This document shows, piece by piece, positions 1 to 46,722 of a DNA stretch of 46,722 nucleotides. The number at the start of each line of letters is the position of its first letter. Positions within the stretch are counted from its first letter, which is position 1. Origin of the DNA: a virus; IMG/VR virus record IMGVR_UViG_3300025097_000012, positions 1 to 46,722 of that record. The stretch is one strand, 5' to 3'. The position numbers and the translations under genes were made by a program. The notes under the pieces are model-generated. The model saw nothing but the letters and a program-made list of their open reading frames with translations. It was not told the origin of the DNA and made no database searches.

Positions 1-213
1 TCGTTCTCGCTCTTTCCTGGCAGTCGATGTCCAAAAGCCACCATATGGTTTGTTAAGATCGTCCCTGTTTTCAACGGAAGGAGTGCTGCTCAGCTTGGCT
101 GGCGCACATTTCTCGTCAGTGCATTCTCTGGGAATGAATAATTGATATTCGGCAGTGAATCCTCCCACGTCCTCATCCAAATACTCTCGCCAATTTTCAA
201 ATAGGAGTTTCAT
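1..213 (-). CDS. Tagged internal-protein candidate, 3' part cut by window edge
   Basis: Only the first 71 codons are inside the window. The protein begins with the class I tag MKLLFENWREYLDED, whose L-D-E fits the (L/I)-x-E cut site of T4-type prohead proteases. The visible body is not recognised; it has two cysteines near residue 35. Its ATG overlaps the TGA of the next upstream gene as ATGA, so it is the downstream end of a translationally coupled chain. The 5' DNA of the tag is almost identical to that of six further genes up to 4.1 kb. Confidence 0.8.
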   Translation of the reverse strand, partial: MKLLFENWREYLDEDVGGFTAEYQLFIPRECTDEKCAPAKLSSTPSVENRDDLNKPYGGFWTSTARKERER

Positions 214-551
214 TTTATTATCCAACCGTATTTTTCTTTTATAATTCGATCTGGGTAATCATTTTGCATTTTTTTAAGAACACTAATCAGATTAGGATTG
301 ATTATTCTAGCTTCTTGAAAGAATAGAGGATACGTCGATCTATTGGCAAAATCTATTATAATTTTTGCAGCGACTCCTTGCCCCTGATATTTGGGATCAA
401 CTCCAATATGCATTTCATAATACAATTCGCCATTATTGACCCAAATTCTTCTTTTCGGAATATACTTTAAAAACGTTTTACCATATTCTGGAAACATTTT
501 CTCTTTATATTCTTTCAAATGCTTCCGCCAATTTTCAAATAGGAGTTTCAT
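210..551 (-). CDS. Tagged GNAT-like N-acetyltransferase
   Basis: 113 residues. The class I tag MKLLFENWRKHLKE (residues 1-14, L-K-E cut site) precedes a short GNAT-like domain. The acetyl-CoA pyrophosphate-loop pattern is seen as V-D-P-K-Y-Q-G-Q-G-V-A-A (residues 51-62) with the preceding beta strand YYEMHIGV. GNAT enzymes transfer acetyl from acetyl-CoA to amines; the substrate cannot be read from the sequence. The domain is smaller than a usual GNAT (about 140-150 residues), so it may be minimal. It is coupled to both neighbours by ATGA overlaps. By analogy with T4 Alt and IP proteins it may be packaged and act on the host after injection; that is inference. Confidence 0.7.
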   Translation of the reverse strand: MKLLFENWRKHLKEYKEKMFPEYGKTFLKYIPKRRIWVNNGELYYEMHIGVDPKYQGQGVAAKIIIDFANRSTYPLFFQEARIINPNLISVLKKMQNDYPDRIIKEKYGWIIK

Positions 552-1321
552 AAGTCAACTATCTTCGTGATTTTATTACCTGCATGGAGCTTGACGATTT
601 TGGAATTGGATTTGCGAAACTCAAACGGTAAATAGCCCATCTTCGGGGAGTCCGAGTCATAGCTAAACCACCCAGATATTACCCATTGTTCGCGATCTCC
701 ATTTTTAATTTTTAAAAGAATCGTTACTTTCTTCTCACCGTAAACTTCCGGGAATAAATATGGAAAAGTAAATATTTGCATAGAACGAAAGTCCATTTGG
801 TTTTTTTGGATTAATCGAGCATAAGAGGGAGCATGTTGCTTTGCTATGTTGTAATATTTTTTCCACCAGGAGCCGTCCGGTGCTAAATAATGATGATCCT
901 GGGCGCCTTTTATTAGACGATTGATCTCGTTAGCAGATCTTACAAACTGTACGTCCACTACTTCATAACTTGAAAGCTTGAAGTGCGTATACCAAAACCT
1001 TATTTTATGAAAGGCGCTATCGGCCTTGATTGCGCCTTGCTGATCTTTCATAAAAACGCACGGCATCAGGTTCTGGAGGCCTACGCTTTTATCATGGTGG
1101 CCTTTAATTGAGCGATTTCTTTGGCTCATGAGCGTCTGTACATCAAAAATATATTCGCTGCCCCGAGCGGTTCTAAATCCTATATCCCACCCTGCTGCTT
1201 TGGCGCCAAGGCGTTTTGCCCACTCCCACTCGGCGCCACCAGGAAGGCTCTTATCAATTGCTCCCGCTTCACAGATTATTTTTGCACTATACTGCCGCCA
1301 ATTTTCAAATAGGAGTTTCAT
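548..1321 (-). CDS. Tagged protein of unknown function (257 aa)
   Basis: Begins with the class I tag MKLLFENWRQYSAKIICEAG; the nearest (L/I)-x-E is I-C-E at residues 16-18. The body is mixed alpha/beta with many aromatic residues, a KSLPGGAEWEWAKRLGAKAAGWD stretch around residues 24-46 and no motif I can name. TTATGA at its end overlaps the ATG of the GNAT-like gene. The start is fixed by the tag and by the ATGA overlap with the upstream gene. The link with its neighbours is the tag rather than sequence similarity in the body. Confidence 0.7.
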   Translation of the reverse strand: MKLLFENWRQYSAKIICEAGAIDKSLPGGAEWEWAKRLGAKAAGWDIGFRTARGSEYIFDVQTLMSQRNRSIKGHHDKSVGLQNLMPCVFMKDQQGAIKADSAFHKIRFWYTHFKLSSYEVVDVQFVRSANEINRLIKGAQDHHYLAPDGSWWKKYYNIAKQHAPSYARLIQKNQMDFRSMQIFTFPYLFPEVYGEKKVTILLKIKNGDREQWVISGWFSYDSDSPKMGYLPFEFRKSNSKIVKLHAGNKITKIVDL

Positions 1322-1758
1322 TGGGCCAATTTTCCTTGAAACATTTCTTTGAATTCCTCAAAACTCCAAGTTCTTGTAGATCTCCGAAACATCGACAGCG
1401 ACGGTCCATATTCGGGGTGTACTGGTGTATATTTGTTTCTCGGAATAAAACGAACACTGCAATATGGATCGCAAGCTCCAACGAGAGTCGCAATTGCAAT
1501 TCTTAGATGATAATAATCTTCATTATTCTTAAATGCGGGCCCGTAGTCGCCCCGAGCTTCTTCTTTTTCTTGGGCTGGGAGGATTGTATCCCAAAGTTTT
1601 TGTATGAATTGATCTATATCGATCAAACCTGATGAAAGGATTACGCCGGCTTGTTCTTCATGGCCTGGGGTTTTTAGTAACGTTATAATTTTATCGGCAT
1701 AGTCCTCTTCGTCGCCCTCACTTAGATACTCTCGCCAATTTTCAAGTAGGAGTTTCAT
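1318..1758 (-). CDS. Tagged protein of unknown function (146 aa)
   Basis: The reading frame extends further upstream, but the tag MKLLLENWREYLSEG marks the start at 1758; L-S-E is the putative cleavage site. The body is rich in Asp/Glu in its first half, with a helix-rich segment followed by a basic, aromatic C-terminal third. No family is recognised. The start lies 17 nt inside the end of the upstream ParB-like gene, so the two overlap out of frame. The stop overlaps the next ATG as ATGA. Confidence 0.7.
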   Translation of the reverse strand: MKLLLENWREYLSEGDEEDYADKIITLLKTPGHEEQAGVILSSGLIDIDQFIQKLWDTILPAQEKEEARGDYGPAFKNNEDYYHLRIAIATLVGACDPYCSVRFIPRNKYTPVHPEYGPSLSMFRRSTRTWSFEEFKEMFQGKLAQ

Positions 1759-2239
1759 TTTTTGCATCCTCTGATAAGTGGACATTTTTCCAGAAAATAA
1801 ATCTAACGGGAACTTCGGGCATTCCAAGTTCTAGAGCTATTTCATGTCTGTGATTACCTTCGCCAATCTTCGCCACGCCATTCTTTCCAAGATACACGAT
1901 CAAAGGTTCTTCAATTCCTTCAGCTTCTATATTGTCTTTTAGTTTTTGATATTTTTTGGAGTCTACTTGGTTTCTGAGTTGCTCTTGTGTATACTCTCTA
2001 TAAGGTATTAGTTCTTCGGTGGGATAGATAGCAGGTTTCATATGATTGACGTTAGAATCATAAATATGACCAGCGTTCTTGGCCCAACAAGACAAGATGT
2101 CTTCGATTCTTGGGGGACTATTGCGATCGATCTTATAATAGGTTTTAAAGCCGGCCAGATCTGCCGCGGGACACTTGAAAGTATCGCGACCATTTGATTC
2201 AGTCATAAACTGTCGCCAATTTTCAAGTAGGAGTTTCAT
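1742..2239 (-). CDS. Tagged ParB/sulfiredoxin-like domain protein
   Basis: 165 residues. The class I tag MKLLLENWRQFMTES is followed by a domain ending in a ParB/Srx-type core: K-L-K-D-N-I-x-x-x-G near residues 99-108, P-L-I-V-Y-L-G near 112-118, and G-E-G-N-H-R-H-E (126-133), which matches the G-x-x-R phosphate-binding loop of ParB-N/Srx folds. Such domains occur in ParB CTPases, in nucleases and in phage modification proteins; which activity applies here is unknown. M-T-E replaces the usual L-x-E. A similar domain seems to close the 1312-residue protein at 33.4 kb. The last codons run over the tag of the downstream gene. Confidence 0.75.
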   Translation of the reverse strand: MKLLLENWRQFMTESNGRDTFKCPAADLAGFKTYYKIDRNSPPRIEDILSCWAKNAGHIYDSNVNHMKPAIYPTEELIPYREYTQEQLRNQVDSKKYQKLKDNIEAEGIEEPLIVYLGKNGVAKIGEGNHRHEIALELGMPEVPVRFIFWKNVHLSEDAKNETPT

Positions 2240-2955
2240 TTCTCGACATTGAGCGAGTCAGGTGTTCGCGCTCTTCGTCGAAGAAGGCTCTTTATTTCGG
2301 CGTCGGTCGCGGCCTGCAGGGCGGCCTCCTTGTTGAGCTTCTTAATACACTTTTCATAAGACGTGGGTTCGTTTTGTGAAGATTTCGTTGAGAGTACCTC
2401 GGAGACGGGCCCTGAATAAGTTGGATATGGACATCTTACCACACTCTTAACAAGTTCGTCTAAATGTTCCATTTTTTGTTTACAATCAAATTCAGAAAGA
2501 TCATACGGAAATTTAACCTTTACTTGTTCGAGGTGTTCCAATATTTCTTTGTGAGCTGCAATAAATTGTTCTGTTAGTGCGTTAGCTTCGGCATAGAATT
2601 TATTGCTAACTTCTGTCGTCCACTTTTTGCCGGCACGTTCCCACTCAGGCCGCGCATAGATCTCCGCCCCCGCCGGCCAGCGCCACAGAGGCAGCTTGCA
2701 AGCATCGCTGGGTTTTTCTAAATCCATTGGCGTGTGGTCGGTCTCGCGGAAGAAGGAATCATAATTCCCATGCCGCGGCGCGTACCATTTTGCCCATTCT
2801 TGATGAATTTCAATCCATTTTATAAAAGCTTCATCCTTTAGATCCTTAACAAGCCATTCATAAAAAAGAAACCTATCTTCCGCTTCGATCTCGAAGTCGG
2901 CCGCGATCTTTTCTTCGTTCAAATACTTCCGCCAGTTTTCAAGTAGGAGTTTCAT
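2236..2955 (-). CDS. Tagged alpha-helical protein of unknown function (239 aa)
   Basis: Starts with MKLLLENWRKYLNEEK (L-N-E cut site). The body is predicted from composition to be largely helical and acidic, with a Trp-rich patch (residues 43-60: KWIEIHQEWAKWYAPRHG) and a coiled-coil-like stretch around residues 125-165. A basic RRRARTPDS segment lies near the C terminus. No family is recognised. ATGA and TAATG overlaps join it to both neighbours. It may be an internal head protein; the tag is the only evidence. Confidence 0.7.
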   Translation of the reverse strand: MKLLLENWRKYLNEEKIAADFEIEAEDRFLFYEWLVKDLKDEAFIKWIEIHQEWAKWYAPRHGNYDSFFRETDHTPMDLEKPSDACKLPLWRWPAGAEIYARPEWERAGKKWTTEVSNKFYAEANALTEQFIAAHKEILEHLEQVKVKFPYDLSEFDCKQKMEHLDELVKSVVRCPYPTYSGPVSEVLSTKSSQNEPTSYEKCIKKLNKEAALQAATDAEIKSLLRRRARTPDSLNVEK

Positions 2956-4103
2956 TATGCTAATTTAATCCTTTGTGGTAATTGAATGCCATCAACTTCT
3001 CTATTCCATTCGAGTGTTTCTCTGCTATATGGATCTGTTCGTTTTTGAGGATCAAGTCCTATTTTTTTCATCCATTCTATATATTCGTCAAATGTGGTGG
3101 CTTCAAAGTCGCGCGCGCCCCTATCGCGAATATTTAAGAATCTTTTTATGTTTCTTAAAGCTGATTTTTTACCTGTCTGTATATACTCAGATAAACTTGG
3201 TTCATACCCAATAAGCTCTTCGACAATTTCCATTGCACTTAAACCGGACCAATCCGCACCCTCTTCTTGGTATATTGTCCATATAAGTTCTTCTAAACTT
3301 AGATCGTCCAAATCACGCAGATCGTAATCATATGTATAAAATTCTTTTAAAGCTCTCAAGCTATCTTCTTCAGTGATTTCTGGATATCTTATGGTTTCTG
3401 CGATGGCTTCTAATTCTTCTTGTGTTGGTGGATTTGTTTTTAGTTTATAAACATCGCCATCGTATTTTTCTATTAATCTCAAAAGCAGTTCATCGGCACC
3501 AGATTGTGATGCTCGTACTGCAGCTTTCCATTTTTCTCTAGGAAGTTTTTCAACGCTATATAATTCAGGAATTTTTGCCCACGAAATCATAGTCAGGACG
3601 TTTTCTGGTTTATAAATTACTGCTACATATCCATCTTTCTTGGGGCCAGTATTTATCATTATTCCGTTAACAGAGTCTTTAAGCTCTGGTGGAAATCCAT
3701 AAATACTGGCCCCACCATATTTTTCCTTCCTCACTATATAGCTTTCAACTCTCTCGTTTCCTAAAAGTTTCGGATCGATTAATTCAATCTGAGACCGAAG
3801 ATCGGAATTTTCTCCATACACTATTTTTGCTGCATCTGGATCAAAAATTAAAAACTTATTATTTGTCTTAATGGCAAACTTCATAACATATGTGCCATAC
3901 CAACGATCTGCATATTCGCTTTCTTCTAAATTGTACACGAGATATATACCCGGGTCAAAATCACCATAGTCGCCAATACGCCAACCATTTTTTAGCATAC
4001 TCTTGATATTAGATAAACGAGATGTGCGAGAGTAGGCAGTAATCAAATTACCATAAACCCTCTCATTCAAATACTCCTGCCAATTTTCAAGTAGGAGTTT
4101 CAT
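2955..4103 (-). CDS. Tagged protein with ADP-ribosyltransferase-like N-terminal domain (382 aa)
   Basis: The tag MKLLLENWQEYLNER (L-N-E) sets the start at 4103. Residues 23-90 resemble the opening of an ART fold: Y-S-R-T-S, then an N-I-x-x-M-L-x-x-G helix, G-D-F-D-P-G-I-Y-L-V-Y (47-57), and A-D-R-W-Y-G (65-70) leading into a beta strand. G-x-G-I-Y and A-x-x-Y-G are common in PARP/toxin-like ARTs. I cannot assign the catalytic Glu. The C-terminal 170 residues are acidic and helical. T4 Alt is a packaged ART with a cleaved N-terminal tag, so the combination is suggestive, but the ART call needs structure-based support. Confidence 0.6.
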   Translation of the reverse strand: MKLLLENWQEYLNERVYGNLITAYSRTSRLSNIKSMLKNGWRIGDYGDFDPGIYLVYNLEESEYADRWYGTYVMKFAIKTNNKFLIFDPDAAKIVYGENSDLRSQIELIDPKLLGNERVESYIVRKEKYGGASIYGFPPELKDSVNGIMINTGPKKDGYVAVIYKPENVLTMISWAKIPELYSVEKLPREKWKAAVRASQSGADELLLRLIEKYDGDVYKLKTNPPTQEELEAIAETIRYPEITEEDSLRALKEFYTYDYDLRDLDDLSLEELIWTIYQEEGADWSGLSAMEIVEELIGYEPSLSEYIQTGKKSALRNIKRFLNIRDRGARDFEATTFDEYIEWMKKIGLDPQKRTDPYSRETLEWNREVDGIQLPQRIKLA

Positions 4104-4104
4104 T

Positions 4105-4374
4105 TTATAATTCCTGCGCGACATTTCGAATATTTGCCAAAACTCCCTCTATTTCCTTTATCAACTCATCATCTTTGGGAGATTTATTTGGCAGCCCTCT
4201 TACAAGTTTGCCAGCCTCCTGGACTAAGTCATAAATAATGTCGGCTGGTGACCTAGTCTTGGCTTGTTCGAGTGGCGCAAAATCCTCGTCTGTGAACTTG
4301 CCGGTGAAGCCCCCGGCCATCTCGTTAAGCTCTTCCTTTATAATCTGTTTAAGTTGTTGTTTTGTGATTTTCAT
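4105..4374 (-). CDS. Small class II tagged protein (89 aa)
   Basis: The class II tag MKITKQQLKQIIKEELNEM marks the start at 4374, inside a longer open frame. I-K-E and L-N-E are possible prohead-protease sites. The 70-residue remainder is helical and acidic with no recognised domain. Its start lies 26 nt inside the next upstream gene. It sits in a group of three class II genes between the class I chain and the 875-residue protein. Confidence 0.7.
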   Translation of the reverse strand: MKITKQQLKQIIKEELNEMAGGFTGKFTDEDFAPLEQAKTRSPADIIYDLVQEAGKLVRGLPNKSPKDDELIKEIEGVLANIRNVAQEL

Positions 4375-4633
4375 TATAATTCTCCGGGATAGTAAGGTTC
4401 TCCGACCTCTGGTGTTTCTTCTTCGGGTGTCTCCCAAACCGTCGATATAGTTCATCTACCACCGAACCCACGATGTTTCGCGCGTCGGCATCGCCCTCAG
4501 ACGCGTCATAAGCTGCTTTAATCAACTTCATCGCTTGGTTTAACTTTTGGTGAATTTGAACAATGGGATCTTCTCCTTCTCTTAGAAGCTCTTCCTTTAT
4601 AATCTGTTTAAGTTGTGTTTTTGTGAGTTTCAT
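4349..4633 (-). CDS. Small class II tagged protein (94 aa)
   Basis: Starts with MKLTKTQLKQIIKEELLREGE (cut-site candidates I-K-E and L-R-E). The body is a short helical segment (residues 25-60) followed by a basic tail. No family is recognised. The last 26 nt overlap the tag of the downstream gene in another frame, an arrangement that keeps the tag DNA intact in two reading frames. Confidence 0.7.
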   Translation of the reverse strand: MKLTKTQLKQIIKEELLREGEDPIVQIHQKLNQAMKLIKAAYDASEGDADARNIVGSVVDELYRRFGRHPKKKHQRSENLTIPENYNENHKTTT

Positions 4634-4642
4634 TTTATTTTC

Positions 4643-4942
4643 CTATACATCAATTATTTCGTCGCTTTGTGCAGGTCCAAGCACTTGCTGAACAAAAGCA
4701 AGAACATCCTTGGGCGAACCGACGGCCTCGCGCGCATCGCGGATAGCGGCAGAAAATAAATCTAATTCGTCGGCCGTCGGGGAATTCCAGGCGAGGCCCA
4801 TGCGTCTAGACGCATAGTATTCGCCGGCTGTCATCTCATCCTCATGGGGCTCGCCGGCTACAATCTGGGACACCTCACCTTCCTTAAGATTCTGCAATTC
4901 TTCCTTAATAATTTGCTTTAATATTCTTTTTGTGATTTTCAT
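4643..4942 (-). CDS. Small class II tagged protein (99 aa)
   Basis: Starts with MKITKRILKQIIKEELQNLKEGE; L-K-E at residues 19-21 is the likely cut site. The rest is small and mostly helical (A-S-R-R-M-G-L-A-W-N around residues 45-54). Function unknown. It is separated by 12 nt from the stop of the 875-residue gene. Confidence 0.7.
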   Translation of the reverse strand: MKITKRILKQIIKEELQNLKEGEVSQIVAGEPHEDEMTAGEYYASRRMGLAWNSPTADELDLFSAAIRDAREAVGSPKDVLAFVQQVLGPAQSDEIIDV

Positions 4943-4954
4943 TTTGTTATTCCT

Positions 4955-7582
4955 TTAATTTGTCGCCCTATGGGCGCTTAGTCTCGATAGCATTCGTTCG
5001 ATTTTTAATGCGTTAAGTTCTTCTCGTTTATTGTTCTCGCTAACTGACCAATCTCCGGGCAATGAACCAATTGGAGTTTCATCATTTCCCCTTTTAACGA
5101 CACCTTTAAGCATATCTCTAAAGACTTCGTTGGCCACTTTATTAATCTCATCTTGATCGTCCCAGATCTCAACTAAGTTTTTTAAAACATTGACTTGTTC
5201 ATCGGGCGCGTCATCATGTACGGAAAACTGTAAATTAAGCTCTTGACTTTCGCCTTCTGTACCATGCATACCAAACATATCCATATCAAGTGGCATTTGC
5301 GGGTACATACTGCCTTTAGTATTTTTGAATGCAGGCGCTGCCATTCGCTTACGAATCTCAAGCCAGAAATTGCGATCATTCATGATTTTCATGGCTTGTT
5401 CCTCGGTTGCCCCTAAATCTGCGTACCAAACCTCTGGGTGTGTGGTAAATTGAACTAACTCGAACTCGTCCACCTCATAGCCTTCTTCGGCTTCGGCTTC
5501 CCAATGATAAAGATCCATCTCGTCGTTTATTATCTCGCGCCCAAGAGCCATGATCGCACCACCTTCGATATAGCCTTCACGTTTAAAAAAATTAGTAAGA
5601 ATTTGTTTCACGGTATCATAGCGATTATCGACTTCAGAATTCACTACACGACAAAACTCTTCATAATTATCGGGGTCATATGCATATCCTTCCCCACCAA
5701 ACTCAACTAATTGCGTCGGCTCCACGTCAATGGGCAGTTGCCAAGCACCGTCAACAGCTTTATTTATTGTGTAAGGATAATCTGATTTTACCCAATCCAG
5801 TCCATATTCTTTAACTTCATCAAGCGCAGACGTAACTTCAGACAACCCCGGCATGCCCATCCAGTTGACCCACTCGTGGGGATCCCATTTAATACGTATT
5901 TCAGCGTAGACGCTAATATAAACGCTACCAGCGCCATCGTCCTCAACCATGGCATTTGCCATCGTCCAGCCCATTTTGGAGTTCCAATATTCTGTCACTT
6001 CGTCACAACGGTTCTGATATTGTTGCTGAAGGCTGCCAATTAAGTTATCATCTAAGTCGTCTTCGGTCGTCTTATCTTGCTTCACATGACCTTCCGTGTC
6101 CTTCATTCTGACATTAAACAGACTCATCAACAATAAACTCATTGGATTGTCATCATAAGAGCCACCAAATTTAATGAAGTCATTAAAGTTTAATTTTCCA
6201 TCAATCCATGGCGCGCGCTCGATCTCGGTTTTTTGAACTTCTTTTGCCCATTTAAGAAGGTGCGTGTAAAATCCCGGGATGCGCGCGCCATAAACACGTT
6301 TTTCTGGCACAGCTAGCTGTGTGCCCTCGAATGGATTTCGGCCTTCGTACTCTTCTGGCTTTTTATTATGCTCATAATAACGCAATTGGCGCAATCTAAG
6401 GCGCGCCTGGGGCTCAATGTCGAATCCCGCGCCCCCACTCCTCGCAGTATCTCCAAAAATTTCGCCATCTTGAATTTCTTCTTCCGCCGCGTCGATACTG
6501 TCCGTATCTGTATTTTTTAATAAATCTTCTGTGAATACAACATATGCTACGGCCCCATGCCCATGGGCTTCAGCCACGGCACATTTATAGTAATCACCTT
6601 CACCGCCTCTTGACGGTGGTGAATGACACGACGTAATATTATCGAAATCTGACATACGCCAAACATCTACTGGATCGCGAGTGATAATAATGGAATATTG
6701 ATTTGAATATCCGCTTTTTATATTCTTTTTGATATAATCTGCATTATTCTGCCAATAATTCTTTAATAATTCAATGTATTGGGCTGTTATTCGACTTCTT
6801 CCAGCACCGTATTCTGACATAGTTAGCGATTTAATTGTATCTTCAATTCGATAATATTGCTTGATTCGCGATGCATCGCTTCCTAGTCCTTTCTCAATAT
6901 CTTGGCGCGTAACATATGGGGGTTCCCAAGATCCCCAGTCCTCGCCGTCGGGCCCGAGCAAATTGCGGAGTTCGCCGGACTCAATGTGTCGGGCGAGAAC
7001 CTTTTCAAAAGGTTCACTCCCGGGCGCCCGGTAATGCGCCGGCAGGTAAGACCATGCGCTGCGCAAAAAGTTAGTATACAAATATTCACGAATTTGGATG
7101 TCTAGTTTTTGCTTTTTCAATATAAGATTATACACCTTAGAGATCCACTTACCAACCTTCATATTGATTTTTTTGACTGTCATACCACTGCCCGGCAGTC
7201 CTGCCATTATCGCCTCTACGGCATCCGGTGACGTGTCGATGTATTTTCTTTCGGCCGACAGGATGCCCTTGGCCCAATCGACTTCATATCCCATTTTACT
7301 GAAAACTTTTAGGAATCTACCAAGCTCAGATTGCTCATCAGCCGTTGGAAAATCGATAACGAGGCGCGTTTTGTCACCAAAAACGTTATGAAAAGCCAAA
7401 TCTTCGAAGGACAACTCATCAATGGCTCGTTGAATGTGCTCAAATTCATCTTCTGTCACTTCTCGAAGCAATTTTTCATCATTTTCGAGTTTTATACGAA
7501 TTCTCGTGTCTTTAAAAGGGACATCCTCTGTCCGGATATTTTCATTTAAGAAATTTCGCCAAGAATTGTGAAAATATTTCAT
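4955..7582 (-). CDS. Large tagged protein, SCH-motif family (875 aa)
   Basis: Starts with a divergent class I tag, MKYFHNSWRNFLNEN (L-N-E). It is a paralogue of the first two thirds of the 1312-residue protein at 33.4 kb. Shared blocks in order are an N-terminal F-x-D-K-T-R-L-V-type strand (about 65-80), R-D-P-V-D-V-x-R-M-S-D followed by S-C-H (302-320), C-A-V-x-E-x-x-G-x-G-x-x-A-Y (about 333-347), R-L-R-L-R-x-L, a V-P-E-x-R-x-Y-G block, and F-G-G-S-Y-D-D near residue 475. The conserved Cys-His pair could be catalytic, but I do not recognise the family. It is very acidic towards the C terminus. Its ATG overlaps the stop of a small membrane protein as ATGA. Confidence 0.8.
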   Translation of the reverse strand: MKYFHNSWRNFLNENIRTEDVPFKDTRIRIKLENDEKLLREVTEDEFEHIQRAIDELSFEDLAFHNVFGDKTRLVIDFPTADEQSELGRFLKVFSKMGYEVDWAKGILSAERKYIDTSPDAVEAIMAGLPGSGMTVKKINMKVGKWISKVYNLILKKQKLDIQIREYLYTNFLRSAWSYLPAHYRAPGSEPFEKVLARHIESGELRNLLGPDGEDWGSWEPPYVTRQDIEKGLGSDASRIKQYYRIEDTIKSLTMSEYGAGRSRITAQYIELLKNYWQNNADYIKKNIKSGYSNQYSIIITRDPVDVWRMSDFDNITSCHSPPSRGGEGDYYKCAVAEAHGHGAVAYVVFTEDLLKNTDTDSIDAAEEEIQDGEIFGDTARSGGAGFDIEPQARLRLRQLRYYEHNKKPEEYEGRNPFEGTQLAVPEKRVYGARIPGFYTHLLKWAKEVQKTEIERAPWIDGKLNFNDFIKFGGSYDDNPMSLLLMSLFNVRMKDTEGHVKQDKTTEDDLDDNLIGSLQQQYQNRCDEVTEYWNSKMGWTMANAMVEDDGAGSVYISVYAEIRIKWDPHEWVNWMGMPGLSEVTSALDEVKEYGLDWVKSDYPYTINKAVDGAWQLPIDVEPTQLVEFGGEGYAYDPDNYEEFCRVVNSEVDNRYDTVKQILTNFFKREGYIEGGAIMALGREIINDEMDLYHWEAEAEEGYEVDEFELVQFTTHPEVWYADLGATEEQAMKIMNDRNFWLEIRKRMAAPAFKNTKGSMYPQMPLDMDMFGMHGTEGESQELNLQFSVHDDAPDEQVNVLKNLVEIWDDQDEINKVANEVFRDMLKGVVKRGNDETPIGSLPGDWSVSENNKREELNALKIERMLSRLSAHRATN

Positions 7583-7728
7583 AATTTATCCGTCCACCAA
7601 TAGATTCCGACCACAAAAAACACCTTACAGGCAGTAAAAGCTAAATATAGGGCGATTCCCTTTAAAACTCCGTAATAATAGCTTTCGACATCCCAGAATT
7701 TCTTCCAAAAATCACGAATTTTGATCAT
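7579..7728 (-). CDS. Small single-pass membrane protein (49 aa)
   Basis: An ATG-started frame of 49 codons ending TTATGA, sharing ATGA with the 875-residue gene. A charged, aromatic N terminus (MIKIRDFWKKFWD) precedes a hydrophobic segment of about 20 residues (25-44) and W-W-T-D-K-L. The tight overlap supports it as real. Function unknown. A CTATTTAT element lies about 30 nt upstream of the ATG. Confidence 0.65.
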   Translation of the reverse strand: MIKIRDFWKKFWDVESYYYGVLKGIALYLAFTACKVFFVVGIYWWTDKL

Positions 7729-7809
7729 TATTAAGCTTTTCCAACGCTCTATCTAATAAATAGACTGGAAATGTTCTTAGTTCAAGAGATTTTCGTCATT
7801 TTTCATGAG

Positions 7810-8556
7810 CTATCGACAAGCGCGCGCTTTTATTTCGCCTGAAGCACATAAAGCCTCTAAAGCATGATCAATATTGAGTACTTGGATAGGCTGAATCCAA
7901 ATTAAATTATCAATAACCTGCAAACGCGGGCGCGTTTCCACATCTAGTCCCCATAAAACCCCGACAATATCGCCTTCAGAATCGTATACAACAGAGCCGC
8001 TGCAGCCAAACCACCCATGGGTGTGCAGTAAAATTTGAATTCCTTCGTCCCGTAAAATTTCATAACCTGCAACTCTACCTCTAAATGTCATCAATTGGTG
8101 CGAAGATGGAAAACCGGAATAAGTGATTTCCTCTCCGATTTCAGTAAGTTTTTCGGCCGGAGAAAACTTTAATGGAACTACACTATCAAACTCCTCCAAC
8201 ATGTATAAGACTGAAATATCATGCACCGGATCGGCATAAATCAACATGGCTTTCTTTATTTCGCCGTTGGCAACTGCGTTATAAATGAAGCCAACGTCAT
8301 CATCTGTTACATGCTGTGCCGTTAACATTAGTGTAAGCCCTTTATATTTGACCAACGAGCCAGACCCATGAGTGCCCCGTAAAGATATCACCTTGACAGC
8401 AGCTTTTCTTACCTTTTCCTCGACAACAGTCATGGTGGAACTGACCGTCACGGGTTCAGTATATAATTCAGTATTTAATCTTGGCTCGACAGAAGATTCA
8501 GAAGCGTGAACTGTCAAGCTAAGCAGTGCGCATACAATAGCCAATAATTTTTTCAT
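7810..8556 (-). CDS. Exported trypsin-like serine protease (248 aa)
   Basis: A signal peptide (MKKLLAIVCALLSLTVHASE) precedes a chymotrypsin-fold protease domain with a complete triad: T-A-Q-H82, D-P-V-H-D113 and G-C-S186-G-S. This is the S1/Do-like pattern without a PDZ domain, so cleavage of proteins in the periplasm or outside the cell is expected. Spacing and length (about 200-residue domain) are normal for small bacterial trypsin-like proteases. A second, membrane-anchored one is at 32.6 kb. A role in lysis, envelope remodelling or defence evasion is speculation. Confidence 0.85.
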   Translation of the reverse strand: MKKLLAIVCALLSLTVHASESSVEPRLNTELYTEPVTVSSTMTVVEEKVRKAAVKVISLRGTHGSGSLVKYKGLTLMLTAQHVTDDDVGFIYNAVANGEIKKAMLIYADPVHDISVLYMLEEFDSVVPLKFSPAEKLTEIGEEITYSGFPSSHQLMTFRGRVAGYEILRDEGIQILLHTHGWFGCSGSVVYDSEGDIVGVLWGLDVETRPRLQVIDNLIWIQPIQVLNIDHALEALCASGEIKARACR

Positions 8557-8595
8557 TTTTAATTAATTCCTCATCTCTAATTATGTATAACTAAG

Positions 8596-8748
8596 CTATT
8601 TTCTTAAGAAAACAAAATTAAGTAACAAAATATTTAATAATGATAAGCCCTGAAGTTCTAAATTGTTAGCGAAAGTCGCGAATGCAAATAAAAGTAAGTT
8701 TATTGCAATACAAATCAATGATGCATAAAAGAATATTTTATTGAGCAT
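8596..8748 (-). CDS. Small hydrophobic protein (50 aa)
   Basis: A 50-codon frame whose ATG lies 11 nt inside the 3' end of the upstream gene. Residues 5-27 and 34-48 are hydrophobic, so two membrane segments are possible. It ends ..FLRK. The overlap and absence of frame breaks support it; there is no recognised family and no independent promoter. Confidence 0.5.
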   Translation of the reverse strand: MLNKIFFYASLICIAINLLLFAFATFANNLELQGLSLLNILLLNFVFLRK

Positions 8749-8992
8749 GAGAGATGATTTCTATACTTCCCGCGCTGCAGCATTGAATACGTTTATCTTT
8801 AAACATAAATACATTAACGCTGGGACCAATTAACATTTGATTACCGGATTCATATACAATGTCGCTAATCACGATGCCCATTTCATAAACCCATTCTTCC
8901 GCGCCTCTCATACCTGGGCCACCGCGCGCGCCAGTGTAGATCCGATCGCGAACCAGATCTCCCTTTTTGATTTCCCATACAATGTCATTCAT
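8738..8992 (-). CDS. KGDLV-type SH3/KOW-like small protein (84 aa)
   Basis: MNDIVWEIKKGDLV opens the protein. It follows the pattern of the family that fills the central region: G-D-L-V, a loop, a hydrophobic M-G-I-V-I-S strand near residue 38, and I-E-I-I-S near the end. This alternation of short beta strands suggests an SH3-like barrel. It overlaps the upstream gene by ATGA. Function unknown. Confidence 0.65.
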   Translation of the reverse strand: MNDIVWEIKKGDLVRDRIYTGARGGPGMRGAEEWVYEMGIVISDIVYESGNQMLIGPSVNVFMFKDKRIQCCSAGSIEIISHAQ

Positions 8993-9492
8993 AGATTTAA
9001 GATTTCTTCTTGCATCCAGTCCCAGCCGCCCTCATAAGTATCAAAAACGGGCGAGATTCCCACGATATAACGCGCGGTGGCACCTTCTAAAGCGGCCCAT
9101 TGCCATCGCCAATTGGATTTCTTACAAAAAATAAGACCGATAGTAATTGAAGTTTTAGTTTCAGAAAATCGCTCACGCGGTATTTGATTAATATATTTTC
9201 GTAAAACACGATTTCGATTATTTTGTGCCACCTTTTTGCCCTCTTCGCCTATGTCTACTTGCCTTTTTTGCGATAAATCGCTTCGGAGCACTATAAGCTT
9301 CGCGCGCCGAATTTTTTCGGTAAAATTTTCTTTAATTTCCGTATTAAAGTATTCGGTCACAGTGTCCGGATCATCATATTCAAACACATGAAAAGGTGCT
9401 TTCGCACGCTTTCCACTCTTAAACAGCTTATACACATTCCAATTATAACTCAAGATACCCCCTTTTGGTATTACTAAACAACTGACTGCCAT
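8989..9492 (-). CDS. Protein of unknown function (167 aa)
   Basis: Begins MAVSCLVIPKGG, 19 nt inside the end of the upstream gene. The sequence is mixed alpha/beta with a basic middle (residues 60-110) and a Trp-rich C-terminal third (KKSNWRWQWAALEG near 123-136). No motif recognised. Coupled by ATGA to the downstream KGDLV gene. Confidence 0.6.
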   Translation of the reverse strand: MAVSCLVIPKGGILSYNWNVYKLFKSGKRAKAPFHVFEYDDPDTVTEYFNTEIKENFTEKIRRAKLIVLRSDLSQKRQVDIGEEGKKVAQNNRNRVLRKYINQIPRERFSETKTSITIGLIFCKKSNWRWQWAALEGATARYIVGISPVFDTYEGGWDWMQEEILNL

Positions 9493-9752
9493 ATTATTAT
9501 ACCAAGAATAATAGAAACTTTTAAGTAATCTTCTTCTAAAATTCTAAATTGTGAGAAGGTCTTGAATTTCGAGATCAGTGGGCCGTCACTCCAACGCACT
9601 TCCCAAAAATACATATCATCGAGTTCCATATCGACGCGTCTATCGCGTTTAATCAGAAATCCAACGTTGCCCGTTGAAGCTTCAATTATAATATCGCCAG
9701 GAGAAAATTTAATGTCATCCATCTCTTCTCGTAGCGTACCCGGCGATATCAT
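9474..9752 (-). CDS. PGDII-type SH3/KOW-like small protein (92 aa)
   Basis: S-P-G-D-I-I-I-E near residues 17-24, N-V-G-F-L-I-K at 29-35 and Y-F-W-E-V-R-W at 48-54 follow the small barrel pattern of the MKVGDLV family. The start could be ATG 9752 or the internal ATG at 9722 (MDDIKF); no strong Shine-Dalgarno decides. The C terminus is hydrophobic. Confidence 0.55.
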   Translation of the reverse strand: MISPGTLREEMDDIKFSPGDIIIEASTGNVGFLIKRDRRVDMELDDMYFWEVRWSDGPLISKFKTFSQFRILEEDYLKVSIILGIIIWQSVV

Positions 9753-9764
9753 ACCCTAAATACT

Positions 9765-10037
9765 TTATGAAAGGATTAAAGCGCCGGAGGCATACAGTAT
9801 TTTTAATCCAGATTCGGTGTAAGTTTGCAAATGATCATCAGGGCCGGACCAATATATGTCCCACACCATTATAAACGCATCTGCGTCAGTACCGTAATAG
9901 TCATTCTCAAATAAGTTATAATGGCGAAGCAATACGCCCACATCTTTATTGACAGTGTCAATAACAATATCGCCAACTTTAAAATGTGGTTGCTTCTCTT
10001 CCAAACTTAATTTTGAGCCACTTTCGATCTCCCACAC
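9765..10037 (-). CDS. KVGDIV-type SH3/KOW-like small protein (about 90 aa)
   Basis: The core F-K-V-G-D-I-V-I, then D-V-G-V-L-L and V-W-D-I-Y-W-S-G, belong to the small barrel family. The start is uncertain. GTG at 10037 gives V-W-E-I-E, which parallels the V-W-E-I-K start region of the gene at 8.7 kb; a TTG further upstream would overlap the neighbouring gene by over 100 nt. Confidence 0.5.
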   Translation of the reverse strand: MWEIESGSKLSLEEKQPHFKVGDIVIDTVNKDVGVLLRHYNLFENDYYGTDADAFIMVWDIYWSGPDDHLQTYTESGLKILYASGALILS

Positions 10038-10269
10038 AAGTTGCCATGAGTTCTTCAATGGCAATCTCGGCTTCCTCGACTTCTCCTCCAACAGTAATTA
10101 TACAGTCGACGCGAGGAACCTTGATTGGAACCAATTTTTTCTTATCTACAATTGTAGAAGGAATTAAGTCGTGCGTATAAGGCACTCTATCCGCGCCGAC
10201 GTGCTTAGCGTAACTAACAACGCATAAAATAGTAAACACACCAACGCCAATAACAGTAAAAAATTTCAT
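9979..10269 (-). CDS. Signal-peptide-bearing small protein (96 aa)
   Basis: ATG 10269 has GGAG eight bases upstream and opens M-K-F-F-T-V-I-G-V-G-V-F, a signal peptide or membrane anchor of about 20 residues ending near SYA. The remainder is acidic with one internal Cys-Val-Gly-Asp. Likely exported or anchored. No family recognised. Its 3' end overlaps the start of the next KVGDIV gene. Confidence 0.55.
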   Translation of the reverse strand: MKFFTVIGVGVFTILCVVSYAKHVGADRVPYTHDLIPSTIVDKKKLVPIKVPRVDCIITVGGEVEEAEIAIEELMATCVGDRKWLKIKFGREATTF

Positions 10270-10324
10270 GATTTTGTACTCCATGCCACAAAAGCAGCTA
10301 AAAATATAATGTCACATATATAGT

Positions 10325-10507
10325 TTAAACAATCATGTAATGTCCACGATTTCGCCAAACCATCCAATTTAATTTATGAATTTTCGGAAACTTAACATGC
10401 ATCATGTTAGTTTCCCTATCGACCGTCATCACAAAGCCAAGAGAACGCTTTTGTGGAGTGAGATCTTTTATAAAGTCTCCCTTCTCGGCCGACGTAAATA
10501 GAACCAC
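10325..10507 (-). CDS. KGDFI-type SH3/KOW-like small protein (60 aa)
   Basis: GTG start at 10507 with a purine-rich stretch upstream. E-K-G-D-F-I-K-D-L, L-G-F-V-M-T-V-D and M-H-V-K-F-P-K give the strand pattern of the family. It is the shortest member in this flank. Function unknown. Confidence 0.55.
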   Translation of the reverse strand: MVLFTSAEKGDFIKDLTPQKRSLGFVMTVDRETNMMHVKFPKIHKLNWMVWRNRGHYMIV

Positions 10508-10514
10508 TTCCGCT

Positions 10515-10928
10515 TTATACCTTAATCCTATCGATGATGTAAGGATGGTGGAAGGAAAGATCTTTATAAAGCCTCTTAATCACTTTCTTGGTGATTTCGC
10601 CAATCTCTTCCTTCGTGGCTTTAGAATTAAGCGCCTTTGAAATTTCATCTTCGAGTGCCTTTTTGAGTTCTTTCTTGAGAGATTTGTCCAATTCCTTGGA
10701 AATCATGGATTTAATTTCGGCTTTATCGGTCTTGGTAAGTTCCTCTGTCATATGTTTGATCTGCCGCATGATATTATTAATTACCCCTTTGTCAATACCC
10801 TGCTCCTTAAGCCACGTTGCAATCTTGTCGTCAGACTCACCATCACGCTTCTTGGCCTTGGCTACGCGACTGGCGCGCGCGATACGCATCTCTTCAACAA
10901 TCAAGGCTTTTAACTGATTCATATTCAT
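10515..10928 (-). CDS. Lys/Glu-rich helical protein with class II-like tag (137 aa)
   Basis: Start MNMNQLKALIVEEM resembles the class II tag (L-K-x-x-I-x-E-E); I-V-E fits (L/I)-x-E. The body is almost wholly helical and charged, with a heptad-like K/E pattern (residues 65-115), and ends HHPYIIDRI. A TTGACA-N17-TATGAT promoter ends two bases before the ATG, so translation may begin at the very 5' end of the message, perhaps at the second ATG (10922). Possibly a head-internal or scaffold-like protein. Confidence 0.65.
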   Translation of the reverse strand: MNMNQLKALIVEEMRIARASRVAKAKKRDGESDDKIATWLKEQGIDKGVINNIMRQIKHMTEELTKTDKAEIKSMISKELDKSLKKELKKALEDEISKALNSKATKEEIGEITKKVIKRLYKDLSFHHPYIIDRIKV

Positions 10929-10929
10929 T

Positions 10930-10958
10930 ATCATACCATAAATAGTATCAAATGTCAA
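10930..10958 (-). promoter_or_regulatory. Sigma-70 type promoter
   Basis: TTGACA at 10953-10958, 17-bp spacer, TATGAT at 10930-10935, read on the minus strand. The spacer contains CTATTTAT. The start codon of the gene follows directly, implying a leaderless or nearly leaderless transcript. Confidence 0.7.
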
Positions 10959-10963
10959 TGAGA

Positions 10964-11218
10964 CTACTTAATTTCCTCAGAAATTTCCGCATCTAACCTC
11001 TGAAGTATTAGATTTCGTCGCTCTACCGGCAGTGATGCCAAATATTCTACAATCACATTTACCGAAGCTTCGATATATGTCGCGCCCTGTTCATCACAAT
11101 AGGGACATGATTTCCATTTAGTTGGGTTTAAGGGATCGTGATATCCGCCGGCGCTGTGCATGCGCGAGCCGCGGCACACTGTACATCGGATCCGCAGCAA
11201 TAATTTAAGGTTACCCAT
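10964..11218 (-). CDS. Zinc-ribbon small protein (84 aa)
   Basis: Two Cys pairs, C-T-V-C (12-15) and C-P-Y-C (38-41), flank a Gly/His-rich linker as in DnaJ-type or ribbon zinc folds. A helical C-terminal tail follows (VERRNLILQRLDAEISEE). It probably binds one zinc and a partner protein or nucleic acid; the target is unknown. Its start overlaps the stop of the upstream zinc protein. Confidence 0.6.
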   Translation of the reverse strand: MGNLKLLLRIRCTVCRGSRMHSAGGYHDPLNPTKWKSCPYCDEQGATYIEASVNVIVEYLASLPVERRNLILQRLDAEISEEIK

Positions 11219-11504
11219 ATTTCACTATCCTATATGGTACCACCTGACCACTGTGGTCATATACGATCACCCGACCGTCTTTATTCCGCTTGACAAAGCC
11301 TTCCCAATTGCAATTAATAGCCGTCTGTGGGTCTACAATAATGCGCGTAGCCTTGGGGCTATTCGAACACATTGCCGACCCGGGATCGTCGATGGCTAGC
11401 CCGTATGCGTACCAATGTATCTTTGCTCTGCACTGTGGACATAGCGGAATCAGATCGAAAAGCGGTAGTCTATCGTATGGTATGCCGGCGGCGGCCCTGC
11501 TCAT
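11211..11504 (-). CDS. Cys-pair small protein (97 aa)
   Basis: Contains C-P-Q-C (22-25) and further Cys at about residues 46 and 64. The second half, F-V-K-R-N-K-D-G-R-V-I-V-Y-D, looks like beta strands. A zinc site is plausible but only one C-x-x-C pair is clear. Function unknown. It is one of three consecutive Cys-pair proteins. Confidence 0.5.
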   Translation of the reverse strand: MSRAAAGIPYDRLPLFDLIPLCPQCRAKIHWYAYGLAIDDPGSAMCSNSPKATRIIVDPQTAINCNWEGFVKRNKDGRVIVYDHSGQVVPYRIVKYG

Positions 11505-11531
11505 GACGTCATATGACGGTTAATGCTGCGT

Positions 11532-11717
11532 TCATATAGAGCCTGTAGTATTTGCTTGGGGATTTTTTCGGCCATCGCTATTCTCCGAACGTGAATCGTC
11601 TATCGTCTTGTATAAGTATTTGTTCTCGACAATTGCGCTCAGCAATCTTTCACATTCCGGACAATGCGCCGGTAAAGTTCGTACGATGCCCGTCAGACAA
11701 TGCATGCATGTGTACAT
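11532..11717 (-). CDS. Zinc-ribbon small protein (61 aa)
   Basis: C-M-H-C (4-7) and C-P-E-C (19-22) form a typical zinc ribbon. A polar tail follows. Start 11717 has AGGAG seven bases upstream and lies 18 nt downstream of a sigma-70 type -10, so this is the first gene of its transcript. Confidence 0.65.
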   Translation of the reverse strand: MYTCMHCLTGIVRTLPAHCPECERLLSAIVENKYLYKTIDDSRSENSDGRKNPQANTTGSI

Positions 11718-11735
11718 GTGTTCTCCTTTAAACTA

Positions 11736-11764
11736 ATTATAACATTAAATGCGGCTTAGGTCAA
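11736..11764 (-). promoter_or_regulatory. Sigma-70 type promoter for the zinc-ribbon genes
   Basis: TTGACC (11759-11764), 17-bp spacer, consensus TATAAT (11736-11741) on the minus strand. It has a single box, unlike the triple modules of the central region. Confidence 0.75.
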
Positions 11765-11952
11765 TTATTAAAGCTTGGGAATTTTTTAGGCGCAGATCGA
11801 ACGGAGGCTAAGCACGCCCGGCGCAGCGTGGCATCCGTCGAGACATACATTCGGGTAGGGGGGAGGGAGGGGGGTACCCCCATATGCCCCCTACAACCTA
11901 CGCTTTCAGTTAGCGATACAATTGAGGTTATATGTTAACTGTGTCTATGTTA
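11765..11952. other. Gap between zinc-ribbon promoter and small membrane ORF
   Basis: About 190 bases with no credible gene. It holds a G-rich run at about 11857-11877 that ends in the palindrome GGGGGTACCCCC. No T-tract follows on either strand, so I do not call a terminator. Confidence 0.4.
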
Positions 11953-12090
11953 CTATAGGTCAAAGGCATCATCGCTATAGTATCTGTTTGCATATAGTAT
12001 ATTAACATACAGTGCAGTAAACACAGTTGACCAGAAGGCTATAGCTGCTGTAGTCTGTATTACTTTCTTTATTGTATTAGTCTCGCACAT
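11953..12090 (-). CDS. Small single-pass membrane protein (45 aa)
   Basis: ATG 12090 is preceded by GAGGTG at a good distance. The protein has a charged start, a hydrophobic segment (residues 13-31, VIQTTAAIAFWSTVFTALY) and a polar acidic tail. It fits the series of tiny membrane proteins in this genome. The TAATG overlap with the upstream ORF supports translation of both. Confidence 0.55.
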   Translation of the reverse strand: MCETNTIKKVIQTTAAIAFWSTVFTALYVNILYANRYYSDDAFDL

Positions 12091-12230
12091 TAAGATGTCA
12101 CCTCATTATGTTTAATTAGTATTACTCTCGGTACTTTTCCTCTCCCTTTAAGGGGAAGGTTAATTAAGTAGTTGATATTACAGCTCTTTTTAAAACGGCT
12201 TGTTGCGCGCATTGGGCAGATATGGGGCAT
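12090..12230 (-). CDS. Possible small basic protein (46 aa)
   Basis: An open frame from ATG 12230 (or ATG 12212) ending TAATG at the next start. Basic, with K-G-R-G-K near the middle. The only support is the overlap; there is no good Shine-Dalgarno, so it is tentative. Confidence 0.3.
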   Translation of the reverse strand: MPHICPMRATSRFKKSCNINYLINLPLKGRGKVPRVILIKHNEVTS

Positions 12231-12599
12231 TAATGTGTGAAAGTCTCCGTTAGTCTTCGTTATATACAGTATATACGTAAGGTGTTACAGTGCTTAAGCA
12301 GGCGGCCAACGTTTGTTTGCTGCGGCATGACGACCCCTCGTCAGTCGCGATCGCTCTGTGTCAGACGTGCATGCTGCGGTTGCTATGTAGGGTAAAAACG
12401 TATACATTTCAAGTACATATAAACAAATACGGACAATAGATGGCATGCAAAAAAAAGTGCTTGACAGCGGTGGGGTGCATATGTATTAAGATCTCCAGCA
12501 CACTAACGCACTCTATCACTACCTCTCTATTACTATTATGTTATTGCTTTCCTTTGTTTCTGTTCTCGCGGAACTACCTTAAGCCACTGAAGAGTATAT
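12231..12599. other. Intergenic region without a gene
   Basis: About 370 bases. The only promoter-like signal reads on the plus strand (TTGACA 12461-12466, 17 bp, TATTAA 12484-12489), facing the minus-strand array, so any product would be antisense or non-coding. One copy of the GTTTGTTT octamer is at 12311. No ORF above 25 codons convinces me. Confidence 0.4.
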
Positions 12600-12791
12600 C
12601 TATTCTTTTTGTGTAGTCTCGCGACTTTCGTTGACCAACTCTAAGTTATACGCCGGATAGTGTTTGCCATCGTGTAATGTGTAAATGGTACCATAACCCA
12701 CGAATCGCTCACGAACACCCGGCCGGCCGAGGGTCTTAACAACAACCATCACTCGACCATCGCGTGTTCTTACTAAATCACCTACTTTCAC
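12600..12791 (-). CDS. MKVGDLV array protein (63 aa)
   Basis: GTG start in the conserved seam (GTGAAAGTAGGTGA). M-K-V-G-D-L-V-R, R-V-M-V-V-V-K strand, G-Y-G-T-I-Y and a final L-E-L-V-N-E-S-R followed by a short extra tail (ETTQKE). It is the last gene of the first array and so has no successor to start. Predicted SH3/KOW-like barrel of unknown role. Confidence 0.75.
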   Translation of the reverse strand: MKVGDLVRTRDGRVMVVVKTLGRPGVRERFVGYGTIYTLHDGKHYPAYNLELVNESRETTQKE

Positions 12792-13005
12792 TGATTACCT
12801 CTAATTCGTCAATGTTCCATTCTATAACATGTCCGCTACAGTGCAGCACTTCCACATCAATTGTATAGGCACTCCCGCATTCCCCGCAGCATGGCGAGCG
12901 TTCCCACGAAGCGAGAACGATACCAATTAGGGAATACACGCGTGTTCCTGTATGGTTTTCGCTCCCCAGTGTGTTCAGACACCGCACTAAATCACCGACG
13001 TTCAT
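12778..13005 (-). CDS. MKVGDLV array protein (75 aa) with Cys cluster
   Basis: MNVGDLVRC start, L-I-G-I-V-L strand, then C-C-x-x-C (residues 38-42) that could bind zinc, and the seam C terminus L-E-V-I-S-E-S-R. The last 14 nt overlap the next gene, with GAGGT (codons E-V) acting as its Shine-Dalgarno. Confidence 0.75.
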   Translation of the reverse strand: MNVGDLVRCLNTLGSENHTGTRVYSLIGIVLASWERSPCCGECGSAYTIDVEVLHCSGHVIEWNIDELEVISESR

Positions 13006-13012
13006 AACACAC

Positions 13013-13114
13013 TTAAGTTTGCTTCAGGAATGCAGCTACAAAGGCGAGAACTTCAAACCGAAACTCCCATATAATGATGGCTACTACTGCTGTAACTAAT
13101 CTATCTCTCCACAT
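13013..13114 (-). CDS. Tiny membrane protein (33 aa)
   Basis: ATG 13114 is one base after the stop of the upstream array gene. MWRDRLVTAVVAIIIWEFRFEVLAFVAAFLKQT forms one hydrophobic helix. Function unknown; its place inside a coupled operon and clean frame support it. Confidence 0.5.
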   Translation of the reverse strand: MWRDRLVTAVVAIIIWEFRFEVLAFVAAFLKQT

Positions 13115-13116
13115 GT

Positions 13117-13320
13117 TTACCCCGCACTTACCACTTCGATATCACGGTGCCATACTCTTTGTGTATATGAAGTCACACTACCAAATGCTGACCATCTTAC
13201 CACGTAACGAATACCAAGCTCGGGGTTAAGCATATCGACGGGCGCTATTCCCAGAATAATGCCCAGCACGGGATCGAGTGACATGTCGTCTCTTACCTTC
13301 ACCAGATCACCTACTTTCAC
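13117..13320 (-). CDS. MKVGDLV array protein (67 aa)
   Basis: The frame extends further, but the seam GTG at 13320 is the start (V-K-V-G-D-L-V-K-V). L-G-I-I-L-G-I, Y-V-V-R-W-S and I-E-V-V-S-A-G complete the family pattern. The C terminus lacks E-S-R because the next gene does not begin in the seam. Confidence 0.75.
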   Translation of the reverse strand: MKVGDLVKVRDDMSLDPVLGIILGIAPVDMLNPELGIRYVVRWSAFGSVTSYTQRVWHRDIEVVSAG

Positions 13321-13525
13321 TGATAACCTCAAACGCGCGCCCCGAAAGAGAATGTACGTATTCAAACTTCGGAAACAAAATCATATGGTAGTGGTGCTGT
13401 TGGTTCACGATAAAACCAATCTCACCCTTGATCGCATATTTCATTGGAATACAACACTGCGTTTTCTTATCAACTCCAGCGGTCGATGGTTGCCATATAC
13501 ACCGAACCAGATCACCGACTTTCAC
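13307..13525 (-). CDS. MKVGDLV array protein (72 aa)
   Basis: Seam GTG at 13525; V-K-V-G-D-L-V-R-C-I-W, a middle with C-C-I-P, E-I-G-F-I-V-N strand and F-E-V-I-S-E-S-R. Overlaps both neighbours by 14 nt through the seam. Confidence 0.75.
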   Translation of the reverse strand: MKVGDLVRCIWQPSTAGVDKKTQCCIPMKYAIKGEIGFIVNQQHHYHMILFPKFEYVHSLSGRAFEVISESR

Positions 13526-13733
13526 TGATAACCTCCAAACACTCGGCGTCGATCCAACTTGGTTCGCGGGCCCCATTCAAGAGCACCCAAGCGTTATGTT
13601 TTCCGCCTCGTACGACCAGCCCAATCAGTTGCCTTTTGTTGCTCCCCCGACGCCGGACAACACGCGCTGGGGGTCCAGAAGGCGTATCATAACTTTCACA
13701 AAATGAATATAGAACCATATCACCGGGTTGCAT
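13512..13733 (-). CDS. MKVGDLV array protein (73 aa)
   Basis: ATG at 13733 opens MQPGDMVLY. R-Q-L-I-G-L-V-V-R and W-V-L-L-N-G strands, ending L-E-V-I-S-E-S-R. The upstream seam here has a variant sequence (ATGCAACCCGGTGA) but keeps exactly 14 nt of overlap. Confidence 0.75.
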   Translation of the reverse strand: MQPGDMVLYSFCESYDTPSGPPARVVRRRGSNKRQLIGLVVRGGKHNAWVLLNGAREPSWIDAECLEVISESR

Positions 13734-13917
13734 TGATTAGCACCATGTCGCTTGTCGAAATTGCATATGGGTGTAGCTTACCGTTGATCATCACCTTCCA
13801 CCAACGTTTAGGCGTCGAGGAAGGTTGGCAAACATGAGAGCCGATGATAAGACCCATCTTTCCATCATACTGTGGATAGCAAACCATACAAAGTCTAACC
13901 AAATCACCGGCTTTCAT
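13720..13917 (-). CDS. MKVGDLV array protein (65 aa)
   Basis: ATG at 13917 opens MKAGDLVRL. M-G-L-I-I-G-S strand, W-W-K-V-M-I-N-G strand, and V-L-I-N-A-T-R at the end, where the usual I-S-E-S-R has changed together with the successor's start. Confidence 0.75.
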   Translation of the reverse strand: MKAGDLVRLCMVCYPQYDGKMGLIIGSHVCQPSSTPKRWWKVMINGKLHPYAISTSDMVLINATR

Positions 13918-14054
13918 CAGACTCTTCCATATTGCATGAGGTACATCCCGAAGCACATGAGTTTCCACCCTAACCAGCCTCTTAAATCAGCGGCTACTCT
14001 GTTCATGCGAACACTCCGAAAGCGTCCCGGCGATACCACGTCACCGACTTTCAT
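13917..14054 (-). CDS. Degenerate MKVGDLV array protein (45 aa)
   Basis: Starts MKVGDVVSPGRF in a standard seam, but the middle lacks the family strands and the end (M-Q-Y-G-R-V) is not the seam. It joins the next gene by TGATG instead. It may be a remnant whose C-terminal half was lost by a frameshift or deletion. Confidence 0.5.
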   Translation of the reverse strand: MKVGDVVSPGRFRSVRMNRVAADLRGWLGWKLMCFGMYLMQYGRV

Positions 14055-14250
14055 TTACTGCCTCCAGATGATAACGAAAGTACCAGTTGCCTGCGTCACG
14101 GACGCCAACGAATTCGGGAGCCAATGTATAAAACCACTTCGCTCGATATTCGCGGTGCCACTGCCGTTCGGCGTCCACTGTTTCCCTTATTTCCGTTATG
14201 ATACCCATAGTTCCATCGGTGCGTAAACGCACCAGATCACTGACTTTCAT
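14041..14250 (-). CDS. MKVGDLV array protein, duplicate of the 24.0 kb gene (69 aa)
   Basis: M-K-V-S-D-L-V-R-L-R-T-D-G-T-M-G-I-I-T, E-Y-R-A-K-W-F-Y-T and N-W-Y-F-R-Y-H-L-E-A-V-N-E-S-R are shared almost unchanged with the gene at 23964-24191; the two differ mainly by an indel in the middle. This is the clearest link between the two arrays. Confidence 0.8.
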   Translation of the reverse strand: MKVSDLVRLRTDGTMGIITEIRETVDAERQWHREYRAKWFYTLAPEFVGVRDAGNWYFRYHLEAVNESR

Positions 14251-14254
14251 AACG

Positions 14255-14431
14255 TTACCTGCTCGACACCGCACTAATCACCTCGCACTTCTGGATGTAG
14301 GACATGGGCAACCACCCAATGTTTCCGTTATTAATACAAATGACTTTCGCGCCCTTTCCGGCGTCAATGGCCACAATGATACCATGGTCCTGAGGGAATT
14401 CAAAATCTCTGATGAGATCACCGACTGTCAT
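14255..14431 (-). CDS. MKVGDLV array protein (58 aa)
   Basis: ATG at 14431 opens MTVGDLIRDF; G-I-I-V-A-I-D, K-V-I-C-I-N-N-G strands and C-E-V-I-S-A-V-S-S-R at the end. The final overlap is replaced by a short gap before the next start. Start overlap with the upstream gene is exactly 14 nt. Confidence 0.7.
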   Translation of the reverse strand: MTVGDLIRDFEFPQDHGIIVAIDAGKGAKVICINNGNIGWLPMSYIQKCEVISAVSSR

Positions 14432-14615
14432 TGATCACCTCTAAATATTTTTCGTTCACCACTACCCTGTCACCGTGAATAAGCACACACCAAAAAATAT
14501 CGGTCGCAGGGCGAGGAGGCAGAAGAGGCGATGCTCGATTAACAATCAATCCAACCGTCCATGCCGCAGGTCCGGTCGGTGGCTGCGATGGTTTTACCAA
14601 GTCACCGACTGTCAT
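14418..14615 (-). CDS. MKVGDLV array protein (65 aa)
   Basis: MTVGDLVKP start, V-G-L-I-V-N strand, W-C-V-L-I-H-G-D strand, and Y-L-E-V-I-N-D-S-R. The seam variant ATGACAGTCGGTGA gives N-D-S-R instead of S-E-S-R. Confidence 0.75.
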   Translation of the reverse strand: MTVGDLVKPSQPPTGPAAWTVGLIVNRASPLLPPRPATDIFWCVLIHGDRVVVNEKYLEVINDSR

Positions 14616-14829
14616 TGATCACCTCCAGATCGCTGCTGCGAAACTGGTGAATAAGTCCGGTGCAACTCACCAACACGTCCCAGGCATCGCCTCGGACAGC
14701 AATTCGCATAGAAGGAGGGTACTTTTTGAGAATGATGCCAGTCTGATACCTGGGATCGTAGCTATGCGGAGCCGCAGCGGGCGGGTAGGCATGGTACCAC
14801 CGGAATTTTACGAGATCGCCAGTTTTCAT
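14602..14829 (-). CDS. MKVGDLV array protein (75 aa)
   Basis: MKTGDLVKFRW start, Q-T-G-I-I-L-K strand, W-D-V-L-V-S strand and L-E-V-I-N-D-S-R. It overlaps the upstream gene by ATGA and the downstream one by the 14-nt seam. Confidence 0.75.
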   Translation of the reverse strand: MKTGDLVKFRWYHAYPPAAAPHSYDPRYQTGIILKKYPPSMRIAVRGDAWDVLVSCTGLIHQFRSSDLEVINDSR

Positions 14830-14972
14830 TTGAACACCATTACATCCTGACGAACAAGCCAGTGCCCGTTATGGAGTTGAATGCAGCTTGAGAGTTCATG
14901 AGTCTGAACAATGATACCAGTCGTGCCCTTGAGGGGTCCGACTAATACCCAAACCAGATCCCCAACTCTCAC
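14826..14972 (-). CDS. MKVGDLV array protein (48 aa)
   Basis: GTG start opens V-R-V-G-D-L-V-W-V; K-G-T-T-G-I-I-V-Q and C-I-Q-L-H-N-G-H-W-L-V strands follow, matching the minimal barrel. It is the shortest complete member. The GTGA overlap with the upstream gene and ATGA with the downstream one show coupling without the seam. Confidence 0.65.
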   Translation of the reverse strand: MRVGDLVWVLVGPLKGTTGIIVQTHELSSCIQLHNGHWLVRQDVMVFK

Positions 14973-15169
14973 GCTTCGCCCGCATGCGCGGTAGCAGCGA
15001 AGACAGCAGCGAACTGGGCGCGAATTTCGGGCGTCAGTTGCCCCTCGGTCTCAGCCCGCACCATTTCGGCGTAGAGCCCCATCTGAAGGACGATAGCCCC
15101 CAGCGCATGCTCTGAGCGCTCCAGCGGCCCACGCTCGACAGTCGGAGAAAGGGGAATCGGATCGATCAC
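14969..15169 (-). CDS. Small helical protein (66 aa)
   Basis: GTG start overlapping the upstream stop (GTGA). Ala-rich and helical throughout, ending A-A-T-A-H-A-G-E-A. Not an SH3-like member and not recognised. Probably a soluble small protein; its operon position ahead of the array is the only clue. Confidence 0.6.
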   Translation of the reverse strand: MIDPIPLSPTVERGPLERSEHALGAIVLQMGLYAEMVRAETEGQLTPEIRAQFAAVFAATAHAGEA

Positions 15170-15363
15170 TGTTGCTCCCGCTGATATTCGATGTCGTTGG
15201 CCAGCAGCAGCACTTGACGCCTAAGCTCGATGGACATGGCGCGCTCAGAGCCGGGCTTTGCGCTGGTCTTGCCCTCGCCAGCAGTACCCAGCACTTCAGC
15301 GGCAAGCTCAAGGGCTTCCTGAAGTGCTTCATACTCGTTCAAAGTAAGTTCCAGTTTAATCAT
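15166..15363 (-). CDS. Small helical protein (65 aa)
   Basis: MIKLELTLNEYEALQEALELAAEVL is a beta strand plus amphipathic helix; a second helix follows after a Gly/Lys linker. The layout resembles small two-helix dimeric proteins, but no family is recognised. Second gene of the transcript from the 15.7 kb promoter. Confidence 0.6.
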   Translation of the reverse strand: MIKLELTLNEYEALQEALELAAEVLGTAGEGKTSAKPGSERAMSIELRRQVLLLANDIEYQREQQ

Positions 15364-15365
15364 GT

Positions 15366-15647
15366 CTATCCCAGAGCCAGAATTTCAGCGATCTGCGCAG
15401 CAGAAAGATGCTCGACGCTAATCATCCGGACCTTGTGGACCGTGATCTCGGCACCCGGGGAGCGTCGAGCGCGGACAGAGCCACCCTCGACGGCGAGAAC
15501 GTACTCGCCCCGGTTCTCGCGGCGCATGCGGAAAGTGCCGGTAGCCTTAATGCCCGCCTTCTTGAGCGCGGCGCGAATCTGACGCTTGCCGTCAGTCCAT
15601 GCGACGGCAGAGGTGCCGGGAGTAGTCAAGAGGGTTCCGATAGTCAT
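15366..15647 (-). CDS. Small basic protein, first gene of the array operon (93 aa)
   Basis: ATG at 15647 (the frame runs further but the promoter lies in that part) opens MTIGTLLTTPGTSAVAW. Residues 20-45 are basic with R-A-A-L-K-K-A-G-I-K-A, then strands R-G-E-Y-V-L-A-V-E-G-G. The end is helical (LSAAQIAEILALG). It may bind nucleic acid through the basic helix; not recognised. Confidence 0.65.
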   Translation of the reverse strand: MTIGTLLTTPGTSAVAWTDGKRQIRAALKKAGIKATGTFRMRRENRGEYVLAVEGGSVRARRSPGAEITVHKVRMISVEHLSAAQIAEILALG

Positions 15648-15692
15648 GAATGAAGTCCTGGGAGTTGAGGGGGAAGTTCTGACTCTGAGTAC

Positions 15693-15747
15693 ATTATCCC
15701 ACGGGAGGACGCAGAAGTCAACCACGAAGTTGTCAAGAGGTTGTCAA
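15693..15747 (-). promoter_or_regulatory. Triple-TTGACA promoter module (operon of array 1)
   Basis: Minus-strand order: TTGACA (15742-15747), TTGACA (15731-15736), TTGACT (15716-15721, the -35), 17 bp, GATAAT (15693-15698). Box starts are 11 and 15 bp apart. The TGA stop of the upstream gene (15744-15746) lies within the first box. It appears to drive about 14 genes down to 12.6 kb. Confidence 0.85.
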
Positions 15748-15968
15748 GAGATTTTCTCAAGCCACATCGGATGAAAACGTAGGATGGAAGTACCAAATTG
15801 AACATCGTAGACATTCGAGGGCATCGGCGTGCCGTACAGGTCGCGCACTACCACGACAATGATCCCGGTGCGACCGGCGGGCAATTTCGGATCGGAAGTC
15901 CCCGGGCGGATCCGTACGAGATCCCCAACCTGAAACTCAGGCGCGGAATGTTTATGTTTCGTACCCAT
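15744..15968 (-). CDS. VGDLV-type SH3/KOW-like protein (74 aa)
   Basis: ATG at 15968 opens MGTKHKHSAPEFQVGDLVRI; R-T-G-I-I-V-V-V-V-R and Y-D-V-Q-F-G-T-S strands follow. The family motif is preceded by a 12-residue polar extension. Its last codon and stop (TCT TGA) run into the promoter module of the next operon. A GTTTGTTT octamer is just upstream of the start. Confidence 0.7.
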   Translation of the reverse strand: MGTKHKHSAPEFQVGDLVRIRPGTSDPKLPAGRTGIIVVVVRDLYGTPMPSNVYDVQFGTSILRFHPMWLEKIS

Positions 15969-16170
15969 CAAGGTTTGTTTGTGGAAGCATGAAACTCGGC
16001 GCGGCATGCGACTCAGGCGGAACGTAAGAAGTCATAGCCGGCTCAGGCGGAAGCCCAGCGATAATTTCCGAGAGGATATTACGCAAGGCTTCAATCTCGT
16101 CTTCAACCTTTTGATCTTTCTCAGCCTTGCATGCGGCTCGATACTCGGCAAGGTTTACTAATTCGCCCAT
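15952..16170 (-). CDS. Small helical protein (72 aa)
   Basis: MGELVNLAEYRAACKAEKDQ begins a long charged helix (residues 5-38) followed by a Pro-rich tail. L-N-L-A-E-Y-R-x-A-type starts are common in small phage proteins of unknown role. Its end overlaps the next start by 17 nt. Confidence 0.6.
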   Translation of the reverse strand: MGELVNLAEYRAACKAEKDQKVEDEIEALRNILSEIIAGLPPEPAMTSYVPPESHAAPSFMLPQTNLDGYET

Positions 16171-16171
16171 G

Positions 16172-16474
16172 TTACTTGTAGTCGCGCAGAAGTGAAAGCT
16201 GCCAAACTTTGGGGTGCATCATCAGGTCAACGCCGGAACGCCGGGCAATCCCGATATGACAGCTTGTAGTCTGAGATCGGTAGGATCCCGATGCCGTATA
16301 ATCTGCCAAAACTGTGTCACCGGACGCTGACCGCATGCCAATGTGCAGCAAGTAAGAATACAAGCGCGTACCGTCTGTATGCAGAGTGTTGCGACTGTTC
16401 TTTGCTTCGACACCGCGCTTCCAGGCAGCGACTACGCCGGCGTTAGTTGTTCGTTTCATCTTTGTTTTGCTCAC
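16172..16474 (-). CDS. Small protein of unknown function (100 aa)
   Basis: GTG start sharing GTGA with the stop of the metallopeptidase/VWA gene. Basic N terminus (MSKTKMKRTTNAG), then L-H-I-G, T-S-C-H-I-G-I-A-R-R strands and a Trp/Leu C terminus. Co-transcription with the VWA gene suggests, but does not show, a shared role. Confidence 0.6.
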   Translation of the reverse strand: MSKTKMKRTTNAGVVAAWKRGVEAKNSRNTLHTDGTRLYSYLLHIGMRSASGDTVLADYTASGSYRSQTTSCHIGIARRSGVDLMMHPKVWQLSLLRDYK

Positions 16475-17745
16475 ACGTCGATAGCGATTACTCGCTCGTT
16501 GGTTTGAAAGTAGGGGCGATCTGCGTAGATCTTAGTCGTCATCCACATGCGCTGACATGCGCTTGCGATTGGCTTAGGGGCACAGAGATCGGTCAGGATA
16601 ATGTGACCGTCGAAACTATGCGCGTTGACGTAGCGCGTTGGAGCGTTAAAGCAGGTTCCACCACACATAACACGTTCCCACTTGCGGGTTTGGCCTTTTT
16701 TCCAAACATAAATCTTATCTTCTCCGACTGCAGAGTCAAAGGGGATCACCGTGAACTCGGCAATATCAGCCAGTTCGTTCAACTCGGAGAAGAACGTAGC
16801 AAGCATTTGATCGTCCACGGATCCACTTTGATCGATGCTAATAGCGATCTTGGCATGCCGGCGCACGCGCTTGCCCGGATGGATGCGCGGGTAGCGCTTG
16901 TTAAGCCGGCGCGGTGTGCTGCGCTTGTCTGATCGCTGTGAAGTCTTAACAAAGTACCGAAGCACCTTCTTCCAGTCCACGCGAGTAACGATCCGCTCCA
17001 AAATATCCTTTCGCATGCCGGAAGAGACGGATCCCCAGTTGCGCGACTTCTCGGCATCTTCTGCGGCCTTTTTGATTGCGTCCTTCAACCGCTCCTTAGC
17101 AATCTCGCCAGCAGTGCCCTCGGTCTCGCCGAAAGCGTCGTGATCATCGAACGAATCCATGCCGCCGAAAGCATCCCCGGGCTGACCTTCGCCGGGCTGA
17201 CCTTCGCCGGGCTGACCTTCGCCGGGTTCGCCTTCGCCGGGTTCGCCTTCGCCGTGCTCCTGTTGCTTCTTCTTGAGCGCTTCAAGATACCATTCATAGG
17301 TCTTGTTGGCGGGAAGGTCTGAAAACGGACCCTCTCCGGGGATACAGCCCTTCATGGGCTCGCCCGAAGGCATCACCGGACCCGGCTCCGCATCATTCGG
17401 CAGCTTGCCCGCCATTTCTGGAAGCCCGTTGATCGCGAGATCCATCGCGATGTTGTCGATGCGTCGGATGCCTTCGCTGGGCTTGCGTCCGGTGACGTGC
17501 TCCAGAATGATATGATAGAATTCGTGCATCAGGACGCCCAGCTTATGATCGTCCTTCAACTGTGACATGAACTCCGGGTTATACAGCAACTCGAACTGCT
17601 GACGGTCGGGGTTCACGCGCACACCGGCGGTTTCGATTGCGGTCGTCGGGGTCTTGTCGATCCGTCGCGACAACGACGCGAAAAACGGCTCACTCATGAG
17701 GAGGCGAGCGGTGTGCATGTTGAGATCGAAAGGAGGGGTAGACAT
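16471..17745 (-). CDS. Metallopeptidase-like protein with VWA domain, MoxR partner (424 aa)
   Basis: Residues 1-150 carry a zinc-peptidase motif H74-E-F-Y-H78 in a helix (LMHEFYHIILEHV), as in DUF2201-type putative metallopeptidases. An acidic Gly-rich linker with five G-E-G-[QE]-P repeats (166-190) follows. Then a helical segment and a VWA-like domain with the MIDAS motif D305-Q-S-G-S and a later G-G-T-C-F-N-A-P-T. VWA proteins of this sort act with MoxR AAA+ ATPases in complex remodelling. The ATPase is encoded 1 kb upstream but under another promoter. Substrate unknown; maturation or disassembly of a complex is the family expectation. Confidence 0.8.
   Translation of the reverse strand: MSTPPFDLNMHTARLLMSEPFFASLSRRIDKTPTTAIETAGVRVNPDRQQFELLYNPEFMSQLKDDHKLGVLMHEFYHIILEHVTGRKPSEGIRRIDNIAMDLAINGLPEMAGKLPNDAEPGPVMPSGEPMKGCIPGEGPFSDLPANKTYEWYLEALKKKQQEHGEGEPGEGEPGEGQPGEGQPGEGQPGDAFGGMDSFDDHDAFGETEGTAGEIAKERLKDAIKKAAEDAEKSRNWGSVSSGMRKDILERIVTRVDWKKVLRYFVKTSQRSDKRSTPRRLNKRYPRIHPGKRVRRHAKIAISIDQSGSVDDQMLATFFSELNELADIAEFTVIPFDSAVGEDKIYVWKKGQTRKWERVMCGGTCFNAPTRYVNAHSFDGHIILTDLCAPKPIASACQRMWMTTKIYADRPYFQTNERVIAIDV
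17178..17254 (-). repeat. Five tandem 15-bp repeats inside the VWA gene
   Basis: Unit ccgggctgaccttcg (plus strand), with the last copies changed to ttcgcc. They encode G-E-G-[QE]-P and make a flexible linker. Copy number may vary between relatives. Confidence 0.8.
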
Positions 17746-17773
17746 GTGGGCGAATTCCTTAGCTTACTCTATA

Positions 17774-17828
17774 AGTATACAGGCAGAACGGGAGAAGGTC
17801 AAGAGGATTCTTGTCAAGAGGGTGTCAA
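17774..17828 (-). promoter_or_regulatory. Triple-TTGACA promoter module (VWA gene)
   Basis: TTGACA (17823-17828), TTGACA (17812-17817), TTGACC -35 (17797-17802), 17 bp, TATACT (17774-17779). Spacing 11 and 15. The first box contains the stop of the upstream gene (17825-17827). Confidence 0.85.
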
Positions 17829-18100
17829 GAGGCGTCCCGATTCAGTTCTTCAATAATTTCAGCTACTTCCGCCTTGGTCAGCATGCGATCCTTACGTCGC
17901 TTGTTCTGGCCAGACATCAGCTTCTTGTAGCGCTTTGGCGCGTGCTTGCAAACAGCGATGTGGGGGATACCGCAGCGCTCCATGCGCCGGAACGTTTCCG
18001 TCGTAGGCGCGAGCTTATCAGGCTTAGTAAGGATCGTCTCGGTCGCGGTCAGCTTGCCGTCCACGACGGATACAAGAGTTTGGCTAACGTAGTAGGTCAA
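17825..18100 (-). CDS. Small basic protein (91 aa)
   Basis: Start is TTG at 18100 with GGAG eight bases upstream; this follows directly from a triple-box promoter. Contains beta-like V-S-Q-T-L-V-S-V-V-D-G-K-L-T, a central C-G-I-P-H-I-A-V-C-K-H and basic K-R-Y-K-K-L-M-S-G-Q-N-K-R-R-K. The end is a helix (LTKAEVAEIIEELNRDAS). Possibly a DNA- or RNA-binding protein; not recognised. Confidence 0.6.
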   Translation of the reverse strand: MTYYVSQTLVSVVDGKLTATETILTKPDKLAPTTETFRRMERCGIPHIAVCKHAPKRYKKLMSGQNKRRKDRMLTKAEVAEIIEELNRDAS

Positions 18101-18123
18101 GGGCTATCTCCAGTAGATGATTC

Positions 18124-18178
18124 ATTATCTCACAAACGAGCGCAGAAGTCAAGAGAAAAGTTGTCAAGGGACTGTCAA
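18124..18178 (-). promoter_or_regulatory. Triple-TTGACA promoter module
   Basis: TTGACA (18173-18178), TTGACA (18162-18167), TTGACT (18147-18152), 17 bp, GATAAT (18124-18129). Spacing 11 and 15. It drives the TTG-started gene at 17.8-18.1 kb. Confidence 0.85.
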
Positions 18179-18301
18179 AGGATGACGGGTCGAAGTCGAG
18201 CGGGGGATGCTGCGAAGCGCGTAGAAGGTTTGTTTAGAGCCCTCCAGCGCGCCCATAGGATGGATGGATCGGTAGCTGACAACGGGGGCTCAGAAGCGAA
18301 C
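18179..18301 (-). other. Unassigned tail, possible gene remnant
   Basis: The 120 bases between a KVG-type gene and the next promoter are open in the frame that stops in the first TTGACA box (TGA 18175-18177), as if an upstream gene once ended there, but no start is convincing. A GTTTGTTT octamer is at 18228. Confidence 0.35.
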
Positions 18302-18523
18302 CTAAGAGACTGCGCGCCTGTACTCCGCTGCGATCTGCATGTCGTGCTTCCATGTAGATCTTCCATCTTCAAAAACCTTATAGAGAAGCCGCCTCGTAGG
18401 CATCGCAGTGCGCCCGTAGATCTGACGACCGGACGGGCGACTTTCAAGGATAATAGCGATTCTTCCAGTCTTTACGCGAATGAGAAGCTCCCCGATCTCA
18501 AAGGTATGTTTAGGCGGCGTCAT
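18302..18523 (-). CDS. IGELL-type SH3/KOW-like protein (73 aa)
   Basis: F-E-I-G-E-L-L-I-R, G-R-I-A-I-I-L-E-S and L-L-Y-K-V-F-E-D-G-R-S-T-W strands place it in the small barrel family although G-D-L-V is changed to G-E-L-L. The start overlaps the upstream gene by 14 nt. Function unknown. Confidence 0.65.
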   Translation of the reverse strand: MTPPKHTFEIGELLIRVKTGRIAIILESRPSGRQIYGRTAMPTRRLLYKVFEDGRSTWKHDMQIAAEYRRAVS

Positions 18524-18746
18524 GATCCTTAACCGGGATCAGATATTCGGGATGGAAAATCATCTCAAGACCACTCTTAAGCCACTTTACTCGATATCGA
18601 GGCTTAAGCGGGCTTTCTCCCTGGTGAGTGATCTCTATGACCATGCCGGGGCCGCTCCTCTCAGTGAAAACACGGTCAGGCGATCCCCGGGCTAAGTGGT
18701 TGGTCATATAGACCAACTCACCTAAAACAAAGGTTGGAGCCCCCAT
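18510..18746 (-). CDS. LGELV-type SH3/KOW-like protein (78 aa)
   Basis: ATG at 18746 opens MGAPTFVLGELVYM, two bases after the MoxR stop. G-P-G-M-V-I-E-I and Y-R-V-K-W-L-K-S-G strands, then H-P-E-Y-L-I-P-V. Part of the MoxR transcript, so possibly linked to it in time rather than in function. Confidence 0.65.
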   Translation of the reverse strand: MGAPTFVLGELVYMTNHLARGSPDRVFTERSGPGMVIEITHQGESPLKPRYRVKWLKSGLEMIFHPEYLIPVKDHDAA

Positions 18747-18747
18747 A

Positions 18748-19824
18748 TCACCCGCCCAGAATGGCAACAAGGTGATCACTCACCCGCCCCCCGGCGCTGG
18801 TAGTCGCCTTGTGAAGCGCGATCACGTTGTCCACACAATCGGCGTCTCCCAGAACGGTCCACATCTTCATGGCCACCTCGGAAGGGAGCGAAACGAAGTA
18901 GTCCGCAAGGTTCTGGATGCGCACGTCGGTCAGCGCTGCCTTGAAGGTCTCCGCTGCCTCAAACTTCTCGATCATAGCAGCGTGATCGTTGATCCCCCAC
19001 TCGGCAGTCTTATCGATCTGCCCATGGTCAAGAAGATCTTCAATGGTAACCTGCCACTGGTAGTTTACCACGAAGTCCTTAAGGGTAACCGCAGCCTCAA
19101 AGCCCAGGAATGCGTTAGCGAGATTGAAGAGGAGATCGAGATCGCCCTTATCCTCGAAAACGCCGGATGGAGCAGCGGTATCGTTGAACCGCTTCCAGCT
19201 ACGACGAGAAGGATAAACCTTGTTAGGCTCGAAGTCGCTGCGGTGTTCCAAGTGATTGCGGTTCTGGTTAATGAAGTCCCAGACTACGCTATCGACCTTG
19301 CCATTAGCCCACTTGAGCCAATCTTCATCGGTCGGATCCACGTCAAAGACGGTCCAACGGTCCAGTTCAGCCGGATCCATTTCGCCGACTTGGTACTGCG
19401 CGCCATGGTCACCACCGTTGACGGCTGCGACGATCAGGGTTTCCGGGTGCAAGTGCCACCCGTTGATCTTGCGGCTATCGGTAAGCTCAAAGAGACCCTG
19501 ACGAACCTCCATAGTCGCCCGGTCCACTTCATCGAGGAACAAGAGCACGGGCTGTTCGCATGCGGTGACAAGCCAGTCGGGCGCGTTCCACGTCGTCGCC
19601 TTGCGACCGTTGATCGCGGTGTCTGCCGTATCGGGCAAGCCGAGAAGATCGCCCTCGGTCATCTGAGACGCGCGCCGCTCGACAACGGGAAGGTTGCGCT
19701 GCGCTGCGATCAGGTAGACCACTTCGGACTTACCGACGCCATGGCGACCGCGAAGAAGCACGGGAAGGCGAGCGTCGAGGATATGAGGGGCGACGGACAG
19801 GAAAGTAGCGAAATCAACGGACAT
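18748..19824 (-). CDS. MoxR-type AAA+ ATPase (358 aa)
   Basis: Walker A G-R-H-G-V-G-K-S (26-33), Walker B L-L-F-L-D-E-V-D (94-101) and a following R-x-x-x-x-x-x-L-x-E-L-T region fit MoxR/ChlI-like AAA+ ATPases, which use ATP to remodel complexes and usually pair with a VWA protein. The partner is at 16.5-17.7 kb. Length is typical. ATG 19824 has a GGAG-like sequence upstream and lies about 50 nt below the -10 of its own triple-box promoter. Confidence 0.85.
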   Translation of the reverse strand: MSVDFATFLSVAPHILDARLPVLLRGRHGVGKSEVVYLIAAQRNLPVVERRASQMTEGDLLGLPDTADTAINGRKATTWNAPDWLVTACEQPVLLFLDEVDRATMEVRQGLFELTDSRKINGWHLHPETLIVAAVNGGDHGAQYQVGEMDPAELDRWTVFDVDPTDEDWLKWANGKVDSVVWDFINQNRNHLEHRSDFEPNKVYPSRRSWKRFNDTAAPSGVFEDKGDLDLLFNLANAFLGFEAAVTLKDFVVNYQWQVTIEDLLDHGQIDKTAEWGINDHAAMIEKFEAAETFKAALTDVRIQNLADYFVSLPSEVAMKMWTVLGDADCVDNVIALHKATTSAGGRVSDHLVAILGG

Positions 19825-19871
19825 GGTAGAATCTCCAAAGGAGTGGGGGGTTGTCTCTATCTTACTTACTA

Positions 19872-19926
19872 AGTATACAGGAAGATCGGGAGAAGGTCAA
19901 GAGGTTTCCTGTCAAGAGAATGTCAA
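19872..19926 (-). promoter_or_regulatory. Triple-TTGACA promoter module (MoxR)
   Basis: TTGACA (19921-19926), TTGACA (19910-19915), TTGACC (19895-19900), 17 bp, TATACT (19872-19877). Spacing 11 and 15. The -35 to -10 part is nearly identical to the VWA promoter at 17.8 kb, so the two partners may be co-regulated. The upstream stop is inside box 1. Confidence 0.85.
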
Positions 19927-20144
19927 TCGCCGCAAACATCGGGCGGACTCCAGTTCTCGTACTGCCAGAGCGAGATCCGCCCATCCTGACAGAGCCCGTC
20001 AGTCCAGTTGTTCCAAGCTTCGCTACGGGCGATCCAGTCGGGGTGACCGTCAAACTCATAAGCGTGGACGACCATAGGCATAATGCAGTCGGCGAAAAGT
20101 TCGATCGCCGCGTCCCGGGTCAGGACGTAGGAGAGATTGTTCAT
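19923..20144 (-). CDS. Small acidic protein (73 aa)
   Basis: ATG at 20144 with AAAGGAA upstream, 26 nt below a triple-box -10. MNNLSYVLTRDAAIELFADC, then Trp-rich P-D-W-I-A-R-S-E-A-W-N-N-W and L-W-Q-Y-E-N-W-S. Not recognised. GAT TGA at its end enters the next promoter. Confidence 0.6.
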   Translation of the reverse strand: MNNLSYVLTRDAAIELFADCIMPMVVHAYEFDGHPDWIARSEAWNNWTDGLCQDGRISLWQYENWSPPDVCGD

Positions 20145-20169
20145 AAGGTTCCTTTCTTGATGATGTCTT

Positions 20170-20224
20170 ATTATCCCATATGCGGGAGAAGAAGTCAATA
20201 GGATAGTTGTCAAGAGAATGTCAG
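20170..20224 (-). promoter_or_regulatory. Triple-TTGACA promoter module
   Basis: CTGACA (20219-20224), TTGACA (20208-20213), TTGACT (20193-20198), 17 bp, GATAAT (20170-20175). Spacing 11 and 15. It drives the 73-aa gene. What lies upstream is the candidate RNA rather than a protein gene. Confidence 0.85.
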
Positions 20225-20256
20225 AGGATGAAAGTGAAGGTTGAAAGGGAGATATA

Positions 20257-20424
20257 GGAGTGGCGGGGGGTGCCGCTGTCCTTGCCGCGCCACTTTGCCA
20301 GCCGCGTTTTCACTGCCCGCTGCGGGGCGCGCCTGCCTGGGGAACTCAGCCCCCATTTTTAGGACAGGCACGGGTTCATTCGCGGCGTTGAACCCTTACA
20401 AATAATAAGACCCCCCGCCACTCC
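20257..20424 (-). ncRNA. Candidate structured non-coding RNA (about 168 nt)
   Basis: Perfect 15-bp inverted repeat closes the element (20410-20424 with 20257-20271). Inside, minus-strand RNA shows hairpin GGGUUCA/UGAACCC (loop ACGCCGCGAA), a UGUCCU/AGGACA helix next to GUGCC/GGCAC, and GC-rich hairpins GGGG/CCCC and GCCC/GGGC between them. No ORF explains the region. A weak extended -10 (TGCTAAGAT, about 20432-20440) would start RNA near the 5' arm. It is not a tRNA, and I do not recognise a known RNA family. It could act as a regulatory RNA or host-RNA mimic. Confidence 0.6.
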
Positions 20425-20458
20425 AGTCTCAGTTATCTTAGCATAATATATTTCTTTC

Positions 20459-21265
20459 CTACTTTTTCCTCTTGGGAGCGCGAGCGCGCTTAAGGTGTCG
20501 CTCCTCGCAAAGAAGAGTTTCGACGCCGCCGATCGGCAGGAGCTTATAAATCTTGTTGCCCCGCGCTGCGCTGTTGGGCACCTCTGCGTTAACGCTGACC
20601 ACGATAGCCATGCCTGCCTTGCACTTCTGGCGAAGCTCCCAACGGGCACCAGCGCCCAGCGCGACCATCGAGCCCACTGGGAACTTCGGGGCTGAAAACC
20701 AGCCTGCAAGCACCTTTTTCGCGAACTTGTTATCGGTCACGCGGTTATACTGGCCCATCGACGGGACGATCTCCGGGTTAGCGCGGAATGCCTGCACTTG
20801 GCGACCATAATATCCACCGCGCCCGTAGTAGGTCATCACAATGCGGTAATGCTCGGCCTTTTCGGCATCCCAGGCAGCGATCCACGCTTCGCGCTCAGCC
20901 ATCTGATCGTCGCCATACTTTTCTTCAATCCCAGCAAGAATCTCAGTCTGCCGGTCAGAAAGTGACCGGCCGGCGCGAAGTTGGCTTTGAACGCTGGTAA
21001 TGAAGCCAAAGTCCCAACTGCCTTCTCCGGCGATCTGCTCGACGCGACCGATGATCACATCAAGCTCATCAGCACCCGCGATAGGCGTGGGGCGTGTAGC
21101 ATACCTCTCCTCCAACTGGAGAAAGCAGCGACGGCGACCGGTAGTCAGGGAACCCTTCCGCCTGTAGTGGCTGTAAAGGCTACTCGCGAACGTGCGGTCT
21201 CGCGAAGTAAGGTAATCCTTGGCGAGAAGGGCGGCGAAGCGGTCGTGGTAAGTGATGCGGGGCAT
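20459..21265 (-). CDS. Two-repeat helical protein with C-terminal SH3-like domain (268 aa)
   Basis: Two related helical units, F-A-S-S-L-Y-S-H-Y-R-R-K-G-S-L-T-T-G-R (26-44) and F-I-T-S-V-Q-S-Q-L-R-A-G-R-S-L-S-D-R (88-105), each end in a Q/R-x-x-x-L-x-x-[IL]-E-E-[RK]-Y helix. This unit is frequent in phage DNA-binding or single-strand-binding-like proteins. The C-terminal third has F-P-V-G-S-M-V and G-M-A-I-V-V-S-V strands like the small barrel family, then a basic tail (RARAPKRKK). Nucleic-acid binding is likely but unproven. Confidence 0.65.
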   Translation of the reverse strand: MPRITYHDRFAALLAKDYLTSRDRTFASSLYSHYRRKGSLTTGRRRCFLQLEERYATRPTPIAGADELDVIIGRVEQIAGEGSWDFGFITSVQSQLRAGRSLSDRQTEILAGIEEKYGDDQMAEREAWIAAWDAEKAEHYRIVMTYYGRGGYYGRQVQAFRANPEIVPSMGQYNRVTDNKFAKKVLAGWFSAPKFPVGSMVALGAGARWELRQKCKAGMAIVVSVNAEVPNSAARGNKIYKLLPIGGVETLLCEERHLKRARAPKRKK

Positions 21266-21289
21266 AGGTTCCTCGATGTTTACTTAGTA

Positions 21290-21343
21290 AGTATACAGGA
21301 AGATCGCGAGAAGGTCAAGGGTTTTTTGTCAGGAGAAGGTCAA
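21290..21343 (-). promoter_or_regulatory. Triple-box promoter module
   Basis: TTGACC (21338-21343), CTGACA (21327-21332), TTGACC (21313-21318), 17 bp, TATACT (21290-21295). Spacing 11 and 14. A fourth partial box, CTGACA, lies at 21348-21353. The upstream stop TGA is inside box 1. Confidence 0.8.
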
Positions 21344-21684
21344 GACTTGTCAGAGCCTCGCAAACGCCGGCGTTCGGCAGCCATTGATCCCGTTCTAACG
21401 TCACTATCGGCGAATGCCTCGCGCCGGCGCTCCTTAAGCGCCTCGCGACCGTCGATCCCTGCGTCGATGAACGCGAGGGCTGCGGGCGGCGGACTGTCGC
21501 GCCAGCCGTCAAAGTGCCCAGCCCTTTCAGCACGCAGATCGATGGCGAGATCGTCAAGTTCCTCGATCAAGTCCGCCATTTCCGGCGAAAGGGATGAGCT
21601 TGACGATCGCACCTCTGCGATGCGCGAGTGAAGCGCTTCCATCAAAAGGTCAAGTTCTCGGTCTGTCAGTTCAATCGTTCTCAC
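21340..21684 (-). CDS. Small helical protein (114 aa)
   Basis: GTG start with GAGAGG upstream, about 24 nt below the -10. MRTIELTDRELDLLMEALHSRI is a strand plus helix as in many small phage regulators, followed by an acidic coiled segment (31-55) and a basic tail (KERRREAF..). No family recognised. Confidence 0.6.
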   Translation of the reverse strand: MRTIELTDRELDLLMEALHSRIAEVRSSSSSLSPEMADLIEELDDLAIDLRAERAGHFDGWRDSPPPAALAFIDAGIDGREALKERRREAFADSDVRTGSMAAERRRLRGSDKS

Positions 21685-21707
21685 AAAATCCTCTCAAGTG
21701 ATGTATC

Positions 21708-21762
21708 ATTATCGCATGCGACAACGGCAAAGTCAATAGAAATATTGTCAAGGGAATGTCAG
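21708..21762 (-). promoter_or_regulatory. Triple-TTGACA promoter module
   Basis: CTGACA (21757-21762), TTGACA (21746-21751), TTGACT (21731-21736), 17 bp, GATAAT (21708-21713). Spacing 11 and 15. Upstream stop TGA inside box 1. Confidence 0.85.
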
Positions 21763-22061
21763 GCATGCGCGCAAAGGGCGGAAGCCGCCTTCAAAAGCCC
21801 CATATCAGCCTGAACCTCTGGGGACTGGAGCCAATCCAGCGCCCCCTCAGTGATCACCCAGCCGTTCATCCAGTCGCCATTAGAACGGAAGCGCTCGATA
21901 AGCCCCTCCAAAACCAGCATATCAAGAGCTTCGCGGGTTTGATCATCGGGGGCAAGCTCTGGAAGGTAAGCGTGATCGTCACTTTCCAGCATTTCCGAAA
22001 AAAGAGACACTTCGAATGGCGACAGTTTGATGCCGCCGACAGTGTAAAGGTTTGTTTGCAT
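21759..22061 (-). CDS. Small protein, winged-helix-like pattern (100 aa)
   Basis: MQTNLYTVGGIKLSPFEVSLFSEML, then T-R-E-A-L-D-M-L-V-L-E-G-L-I-E-R-F and W-V-I-T-E-G-A-L-D-W-L. Helix, helix, then a beta hairpin followed by T-E-x-A-x-x-W recalls small winged-helix proteins (compare L-x-x-x-G-L-I-x-x ... I-T-x-x-G). It could be a transcription regulator. GGAG is upstream of the ATG. Confidence 0.55.
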   Translation of the reverse strand: MQTNLYTVGGIKLSPFEVSLFSEMLESDDHAYLPELAPDDQTREALDMLVLEGLIERFRSNGDWMNGWVITEGALDWLQSPEVQADMGLLKAASALCAHA

Positions 22062-22089
22062 ATGAGTTTTACTCCGGGGAAAGGTTTAT

Positions 22090-22959
22090 CTAACCCTTAA
22101 GGGTTCTGAAGTGTGCGATAATGTGAGGCGACTCCTCAGTGAGCCACCAAGCAGGGGGTGAAATTTTCTCGCCCGAAACACCGCTTACGATGACATGAGA
22201 GCGCCACCCTACTTTTTCGTTTTGTGGATCCCAGCCACCGAGTGTGCTTCCGGTGGTATCCGAGAGGGCCCCGAGGGTGTCATCGAAGCGCGCAGCCACG
22301 GACGCTGAGCCGTCTTGCCTCTCGACGTGATAGTGGGGGATTTTCACAGTATGCCGCCCCTCAGATGGGCTACCCAAGCAGTCGATGCGCGCAAGAATCA
22401 CCGGCTCTCCGGGGCTCGTATAGTTGATCTCAGACCACTCAATAGTGCGAACCATGTGGAGCGCGTCACGTCGTTCCCACAGGCCCTTAAAATAGCCGGT
22501 AACGCTCACCTTAAGAAGCGCACCGTGAGCCACCCCAGCGGCGCGCAGACTATCGAGAACAGCTTTTCGGTACGCACGATTAACGTCGTGTGCCCGGGCA
22601 ATATCAGCCTTGAGCGTGGCACATGTGCGCCGGGTGTGGCCGATCCCTGTCTTGCCATCGCTCCATCCAACTTTATGCTTACAGTAGGAACAGCGGCGCT
22701 TAGGTCCGCGCTGACCTTTCGGAAGCACCGTGCCGGTAATCGGGTGTACGCCGGTGCGTCTTGCGATCTGATCTGCGAGGCTGTTAACGCTGTTTTCATA
22801 ACTGGTTAAATCTGTACCCAGCTTTTCTACTTCAGCCATTCGCGTCCGGAACCGCTTAAGTTGTCCCTCCAGGCGCGCCGTTTCCACCGGGCACGATCGC
22901 TTATTGTGACCGGACTTATAACATACGCTGCACCTAACGGTTCCGCTCCAATTTCCCAT
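22090..22959 (-). CDS. CCHC zinc-knuckle protein (289 aa)
   Basis: ATG at 22959 has GGAG ten bases upstream. Residues 10-23 are an exact CCHC knuckle, C-x2-C-x4-H-x4-C, and residues 90-113 hold a longer version (C-S-Y-C ... G-H-T-R-R-T-C). A coiled segment separates them (26-66). The C-terminal 150 residues are beta-rich and not recognised. Zinc knuckles bind single-stranded RNA or DNA, so an RNA-binding role is the best guess. It is the only gene between two promoters other than the small gene downstream. Confidence 0.7.
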   Translation of the reverse strand: MGNWSGTVRCSVCYKSGHNKRSCPVETARLEGQLKRFRTRMAEVEKLGTDLTSYENSVNSLADQIARRTGVHPITGTVLPKGQRGPKRRCSYCKHKVGWSDGKTGIGHTRRTCATLKADIARAHDVNRAYRKAVLDSLRAAGVAHGALLKVSVTGYFKGLWERRDALHMVRTIEWSEINYTSPGEPVILARIDCLGSPSEGRHTVKIPHYHVERQDGSASVAARFDDTLGALSDTTGSTLGGWDPQNEKVGWRSHVIVSGVSGEKISPPAWWLTEESPHIIAHFRTLKG

Positions 22960-23008
22960 GAGTAATCTCCTCTCAGTTAAAGTAAAATGTTTTCTGACTT
23001 GATGACTT

Positions 23009-23063
23009 ATTATCTCATGAGCGAGAGCAGAAGTCAACCATTAAGTTGTAAAGGGAATGTCAA
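23009..23063 (-). promoter_or_regulatory. Triple-TTGACA promoter module (zinc-knuckle gene)
   Basis: TTGACA (23058-23063), TTTACA (23047-23052), TTGACT (23032-23037), 17 bp, GATAAT (23009-23014). Spacing 11 and 15. Upstream stop TGA in box 1. Confidence 0.85.
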
Positions 23064-23263
23064 GGGACGATTTCCAAACTTGAGCCTACCATACGAACGG
23101 GCTTCGCCTCGCCAGCCCAAAGGACAAGCGGATCCCCCTTGTCGGGATTCACGCGCCCGAAATGATCGAAGGCGATCAAGATGCCGACGATTTCGCGCCG
23201 GCGAAAAGACCCGTGCTTGCTCCGAACCAGGGAGCCGGGGGGGATATCGCACCTTGTAATCAT
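23060..23263 (-). CDS. PGSLV-type SH3/KOW-like protein (67 aa)
   Basis: I-P-P-G-S-L-V-R-S-K-H-G, I-V-G-I-L-I-A-F and P-L-V-L-W-A-G strands, ending S-S-L-E-I-V-P; a family member with a changed first motif. ATGA overlap with the upstream gene; CCT TGA enters the promoter downstream. Confidence 0.65.
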   Translation of the reverse strand: MITRCDIPPGSLVRSKHGSFRRREIVGILIAFDHFGRVNPDKGDPLVLWAGEAKPVRMVGSSLEIVP

Positions 23264-23451
23264 GCTTTCGCCAACTCTTTCAAAGTGGCGATTGCAAGGT
23301 CAATATCGCCCTGGTCGTTGTTCCGCACCCGAAGGTTCCAGAGAGCCCTCGAAATGAATCCCCTTGAAAGCTCCATACGAAGCTGGGGCATGTCCATATT
23401 CACGAGGATTTCAACGAGGATTGCGATTTTCATCTGTCGTTCTGTGATCAT
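23260..23451 (-). CDS. Small helical protein (63 aa)
   Basis: Begins MITERQMKIAILVEILVNM; helical throughout (ELSRGFISRALWNLRVR). The promoter -10 ends only seven bases upstream of the ATG, so the message is leaderless or uses the ATG at 23433. Function unknown. Confidence 0.55.
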   Translation of the reverse strand: MITERQMKIAILVEILVNMDMPQLRMELSRGFISRALWNLRVRNNDQGDIDLAIATLKELAKA

Positions 23452-23457
23452 GTATAC

Positions 23458-23511
23458 ATTATCTCATATGCGGAGGCGGAAGTCAAGCCGATCTTGTCAA
23501 GAGAGTGTCAA
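23458..23511 (-). promoter_or_regulatory. Triple-TTGACA promoter module
   Basis: TTGACA (23506-23511), TTGACA (23495-23500), TTGACT (23481-23486), 17 bp, GATAAT (23458-23463). Spacing 11 and 14. Upstream stop TGA in box 1. Confidence 0.85.
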
Positions 23512-23801
23512 CCCTCCCCTTTCAGATTCTGCCAGTGGGCATCCACGAACAGCGCGCAGTCCTTCAGTCCTGATAACCGAGGTTCTTCAGTCATCTCGCT
23601 AATGCGACAGTCAGCAAGATGCTTTTCGCACCGTTGACCGTAAAGGCGAATAAACTTGATAAGGGCGATCTTGCTAAAAGAGACTTTCCCGCTCCCGAAT
23701 GCGGCATGCTTTACGTGCTTCTGCCTCAGCATACGCGCGATCTTGTAAGCGTCTTCCAGTCCGTCAGGATCGGTAGTGTCGAGTACGATTGTCATTTTCA
23801 T
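23508..23801 (-). CDS. Small basic protein (97 aa)
   Basis: MKMTIVLDTTDPDGLEDAYKIARMLRQKH is a strand plus helix; a basic middle follows (S-K-I-A-L-I-K-F-I-R), then A-L-F-V-D-A-H. It ends GGT TGA inside a promoter box. Four Cys/His residues in the second half are not in a clear zinc pattern. Not recognised. Confidence 0.55.
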   Translation of the reverse strand: MKMTIVLDTTDPDGLEDAYKIARMLRQKHVKHAAFGSGKVSFSKIALIKFIRLYGQRCEKHLADCRISEMTEEPRLSGLKDCALFVDAHWQNLKGEG

Positions 23802-23977
23802 TTGATAATCTCCATATCGTCGGCGTGGACCCCGAGGAGGACTTTCCCGCCCACAAAATGAACCTCAAACAGATCCTCATAATCGAGGATGTTGCCCCAT
23901 ATCAAGCCAATGGTGCCGGGCGATACGGCGATACCGCGCGCGACCGTTACTATGCGAACTAAATCACCGACTTTCAT
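23798..23977 (-). CDS. MKVGDLV array protein (59 aa)
   Basis: Seam ATG at 23977: M-K-V-G-D-L-V-R-I; G-T-I-G-L-I-W and F-E-V-H-F-V-G-G-K-V strands, ending M-E-I-I-K at an ATGA overlap. It is the last member of this run of array 2. Confidence 0.7.
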   Translation of the reverse strand: MKVGDLVRIVTVARGIAVSPGTIGLIWGNILDYEDLFEVHFVGGKVLLGVHADDMEIIK

Positions 23978-24191
23978 TTACTGCCTCCAGATGATAACGA
24001 AAGTACCAGTTGCCTGCTCCACAGACCGCACGAAAGTTTGGATCCATCGTATAAAACCATTTCGCTCGGTATTCATGCGGAAAGGCGCGGGTGAAGTCGC
24101 TGCGGTGCTCCTTCGGATCTGTTTCTCTTATTCCTGTTATGATACCCATAGTCCCATCGGTGCGTAAGCGCACCAGATCACCGACTTTCAT
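23964..24191 (-). CDS. MKVGDLV array protein, duplicate of the 14.0 kb gene (75 aa)
   Basis: M-K-V-G-D-L-V-R-L-R-T-D-G-T-M-G-I-I-T, E-Y-R-A-K-W-F-Y-T and the whole C terminus N-W-Y-F-R-Y-H-L-E-A-V-N-E-S-R match the copy at 14041-14250. This copy carries six more residues in the middle. Both seams are exact 14-nt overlaps. Confidence 0.8.
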   Translation of the reverse strand: MKVGDLVRLRTDGTMGIITGIRETDPKEHRSDFTRAFPHEYRAKWFYTMDPNFRAVCGAGNWYFRYHLEAVNESR

Positions 24192-24348
24192 TTAGAACCT
24201 CAAGGTTGTTATCTGTTCCGCAGAACACACCCTCTGGAAACAGTACCACCCACACATTACAGGTCCACGCTGGATTTCGTTCTTTCTTCTCTACGATCAA
24301 CCCCACAATATTCTGTTGGGTATGTCTTACCAGATCACCGACTTTCAC
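24178..24348 (-). CDS. MKVGDLV array protein (56 aa)
   Basis: Seam GTG at 24348: V-K-V-G-D-L-V-R-H; V-G-L-I-V-E-K-K, C-N-V-W-V-V-L-F strands; ends L-E-V-L-N-E-S-R. A compact complete member. Confidence 0.75.
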   Translation of the reverse strand: MKVGDLVRHTQQNIVGLIVEKKERNPAWTCNVWVVLFPEGVFCGTDNNLEVLNESR

Positions 24349-24496
24349 TGATCACCTCGGCCAGTCCGGAGCACACGCGGCGCCTGCCTTGCTGCGTAAG
24401 AACCCAAAAGGCACCGCCAGAATAGACCGACTCGACCACGATCCCGATCAGCGCCCCTTCGGGTATGGTCCAGCGCACCAGATCACCGACTTTCAT
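24335..24496 (-). CDS. MKVGDLV array protein (53 aa)
   Basis: ATG at 24496: M-K-V-G-D-L-V-R-W; L-I-G-I-V-V-E-S and F-W-V-L-T-Q-Q-G-R-R strands; ends A-E-V-I-S-E-S-R. The frame is open far upstream but the motif sets the start. Confidence 0.75.
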   Translation of the reverse strand: MKVGDLVRWTIPEGALIGIVVESVYSGGAFWVLTQQGRRRVCSGLAEVISESR

Positions 24497-24497
24497 T

Positions 24498-24698
24498 TTA
24501 GTCTCCCAGCTTGACAGGTTTGCGGCAGGCACGTTTGTTTGCTTGTTTCTTCTTATCCTGTTGGACAAGGCGAAGACCGCGCGCGCGAACCATTTCGCCA
24601 CCATCGGCGTAGAACTCGGCGCGTTCGATGGCGCGCCGGGCACGAACATACTTCATGATCTCTTCGCGGCGAGGATTTTTTGATCGTTTGCGACCCAT
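24498..24698 (-). CDS. Small highly basic protein (66 aa)
   Basis: ATG at 24698 (TAATG overlap) opens MGRKRSKNPRREEIMKY; Arg/Lys-rich throughout with a helical centre (ARRAIERAEFYADGGEMVRARGL) and K-K-K-Q-A-N-K-R near the end. Likely binds nucleic acid. Contains one GTTTGTTT octamer. Confidence 0.6.
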   Translation of the reverse strand: MGRKRSKNPRREEIMKYVRARRAIERAEFYADGGEMVRARGLRLVQQDKKKQANKRACRKPVKLGD

Positions 24699-24793
24699 TA
24701 CATCGGCTCCATAAGATAGGCGGACATCCATGCAAAATACACGAACGCGAAAATCATGACCGCGCCCGCTACGTCTTCAAAATGCTGCTTCAT
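24698..24793 (-). CDS. Tiny membrane protein (31 aa)
   Basis: MKQHFEDVAGAVMIFAFVYFAWMSAYLMEPM has one hydrophobic helix (residues 9-27). AGAGGA seven bases upstream, about 25 nt below a triple-box -10, and a TAATG junction to the next gene support expression. Confidence 0.6.
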   Translation of the reverse strand: MKQHFEDVAGAVMIFAFVYFAWMSAYLMEPM

Positions 24794-24820
24794 CTGAATC
24801 CTCTTTCTTGATGATGATCT

Positions 24821-24874
24821 ATTATCCCACAAGTCCAGCCAAAAGTCAAGCCGATCCTGTCAAGAGGATGTCAA
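24821..24874 (-). promoter_or_regulatory. Triple-TTGACA promoter module
   Basis: TTGACA (24869-24874), TTGACA (24858-24863), TTGACT (24844-24849), 17 bp, GATAAT (24821-24826). Spacing 11 and 14. Upstream stop TGA in box 1. Confidence 0.85.
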
Positions 24875-25086
24875 CCCTGATAATCGTCGTTCAAAATTAA
24901 GTCTTCCTTGAGAACGCGGATCTCACGATTTTTTGCGCCCACAAGGCGCACCGTGAAGATCGTCCAATGCCCTGGCTGGAAGGGTGTTTTAGATATCTGG
25001 TGGTGTGCCTTAATGATGAATCCAAGTTGCCCCAGAGGCCGCCCGAGTCCTGCTCTCGTAATCCTAACAAGGTTTCCGGGCTTCAT
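24871..25086 (-). CDS. MKPGNLV-type SH3/KOW-like protein (71 aa)
   Basis: M-K-P-G-N-L-V-R-I, Q-L-G-F-I-I-K-A and W-T-I-F-T-V-R-L-V strands, L-K-E-D-L-I-L. Family member outside the seam system (ATGA overlap upstream). Confidence 0.7.
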   Translation of the reverse strand: MKPGNLVRITRAGLGRPLGQLGFIIKAHHQISKTPFQPGHWTIFTVRLVGAKNREIRVLKEDLILNDDYQG

Positions 25087-25427
25087 GCTGTCAAGGTCGT
25101 CCGGTTAACTTCGATGTTATAACCCCGTTCGAGCGCATGATCACCATCCCACACACAAGCCGCCCACATGCGAAAAACCTGCCACAAGTGCTCAACTGGC
25201 ATTTCGCGTAATTCGTGGAGCGCCCATACCAGACTATCATCGGCAGGTTTTTCGCAATCGGGTCCAGGGAAGTGGACATCCATCGCGTGGATTGCTCCCT
25301 CTTTGTCAGTAGCGCCCAGGAATTCCAGCACTGCGGCAATTGCGGCAATTGCGGCACCCTTCTCGGTCAAGTGCGTAGAACATGATAGTTCCCAATCGTG
25401 CATTGTTTGCATTACCCAAATGGTCAC
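25083..25427 (-). CDS. Protein of unknown function (114 aa)
   Basis: GTG start sharing GTGA with the upstream stop. T-E-K-G-A-A-I-A-A-I-A-A-V-L-E-F-L is a small-residue helix; V-W-A-L-H-E-L-R-E-M and L-W-Q-V-F-R-M-W-A-A-C-V-W are further helices, and H-D-W-E-L and H-F-P-G-P-D-C give many His/Asp. Not recognised. Confidence 0.6.
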   Translation of the reverse strand: MTIWVMQTMHDWELSCSTHLTEKGAAIAAIAAVLEFLGATDKEGAIHAMDVHFPGPDCEKPADDSLVWALHELREMPVEHLWQVFRMWAACVWDGDHALERGYNIEVNRTTLTA

Positions 25428-25768
25428 GGGCTTCTCTTTTCTTTGCTCTCGGCCAACAGTTTTTCAACCCACGCACCATCAAACTCGGCTGCATACTGAT
25501 CGCGAAGCACCAACAATGTTTCGCCGTCCTTCACTTCATTCCGCAGCTTGTAGCCGGGGATAAGAAACTCAGTGCCGGGAGGCATACCGATGAAGACGGA
25601 ACACACCGCGTAAGGCACAGCCTTCCAGCGCGTTTTTTGTTCGCCAGTGCGCTTGTCTTTCCAGCTACGCCGGAAGCGCCGGAAGCGCATGTCAATCACG
25701 CGAGCCTGAAGCATGCCGCCATCGGGCTTGCGGATCATCACGATGTCGTCTTTGTGTAGATAAGCCAT
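25424..25768 (-). CDS. Protein with SH3-like start (114 aa)
   Basis: M-A-Y-L-H-K-D-D-I-V-M-I-R, L-Q-A-R-V-I-D-M-R-F-R-R-F-R-R strongly basic (22-48), then V-C-S-V-F-I-G and a helical end (DGAWVEKLLAESKEK). D-D-I-V resembles the G-D-L-V motif but the body differs. First gene of its transcript. Confidence 0.6.
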   Translation of the reverse strand: MAYLHKDDIVMIRKPDGGMLQARVIDMRFRRFRRSWKDKRTGEQKTRWKAVPYAVCSVFIGMPPGTEFLIPGYKLRNEVKDGETLLVLRDQYAAEFDGAWVEKLLAESKEKRSP

Positions 25769-25800
25769 CTATCGGAGTCCTCCTTTGACTCTATGTATAC

Positions 25801-25854
25801 ATTATACGCTCAAATAGCGCGCAAGTCAAGCCGATCCTGTCAAGAGATTGTCAA
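25801..25854 (-). promoter_or_regulatory. Triple-TTGACA promoter module
   Basis: TTGACA (25849-25854), TTGACA (25838-25843), TTGACT (25824-25829), 17 bp, consensus TATAAT (25801-25806). Spacing 11 and 14. Upstream stop TGA in box 1. Confidence 0.9.
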
Positions 25855-26204
25855 TCGATCTCGTCAGGGTCATAGACTCCCCAATCATCCTGTCCGAAGC
25901 CGCGATAAAGCGTGGTCCCGTCAGCGCGCTTCAAGTAGATATAGCTGACATAGGAGCTTTCTTCTGGGCAATCGGGATCTGTCAATAGCTCAACGCTACC
26001 TGATGCGGCGTGATAATGGGGGCCACTATCCGTCAAGGATGCCATACCGCATGTAGTCGTCCCCTTCAAAACGATCCCATAAAGTTCATTATGCGAACGT
26101 TTGTTTACTTGGCCCCACATATGGTTAGGGTAACCGTCTAACTGACAATAAGTGCCGAGATAACCATCGGCGGTTTCAATGTAAATGTGTGAGCGCGTGC
26201 CCAT
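25851..26204 (-). CDS. MGTRSxI-type phage protein (117 aa)
   Basis: MGTRSHIYIETADGYLGTYCQLDGYP is the start of a small protein type often met in phages: a strand, then Y-C-x-x-D-G-Y-P. G-M-A-S-L and a S-Y-V-S-Y-I-Y-L strand follow. Function unknown. GAGG upstream of ATG. GTTTGTTT at 26099 lies in the coding region. Confidence 0.7.
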   Translation of the reverse strand: MGTRSHIYIETADGYLGTYCQLDGYPNHMWGQVNKRSHNELYGIVLKGTTTCGMASLTDSGPHYHAASGSVELLTDPDCPEESSYVSYIYLKRADGTTLYRGFGQDDWGVYDPDEID

Positions 26205-26221
26205 GTTTTTGTCCTCTCTCT

Positions 26222-26593
26222 CTAAAAGCTGATGCGGATCCTGGTATACGGGTAAATGCCCTCAAAGCCATAGCCGCGACAAACAATATCTTCACTCTCT
26301 TCGCCAGTGCGAACGAAGCGATACATCTCGCAAAGATCGATCTCCTCTCCGTCGATCTTGATCATGTCACCCTCGTCTAACTTGTCCATAAAGTTCTCAA
26401 CAGCCTGGACTCCCGCATAGGACTCGTACCACTTGATGCCCTTCCAGTGAAACATGAGTGCATCCTCTCGGTCGATCACCGCGTCGGCATCGTGACACAA
26501 CTCATAAGCCCTCGGGCAGCTTGTAAATACGTGTACTAACATACCCTCGATGCGCTTGTCTACGGCCAGCACGACCTCAGAACGATAACCCAT
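26222..26593 (-). CDS. MGYRSEV-type phage protein (123 aa)
   Basis: MGYRSEVVLAVDKRIEGML starts another recurrent phage protein type of unknown function; the body has H-W-K-G-I-K-W-Y, D-E-G-D-M-I-K-I-D-G-E and R-I-R-I-S-F at the end. AAGGAA lies upstream of the ATG. First gene below a consensus promoter and in tandem with the MGTRS gene, a pairing that suggests related roles. Confidence 0.7.
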   Translation of the reverse strand: MGYRSEVVLAVDKRIEGMLVHVFTSCPRAYELCHDADAVIDREDALMFHWKGIKWYESYAGVQAVENFMDKLDEGDMIKIDGEEIDLCEMYRFVRTGEESEDIVCRGYGFEGIYPYTRIRISF

Positions 26594-26623
26594 GTTTGCT
26601 TTCCTTTCTTGAGCGTTAAATAT

Positions 26624-26678
26624 ATTATAGACGATATCGCGCCGAAAGTCAACCCCAAAGTTGTCAAGGGAATGTCAA
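26624..26678 (-). promoter_or_regulatory. Triple-TTGACA promoter module
   Basis: TTGACA (26673-26678), TTGACA (26662-26667), TTGACT (26647-26652), 17 bp, consensus TATAAT (26624-26629). Spacing 11 and 15. Upstream stop TGA in box 1. Confidence 0.9.
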
Positions 26679-26923
26679 GCCTCTGAGGCGCTGACAAGTT
26701 CCAGCCATCCAAGTTTTACTTTCTTGCGAACTTGGAGCGTGTCAGTATAACAAACGTCTACTGCTCCACCATAGGTTCCCGCAAAGTGTCCCATACCGTG
26801 AGCTATCATTTCGCGATCTGTTGCGTCAATGAAGCGCGCCGAGTACACATCGCACATGACGGTGGCCAACCTCCCTCCAAAACGGAACCTTACCAAATCG
26901 CCTTTCTTATAATTCATTTTCAT
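26675..26923 (-). CDS. KKGDLV-type SH3/KOW-like protein (82 aa)
   Basis: M-N-Y-K-K-G-D-L-V-R-F, L-A-T-V-M-C-D-V strands, D-V-C-Y-T-D-T-L-Q-V and W-L-E-L-V-S. The start lies in the 3' end of the upstream gene with a 17-nt overlap, a variant of the 14-nt seam (INENEL instead of ISESR). Confidence 0.7.
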   Translation of the reverse strand: MKMNYKKGDLVRFRFGGRLATVMCDVYSARFIDATDREMIAHGMGHFAGTYGGAVDVCYTDTLQVRKKVKLGWLELVSASEA

Positions 26924-27095
26924 TTATAACCTCGCACTGGAATGCGCACCATTCTACTTCTTTCCCATTATAAAGCACAACAATATCCTTAAAGCCAGAA
27001 GGGGATGTGATAGGTCGAAGAAACAGTCCAATGTGTATTTTCGTAGGCACACCGCAGGTGTAATCTGCCCATTTCACCAGATCACCGACTTTCAC
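26907..27095 (-). CDS. MKVGDLV array protein (62 aa)
   Basis: Seam GTG at 27095: V-K-V-G-D-L-V-K-W; I-H-I-G-L-F-L and D-I-V-V-L-Y-N-G-K-E-V-E-W strands; ends C-E-V-I-N-E-N-E-L. Complete member. Confidence 0.75.
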   Translation of the reverse strand: MKVGDLVKWADYTCGVPTKIHIGLFLRPITSPSGFKDIVVLYNGKEVEWCAFQCEVINENEL

Positions 27096-27258
27096 TGATC
27101 ACCTCCAAATAATGACGAGGGTCGGGATAGGGCTTCGGCATGCCGTTCCATTGTACCATGAACCGCCCATCAAGCGGATTGACGCCGACAATGATACCAA
27201 TGAGGCCTTCACTCCGGCGAGGCCATCGATTCCGTCGGACCAGATCACCGACTTTCAT
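27082..27258 (-). CDS. MKVGDLV array protein (58 aa)
   Basis: ATG at 27258: M-K-V-G-D-L-V-R-R; L-I-G-I-I-V-G-V, F-M-V-Q-W-N-G strands; ends Y-L-E-V-I-S-E-S-R. Both ends are exact 14-nt seams. Confidence 0.75.
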   Translation of the reverse strand: MKVGDLVRRNRWPRRSEGLIGIIVGVNPLDGRFMVQWNGMPKPYPDPRHYLEVISESR

Positions 27259-27427
27259 TGATCACCCTCCAATCGCGAGCGCGCTGCCACCCGTCGCCTT
27301 CATCCAGCAACCTGATCCAGTTCACGTCGCCGTCGATGGCCATGAAGTTTAACTCTATTACGAGAAACACTTTGCCAATCTCTTTGGTTGATGGACACCG
27401 ATGCTTTACCAGATCACCGACTTTCAT
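27245..27427 (-). CDS. MKVGDLV array protein (60 aa)
   Basis: ATG at 27427: M-K-V-G-D-L-V-K-H; G-K-V-F-L-V-I-E-L, V-N-W-I-R-L-L strands; ends W-R-V-I-N-E-S-R. ATGA with the upstream gene and seam with the downstream gene; first seam member of array 2. Confidence 0.75.
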   Translation of the reverse strand: MKVGDLVKHRCPSTKEIGKVFLVIELNFMAIDGDVNWIRLLDEGDGWQRARDWRVINESR

Positions 27428-27651
27428 GTTAATACCTTAAAACGATCAAGACTAAAATGAGATACCGTAGTGCGCGCGCCGTAGTACGATGGCAACGGCT
27501 CGAACCACTGCACAGTAACATGGTCTTTATTGTCGGCGGACTTCTCTCTCGATGTGAAACTTGTGACGTAGCCAACGTGCCCCTTAAAGGTGCCGTAAAT
27601 GGGTGGTTCGCCCATTGGCAAGCCGACGTATCTAATAACCGATCCAATCAT
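27424..27651 (-). CDS. SH3/KOW-like protein (75 aa)
   Basis: M-I-G-S-V-I-R-Y-V-G-L replaces the G-D-L-V motif; H-V-G-Y-V-T-S-F and H-V-T-V-Q-W-F-E strands, and L-D-R-F-K-V-L-T at the end. ATG overlaps a small upstream ORF (ATGA). Its -10 lies directly upstream of the ATG. Confidence 0.65.
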   Translation of the reverse strand: MIGSVIRYVGLPMGEPPIYGTFKGHVGYVTSFTSREKSADNKDHVTVQWFEPLPSYYGARTTVSHFSLDRFKVLT

Positions 27652-27791
27652 GACAGCAGTATACCCTCTATAAGTAGAAAAGTCAAGCGGCTCTTGTCAA
27701 GAAAATGTGTCGCCATCCATGTGGCGGCGAATGAAAGCGCAAAGGTGGTAAGGGCCATGGCGGCAATTATCAACTGGCTTCTCATATTCAT
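27648..27791 (-). CDS. Small membrane protein reading through a promoter module (47 aa)
   Basis: ATG 27791 (or 27785) opens a hydrophobic helix (LIIAAMALTTFALSFAATW). The frame then runs through the whole promoter module (HFLDKSRLTFLLIEGILLS) to a TCATGA stop overlapping the next start. In this module the first box has lost its TTGACA and so its TGA, which may explain the run-on. The promoter -10 is too close for a normal leader. Confidence 0.4.
   Translation of the reverse strand: MNMRSQLIIAAMALTTFALSFAATWMATHFLDKSRLTFLLIEGILLS
27658..27711 (-). promoter_or_regulatory. Promoter module with degenerate first box
   Basis: First box degenerate (GACACA, 27706-27711), TTGACA (27695-27700), TTGACT (27681-27686), 17 bp, TATACT (27658-27663). 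Spacing 11 and 14. It drives the SH3-like gene at 27.4 kb. Confidence 0.75.
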
Positions 27792-27797
27792 ACCTAT

Positions 27798-27852
27798 AAT
27801 ATAGCACAGCATGTCCAGCGAGTCAAGTCCGAAATTGTCATGAGAATGTCAA
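27798..27852 (-). promoter_or_regulatory. Triple-box promoter module
   Basis: TTGACA (27847-27852), ATGACA (27836-27841), TTGACT (27821-27826), 17 bp, TATATT (27798-27803). Spacing 11 and 15. A TGA in box 1 ends a 17-codon in-frame extension of the upstream zinc gene, not its annotated stop. Confidence 0.8.
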
Positions 27853-27902
27853 GCGCTAGCACCTAAAGCATGCTCGAAGGAAAGGTTTGTTTGGCGTTCT
27901 TT

Positions 27903-28127
27903 TCATTCCCCTCCCCTCCTGTCAAACAGGTCTTCCACGGATCCCGTATAGCTATGTGGGGCCATTTCGCGCAGATTTTGTTGAGTGCGCCGGGCGATAA
28001 TTCGGTTAGCCGTACGATCTCCACATGTCAAGCAAGTAGAGTAACCAAGTTGCTTGCGCTTATAATTGTAATCATCCCCGCATCTAATGCAGGTCGCGTG
28101 TCTATCATCTGTTTCATTTGTTTTCAT
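27903..28127 (-). CDS. Zinc-ribbon protein (74 aa)
   Basis: C-I-R-C (13-16) and C-L-T-C (32-35) with aromatic and basic residues between them form a zinc ribbon. The polar C terminus ends RRGGE. After the TGA the same frame stays open for 17 codons to a TGA in the next promoter box, so the present stop may be a recent truncation. It overlaps the end of the upstream gene. Confidence 0.65.
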   Translation of the reverse strand: MKTNETDDRHATCIRCGDDYNYKRKQLGYSTCLTCGDRTANRIIARRTQQNLREMAPHSYTGSVEDLFDRRGGE

Positions 28128-28404
28128 AATATTCTCCTTCTGAGTTAAAGAAACGAAATCGTCGTCTCAAATTGAAAAGGTTCGCTTCCAGTTCCGTACT
28201 CCTTCTGCTGTTTCCCATCTCGCTACAGTTAGGCTGGCAAGGCCGATGCCATTGGATTTGCCACGTAGGACTCCCAAACCACTCGTCACGGTCCATGAGA
28301 ATGCCCACTCTACCAACGGGAAATCCCGCGTTGTCCCCACAAATAATCATATCGCCATGGCGAAACTTATACCTATGCTGACGCTTTCTTGGATTTTTTC
28401 TCAT
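28114..28404 (-). CDS. HGDMI-type SH3/KOW-like protein (96 aa)
   Basis: ATG at 28404 (ATGA overlap) opens MRKNPRKRQHRYKFRHGDMIICG; then G-R-V-G-I-L-M-D-R-D-E and W-Q-I-Q-W strands and L-E-A-N-L-F. The basic start and basic end (LRRRFRFF) suggest nucleic-acid contact. Family member with longer tails. Confidence 0.65.
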   Translation of the reverse strand: MRKNPRKRQHRYKFRHGDMIICGDNAGFPVGRVGILMDRDEWFGSPTWQIQWHRPCQPNCSEMGNSRRSTELEANLFNLRRRFRFFNSEGEYYENK

Positions 28405-28628
28405 TCCATCCCCACCCATTCAAAATAAGATCCTAGCCATTCCCCCGTGTGCCCAGCGGTATATATAACGGTAATCACTTCGGTGCCATCGTATAAATCC
28501 TTATCTTCATGTTCACGAATCGACACAACACGGACTGCATCCAAAATATCGACGGGGTGTCCCTTTTTTATAAAGTGGTGTGCGCGTCCCGGGTCCATTA
28601 TTACCCAATCTCCAACTTTAAATCTCAT
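28401..28628 (-). CDS. MRFKVGDWV-type SH3/KOW-like protein (75 aa)
   Basis: ATG at 28628 opens M-R-F-K-V-G-D-W-V-I; V-R-V-V-S-I-R-E and V-I-T-V-I-Y-T-A-G strands; ends F-E-W-V-G-M-E. It starts about 90 nt below the tRNA-Ile gene and may be part of the tRNA transcript. Confidence 0.7.
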   Translation of the reverse strand: MRFKVGDWVIMDPGRAHHFIKKGHPVDILDAVRVVSIREHEDKDLYDGTEVITVIYTAGHTGEWLGSYFEWVGME

Positions 28629-28720
28629 TATCACTCCGTAATTCGTGGTGGTCGCGGGTTCTTTGCGGGTGCGGAAGGAAAAATTTACCGCGAAGTTTTG
28701 TCGTCCAATCCTCGCTAAAA

Positions 28721-28796
28721 TGGTGGGCCCGGTGGGAATCGAACCCACGACCAATCGCATATAAGACGACTGCTCTAACCACTGAGCTACGGGCCA
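28721..28796 (-). tRNA. tRNA-Ile (anticodon UAU)
   Basis: Full cloverleaf with encoded CCA: D stem GCTC/GAGC, anticodon loop CTTATAT (anticodon TAT), T arm GTGGG-TTCGATT-CCCAC. Acceptor pairs 2-71 to 7-66 are good, but position 1 (U) faces C72, an odd mismatch. It reads AUA. Confidence 0.9.
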
Positions 28797-28805
28797 TTAA
28801 CATTT

Positions 28806-28886
28806 CTAATCCGTAACCAATGAGTAGATGGCAATTGCCACAAGCACAAAAGCAATACCGGCTGCAATAGCATCAAAAAATCCCAT
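28806..28886 (-). CDS. Tiny membrane protein between tRNA genes (26 aa)
   Basis: ATG 28886 with GGGAG ideally placed. MGFFDAIAAGIAFVLVAIAI is a hydrophobic helix, then Y-S-L-V-T-D. The strong Shine-Dalgarno supports a real gene although it is very short. Confidence 0.55.
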   Translation of the reverse strand: MGFFDAIAAGIAFVLVAIAIYSLVTD

Positions 28887-28908
28887 TTGTTTTCTCCCTT
28901 ATTTTAAA

Positions 28909-28984
28909 TGGCTCCCCCTGCTGGACTTGAACCAGCGACACTCTGGTTAACAGCCAGATGCTCTGCCAACTGAGCTAAGGGGGA
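28909..28984 (-). tRNA. tRNA-Asn (anticodon GUU)
   Basis: Acceptor TCCCCCT/AGGGGGA, anticodon loop CTGTTAA with stem TCTGG/CCAGA, T arm GCTGG-TTCAAGT-CCAGC, encoded CCA. Confidence 0.95.
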
Positions 28985-28991
28985 ACAGGTA

Positions 28992-29068
28992 TGGCACTCC
29001 GAGTAGGATTTGAACCTACGCCCCTCGGCTTAGAAGGCCGATGCTCTATCCAACTGAGCTATCGGAGC
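28992..29068 (-). tRNA. tRNA-Arg (anticodon UCU)
   Basis: Acceptor GCTCCGA/TCGGAGT, anticodon loop CTTCTAA with stem TCGGC/GCCGA, T arm GTAGG-TTCAAAT-CCTAC, encoded CCA. It reads AGA, rare in many GC-rich hosts. Confidence 0.95.
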
Positions 29069-29134
29069 ATATAGATATATTACCACAAACCAATCCCCCC
29101 GTCAAGAGGAACTGGCGCGCCAAATTCTTTTTCT

Positions 29135-29317
29135 TTATGTGGGCTCAATAAGATAAAGCGGACATTCTACAACTTTGCCCTCGTAATGATTACGCTTCCT
29201 GGGAATGCCTACCGAGCCTTCGGGTGTCTCAACCACACAAATTTCATCTTCGCATCGATCGATAACACACTCTGGAACTTTCGGCTGCTCCACAGCCAAC
29301 AATAGTAGTAAAATCAT
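29135..29317 (-). CDS. Small exported Cys-rich protein (60 aa)
   Basis: AAGGAG upstream of ATG 29317. A short hydrophobic start (MILLLLLAVEQ) reads as a signal segment. Four Cys (17, 22, 27, 52) in the mature part could form disulphides: E-C-V-I-D-R-C-E-D-E-I-C. Probably acts outside the cytoplasm. Not recognised. It lies between tRNA-Arg and tRNA-Lys. Confidence 0.55.
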   Translation of the reverse strand: MILLLLLAVEQPKVPECVIDRCEDEICVVETPEGSVGIPRKRNHYEGKVVECPLYLIEPT

Positions 29318-29339
29318 TCTTCGTTCTCCTTAAATAAAA

Positions 29340-29415
29340 TGGTGGGGGATGTGGGATTCGAACCCACGACCGGCGGATTAAAAGTCCGCTGCTCTGCCAA
29401 CTAAGCTAATCCCCC
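29340..29415 (-). tRNA. tRNA-Lys (anticodon UUU)
   Basis: Acceptor GGGGGAT/ATCCCCC, anticodon loop CTTTTAA with stem GCGGA/TCCGC, T arm GTGGG-TTCGAAT-CCCAC, encoded CCA. Confidence 0.95.
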
Positions 29416-29525
29416 TTAATAAAAATTGCCCCTCCAGCACCAAACTCGCTAACTCTCATTGAGTTTAATCGGTGGCATGCGAACAAAGGCGAACGTCACT
29501 TCGCCGCTGAACAAGGGGCTGACAA

Positions 29526-29613
29526 TGGTAGCTCCGATGGGACTCGAACCCATAAGCCCAAATCGGGCGTCAGATTTTAAGTCTGATGTGTATGCCAATT
29601 CCACCACGGAGCC
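29526..29613 (-). tRNA. tRNA-Leu (anticodon UAA)
   Basis: Acceptor GGCTCCG/CGGAGCT, anticodon loop CTTAAAA (TAA) with stem TCAGA/TCTGA, long class II variable arm CGCCCGATTTGGGCT, T arm ATGGG-TTCGAGT-CCCAT, encoded CCA. First tRNA below the promoter. Confidence 0.95.
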
Positions 29614-29633
29614 GTGTCCTTGATTACTCTAAT

Positions 29634-29688
29634 AATATACCATTCCACGTCGCAGAAGTCAACACCTTTTGTGTTAAGAAAATGTCAA
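29634..29688 (-). promoter_or_regulatory. Triple-box promoter module of the tRNA operon
   Basis: TTGACA (29683-29688), TTAACA (29672-29677), TTGACT (29657-29662), 17 bp, TATATT (29634-29639). Spacing 11 and 15. The -10 ends 20 bp before tRNA-Leu. Upstream stop TGA in box 1. Confidence 0.85.
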
Positions 29689-29939
29689 GAAAAGTGAGAC
29701 ACTCTCAGTACCTCAACTTCCCACGTAGTAAAGAACCGACGCCTACCATCTATACAAAGAACTTCATAAACCGTCTCGCGATCAAAAAAGATAAACCGAT
29801 CATCACGAACGGAAAGGATGATGCCAATAAAAAAAGGCTTTTTTACAAGCTGCGCAGCCATACCCGGATAATAAAGATACTCATAGTCGTATTTGCACAC
29901 GACGAGATCCCCTATTTTATATTTGTTTGGGTCGGCCAC
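29685..29939 (-). CDS. KIGDLV-type SH3/KOW-like protein (84 aa)
   Basis: GTG start. Y-K-I-G-D-L-V-V-C-K-Y, F-I-G-I-I-L-S-V and Y-E-V-L-C-I-D-G-R-R strands; ends V-E-V-L-R-V-S-H-F-S with TCT TGA in the tRNA promoter. Family member. Confidence 0.7.
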   Translation of the reverse strand: MADPNKYKIGDLVVCKYDYEYLYYPGMAAQLVKKPFFIGIILSVRDDRFIFFDRETVYEVLCIDGRRRFFTTWEVEVLRVSHFS

Positions 29940-30016
29940 ACAATAAGTATGCGTTCAACTATACTTTCTTACCCATTCTGTTTTGGGTACCATACCGGCG
30001 CTAAAAAATGCCATAC

Positions 30017-30253
30017 TCAAACTCCATTTAAGATTTCGAACTCATCATGTATCATATGTAACAATACCCACCTCCCGTCGCGCACACAGACTACAGCTAC
30101 CGAACGCGGATCCGCCTGGGAAACCTCCACAACTACCCCATACATATATATGGGCTCGTAGGGGTGAACGCCATCAGAATGAGGACTGGCCGCAAAGTAG
30201 GCGTAGTCTACAACCCATCTTACCAAAACCCCTCGTTTTATCTTGTCAACCAC
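30017..30253 (-). CDS. SH3/KOW-like protein (78 aa)
   Basis: GTG at 30253 lies about 33 nt below a consensus -10 and opens V-V-D-K-I-K-R-G-V-L-V-R-W-V-V; then M-Y-G-V-V-V-E-V-S and V-A-V-V-C-V-R-D-G-R-W strands; ends F-E-I-L-N. K-R-G-V-L-V replaces K-V-G-D-L-V. Confidence 0.65.
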   Translation of the reverse strand: MVDKIKRGVLVRWVVDYAYFAASPHSDGVHPYEPIYMYGVVVEVSQADPRSVAVVCVRDGRWVLLHMIHDEFEILNGV

Positions 30254-30285
30254 ACAGTAATTATGGCCAACTCTGCTTGATCCCA

Positions 30286-30314
30286 ATTATATCGCAAGCA
30301 GAGTAGCCTGTCAA
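30286..30314 (-). promoter_or_regulatory. Perfect-consensus sigma-70 promoter (single box)
   Basis: TTGACA (30309-30314), 17 bp, TATAAT (30286-30291), with no extra boxes. The upstream gene stops with TAG just before it. Confidence 0.9.
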
Positions 30315-30317
30315 GCG

Positions 30318-30581
30318 CTATTCTTTTAATTTAGTCTTCACAACTTTGGCCACACGTCCGCCGCCACGGTATTTAATCCATACATCGACCTTGCCTTTCA
30401 GCGTATTTCGCAAATTAACGAGAGTGGGCTCGGACTTAGCGCCCTCTAAATCAAGAACGACAGAGCGATAGCCCGAATTTGCTATCTTGAGAGCATCACG
30501 ATGTACGGCTCTAATAGAGGAGTAGGCACCATAAAAATTATCTTGACCGTCAAACAAACAATAAATATAAATTTTAGTCAT
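30318..30581 (-). CDS. Protein of unknown function (87 aa)
   Basis: MTKIYIYCLFDGQDNFYGAYSSIRAVHRDALKIANSG is a strand and helix, then V-V-L-D-L-E-G and a basic C terminus (KYRGGGRVAKVVKTKLKE). A small alpha/beta protein, perhaps GIY-YIG-like in its start, but the motif is not present. Overlaps the upstream gene by 8 nt. Confidence 0.55.
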   Translation of the reverse strand: MTKIYIYCLFDGQDNFYGAYSSIRAVHRDALKIANSGYRSVVLDLEGAKSEPTLVNLRNTLKGKVDVWIKYRGGGRVAKVVKTKLKE

Positions 30582-30849
30582 ATCGGCTGCCGGTCAACGA
30601 CTGAGGCGCGTCAAGCATCTCTGCAGTTAAGAAGATTATGTTTTCATAAAAGGAAATTTCTTGCTGTTTGACGGCAAGTTCTCGCGAATCGCATGTCGTT
30701 AGTGCCGCTTCATATGCCTCTTCCAATTTTAAAAGTCGTTCCAACGTCGCACCAAAACAATGAAAATAATAAATGCCCAGCGCAAAATCTTCCATCTTTT
30801 GTTGAGCTTCTCCAAAAGGACCACTTGTAAAAAAACTATTTTTACTCAT
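30574..30849 (-). CDS. Helical protein of unknown function (91 aa)
   Basis: ATG at 30849 (ATGA overlap). MSKNSFFTSGPFGEAQQ, then long helices (30-85) with L-E-R-L-L-K-L-E-E-A-Y-E-A-A-L-T. Probably a coiled-coil dimer. Not recognised. Confidence 0.55.
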   Translation of the reverse strand: MSKNSFFTSGPFGEAQQKMEDFALGIYYFHCFGATLERLLKLEEAYEAALTTCDSRELAVKQQEISFYENIIFLTAEMLDAPQSLTGSRYD

Positions 30850-31082
30850 TTCTTGCACCCTCCACAACCCCCTTTGACTCGACTGATGCGCTCTTTTCGA
30901 TCCAGCTTAATCTTGCGAAAATTCTCAATGTTATCTTCGATCAACCGACCATTTGCCAGGGCTTTGATTTTTCCTTCCTGCGGCTTAAATGCTCCGCACA
31001 ACACAATTTGTTGAGTAGGATTGTGTAGTAAATATTCGCCAGGGACTACCGTACACTTCGCGCCAATATCTTCAAACTGCAT
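30846..31082 (-). CDS. Small protein with Cys-rich end (78 aa)
   Basis: MQFEDIGAKCTVVPGEYLLHNP, beta strands I-V-L-C-G-A-F, helix with D-N-I-E-N-F-R-K-I-K, and the C terminus V-K-G-G-C-G-G-C-K-K, a possible metal site. Not recognised. It follows the nucleotidyltransferase gene without a gap. Confidence 0.55.
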   Translation of the reverse strand: MQFEDIGAKCTVVPGEYLLHNPTQQIVLCGAFKPQEGKIKALANGRLIEDNIENFRKIKLDRKERISRVKGGCGGCKK

Positions 31083-32015
31083 CTATTCCTCTCTCAATGT
31101 CATTAACTTATCGTAAGCCTCATATTTAAGTTTACTAAGGCGTTCTAAAACTCCATCTCGACGTAAAATCTTAAAAGCAATATTCTCGGCAGAGAACTCA
31201 GCCTCTTCAGACTCCAGTCCCGCCTTCCGCATGTCGCGGATCTTTTCCTTGATTCTCTCAATGCAGCGCAATGCCTGCTTATAATCTTTCCGGTTGTCCA
31301 TCACTTCATTGGCCACACAATCGAGCCTATCTTTGTAATCTTGTGCCTTCTTATCGGCCGTCGCAAAGTCAATATCTCCTCTTTCCCGGGGAGGAAACTT
31401 CAGCCACTCATTCTGCAGCAACGAATATAATCCCGACGAGCGGTGATCTTCATTGGCATCCTCCACGTAGATTTCCACCTCGAAACCATGCACCAGAATG
31501 CGATGTAAGCCGTTCCAGCGCATGCGCGCTTGGTCAAAAAAAGCTTTTACTAGTTCTACGTTCTCGTTAATTTTAGAGAAATCTACGAGGAAATGAAGGT
31601 CTATATCAGAATACTTAGACCAATTATAATTGGCAAGCGAACCGGTCAATCTAATGTCCTCGATATCTAACTCAATGTCCAAACCTTCAACGAAATCATT
31701 TACAATCTCCAATAAACGTTCTCGCACTTCACTGTTTAATTGTTCATCTTGCCAAATATCCGGCTGTAATTCATCATGCGGAATAAAACTCGATTCTTCA
31801 GCTTCTTCCAAAGACGGTCCGGAGATATCATTAAAGCCCTTTCCCTTGAAGGAAACCGAAACGTTCTTAAAGGGGCTTCCCTTTTGAGCGCGCTTTGAAC
31901 CCTTGGTGGACCCTACGCCGTACTCTCCCATGTCGTGCTTAAGACGCTTAGGTTTCACGCGGTTGCGATAAGAGTTTGCTTTCTCCACCAATTCTTGAAA
32001 ATCGCGCCAGCTCAT
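31083..32015 (-). CDS. Nucleotidyltransferase-fold protein (310 aa)
   Basis: Starts MSWRDFQELVEKA, a tag-like segment with L-V-E as a possible prohead cut. Residues 20-70 are basic and Gly/Ser-rich. The NTase core follows: L-T-G-S-L-A (123-128), S-D-I-D-L-H (136-141, the D-x-D metal site) and F-E-V-E-I-Y-V near 178-184 (third carboxylate). The C terminus is helical. Such folds transfer nucleotides to RNA, protein or small molecules; the substrate is unknown. The start tag suggests it may be packaged. Confidence 0.75.
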   Translation of the reverse strand: MSWRDFQELVEKANSYRNRVKPKRLKHDMGEYGVGSTKGSKRAQKGSPFKNVSVSFKGKGFNDISGPSLEEAEESSFIPHDELQPDIWQDEQLNSEVRERLLEIVNDFVEGLDIELDIEDIRLTGSLANYNWSKYSDIDLHFLVDFSKINENVELVKAFFDQARMRWNGLHRILVHGFEVEIYVEDANEDHRSSGLYSLLQNEWLKFPPRERGDIDFATADKKAQDYKDRLDCVANEVMDNRKDYKQALRCIERIKEKIRDMRKAGLESEEAEFSAENIAFKILRRDGVLERLSKLKYEAYDKLMTLREE

Positions 32016-32018
32016 GGT

Positions 32019-32360
32019 CTATTTGTCACCTTTCTCATAAATAGTTTGTTCACCATCTTCAAACGTAATGATAGTATTATTTGTGGGATGGCTCGTAACA
32101 TGAATCTTTACAAAATCATCGTACGCATCAAAAAATGCGATAGAACCTCGGGGAGCCGGCGTCAGCCAATGGATAACAGTGTGCCCGGTGGCAAACGTCG
32201 CGCCCTCGATTACCACACCGTCGCCAGAAATGCCAGTTTCGTCATTCTGCCGGCAAACCGTAAACGCCCTAATTCCCTCGGGGGCCCGGTTGCTCGGTTT
32301 TTTTGGCTTCAAATCTTCCGGCTCTGTCGAGGTGAGTGTATGTTCAACCTCTTCGCTCAT
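32019..32360 (-). CDS. Protein of unknown function (113 aa)
   Basis: Acidic, Pro-rich N-terminal 25 residues, then beta strands: I-R-A-F-T-V-C-R, D-G-V-V-I-E-G-A-T-F, V-I-H-W-L, and F-V-K-I-H-V-T-S-H-P. It may be a small beta-sandwich or barrel of the kind found as virion decoration. The CTATTTAT element in its last codons precedes the NTase gene. Confidence 0.55.
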   Translation of the reverse strand: MSEEVEHTLTSTEPEDLKPKKPSNRAPEGIRAFTVCRQNDETGISGDGVVIEGATFATGHTVIHWLTPAPRGSIAFFDAYDDFVKIHVTSHPTNNTIITFEDGEQTIYEKGDK

Positions 32361-32605
32361 CAGGCATCTCCTTTAGGCTTAATATCCAACAAAGAATCCA
32401 AACAAATTTCCCTAACCGCTTCATATGCTGCGCGGTCGGCCTCGTATTCATCGGGGCACCCTTCGCGCAGTTCCACATCATTCTCATAACGCTCTTTTAA
32501 ATCGGAAACGGTCTCTTTCATTTCATTTAAACGTTCTTGCAGCGTTTTAAATTGTTTAAGCATCTCGCCATAACAATTGCCTTTTCCTTTATTATTATTT
32601 TTCAT
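32360..32605 (-). CDS. Coiled-coil protein (81 aa)
   Basis: MKNNNKGKGNCYGEMLKQFKTLQERLNEMKETVSDLKERYEND: a basic start and a heptad-patterned helix (14-45), then an acidic helix. Overlaps the next gene by 1 nt (stop/ATG). Likely a small structural or assembly protein. Confidence 0.6.
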   Translation of the reverse strand: MKNNNKGKGNCYGEMLKQFKTLQERLNEMKETVSDLKERYENDVELREGCPDEYEADRAAYEAVREICLDSLLDIKPKGDA

Positions 32606-32637
32606 TCCAGTCTCCTATCTTGAAAGTATATATCAAA

Positions 32638-33402
32638 TTATTTTGACAGTGTAGTCCAATCTATCTTAAAAGCCGGCACTACAATCACTATATCCTCTAA
32701 AACATCAATACCGTATTCCGTACGCCCAATATCGATGGCAAGAATATAACCAATAAAATCCCCCTGCGCAGTAAAAACCCCGGATCCCGAAGCGCCACCC
32801 CATGCAAATGAGTTAATGTAAATATAATCACCGTCAGCATAGCCAATTATTCTGCCGTCCAAAGTCAGCGGACCTGTGCTATTGGGATATCCGGTATAAA
32901 AAACTTTTGTTTGAGTTGAAAGGGATTCTTTCCACTCGGATGGCCGAGGCGTTGCCTTGGGCAAGTGAATCGGCGTAAGTGATGGAATCTCTTCAACTTC
33001 TATGATGGCATAATCAACTATCGGGTCTGTTGTGACCATGCGCGTGCAAGGCGCAAATCCCTCTTCTTCAGACCAAATGCGTGTAAGCTCGCAATCACCA
33101 ACCAACCCATGATTAACGGTAAGAACGTAATAGCTCCCCTTTGAAACAAAATAAGTGCCCGTTGAGCTAGCAACGCGACCCTCATCCGACATCGATAAAA
33201 TACGCACGCTGCTCCGACGAGAACTCTTCAAAGTTTCTTGTTCCTCTTTGGAGAGAACCGCAGAAACATTATCTAATGCGCTAATTTCCTTGACTGATGG
33301 AAATTGTAAAGACTTAAAAACACTCACGAAAACAAGCATCACCAACGAAAAACCCACAGCTGAAATTCCCAAGATTTTCAGTATTTTTTTGAGTATTTTC
33401 AT
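32638..33402 (-). CDS. Membrane-anchored trypsin-like serine protease (254 aa)
   Basis: Residues 10-30 form a membrane anchor after a basic start (MKILKKILKIL). The protease domain has H98 (T-V-N-H), D130 (I-V-D-Y-A) and S205 (G-G-A-S-G-S-G), a full trypsin-type triad. No PDZ domain. It differs clearly from the secreted one at 7.8 kb. It would act at the outer face of the inner membrane. It is unusual for a phage to carry two. Confidence 0.85.
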   Translation of the reverse strand: MKILKKILKILGISAVGFSLVMLVFVSVFKSLQFPSVKEISALDNVSAVLSKEEQETLKSSRRSSVRILSMSDEGRVASSTGTYFVSKGSYYVLTVNHGLVGDCELTRIWSEEEGFAPCTRMVTTDPIVDYAIIEVEEIPSLTPIHLPKATPRPSEWKESLSTQTKVFYTGYPNSTGPLTLDGRIIGYADGDYIYINSFAWGGASGSGVFTAQGDFIGYILAIDIGRTEYGIDVLEDIVIVVPAFKIDWTTLSK

Positions 33403-33410
33403 TACATTCC

Positions 33411-36400
33411 TTACACTTGTCTCTGATAACTAAAGAAAACTGGCAACTCTTCTTGTCCTGCCTCTTTGGCAAACCAAATTAAATCTTCGTTTCCTGTGAT
33501 CTTAACTCTCCCGTTCTGTCCCAACGCCACATAAACCGGCAATTGGGGTCCGCTTTTAATAAAATGTTTATACCTTCCTTCGAAATCCGTCGTTGTTCCT
33601 CTATAGTATCTAGAGCAGTATTCCCATAAATCACTTACTGGCATCATAACATGATATTGCATTTGATTAGTGTTCATGGGCGTATCATATATTTGAACCC
33701 CTCCCTCGACCCAATCTTCCAATACACTTTGAAGTCCCACAGCCGGCGTCGGCATCGTGGGAAGGTATCGATCAGCCGGAGGCGCAACGTACCCTAAGCC
33801 GCCCCATTCGCGTAAAGGTGAATCAGCTAACTCGGGTAATCCACGATCCCTGACGGTTACTCCTGTCACCTCTCTCTCAATGGCTGGCACCAAAACAGCA
33901 TCGCGATAGGTGTCGCGGGCCTGTTGCCCATACAATTCGAATTTGACCTGATAAACTCTATAAACTACATCGGCAGACAGGCGGCGCTCTAAATCAACTC
34001 TATGACTCACGGTAGTAACTTCCTCAATACCGCGAATCTGATTTTCGATCTGGCTATCGTAACCGGCAACTTTAAGATCTACCACGCACCCTATCGCAAC
34101 CTTATAAAGACGGAGGTCAATCGGATCGCGCTCAGTCAGCATTCTATCAATTCTATCAATCTGCTCTTCCAGACTCTCGTTAACGCTGCCTCTAATAATA
34201 CGAATAAACTCCTCTCTGTCGCCGCGCACCAACGCATCCATGGCGTTAGAGCGTTCTTCATCGCTCAAGCCCTCAAGTGTGTTGCGTGCCGCCACAGATT
34301 CGCTACCATGTATTCCCAACTTATTTTGTATTAGCGCGAGTGCTGAAGGTCCGGGCTTCCAGTCTCCGCGCCACGTATACTCTCGGGCATTTGGCACCTG
34401 CCACTCGCCCATCCTAGCGCGGACCATAGCCTCCCAGTCATGAGGAGTGAGATCGATGGGATTCCAAATTCCATCGGGACGTAGGCTGCCAATCGACAGG
34501 GGACGAAGAAAGTTATCAACGGCTGCGTATTTTTCAAACCTGCTAAACTCGTCCCAATTCTCCTGAACAAACGTCACAACAAACATAGCCTGCTCGGCCG
34601 GGTCATCGGCTACGGCAAGGCCGGTCCTCCGCGCGCGGGCAACGTCGGCGAACTTCAACGAAAGTCTACGAGCCAGTTCATTCATGTAAGTGCCATCGAG
34701 GGTTTTGCGTTCTTTCTCTTTTGTCTCTTCAAGTTTATTCTGGACAAAGGCTTCGTATGTGTCCGAAACCGCCCGAATGACCTGTTCGGGATACCGATCA
34801 ATAAACTGCATGAACTTAAGAGCGCCTTCGATCTCTTCTCTAGAGGTCTTAGACTCGATAATGACTTTCATCTTAAAGAAAACTAGCCCGGGCAGCCCGG
34901 CCTCGGTGATGTGCCTGGGATCCATCCCAAGTCTAACTTGTGCTGTTCCAAAATCGACCCCCTCGTAAGTGGGGCGATTATACTTCTCTCCAAAATCGAA
35001 CTCTAACTGAGCCTCGGCATACCCATTGGCTGCGTCTTCTAGGGGCTTCAGTTTTTCGGACAACATGTTCATAAAAGGCACGCCGGGCCTCACCTCTTTG
35101 CCGCCGTAGCTCGTGCCGGCAACAAGCTCGCCGGCGCTTCCGAATACAAGGCGCAGAGCCTCTATAGTAGTGCCAAGTATACCAGGAAGATAACCCAACT
35201 TAGTCTGCGTACTGGGAGTTATGCCGGGCCTCAAAGGTTTAAAGTTGAACCAAATTTCCCCGTCGGCATCGAGATCGCCGTCAATGTCAAAACCCAGTAC
35301 CTCCCAATTCTTCAGTTCGTCGCTCTGTTCTCTTATGTCATCAATCAATCGATCAAAGTCATTAAATGCAATGTACTCTTCCTTCGCCAAGGTGCGTCTG
35401 ATCGACTCATATTTCTCATCGTAGTTGCCGTCTATGTCTACTAACAGTGAGTCCGCCCAGTAATCAAAGTCCTGTGCGTCGGCCCCGTCGAAATTGAACC
35501 TAAACGTGACTTGGAGCGCGACCCCCTGGATCCAGGGGAGCGTCGTGGTGCTCACTTCCCAGTCGGTCTCTTCGGCGGTGTCATCGGAACCCAAAGCTGA
35601 ATCCAACGTGTCCGTAAAGTTGCGTTGCTGGGTCCAGTCACCGCCCCACGCGTGGGGAATGATACTATAGCCGCGCTCTTCTTCGGGCCAATCGTAGCCT
35701 CCAGGTACCCCTGGCAACTTAGGCCCAAGTTGGTAGTCTCCCTTCCATCCAATCGCAAAACTGAATTCTACGGAGGCGCCTCCGGTAACATACGGCTCGC
35801 CGAAGGCATCGTCACCCCCTACTTCCGCATGAAAGCTCATATGGTCAGAGCGGTTGTTTGCTGAATTTAAAACTTCTTCGAGTTCTGTCTCCATCTCCTG
35901 CCAAGCGTTATTACTTTCTTCATCATGAATATGTGTGACGTTGCCACTGTACGTGGTAATTTCCGTCCCAGACATAGAAAAGAACGCGTTAAGTAAAGAC
36001 CCATCGTTAGTATCGCCATAGGAACCCCCATAGCGCTCAAGATAGCTTTGGCGCGGAAGCTCTAAATGTGAAGGATCGGACTCATCAATAAATATTTCCT
36101 TTTGTTGTTCCCATGTCCACTCTCGCACTGCGGTTCTGAACCTATCAATGGGCTTTCCATAAAGTCGCGCCTCTGGCACCGCAATCCAATCGCCACTAGC
36201 TGTATCGTGAAACTTACGAAGACGCAAACGAGTGGAAGCGCTGATACCGGGAATATCCCGATCCCTATCTCGGAAAATCTCTTGCTTATCGAAATCCCCA
36301 ATGGGCCGCGGCGCTGGGATTTCATCTTCTTCGGGCCAAGGTTTATTATCAAGTTTAGCCCGAATGGCATCACGCGCCATGTCAGTAGTAATTAAATCCA

Positions 36401-37349
36401 ACGTCTCGGTGGTCGGCATGACCTTTGTGGGGGCGCTCCCTTTGATTATATTAATCCAGGTACCCAAGCCTTCGCTATCGTTGAGACTTTTTAAGGCGAT
36501 GTCAAACCATTTTTCGTTATTCAATGCGCGAACCATGATTCGTTGTGCCTGTTGCAAGGGAGTTCCGGGGATGTAGCCGCTCAAAAATTCATTAAGTTCC
36601 TGTGTCTTCACCAAATAAGCAATCAATCCGTTCCCTAAAGACTCCTCCACTGCACATGGGAAATAGTCCTGGAATTCCGCGTGGCATGAGCTAATGCTGC
36701 CGATGTCGCTCATACGTAACACGTCAACGGGATGACGCGAAAGCAAAATCCTCCACTCATCTCCGTCGAGGGTTCCATTGAAAACCTGTTCGATGGTTTC
36801 CCAGCCATCGTCATCTGTTGCATAAAAGGTTTGTTTCTTCCGCCACCACTCCAGCAGAGAAGGATCGAGCTTCTTTTGTTTGACCGCTTTGGCAATTGCC
36901 TTAGACATGCTGGTACTCTCGGTCTTCGCAATTGTTTCGCCCTTGCGAGGTCCGGCGGGAATTGTAAAATCATAGACCTTTTTAAGATCCAAACTTGCCA
37001 CCAAGACTTCAACCTCTTGAAAGCCACCACCGGCGGCAGCAAGACGCTCTTTCTTTTGTTTAACATGTTTTGTGAGAAACGCGTCATTATCGCCCGATGG
37101 CTTCCATCCATCAGCCTTCAGAACTTCAACTATCTGTACTATCTTCTGAGTGTCGGATTCTAAAAGCGGAACGACAATTCTCATTTTGCCGTCGAAAAGA
37201 TCGTCAAACTCTGTCTGAATTTGATCTCCCATCTTGGCCATGAATTCAAACGTTTTGCTAATGCCCTCTCTGCTTACCTCATCCAGCCGGATCTTCTTGT
37301 CGGCAAATTCATAGAGGTTTTTAAACCATGTAGTAGTAGCGATGTCCAT
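33411..37349 (-). CDS. Very large SCH-motif family protein (1312 aa)
   Basis: Start MDIATTTWFKNLYEFADKKIRLDE has an aromatic head-tag-like stretch with L-Y-E and L-D-E sites. Residues 1-700 share blocks with the 875-residue protein at 5 kb: R-H-P-V-D-V-L-R-M-S-D, S-S-C-H, C-A-V-E-E-S-L-G, R-L-R-L-R-K, V-P-E-A-R-L-Y-G, Y-G-G-S-Y-G-D. The middle is acidic. The last 90 residues (Q-L-P-V-Y-V-A-L-G-Q-N-G-R-V-K-I-T-G-N-E-D) resemble a ParB/Srx domain. A large ejected or virion protein is likely; function unknown. GGAGG precedes the ATG. Confidence 0.8.
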   Translation of the reverse strand: MDIATTTWFKNLYEFADKKIRLDEVSREGISKTFEFMAKMGDQIQTEFDDLFDGKMRIVVPLLESDTQKIVQIVEVLKADGWKPSGDNDAFLTKHVKQKKERLAAAGGGFQEVEVLVASLDLKKVYDFTIPAGPRKGETIAKTESTSMSKAIAKAVKQKKLDPSLLEWWRKKQTFYATDDDGWETIEQVFNGTLDGDEWRILLSRHPVDVLRMSDIGSISSCHAEFQDYFPCAVEESLGNGLIAYLVKTQELNEFLSGYIPGTPLQQAQRIMVRALNNEKWFDIALKSLNDSEGLGTWINIIKGSAPTKVMPTTETLDLITTDMARDAIRAKLDNKPWPEEDEIPAPRPIGDFDKQEIFRDRDRDIPGISASTRLRLRKFHDTASGDWIAVPEARLYGKPIDRFRTAVREWTWEQQKEIFIDESDPSHLELPRQSYLERYGGSYGDTNDGSLLNAFFSMSGTEITTYSGNVTHIHDEESNNAWQEMETELEEVLNSANNRSDHMSFHAEVGGDDAFGEPYVTGGASVEFSFAIGWKGDYQLGPKLPGVPGGYDWPEEERGYSIIPHAWGGDWTQQRNFTDTLDSALGSDDTAEETDWEVSTTTLPWIQGVALQVTFRFNFDGADAQDFDYWADSLLVDIDGNYDEKYESIRRTLAKEEYIAFNDFDRLIDDIREQSDELKNWEVLGFDIDGDLDADGEIWFNFKPLRPGITPSTQTKLGYLPGILGTTIEALRLVFGSAGELVAGTSYGGKEVRPGVPFMNMLSEKLKPLEDAANGYAEAQLEFDFGEKYNRPTYEGVDFGTAQVRLGMDPRHITEAGLPGLVFFKMKVIIESKTSREEIEGALKFMQFIDRYPEQVIRAVSDTYEAFVQNKLEETKEKERKTLDGTYMNELARRLSLKFADVARARRTGLAVADDPAEQAMFVVTFVQENWDEFSRFEKYAAVDNFLRPLSIGSLRPDGIWNPIDLTPHDWEAMVRARMGEWQVPNAREYTWRGDWKPGPSALALIQNKLGIHGSESVAARNTLEGLSDEERSNAMDALVRGDREEFIRIIRGSVNESLEEQIDRIDRMLTERDPIDLRLYKVAIGCVVDLKVAGYDSQIENQIRGIEEVTTVSHRVDLERRLSADVVYRVYQVKFELYGQQARDTYRDAVLVPAIEREVTGVTVRDRGLPELADSPLREWGGLGYVAPPADRYLPTMPTPAVGLQSVLEDWVEGGVQIYDTPMNTNQMQYHVMMPVSDLWEYCSRYYRGTTTDFEGRYKHFIKSGPQLPVYVALGQNGRVKITGNEDLIWFAKEAGQEELPVFFSYQRQV

Positions 37350-37369
37350 TTATTTGTTCCCTCCACCCT

Positions 37370-37377
37370 ATAAATAG
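37370..37377 (-). promoter_or_regulatory. CTATTTAT element upstream of the 1312-aa gene
   Basis: CTATTTAT-AGGG on the minus strand 21 nt before the start. The same octamer stands before the genes at 7728 (7756-7763), 10928 (10938-10945) and 32015 (32037-32044), all in the AT-rich flanks. It may be a late-type promoter element; weak evidence. Confidence 0.3.
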
Positions 37378-37392
37378 TTGGCTTTTGGCGAT

Positions 37393-37743
37393 TTATCGCC
37401 ACAGCAATTGGATTAATGCTATTACAAATGCCAACCCCACGCACACCATCGTTTTGGCGGTAAACATGCTTTCATGCAAAAAATACCACGTCAACAAAGG
37501 AAAGGTGAGATAAGACAACGCAAAAATTAAAAATCGAGGGCCCCACACCTCCCCCATTTCTGCATATGCCATTCGTATTCCAAGCCAAAAACACAATCCG
37601 GCAGGAAGCGAGAAAGCGATCAAAGCCAAAAATGGTCGACCTTTCCACCATTCCCAAACGAACTGAGAGTTCAGGTGAAACCAGCCAAAAGTCTGCCCCA
37701 CTGCGAAAAGAACGCACGCTAATGCTATTTTAGAAGTTGGCAA
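37393..37743 (-). CDS. Four-helix membrane protein, DMT/SMR-like (116 aa)
   Basis: Four hydrophobic segments: 4-20, 36-55, 67-85 and 95-115. Size and layout match half a drug/metabolite transporter or an SMR protein, with G-L-C-F-W-L-G-I-R-M-A-Y-A-E. Substrate unknown. Overlaps the methylase-like gene by 14 nt. Confidence 0.55.
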   Translation of the reverse strand: MPTSKIALACVLFAVGQTFGWFHLNSQFVWEWWKGRPFLALIAFSLPAGLCFWLGIRMAYAEMGEVWGPRFLIFALSYLTFPLLTWYFLHESMFTAKTMVCVGLAFVIALIQLLWR

Positions 37744-38488
37744 TTAAAACCTCCTCGCACGCCTCTATATTTTGAGTAGGGTGCCCATACTTGTTTACCA
37801 AAATTAAATTATAATCACCCAGCGCCTTCAAGACAGCTTTATGTTTTTTATACAAAACCACCCACTTAAAATCCGACCCCTTTAGTTTATTAAAGAGGCG
37901 CTGATGATGAACACGAGACAGATCGGCTACATGTGTAAAATTTCTATCAAGCAAATTGGGTGTATAGGTTCCCACTGGAAAGAATTTAAAATCAGACTTT
38001 ACGTCCGTGTTTATGTTTTTATCTAGAGCCTCATCGTTGTCCAGCAATACATACAAATTGGAAGTGTCAAGTTTTCTCATGCGCGACATTGCTAAAGGGT
38101 TGAACCCCGACCTATCAAAAGAACCACAAGAAGCCACCCCCTGAGTAGAACATCTATTCAGAATAAAAAATAATGCTGAACGATATACCGGATCCCTGTA
38201 AGTATGCCAATTTTCTTGAAGGGCTGGGACCAACTCCTCTTCCATCGTGGCGTACACTTCTTCTGCCATCTGCGCAATGCGCTCGGGTGCCTGCTTGGCT
38301 GTCCACCAAAACTCATATACAGGATACTTGCTTGTGTGGGCTATAACCATTCTATCGTTCTGGGACAACCCCAACTCCAGCACGCCAGAATAAAGAAGAT
38401 AAGTTTCAACAATACTCTTGGGCGGAAAGAGATCTTTGAGAATTTTTCCACTCTTGAATTCGCAAGATTGTTTAAGAGGACTTGTCAT
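37730..38488 (-). CDS. D12/Dam-class adenine methyltransferase-like protein (252 aa)
   Basis: ATG at 38488 (MTSPLKQSCEF). P-P-K-S-I-V-E-T-Y-L-L-Y-S-G-V-L-E, D-P-V-Y-R-S-A-L-F-F-I-L-N-R-C-S-T-Q-G and F-F-P-V-G-T-Y correspond to the N-terminal and core blocks of D12 methylases. I do not find the D-P-P-Y catalytic tetrad, and the S-adenosylmethionine F-x-G-x-G is not obvious, so it may be a degenerate or non-catalytic relative. Its 3' end overlaps the transporter-like gene. Confidence 0.5.
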   Translation of the reverse strand: MTSPLKQSCEFKSGKILKDLFPPKSIVETYLLYSGVLELGLSQNDRMVIAHTSKYPVYEFWWTAKQAPERIAQMAEEVYATMEEELVPALQENWHTYRDPVYRSALFFILNRCSTQGVASCGSFDRSGFNPLAMSRMRKLDTSNLYVLLDNDEALDKNINTDVKSDFKFFPVGTYTPNLLDRNFTHVADLSRVHHQRLFNKLKGSDFKWVVLYKKHKAVLKALGDYNLILVNKYGHPTQNIEACEEVLIANF

Positions 38489-38876
38489 GAGCAGGCCCAT
38501 TCGGCAACATATCACTATATTGTTTAATAGCCTCTTCCAAAGACGGCAAATTAGAAGGAGAGTGTGACAGCAATTCATCTAAATCATCTGTTACTGGAGC
38601 CGCTCTCGGAACTTGAGGGGACAATAAGCTAGCCTTATACGACAAGTAACCACTAATAATTACATTAATATCGTTCAAGCAATGATCGATAGCGCTGAGT
38701 TGGGCTCTTAAATTGCCTAAATTTTCCGTTGTCTTCAAAGACAGAAGCGGCTCATCCTCAGCGCAATAATTTGAAAGATTCTGTATTTTAGAATTTGCGC
38801 GTGTTAGCAGCCGGCGCACCTCCCCCTCAAGCTCTTCAATATCTACCGTATATTGTAAATTTACTCTTTGTGACAT
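38472..38876 (-). CDS. Coiled-coil protein of unknown function (134 aa)
   Basis: MSQRVNLQYTVDIEELEGEVRRLLTRANSKIQNL is a strand and a long helix; a second helix spans residues 50-82. The C-terminal 45 residues are Ser/Pro-rich and disordered-looking. Probably a small oligomeric protein. Not recognised. Confidence 0.6.
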   Translation of the reverse strand: MSQRVNLQYTVDIEELEGEVRRLLTRANSKIQNLSNYCAEDEPLLSLKTTENLGNLRAQLSAIDHCLNDINVIISGYLSYKASLLSPQVPRAAPVTDDLDELLSHSPSNLPSLEEAIKQYSDMLPNGPAHDKSS

Positions 38877-38877
38877 T

Positions 38878-39171
38878 CTATCCTCTCAATACTTGTTTAG
38901 AGTTGTTTTGAAGCTTTATTTCAACTACATCTGGCGCGCCGACGACTATAATTTCAGTGCCAGTCTGTCCACGGTTAATTGTAATCTTCGAAAACCTATG
39001 ATTTATATCGAGGCCCTCAGTTAACACTCCGCGCTCATTCAGTTCTTTGATTCTCTTTTCTTCTCTGATCATGATAACATGCTCTGGGTTGACAAAGACA
39101 TCTCGCAGGATATAAGTGTTCGGGCTTGTCACTGCGCCGTTGGCGCATACTTCAGTTAGTCTTACTAGCAT
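38878..39171 (-). CDS. Small beta-rich protein (97 aa)
   Basis: ATG at 39171 opens MLVRLTEVCANGAVTSPNTYILRDVFVNPEHVIMIREEK; alternating strands and one short helix. I-T-I-N-R-G-Q-T-G-T-E-I-I-V-V-G and V-E-I-K-L suggest an SH3/OB-like barrel. V-N-P-E-H-V-I-M-I recalls ribosome-associated and CsrA-like folds, but it is larger than CsrA. Function unknown. 20-nt overlap with the upstream gene. Confidence 0.55.
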   Translation of the reverse strand: MLVRLTEVCANGAVTSPNTYILRDVFVNPEHVIMIREEKRIKELNERGVLTEGLDINHRFSKITINRGQTGTEIIVVGAPDVVEIKLQNNSKQVLRG

Positions 39172-39379
39172 TTGCTTCCTCCATTGGATAGATATGCCTA
39201 ATCTGCACCGTAGATGTTCGGCCAAGAGCATATACTCGGCAAGTATCTGCGACAACTTGCCCCATAAACACTCCGGTAATGGGCTTTTCAGTCTTTATGA
39301 CGTTCATAGAGCCATTAGCGGTGAAATCCCACATATTCACATCTTGCGGAATGTGGACTAAATCTCCTTCACTTAACAT
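39152..39379 (-). CDS. EGDLV-type SH3/KOW-like protein (75 aa)
   Basis: ATG at 39379 opens M-L-S-E-G-D-L-V-H-I-P; T-G-V-F-M-G-Q-V-V and C-R-V-Y-A-L strands follow. The only family member in the right-hand flank. GGAG of the GroEL 3' end serves as its Shine-Dalgarno. Confidence 0.65.
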   Translation of the reverse strand: MLSEGDLVHIPQDVNMWDFTANGSMNVIKTEKPITGVFMGQVVADTCRVYALGRTSTVQIRHIYPMEEANASKTN

Positions 39380-39384
39380 CTTTT

Positions 39385-40956
39385 TTACTCCGTTTGAATA
39401 ATGCCATAGTTGGTGGTAATTAATGTTCCCGCACAACTGACTGCATTTTGAAGCGCCGTTCTTGTCACCTTTACAGGGTCAATAATCCCACTTTCAAATA
39501 ATTCAACCATCTCATTTTCTCGAAAATTCCAACCCTGACCGTCTTCAGCGTCCAAAACATCTTTAATGATAATATCGGGCGACAAGCCTCCATTGAATGC
39601 CATTTGACGAATGGGGGCCTGACATGCAGCCTGGATAATGCTTCCTGCCATCGCTCGGTCCGCGCTGTGGCACTTCTTGTCCAAACTACTAGACGCGCGC
39701 AAAAGGGCTGTCCCACCACCACCAATAATTCCCTCTTCTTGAGCAGACCGCACCGCTTCCAGTGCGTCTTCGATCCGATGTTTTCTCTCGGTCATTTCCA
39801 CTTCTGTGGTGCCGCCTACTCGTATAACCGCAACCCCGGATGCAAGTCGCGTAATGCGTTGCTGAATTGTGTTGCAATCAGTCAAAGATTCGGTAACTTC
39901 GATTATCGCCTTGAGGGATTCAATTTTATTTTCCACTTCCTCGATATTGCAATTTCCGTCAACAACCGTCGTAAAGGCCGCTGTGCTGTCAATAAATTCT
40001 GCGGATCCCAAATCGCTCATCTTTATATCATGAAGTTTGCGTCCGCTTTCGCGAGTAAGAAAGGTAGCTCCCACCGACAAAGCCAAATCCTCTAATACAC
40101 TGCGACGTTCTGCGCCATAATGGGGCGCCTTGATTGCTGCCACTTTCATTGTTCCACGCATGGCGTTCATAATCAACGCTGCCAGGGCTTGTCCTTCTAC
40201 CTCTTCAGCCACAATAACAAGAGGGCGCCCCTCGCGAGCGACCATCTCTAGAGCCGGCAATACCTGCTCCACTGTGCTAACCTTATGATCCGTGATTAAA
40301 AAGAGAGGCTCATCATGGTGCATGGCGGAACGACGATCATCCGTAATAAAGGCCCCAGCACAATAACCGGAAGCAAACTTAAAACCCTCAGCGATATCCA
40401 AGCTCGTCTCCACGGAACGAGACTCCTCGATGGTAATCGAGCCATCTTGCCCAACTCGATCAACGGCCATGGCAATCAATTCGCCAATCTTCTCATCATT
40501 GTTGGCAGAGATTGTCGCAACATGCTTAATGTCATCAATGCTGGTAACTGGGCGCGCGGCTTGTTTAAGGTTTTCAACCACTTCCTTCGCGGCTACTGAT
40601 AATCCGCGTTGCAATTCCGTAGGCGATACGCCGGCCAGAATATATTTTTGCGCCTCTTGTAGCACCGCTCTAGCCAACACAGTAGCCGTTGTGGTGCCAT
40701 CCCCTGCATCATTATTTGTCTGCACTGCGGCTTGCCTGATAATCTGTGCTCCCGCATTTTCAAAGGGGTCATCTAGCGCCACAAAAGCGGCCACAGTTAC
40801 GCCATCCTTTGTAATGAATGGTGAATGACCTTTCTGTTGGAGTAAAACGTTTCTACCTTTCGGTCCCAAAGTTGACGCAACATTGTCTGCCAATATATTC
40901 ACACCCTTGATGATCTTCTGTTGGAGGGCATCTTTGCTCTCATATGCTCTACTCAT
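39385..40956 (-). CDS. groEL: GroEL-type chaperonin (523 aa)
   Basis: All hallmark blocks are present: G-P-K-G-R-N-V (nucleotide-binding P-loop region), K-D-G-V-T-V-A, D-A-G-D-G-T-T-T-A-T-V-L (Mg/ATP), the apical G-R-P-L-V-I-V-A-E-E-V-E-G-Q-A-L-A region, and E-R-x-x-R-I-E-D-A-L followed by G-I-I-G-G-G-G-T-A-L. The C terminus (TTNYGIIQTE) lacks the Gly-Gly-Met tail of bacterial GroEL and the protein is about 25 residues shorter. It folds proteins in the cytoplasm; the phage form probably serves capsid or tail proteins. No GroES is seen in the window. It has its own consensus promoter. Confidence 0.95.
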   Translation of the reverse strand: MSRAYESKDALQQKIIKGVNILADNVASTLGPKGRNVLLQQKGHSPFITKDGVTVAAFVALDDPFENAGAQIIRQAAVQTNNDAGDGTTTATVLARAVLQEAQKYILAGVSPTELQRGLSVAAKEVVENLKQAARPVTSIDDIKHVATISANNDEKIGELIAMAVDRVGQDGSITIEESRSVETSLDIAEGFKFASGYCAGAFITDDRRSAMHHDEPLFLITDHKVSTVEQVLPALEMVAREGRPLVIVAEEVEGQALAALIMNAMRGTMKVAAIKAPHYGAERRSVLEDLALSVGATFLTRESGRKLHDIKMSDLGSAEFIDSTAAFTTVVDGNCNIEEVENKIESLKAIIEVTESLTDCNTIQQRITRLASGVAVIRVGGTTEVEMTERKHRIEDALEAVRSAQEEGIIGGGGTALLRASSSLDKKCHSADRAMAGSIIQAACQAPIRQMAFNGGLSPDIIIKDVLDAEDGQGWNFRENEMVELFESGIIDPVKVTRTALQNAVSCAGTLITTNYGIIQTE

Positions 40957-40980
40957 TAATACCTCTGAGTTATATATATT

Positions 40981-41009
40981 ATTATAACCTATTGTAGATT
41001 ATTTGTCAA
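40981..41009 (-). promoter_or_regulatory. Perfect-consensus sigma-70 promoter of groEL
   Basis: TTGACA (41004-41009), 17 bp, TATAAT (40981-40986). The upstream stop TGA (41006-41008) is inside the TTGACA, as in the triple modules, but there are no extra boxes. Confidence 0.9.
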
Positions 41010-42559
41010 GGAATAGATTCTTCTGCCTGAGTTTGAATATATTCTTCAGTACCAGATTTAATTTCTTCGGCTGTTATGGCGGCTGCAAGACCATCTTCCT
41101 TGTTGCCAGCAACAAAGTATCCATTAATTTGATTTGTCAAGCGTTCGACTTTTTCAAATAGATCAAAAATCTGCTGGTTAAGCACATCAACATATTTTTG
41201 TGCCAATTCATCAACGGCTTCTCTCCCAACATTTATTCTTCCGACATAGCCGAAACCATCTTGGCCATAGTTCATATCTTTAAAATACGAGGAACTAATA
41301 ATAAACTGTGTTTCGCCGGCGGATCCTTCATACCCAGAAGTTCTTGCAATAAGTCCCCAAAATTGTGCCGGATCTTCAACCAAGGCACGTTGTAATATTT
41401 TGATGGATGTTCTGTAATCTAAGTAATCTTTGTGGGTGATTGCTCCTATCTTTTTCCAGCGGACATCTCCAGCGGACAACTTTTTATACACGATTGGCTC
41501 TCCATCTGGCCCAACCAATTGTCCCTTTTTGGGGTTTTCCGGGTGTGGTATAATTTCGGCGCCGTCTAATACTTCTTTAGCAAAATCAGAATCATAATTA
41601 TTAATAATTTTCAAATATGTATTGGCAGTTCCAGCCGTTCTCCGGTTGAGGTCTCGCTTTGCGTACAAGAACTTAAGTCTGTCTGCCGGAAATGGATCAT
41701 AGGTCGTGTCTTGGTTTCCTGGGATTTCTGGTGCAATAGTTAAATCTGCCGGCAATAAAAGCAAGTTTGCGTTTTGCTTACTGCTCATCATCGATTCTAA
41801 AAATGTCTTTGCGGTAAAATCAAATTGATAAAATGTAATGTATTCCCTGCCTTTCAACTTAGCTTCAGCTTCCTTTTCTCGAAAAGTTTTAAGAGCCACT
41901 ACGTAACGCATTCTTCCTTCGGCGCCGGCTTGACCTACATATTGATCAGTTTCTGGATCTCGCTTAAGTCCGCCTGGATCAATAAAGTGATCAACTAAAT
42001 CTCTATAGCTTCCATGAACATCGCCCGGCTTTTCTGTTAATAGTTTTAAGCTAATCGGATTCTTATCATTATCAACAATATCTTGAATACCTGCAGTGCC
42101 GGGTGGAATTTGTTCGCCTTCTAACATTGCGGCCAAGAATCCTTCAAAGGTGAAACCAGCGGCGCTAGCGTTAAAATGTACCATGATATTAGTAAGCGTA
42201 TCCAACAAGACAATGTGAGTTAAAACCTCTGAGATGTCGTCTGTTTGCGGAGGGCTATCCAAAAAACTATTAATAGCTTGTACCTTGTCGGATAATGTTC
42301 TGCCTTTGCCAACAATTTTAGCTAGCAATTTCTGAATTACCTCTCTATCCTTTGTTCCTTTCTTCCCCCACATCTTTTCAGATAGCCTAATGATAGGCAT
42401 CTTAAGAGTAATTTGTTTAGTCTTGCCTTCTCTCTTTTGTTCCTCTATGGTAAATATGCCACTATCCATCATCTCTTCAATCATTTCAACCAATGACTGC
42501 GACGTGATTGTGTTCTTCTTATCGTATTCTTCTCGGAGAATCTTACTTAAATCAAACAT
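41006..42559 (-). CDS. 517-aa protein, possible tagged nuclease-like cargo
   Basis: Starts MFDLSKILREEYDKK, similar in pattern to the class II tag (L-x-K-I-L-R-E-E; L-R-E site). Residues 130-190 read F-T-F-E-G-F-L-A-A-M-L-E-G ... I-Q-D-I-V-D ... P-I-S-L-K-L-L ... G-S-Y-R-D-L-V, a spacing seen in PD-(D/E)xK-type nuclease folds (D then x-L-K), though the acidic residue before the Lys is replaced by Ser. The rest is unrecognised. Nuclease assignment is tentative. Confidence 0.5.
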   Translation of the reverse strand: MFDLSKILREEYDKKNTITSQSLVEMIEEMMDSGIFTIEEQKREGKTKQITLKMPIIRLSEKMWGKKGTKDREVIQKLLAKIVGKGRTLSDKVQAINSFLDSPPQTDDISEVLTHIVLLDTLTNIMVHFNASAAGFTFEGFLAAMLEGEQIPPGTAGIQDIVDNDKNPISLKLLTEKPGDVHGSYRDLVDHFIDPGGLKRDPETDQYVGQAGAEGRMRYVVALKTFREKEAEAKLKGREYITFYQFDFTAKTFLESMMSSKQNANLLLLPADLTIAPEIPGNQDTTYDPFPADRLKFLYAKRDLNRRTAGTANTYLKIINNYDSDFAKEVLDGAEIIPHPENPKKGQLVGPDGEPIVYKKLSAGDVRWKKIGAITHKDYLDYRTSIKILQRALVEDPAQFWGLIARTSGYEGSAGETQFIISSSYFKDMNYGQDGFGYVGRINVGREAVDELAQKYVDVLNQQIFDLFEKVERLTNQINGYFVAGNKEDGLAAAITAEEIKSGTEEYIQTQAEESIP

Positions 42560-42568
42560 TTATAAACC

Positions 42569-43198
42569 TCATATAATTTCATCAGCGATACCGTACTCTA
42601 CTGCTTGCTCTGCAGATAAATAGATGTTAACTTTTTGTTCTAACATTTTTTTGAGTTGCTTTTTGGTCATTTTTGTTTCTTCTACTAAACGATTTATATA
42701 CATTTCTTGCAAGTCTTGGATTGCTTCCATCTCATTAATAAGGTTGTGGATGGATCCCTGGTTGCCGGCAATCACAGAATGAAGCATTACGCGGCAATTT
42801 CTTCCAATCTTGCGCTTGCCATGTGTGCCACCAGCCAGAATAAGAACGCCGGCTGACATGACCTTGCCCAAACCGATGGTGCTGATATCGGTTGTCTGCT
42901 CAATCACCTTCATCATATCATAGAGAGCAAACATGTCATCGGCGGAACCGCCGTAAGTTGAGAGATAAAACTCGATATCTTTTTTCTTTGTATCGTCTTT
43001 CTGAAGTTTGTTCATTTCGTTCATGTAGAGCATAGCTTGAACTATTTCGGCCACCTTCTCGTCTAGCACTTCGGTAAACAAGCCTATGACTCGCAAATCC
43101 GGCTCTTGGGTGTTCGGATCCAGACTCTCCAAAAGAATTATCTTCTTCTCATCGTCGCCTAAAAGCTTCTCTAATTTGTTTTTTAAACGTTTAATCAT
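42569..43198 (-). CDS. clpP: ClpP-like serine protease (209 aa)
   Basis: Fold and motifs of ClpP: S-T-Y-G-G-S-A-D-D-M-F-A-L-Y-D-M-M, catalytic S115 in G-K-V-M-S-A-G, H140 in V-M-L-H-S, then handle helices and Y-L-S-A-E-Q-A-V-E-Y-G-I-A-D. The Asp of the triad, which lies just before (F/Y)-L-S-A, appears as Asn191, so activity may be altered. In phages such ClpP relatives may be head-maturation proteases, or may alter host proteolysis. No ClpX/A is seen. The gene overlaps its upstream neighbour by 4 nt. Confidence 0.85.
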   Translation of the reverse strand: MIKRLKNKLEKLLGDDEKKIILLESLDPNTQEPDLRVIGLFTEVLDEKVAEIVQAMLYMNEMNKLQKDDTKKKDIEFYLSTYGGSADDMFALYDMMKVIEQTTDISTIGLGKVMSAGVLILAGGTHGKRKIGRNCRVMLHSVIAGNQGSIHNLINEMEAIQDLQEMYINRLVEETKMTKKQLKKMLEQKVNIYLSAEQAVEYGIADEII

Positions 43199-43605
43199 TG
43201 CTCATCCTTTGTTAAGAATTCCATAACCGTGTCTCGATTGTTTTCTAAAAATACCATAGCACTTTTCCAGTCAATAAAGTCAACTGCTTCGCTAAAAAAG
43301 CCACCATGCGCGTCAATAATTTGCAAAATTGCTCTTCTCTTATAAAATTCTGTCTCTTCTCCAAACCGAATCGCAAGGGCATTAATGTTGTGATCGCTTT
43401 CGCCCTCTTCTTTCATGACCCGAATGCGATAATCGCGAGCATAGTGAAAACTCTCTAAAGCCTTGGTGATAATAAATAGAGACACCACTTGAGTTAGTTG
43501 CAATATTCTAATACTTCTACGGCTCGCATTAAGAAAATAAAAGAGGCGGCAAGTAGCATGTCCGAATATAAAAAACAAAACATAAAAAAGCCAAGGATGC
43601 TCCAC
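43195..43605 (-). CDS. Membrane-anchored protein (136 aa)
   Basis: Two hydrophobic stretches in the first 50 residues (LFYVLFFIFGHATCRLFYFL and LQLTQVVSLFIITKAL) and a soluble helical tail (residues 55-136). It shares ATGA with clpP and lies just below a terminator. Function unknown; a membrane location for the adjacent protease is one possibility. Confidence 0.6.
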   Translation of the reverse strand: MEHPWLFYVLFFIFGHATCRLFYFLNASRRSIRILQLTQVVSLFIITKALESFHYARDYRIRVMKEEGESDHNINALAIRFGEETEFYKRRAILQIIDAHGGFFSEAVDFIDWKSAMVFLENNRDTVMEFLTKDEQ

Positions 43606-43613
43606 GCTGCTCC

Positions 43614-43650
43614 TTCAAAAAAATAACCACCAGAATCTCTTCTAGTGGTT
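43614..43650 (-). terminator. Rho-independent terminator
   Basis: Perfect 11-bp stem (43640-43650 with 43625-43635, one G-U) closed by a GAGA tetraloop and followed by seven T on the minus strand. It separates the acidic-protein gene from the ClpP group. Confidence 0.9.
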
Positions 43651-43689
43651 ACATTATAACTGCTCGTAAGATTTGTGTCAACAATTATT

Positions 43690-44304
43690 TTATTTTTTTG
43701 TCAGTCTCATAAAGATGCGCTGGGTAAGCTCATCAGTCAGTTTTGCTTTTCTGTTTTCTTTGACCAATCGAGCAGCAACTCGCTTGGCAACTCTATTTAC
43801 AATCTGCTCTTGCATGGAGAACTCTGCTTCATCTTCTACAGCGCCCACATCTAAGCCACCGGGCTCGGCGGGCCCAGGCTCCTCAAGAGACATATCCACA
43901 TCAAGTTCTTCACCCCCTTCGAGTGGTGCCTCTTCGTCTCCTGTGTCAAGGTCGGCAGTTGTGGGTTCGCCAGTTACCTCCTCAACAGCCTGCTTAAGCG
44001 CATCAACAAAGTCAGGAAGCGAAATCATGGGCTCGCCTTCAACTTCTACATCTGCATCAAGCTCAAGGTCTTCGGGAGCGGGCTCTGCATCAAGCTCACC
44101 CTCAAGATCCCCAATTTCGTCGCGCTCACGGTCAGCTTCACTGTCCTCGGCGCCCAACTCACGCTCAAGGGCTCCTTCTTCTTCATCGCGGCCGCCGGCA
44201 GTATACAAGCCTTCAAGCTTCTTTTCGCCAAGGGCGCCCAACTTGGCCAATTTCATGAAACGGCGGATTTCCGCTTCGGTTAAAAGTGTCTTACGAGCCA
44301 TCAT
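43690..44304 (-). CDS. Acidic protein with class III N-terminal tag (204 aa)
   Basis: Start (M)MARKTLLTEAEIRRFMKLAKLGAL with a basic helical segment, then an extremely acidic Glu/Asp/Pro-rich body (residues 37-160) and a basic C-terminal helix (IVNRVAKRVAARLVKENRKAKL). L-T-E and L-G-E sites are available. Acidic centre with basic ends is typical of scaffolding or core proteins of heads. AGGAG precedes the ATG pair. Confidence 0.7.
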   Translation of the reverse strand: MMARKTLLTEAEIRRFMKLAKLGALGEKKLEGLYTAGGRDEEEGALERELGAEDSEADRERDEIGDLEGELDAEPAPEDLELDADVEVEGEPMISLPDFVDALKQAVEEVTGEPTTADLDTGDEEAPLEGGEELDVDMSLEEPGPAEPGGLDVGAVEDEAEFSMQEQIVNRVAKRVAARLVKENRKAKLTDELTQRIFMRLTKK

Positions 44305-44359
44305 AGTTCTCCTTTAAATAAAACTCATCTGTAATTAGTGATCGCTGATGATAAACACC

Positions 44360-44623
44360 CTAAAAAATTATACCTTTATTCAAACATCGTCTTCTAAGCT
44401 TTTCTAATGCTTGGGTTTCTATTTGTTTAACTCTCGCAAAAGAAATGGCTAATCTTTCCGCTACCTGTCTTAGCGTCATGCGGCCATTTTCATAAATAGA
44501 TATCAAAGTACAATTTTGCTCATCTTCATATTTTATCCACTGTCTACAATCTACCTGCGTGCAAGACCGTTTATTCTGCATGCACACTCTTGCACATTCG
44601 CGCATGCCATCTTCACGTTTCAT
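44360..44623 (-). CDS. Sigma-70 region 4-like protein (87 aa)
   Basis: Helix-turn-helix L-R-Q-V-A-E-R-L-A-I-S-F-A-R-V-K-Q-I-E-T plus A-L-E-K-L-R-R-R at residues 51-81 matches the -35-recognising region 4 of sigma factors. The first 40 residues hold five Cys (C-A-R-V-C, C-T-Q-V-D-C, N-C), a likely zinc site. With no region 2 it cannot be a full sigma; it may act as a sigma-like adaptor for phage promoters. ATGA overlap with the upstream gene. Confidence 0.75.
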   Translation of the reverse strand: MKREDGMRECARVCMQNKRSCTQVDCRQWIKYEDEQNCTLISIYENGRMTLRQVAERLAISFARVKQIETQALEKLRRRCLNKGIIF

Positions 44624-44946
44624 AATTTTGGAAACTCCCCCTCTATTAAGTCGAAAATATTCTCCACGTCATCTTCAGAAAGCCCAAAATCTCGCATTTT
44701 TTGAACGCCGGCTTTTTGGAGTTTTTCAGATTTCGCTCTTTTCTCTTTTGATTTGAAGGCTATATCATTAACGTAATCTACAATGCGTGGATCATCTTCC
44801 AAAAGTCCTGTGATAACATGTCGAAAGAATGCAGACTGCGTTAGTCTCAAGTACTTCAATTTTAAAACCAGCTGGGCATGCCTGTGATCGTTTTCGGTAA
44901 AAACAATTCGCTTTGTCATATTCCCGTAATCATCATGAGTAGGCAT
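44620..44946 (-). CDS. Small regulator-like protein (108 aa)
   Basis: M-T-K-R-I-V-F-T-E-N-D-H-R-H-A is a strand; L-T-Q-S-A-F-F-R-H-V-I-T-G-L-L follows, in the ribbon-helix-helix layout of DNA-binding repressors. The C terminus is a basic coil followed by an acidic helix. The start may be ATG 44946 or 44919 (MTKRIV). Coupled to the sigma-like gene, so a transcription role is plausible. Confidence 0.6.
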   Translation of the reverse strand: MPTHDDYGNMTKRIVFTENDHRHAQLVLKLKYLRLTQSAFFRHVITGLLEDDPRIVDYVNDIAFKSKEKRAKSEKLQKAGVQKMRDFGLSEDDVENIFDLIEGEFPKL

Positions 44947-44949
44947 ACG

Positions 44950-45999
44950 TCACCACTGCCGATGAGAGATGTGGGATCCGCTCTCTGAAAGCCCTGACGA
45001 GGTTTGAATCAAAAATTGAGCTTTTGCCTGCAGTTCTTCTATTGTCAAAGCGCCCGAGTAACTAAACCCAGATCGAATTCCTCTCTCTATGTCTTTCAAG
45101 ATATCGTTGACGCTCCCTCGATAGGGCACTCGCGTAGCTACGCCCTCAAAAGAACTATAGCGTCCATGCCATTCAACTTGCGCCTCTTTGCTGGCCATCC
45201 CTCGATAGGATTTCCATTTATGACCATCAAGATCTTCATGAACGCGACCGGGAGTCTCTGACGTTCCTGCGAACAAGGAGCCACACATAACCGCATCGGC
45301 ACCAGCAGCCAAAGCCTTCACTATATCGCCCGAATTCTTAATGCCACCATCGGCAATAATCTTTACATTGCGATCAGACTTGGCGCAATCCATAATCGTT
45401 TGCAGACCCGGCATGCCGTGTCCCGTCTGAACTCTCGTAGAGCATATCGAACCTCCCCCGATATTACACCGTACCGAATCTGCTCCCCAGTCTGCTAAAT
45501 CATTTAAACCTTCTAGTGTTGCAACGTTGCCGGCCATAATGTGCAAGTCCGCCCCAAACGTATTCCTCAACGTAGAAATAGCTTGGCGCATCATGGCATG
45601 GTGTCCGTGCGCAACATCAACACATATCAGGCGGCCCCCAGCCCTATAAACCTCCGTAGCTCTCTCCAAATAATCACCCGAGACGCCAATAGCTGCGCCC
45701 GTCATCAAATTCAAATATGTATCTTGAGTGCATAAAGAGCGAATAATGTTAATCTGACGCACCTGATTCTCAATTGAATTATATCTGTGAACAATGGCCG
45801 AGGCTCCAGCGCGGTGCATTGCTGCGCCCATCGACGCTTCTGAAATGGTATCCATTGGAGACGAAAAAATAGGCAACTCAAGAAATATTCCGTTGCCCAA
45901 ATCTGTGCCAATGTTTATGTCGCCTCTGGAAGTAATCTCAGAATATTGCGGCTTAAGCAACACATCATCATATGATAGACATCTATCAAACGCCCTCAT
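44950..45999 (-). CDS. IMP dehydrogenase/GMP reductase-like enzyme (349 aa)
   Basis: TIM-barrel protein with the start L-S-Y-D-D-V-L-L-K-P-Q-Y of the family, the catalytic loop G-G-G-S-I-C186-S-T-R, G-H-G-M-P near 194-198 and I-A-D-G-G-I-K-N-S-G-D-I-V-K-A-L. CBS domains are absent, as in GMP reductase and in some short IMPDHs. C186 forms the thioimidate with IMP or GMP. It would adjust host purine nucleotides for phage replication. I cannot choose between GuaB and GuaC. Confidence 0.85.
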   Translation of the reverse strand: MRAFDRCLSYDDVLLKPQYSEITSRGDINIGTDLGNGIFLELPIFSSPMDTISEASMGAAMHRAGASAIVHRYNSIENQVRQINIIRSLCTQDTYLNLMTGAAIGVSGDYLERATEVYRAGGRLICVDVAHGHHAMMRQAISTLRNTFGADLHIMAGNVATLEGLNDLADWGADSVRCNIGGGSICSTRVQTGHGMPGLQTIMDCAKSDRNVKIIADGGIKNSGDIVKALAAGADAVMCGSLFAGTSETPGRVHEDLDGHKWKSYRGMASKEAQVEWHGRYSSFEGVATRVPYRGSVNDILKDIERGIRSGFSYSGALTIEELQAKAQFLIQTSSGLSESGSHISHRQW

Positions 46000-46361
46000 C
46001 GGTTCTCCTTTTCAATAAAACGCTGAATCTCGCCTTGTCGATACCACGTCTTTTTATCGGGACGTTCTGGCTCCCCCATCAAGCGAATACGCGGAGTAGT
46101 GGTGCCGGTCCGAATCAAAGAAATGGTCGGAACTCCATTAAAATCTAAAACTTTTTGAACGCTGGGGTAATCTGCGATATTAAAAGCAAAAAATACAATG
46201 TCTTCGTGTTCTTCCGCCACTTCCTCGAAAATGTCTTTCAACTTGCGGCAGTAATGGCACCCGTTAGAATAAAACTTTATAACGCAAGTGGCGGACTCTT
46301 TCACATCGCCACTCAAAATCTTTTGCAGCGCTCTTTTACTTATTCTTTTTACTGCCATCAT
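45996..46361 (-). CDS. Thioredoxin-like protein (121 aa)
   Basis: Thioredoxin fold with the redox site C35-H-Y-C38 in F-Y-S-N-G-C-H-Y-C-R-K-L, and the cis-Pro V-P-T-I-S-L. The Trp before the first Cys is replaced by Gly. The start is one of two adjacent ATGs (46361, 46358). It could reduce ribonucleotide reductase or other phage enzymes. ATGA overlap with the IMPDH-like gene. Confidence 0.8.
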   Translation of the reverse strand: MMAVKRISKRALQKILSGDVKESATCVIKFYSNGCHYCRKLKDIFEEVAEEHEDIVFFAFNIADYPSVQKVLDFNGVPTISLIRTGTTTPRIRLMGEPERPDKKTWYRQGEIQRFIEKENR

Positions 46362-46569
46362 TCTTTTTCCCCTTCTTCGGTCGAGGAGGGTTGTCAATCA
46401 GATTCTGAAGCCTCCGTCGCTCTTTCTGGGCGCCCACACCGTCGCCTAAGTGCTTGTCAAGAAGGTCCAACTGTTGCGCCGATGTGCGCTTGGCGCGCTG
46501 CTCGGCTCTTTCGAGCGCTTGCTCTCTAAGCTCGTGGCGGCGTGCTCTACCTCTATTCGTGCTGCCCAT
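46336..46569 (-). CDS. Small basic protein (77 aa)
   Basis: ATG at 46569 (MGSTNRGRARRHELREQALERAEQRAKR) with AAGGAG upstream. Arg/Lys-rich helix, then L-D-L-L-D-K-H-L-G-D-G-V-G-A and a Lys/Pro-rich tail. Likely binds nucleic acid or ribosome. Function unknown. Confidence 0.65.
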   Translation of the reverse strand: MGSTNRGRARRHELREQALERAEQRAKRTSAQQLDLLDKHLGDGVGAQKERRRLQNLIDNPPRPKKGKKNDGSKKNK

Positions 46570-46606
46570 TACCATACTCCTTGTTGTTTGGTGTGTTCAT
46601 TCCGTT

Positions 46607-46722
46607 TCAAAGTTTATCTCCTAAACGACTTCGCCATTCCGTATTACTTATTTCTTCTGCAGTGGCACAACGATTCCCCACCGCTGTTATAATTTCAATC
46701 ATAACCATGATTAATTCGTTGG
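46607..46722 (-). CDS. 3' end of a gene cut by the window edge
   Basis: Open frame from the window edge to TGA at 46607-46609, with about 38 codons (..EIITAVGNRCATAEEISNTEW..). The start is outside or at ATG 46708. Not recognised. Confidence 0.4.
   Translation of the reverse strand, partial: NELIMVMIEIITAVGNRCATAEEISNTEWRSRLGDKL

Follow-up and report, generated by a model that had tools for sequence, protein, structure and literature searches.

The small genes arrayed in this viral DNA are joined by a short seam that is read in two frames, and this dual-coding joint likely turns each gene into an interchangeable cassette that is exchanged by recombination at the joint itself. The window, that is, the whole stretch of DNA analysed, is a 46.7-kb metagenome-derived IMG/VR fragment. 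About 20 small genes beginning with M-K-V-G-D-L-V were found on its minus strand, mostly in three runs (approximately 12.6-15.0, 23.8-24.5 and 26.9-27.4 kb), and all seam features lie on that strand. The initial annotation had placed exact 14-nt overlaps at 12 sites, and at all 12 of them the stop of the upstream gene was indeed found to lie over the start of the downstream gene. The features concerned are as follows.

14826-14972, minus strand: first cassette gene of array 1 (MRVGDLVWVL..); its 3' end lies 4 nt inside the next gene
14602-14829, minus strand: cassette gene (MKTGDLV..LEVINDSR); -14 junction to 14418-14615
14418-14615, minus strand: cassette gene (MTVGDLV..LEVINDSR); -14 junction to 14255-14431
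14255-14431, minus strand: cassette gene (MTVGDLIRDF..CEVISAVSSR); next gene follows after a 4-nt gap
14041-14250, minus strand: cassette gene (MKVSDLVRLRTDGTMG..LEAVNESR); paralogue of 23964-24191
13917-14054, minus strand: ORF entered via the seam at 14041 (MKVGDVVSPGRF..); no match to the family profile, possibly a decayed or a different cassette
13720-13917, minus strand: cassette gene (MKAGDLVRLCM..LINATR); the seam at its -14 junction is divergent
13512-13733, minus strand: cassette gene (MQPGDMV..LEVISESR); terminates in an exact seam
13512-13535, minus strand: representative exact seam GAGGTTATCAGTGAAAGTCGGTGA; upstream gene reads EVISESR-stop, downstream gene has Shine-Dalgarno GAGGT, GTG and V-K-V-G-D
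13307-13525, minus strand: cassette gene with GTG start (VKVGDLVRCIW..FEVISESR)
13117-13320, minus strand: cassette gene at the end of the run (..IEVVSAG); no ESR and no seam behind it
12778-13005, minus strand: cassette gene (MNVGDLV..LEVISESR)
12600-12791, minus strand: final cassette gene of array 1; its frame continues through an apparent fossil seam, LELVNESRETTQKE
24335-24496, minus strand: first cassette of array 2 (MKVGDLVRWTIPEG..AEVISESR); a 91% identical relative in locus L097 has a different successor
24178-24348, minus strand: cassette gene with GTG start (..LEVLNESR)
23964-24191, minus strand: cassette gene (..LEAVNESR); paralogue of 14041-14250
23798-23977, minus strand: final cassette of array 2 (..DMEIIK); lacks ESR
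27245-27427, minus strand: first cassette of array 3 (..WRVINESR)
27082-27258, minus strand: cassette gene (..YLEVISESR); its structure model is an SH3/KOW barrel of five strands (mean pLDDT 90)
26907-27095, minus strand: cassette gene (..CEVINENEL); apparently altered seam into an ORF at 26923

The seam consists of two halves, TTGGAGGTNATCA followed by RTGAAAGTCGGTGA. The full 24-nt pattern was exact at only three sites of the window (13512, 24335 and 27082); when up to three mismatches were allowed, 11 sites were found versus none expected from 100 shuffles, and the core TGAAAGTCGGTGA, with up to two mismatches, gave 16 matches versus 1.1 expected. The occurrence of the seam in the window is beyond chance expectation. 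Overlap and motif did not always coincide: the site at 13720 is a genuine 14-nt overlap, yet it matches the seam poorly (ATGCAACCCGGTGA), and the start half of the motif was also present at 12992, 13904, 14237, 24483 and 27414, where no family gene terminates. Seams that seem altered or fossil are located at the junction into 26923 and where gene 12600-12791 ends. Homology between the paralogues 14041-14250 and 23964-24191 spans the region from ATG to the seam stop and includes nothing beyond.

In seam genes, TTGGAGGTNATCA precedes the start codon with most positions conserved at 65-95%, whereas it is not conserved before the first genes of arrays. Its GGAGGT serves as a ribosome site about 5 bases before the start and also codes for the end of L-E-V, with I following. 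GTG was the start codon in 64% of seam genes, whereas ATG was used in 79% of genes lacking a family predecessor. Read directly from the sequence, RTGAAAGTCGGTGA carries TGA at +1 and +11, which closes both other frames and explains why junctions are commonly of two types, -4 and -14. Where Val-3 is encoded, GTC made up 85% of the Val codons used at seams and 53% of those in first genes; within gene bodies, its share of Val codons was 20%. On this reading, the 5' end of a cassette, RTGAAAGTCGGTGAYTTGGT (M-K-V-G-D-L-V), stops any out-of-frame upstream gene within 14 nt, and its 3' end, mostly TTGGAGGTNATCA (encoding the last beta strand, L-E-V-I), brings the ribosome site for the successor. Since each gene gives its successor a ribosome site and each successor gives its predecessor a stop, any cassette can follow any other. 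The overlap, the Shine-Dalgarno sequence and the GTG starts form an anatomy of the coupling type, and translation may be coupled across the seam.

It was previously proposed that the seam largely explains the conserved protein ends, which holds for one part of these ends. An ESR terminus was found in 413 of the 612 family genes with a -14 successor but in none of the 495 family genes whose end carries no seam DNA, and a few family genes, including 12600-12791, run through fossil seams. Thus, ESR is a by-product dictated by the seam, and the same 495 genes tell against a need for E-S-R in proteins whose gene has no successor. The explanation does not extend to L-E-V-I: in the predicted structure (mean pLDDT 90), these residues form the last strand and ESR lies outside the fold. 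As modelled, LEVI is both a fold element and a ribosome site.

The seam is widespread among viruses. Public viral contigs contain the 18-mer ATCARTGAAAGTCGGTGA in at least 118 stretches, and the family profile detected 1215 genes in 119 loci. Among 743 close junctions between family genes, 612 were exactly -14 and 68 were -4. On the fetched contigs, -14 was observed at 205 of 252 family junctions versus 25 of 833 junctions of other genes, the latter being called by longest ORF. In every genome examined, all family genes were located on one strand. The 1215 genes fell into 858 clusters, 645 of which were seen once. The gp23 major capsid protein was identified in all 20 large seam-bearing records tested, which are T4-like; it was not found in the window fragment itself. 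In prokaryotic genomes, the 18-mer occurred in 17 stretches. A cellular origin was considered and rejected: 10 of these stretches lack family ORFs and are apparently chance matches, and the remaining seven, contigs of metagenome-assembled genomes with 3-12 family ORFs, are probably phage contigs. A search of 50,697 cultured-phage records gave no significant protein match and no array; no isolate among them carries one. It should be noted that a few genes lacking the family fold also use the seam, one of which matches the membrane family DUF2061 just above the cut-off.

Comparison of array order among these viral contigs revealed that both order and content vary between relatives, so that the arrays are not invariant: neighbours change, and single cassettes come and go. 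The clearest case is a pair of genomes, G012 and G022, whose flanking DNA is 96.7-98.4% identical. All 34 core neighbours were kept between them, and so were 6 of 7 non-seam links between family genes, but none of 6 seam links was retained (Fisher p 2.6e-7 and 0.005); cassettes were relocated between arrays and new ones inserted, and the non-seam block F4~F10~F9 stayed intact. Similarly, G020 and G023 (core 76%) kept 40 of 47 core neighbours and 0 of 8 seam neighbours. Between loci, family genes of 85-97% identity kept their successor in 12 of 59 cases at seams versus 14 of 20 for other genes, and those of 70-85% identity in 6 of 74 versus 28 of 51, such pairs being correlated rather than independent. 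When genes at least 85% identical had different successors, identity remained high to about +13 of the downstream start and then fell to about 25%; averaged over 44 such junctions, it was random beyond about +20. Different predecessors gave a mirror-image profile, which also broke at the seam. In addition, two loci with flanks of 99.5-100% identity (L007 and L009) differ in the presence or absence of one 176-bp cassette between exact 20-bp copies of ATGAAAGTCGGTGATTTGGT, and a second single-cassette difference was found between L098 and L101. Sequence comparison thus supports the view that whole genes may be exchanged via the seam.

Cassettes also cross lineages. Four-fold sites of shared cassettes (protein identity of at least 80%) were identical at fractions of 0.71 in G012/G020 and 0.88 in G012/G023, compared with 0.33 and 0.35 for core genes, and this low agreement of core genes held even at protein identity of at least 80%. 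On the other hand, adjacent cassettes were no more similar to each other than non-adjacent ones (2 of 612 versus 22 of 7121 similar pairs), and local tandem duplication was therefore rejected as the main source of the arrays. The suggestion that the seam allows duplication, insertion or loss of whole genes is hence upheld for insertion and loss, as the single-cassette differences at seam copies indicate, and not for local tandem duplication as the main process. Acquisition, loss, reordering and exchange dominate. Given the synonymous identity across lineages and the dissimilarity of adjacent cassettes, the arrays are built from a circulating pool rather than by local duplication.

These results bear on an alternative in which the seam provides only translation coupling and conserved ends, the arrays descend from ancient tandem duplication, and order differs through general early-region turnover. 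Early regions of phages are variable, and the good Shine-Dalgarno sequence, the weak GTG starts and the stop-start overlap all agree with it. However, general turnover would not account for stable non-seam links beside lost seam links in the same arrays, for identity that breaks exactly at the seam, for the absence of excess similarity between adjacent cassettes, or for synonymous sites far more alike in shared cassettes than in core genes, and we regard this alternative as unlikely.

Exchange through the dual-coding joint could proceed as follows. The joint is the stretch common to all cassettes, and recombination there would let relatives that infect the same cell add, drop, reorder or exchange whole genes while frame and expression are preserved. 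Presumably this recombination uses short homology and a pathway encoded by the phage itself, either UvsX-type or annealing. A RecA/UvsX-type match was present in all 22 large records. Exact identity between two seams of one locus had a median of 12 bp, with 10% reaching 20 bp and 0.4% reaching 30 bp, whereas roughly 30 bp is quoted for RecA- or Red-dependent recombination (PMC2327257). As the shared runs are mostly shorter than this, annealing or replication slippage, or rare events followed by selection, would be needed. Easy exchange may be what selection maintains; selection for exchange and compact translation with passive recombination at the sole shared sequence both fit the data and cannot be told apart by them.

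A dedicated site-specific recombinase recognizing the seam, as in integrons, is improbable. The arrays do resemble integron cassette arrays, and the seam has a weak single-stranded DNA fold (z -3.9 and -2.9), but a tyrosine integrase (PF00589) was found in none of 38 records, some of which may be incomplete, with the control positive in all 14 genomes, and the stem lacks covariation. A seam hairpin, whether attC-like or translational, was rejected on the same grounds: no covariation was observed at -4/+14 (p 0.37), and at -2 the pair-breaking ATA was commoner than the pair-keeping ATT. It is hardly credible that the shuffling is an artefact of chimeric assembly at short repeats in mixed viral populations. 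Seams are indeed repetitive, and every contig used comes from a metagenome. However, when genes from different samples were more than 97% identical, the seam neighbour was the same in 55 of 60 cases, an agreement that chimeras would have scrambled as well. Retention also declines with divergence (0.92, 0.20 and 0.08), exact shared seam runs are mostly below 20 bp, and G012 matches G021, which is from a different sample, over 27 kb except for one cassette.

Each cassette product is one free-standing domain of about 50-75 amino acids; the products form large divergent sets and are predicted to be KOW/SH3-like barrels. The model gave TM-scores of about 0.7-0.84 with Spt5 and NusG KOW domains (best E 0.002), and the family profile matched Thermotoga maritima NusG with E 2.9e-5. 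Among the window members scanned, 14826-14972 was nearest to Pfam KOW (E 0.0013, 18.9 bits, cut-off 22.3); no cassette member had a family match at the cut-off in Pfam or NCBIfam, and PHROG matches were few, weak and unnamed. The genes are under purifying selection (pN/pS 0.18), which shows that they work. The early T4 protein MotB, for which a KOW domain is predicted (PMC7827196), offers a distant functional lead. Perhaps, and this is speculative, the products are early host-takeover or counter-defence factors; in order and content, the cassettes change more quickly than the remainder of these genomes, as expected of host-conflict tools.

Our best reading is that of an integrase-free, integron-like system in which the joint is the stop/ribosome-site/start overlap itself. 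A large group of T4-like bacterial viruses strings together dozens of tiny genes by one short joint that ends one gene and starts the next. We propose, tentatively, that this may be a new kind of gene-cassette system, whose recombining joint comprises stop, ribosome site and start with both alternative frames closed, so that an open pool of small genes could be plugged in anywhere by any virus of the community, with selection keeping the joint compatible across lineages. A joint universal in both coding and homology would give a concrete answer to how early genes can be shuffled fast without broken expression. The seam also offers a ready design rule for gene arrays tolerating insertion, loss and reordering, and the arrays supply small KOW-like proteins in large numbers for testing.

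The open-licence literature searched yielded no account of a joint of this type, and several known systems invite comparison. The cassette proteins resemble NusG/Spt5 and T4 MotB (PMC7827196) in their predicted SH3-like barrel and KOW resemblance, but they are free-standing single domains whose KOW profile match is below the curated cut-off. In cluster K mycobacteriophages, start-associated sequences (SAS/ESAS; consensus GGGATAGGAGCCC) lie just upstream of starts (PMC3203893) and are likewise short repeated elements that bring a ribosome site to the starts of numerous small phage genes. However, the seam differs from them in sequence and is contained in the reading frames of both genes, whereas SAS are immediately upstream of starts and precede genes of many families, with no stop-start overlap or seam-like shuffling described in the accessible part of that source. 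Integron gene-cassette arrays (attC/IntI) have been reported in some phage genomes (PMC9892861). Similar to integrons, the seam arrays are head-to-tail, one-strand series of mostly unrelated small genes, whose content and order differ between close relatives and break at a short shared element, with cassette gain, loss and reordering. Unlike integrons, they showed no tyrosine integrase in the 38 records and no structured attC-like site, the weak fold of the seam lacking covariation; the seam is a coding start/stop/ribosome-site overlap, whereas attC is a non-coding hairpin, and one protein fold dominates its cassettes. Finally, lambdoid phages have short conserved flanking ('boundary') sequences, and module exchange is ascribed to recombination in such inter-gene sequences (PMC2327257). 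The boundary sequences differ from the seam, which is reused by many genes per genome, is read in two frames and joins genes in any order rather than at a fixed position. As in phage mosaicism, identity changes abruptly at a short conserved joint, and modules have moved between lineages.

The seam, the 14-nt overlap of stop, ribosome site and start that links consecutive small MKVGDLV genes, was not limited to the KOW-like family, because membrane-helix-like proteins, one of them with a DUF2061 match, also began within a seam (loci L031, L059, L028 and L100 on viral contigs). Orphan seams, in which a few codons were followed by a stop, were observed at L060 (7382-7561, plus strand), L048, L026 and other loci, and are probably remnants of lost successor genes. 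A cassette class ending in ..NNVWDYDLKLLSEKKP, without the ESR end, was mostly the final gene of its array (L101, L098 and L041, on contigs G012, G021 and G022); in several loci, a 52-nt gap followed this cassette before the next array.

At least 12 near-identical promoter-like sites (TTGACT-17-[GT]ATAAT or similar) occurred on the minus strand of the window, each with additional, closely spaced TTGACA-like repeats upstream. These sites are probably early promoters driving the operons in the window. A second promoter-like repeat class, TTGACC-17-TATACT, was common to three upstream regions.

15721, 18152, 20198, 21736, 23037, 23486; minus; TTGACT-class sites, examples
24849, 25829, 26652, 27686, 27826, 29662; minus; TTGACT-class sites, further examples
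17760-17828, 19858-19926, 21280-21325; minus; TTGACC-17-TATACT class

Gene names at 16471-19824, where the first two genes listed below are neighbours, and at 39385-45999 were assigned by eye from the sequence.

16471-17745; metallopeptidase/von Willebrand-like protein
18748-19824; AAA ATPase
39385-40956; GroEL-like chaperonin
42569-43198; ClpP-like protease
44950-45999; IMP-dehydrogenase-like gene

Finally, several proteins at 548-7582 (548-1321, 2236-2955, 2955-4124 and 4955-7582) had in common an N-terminus like MKLLLENWRKYLNE, which could possibly represent a second repeated start motif.
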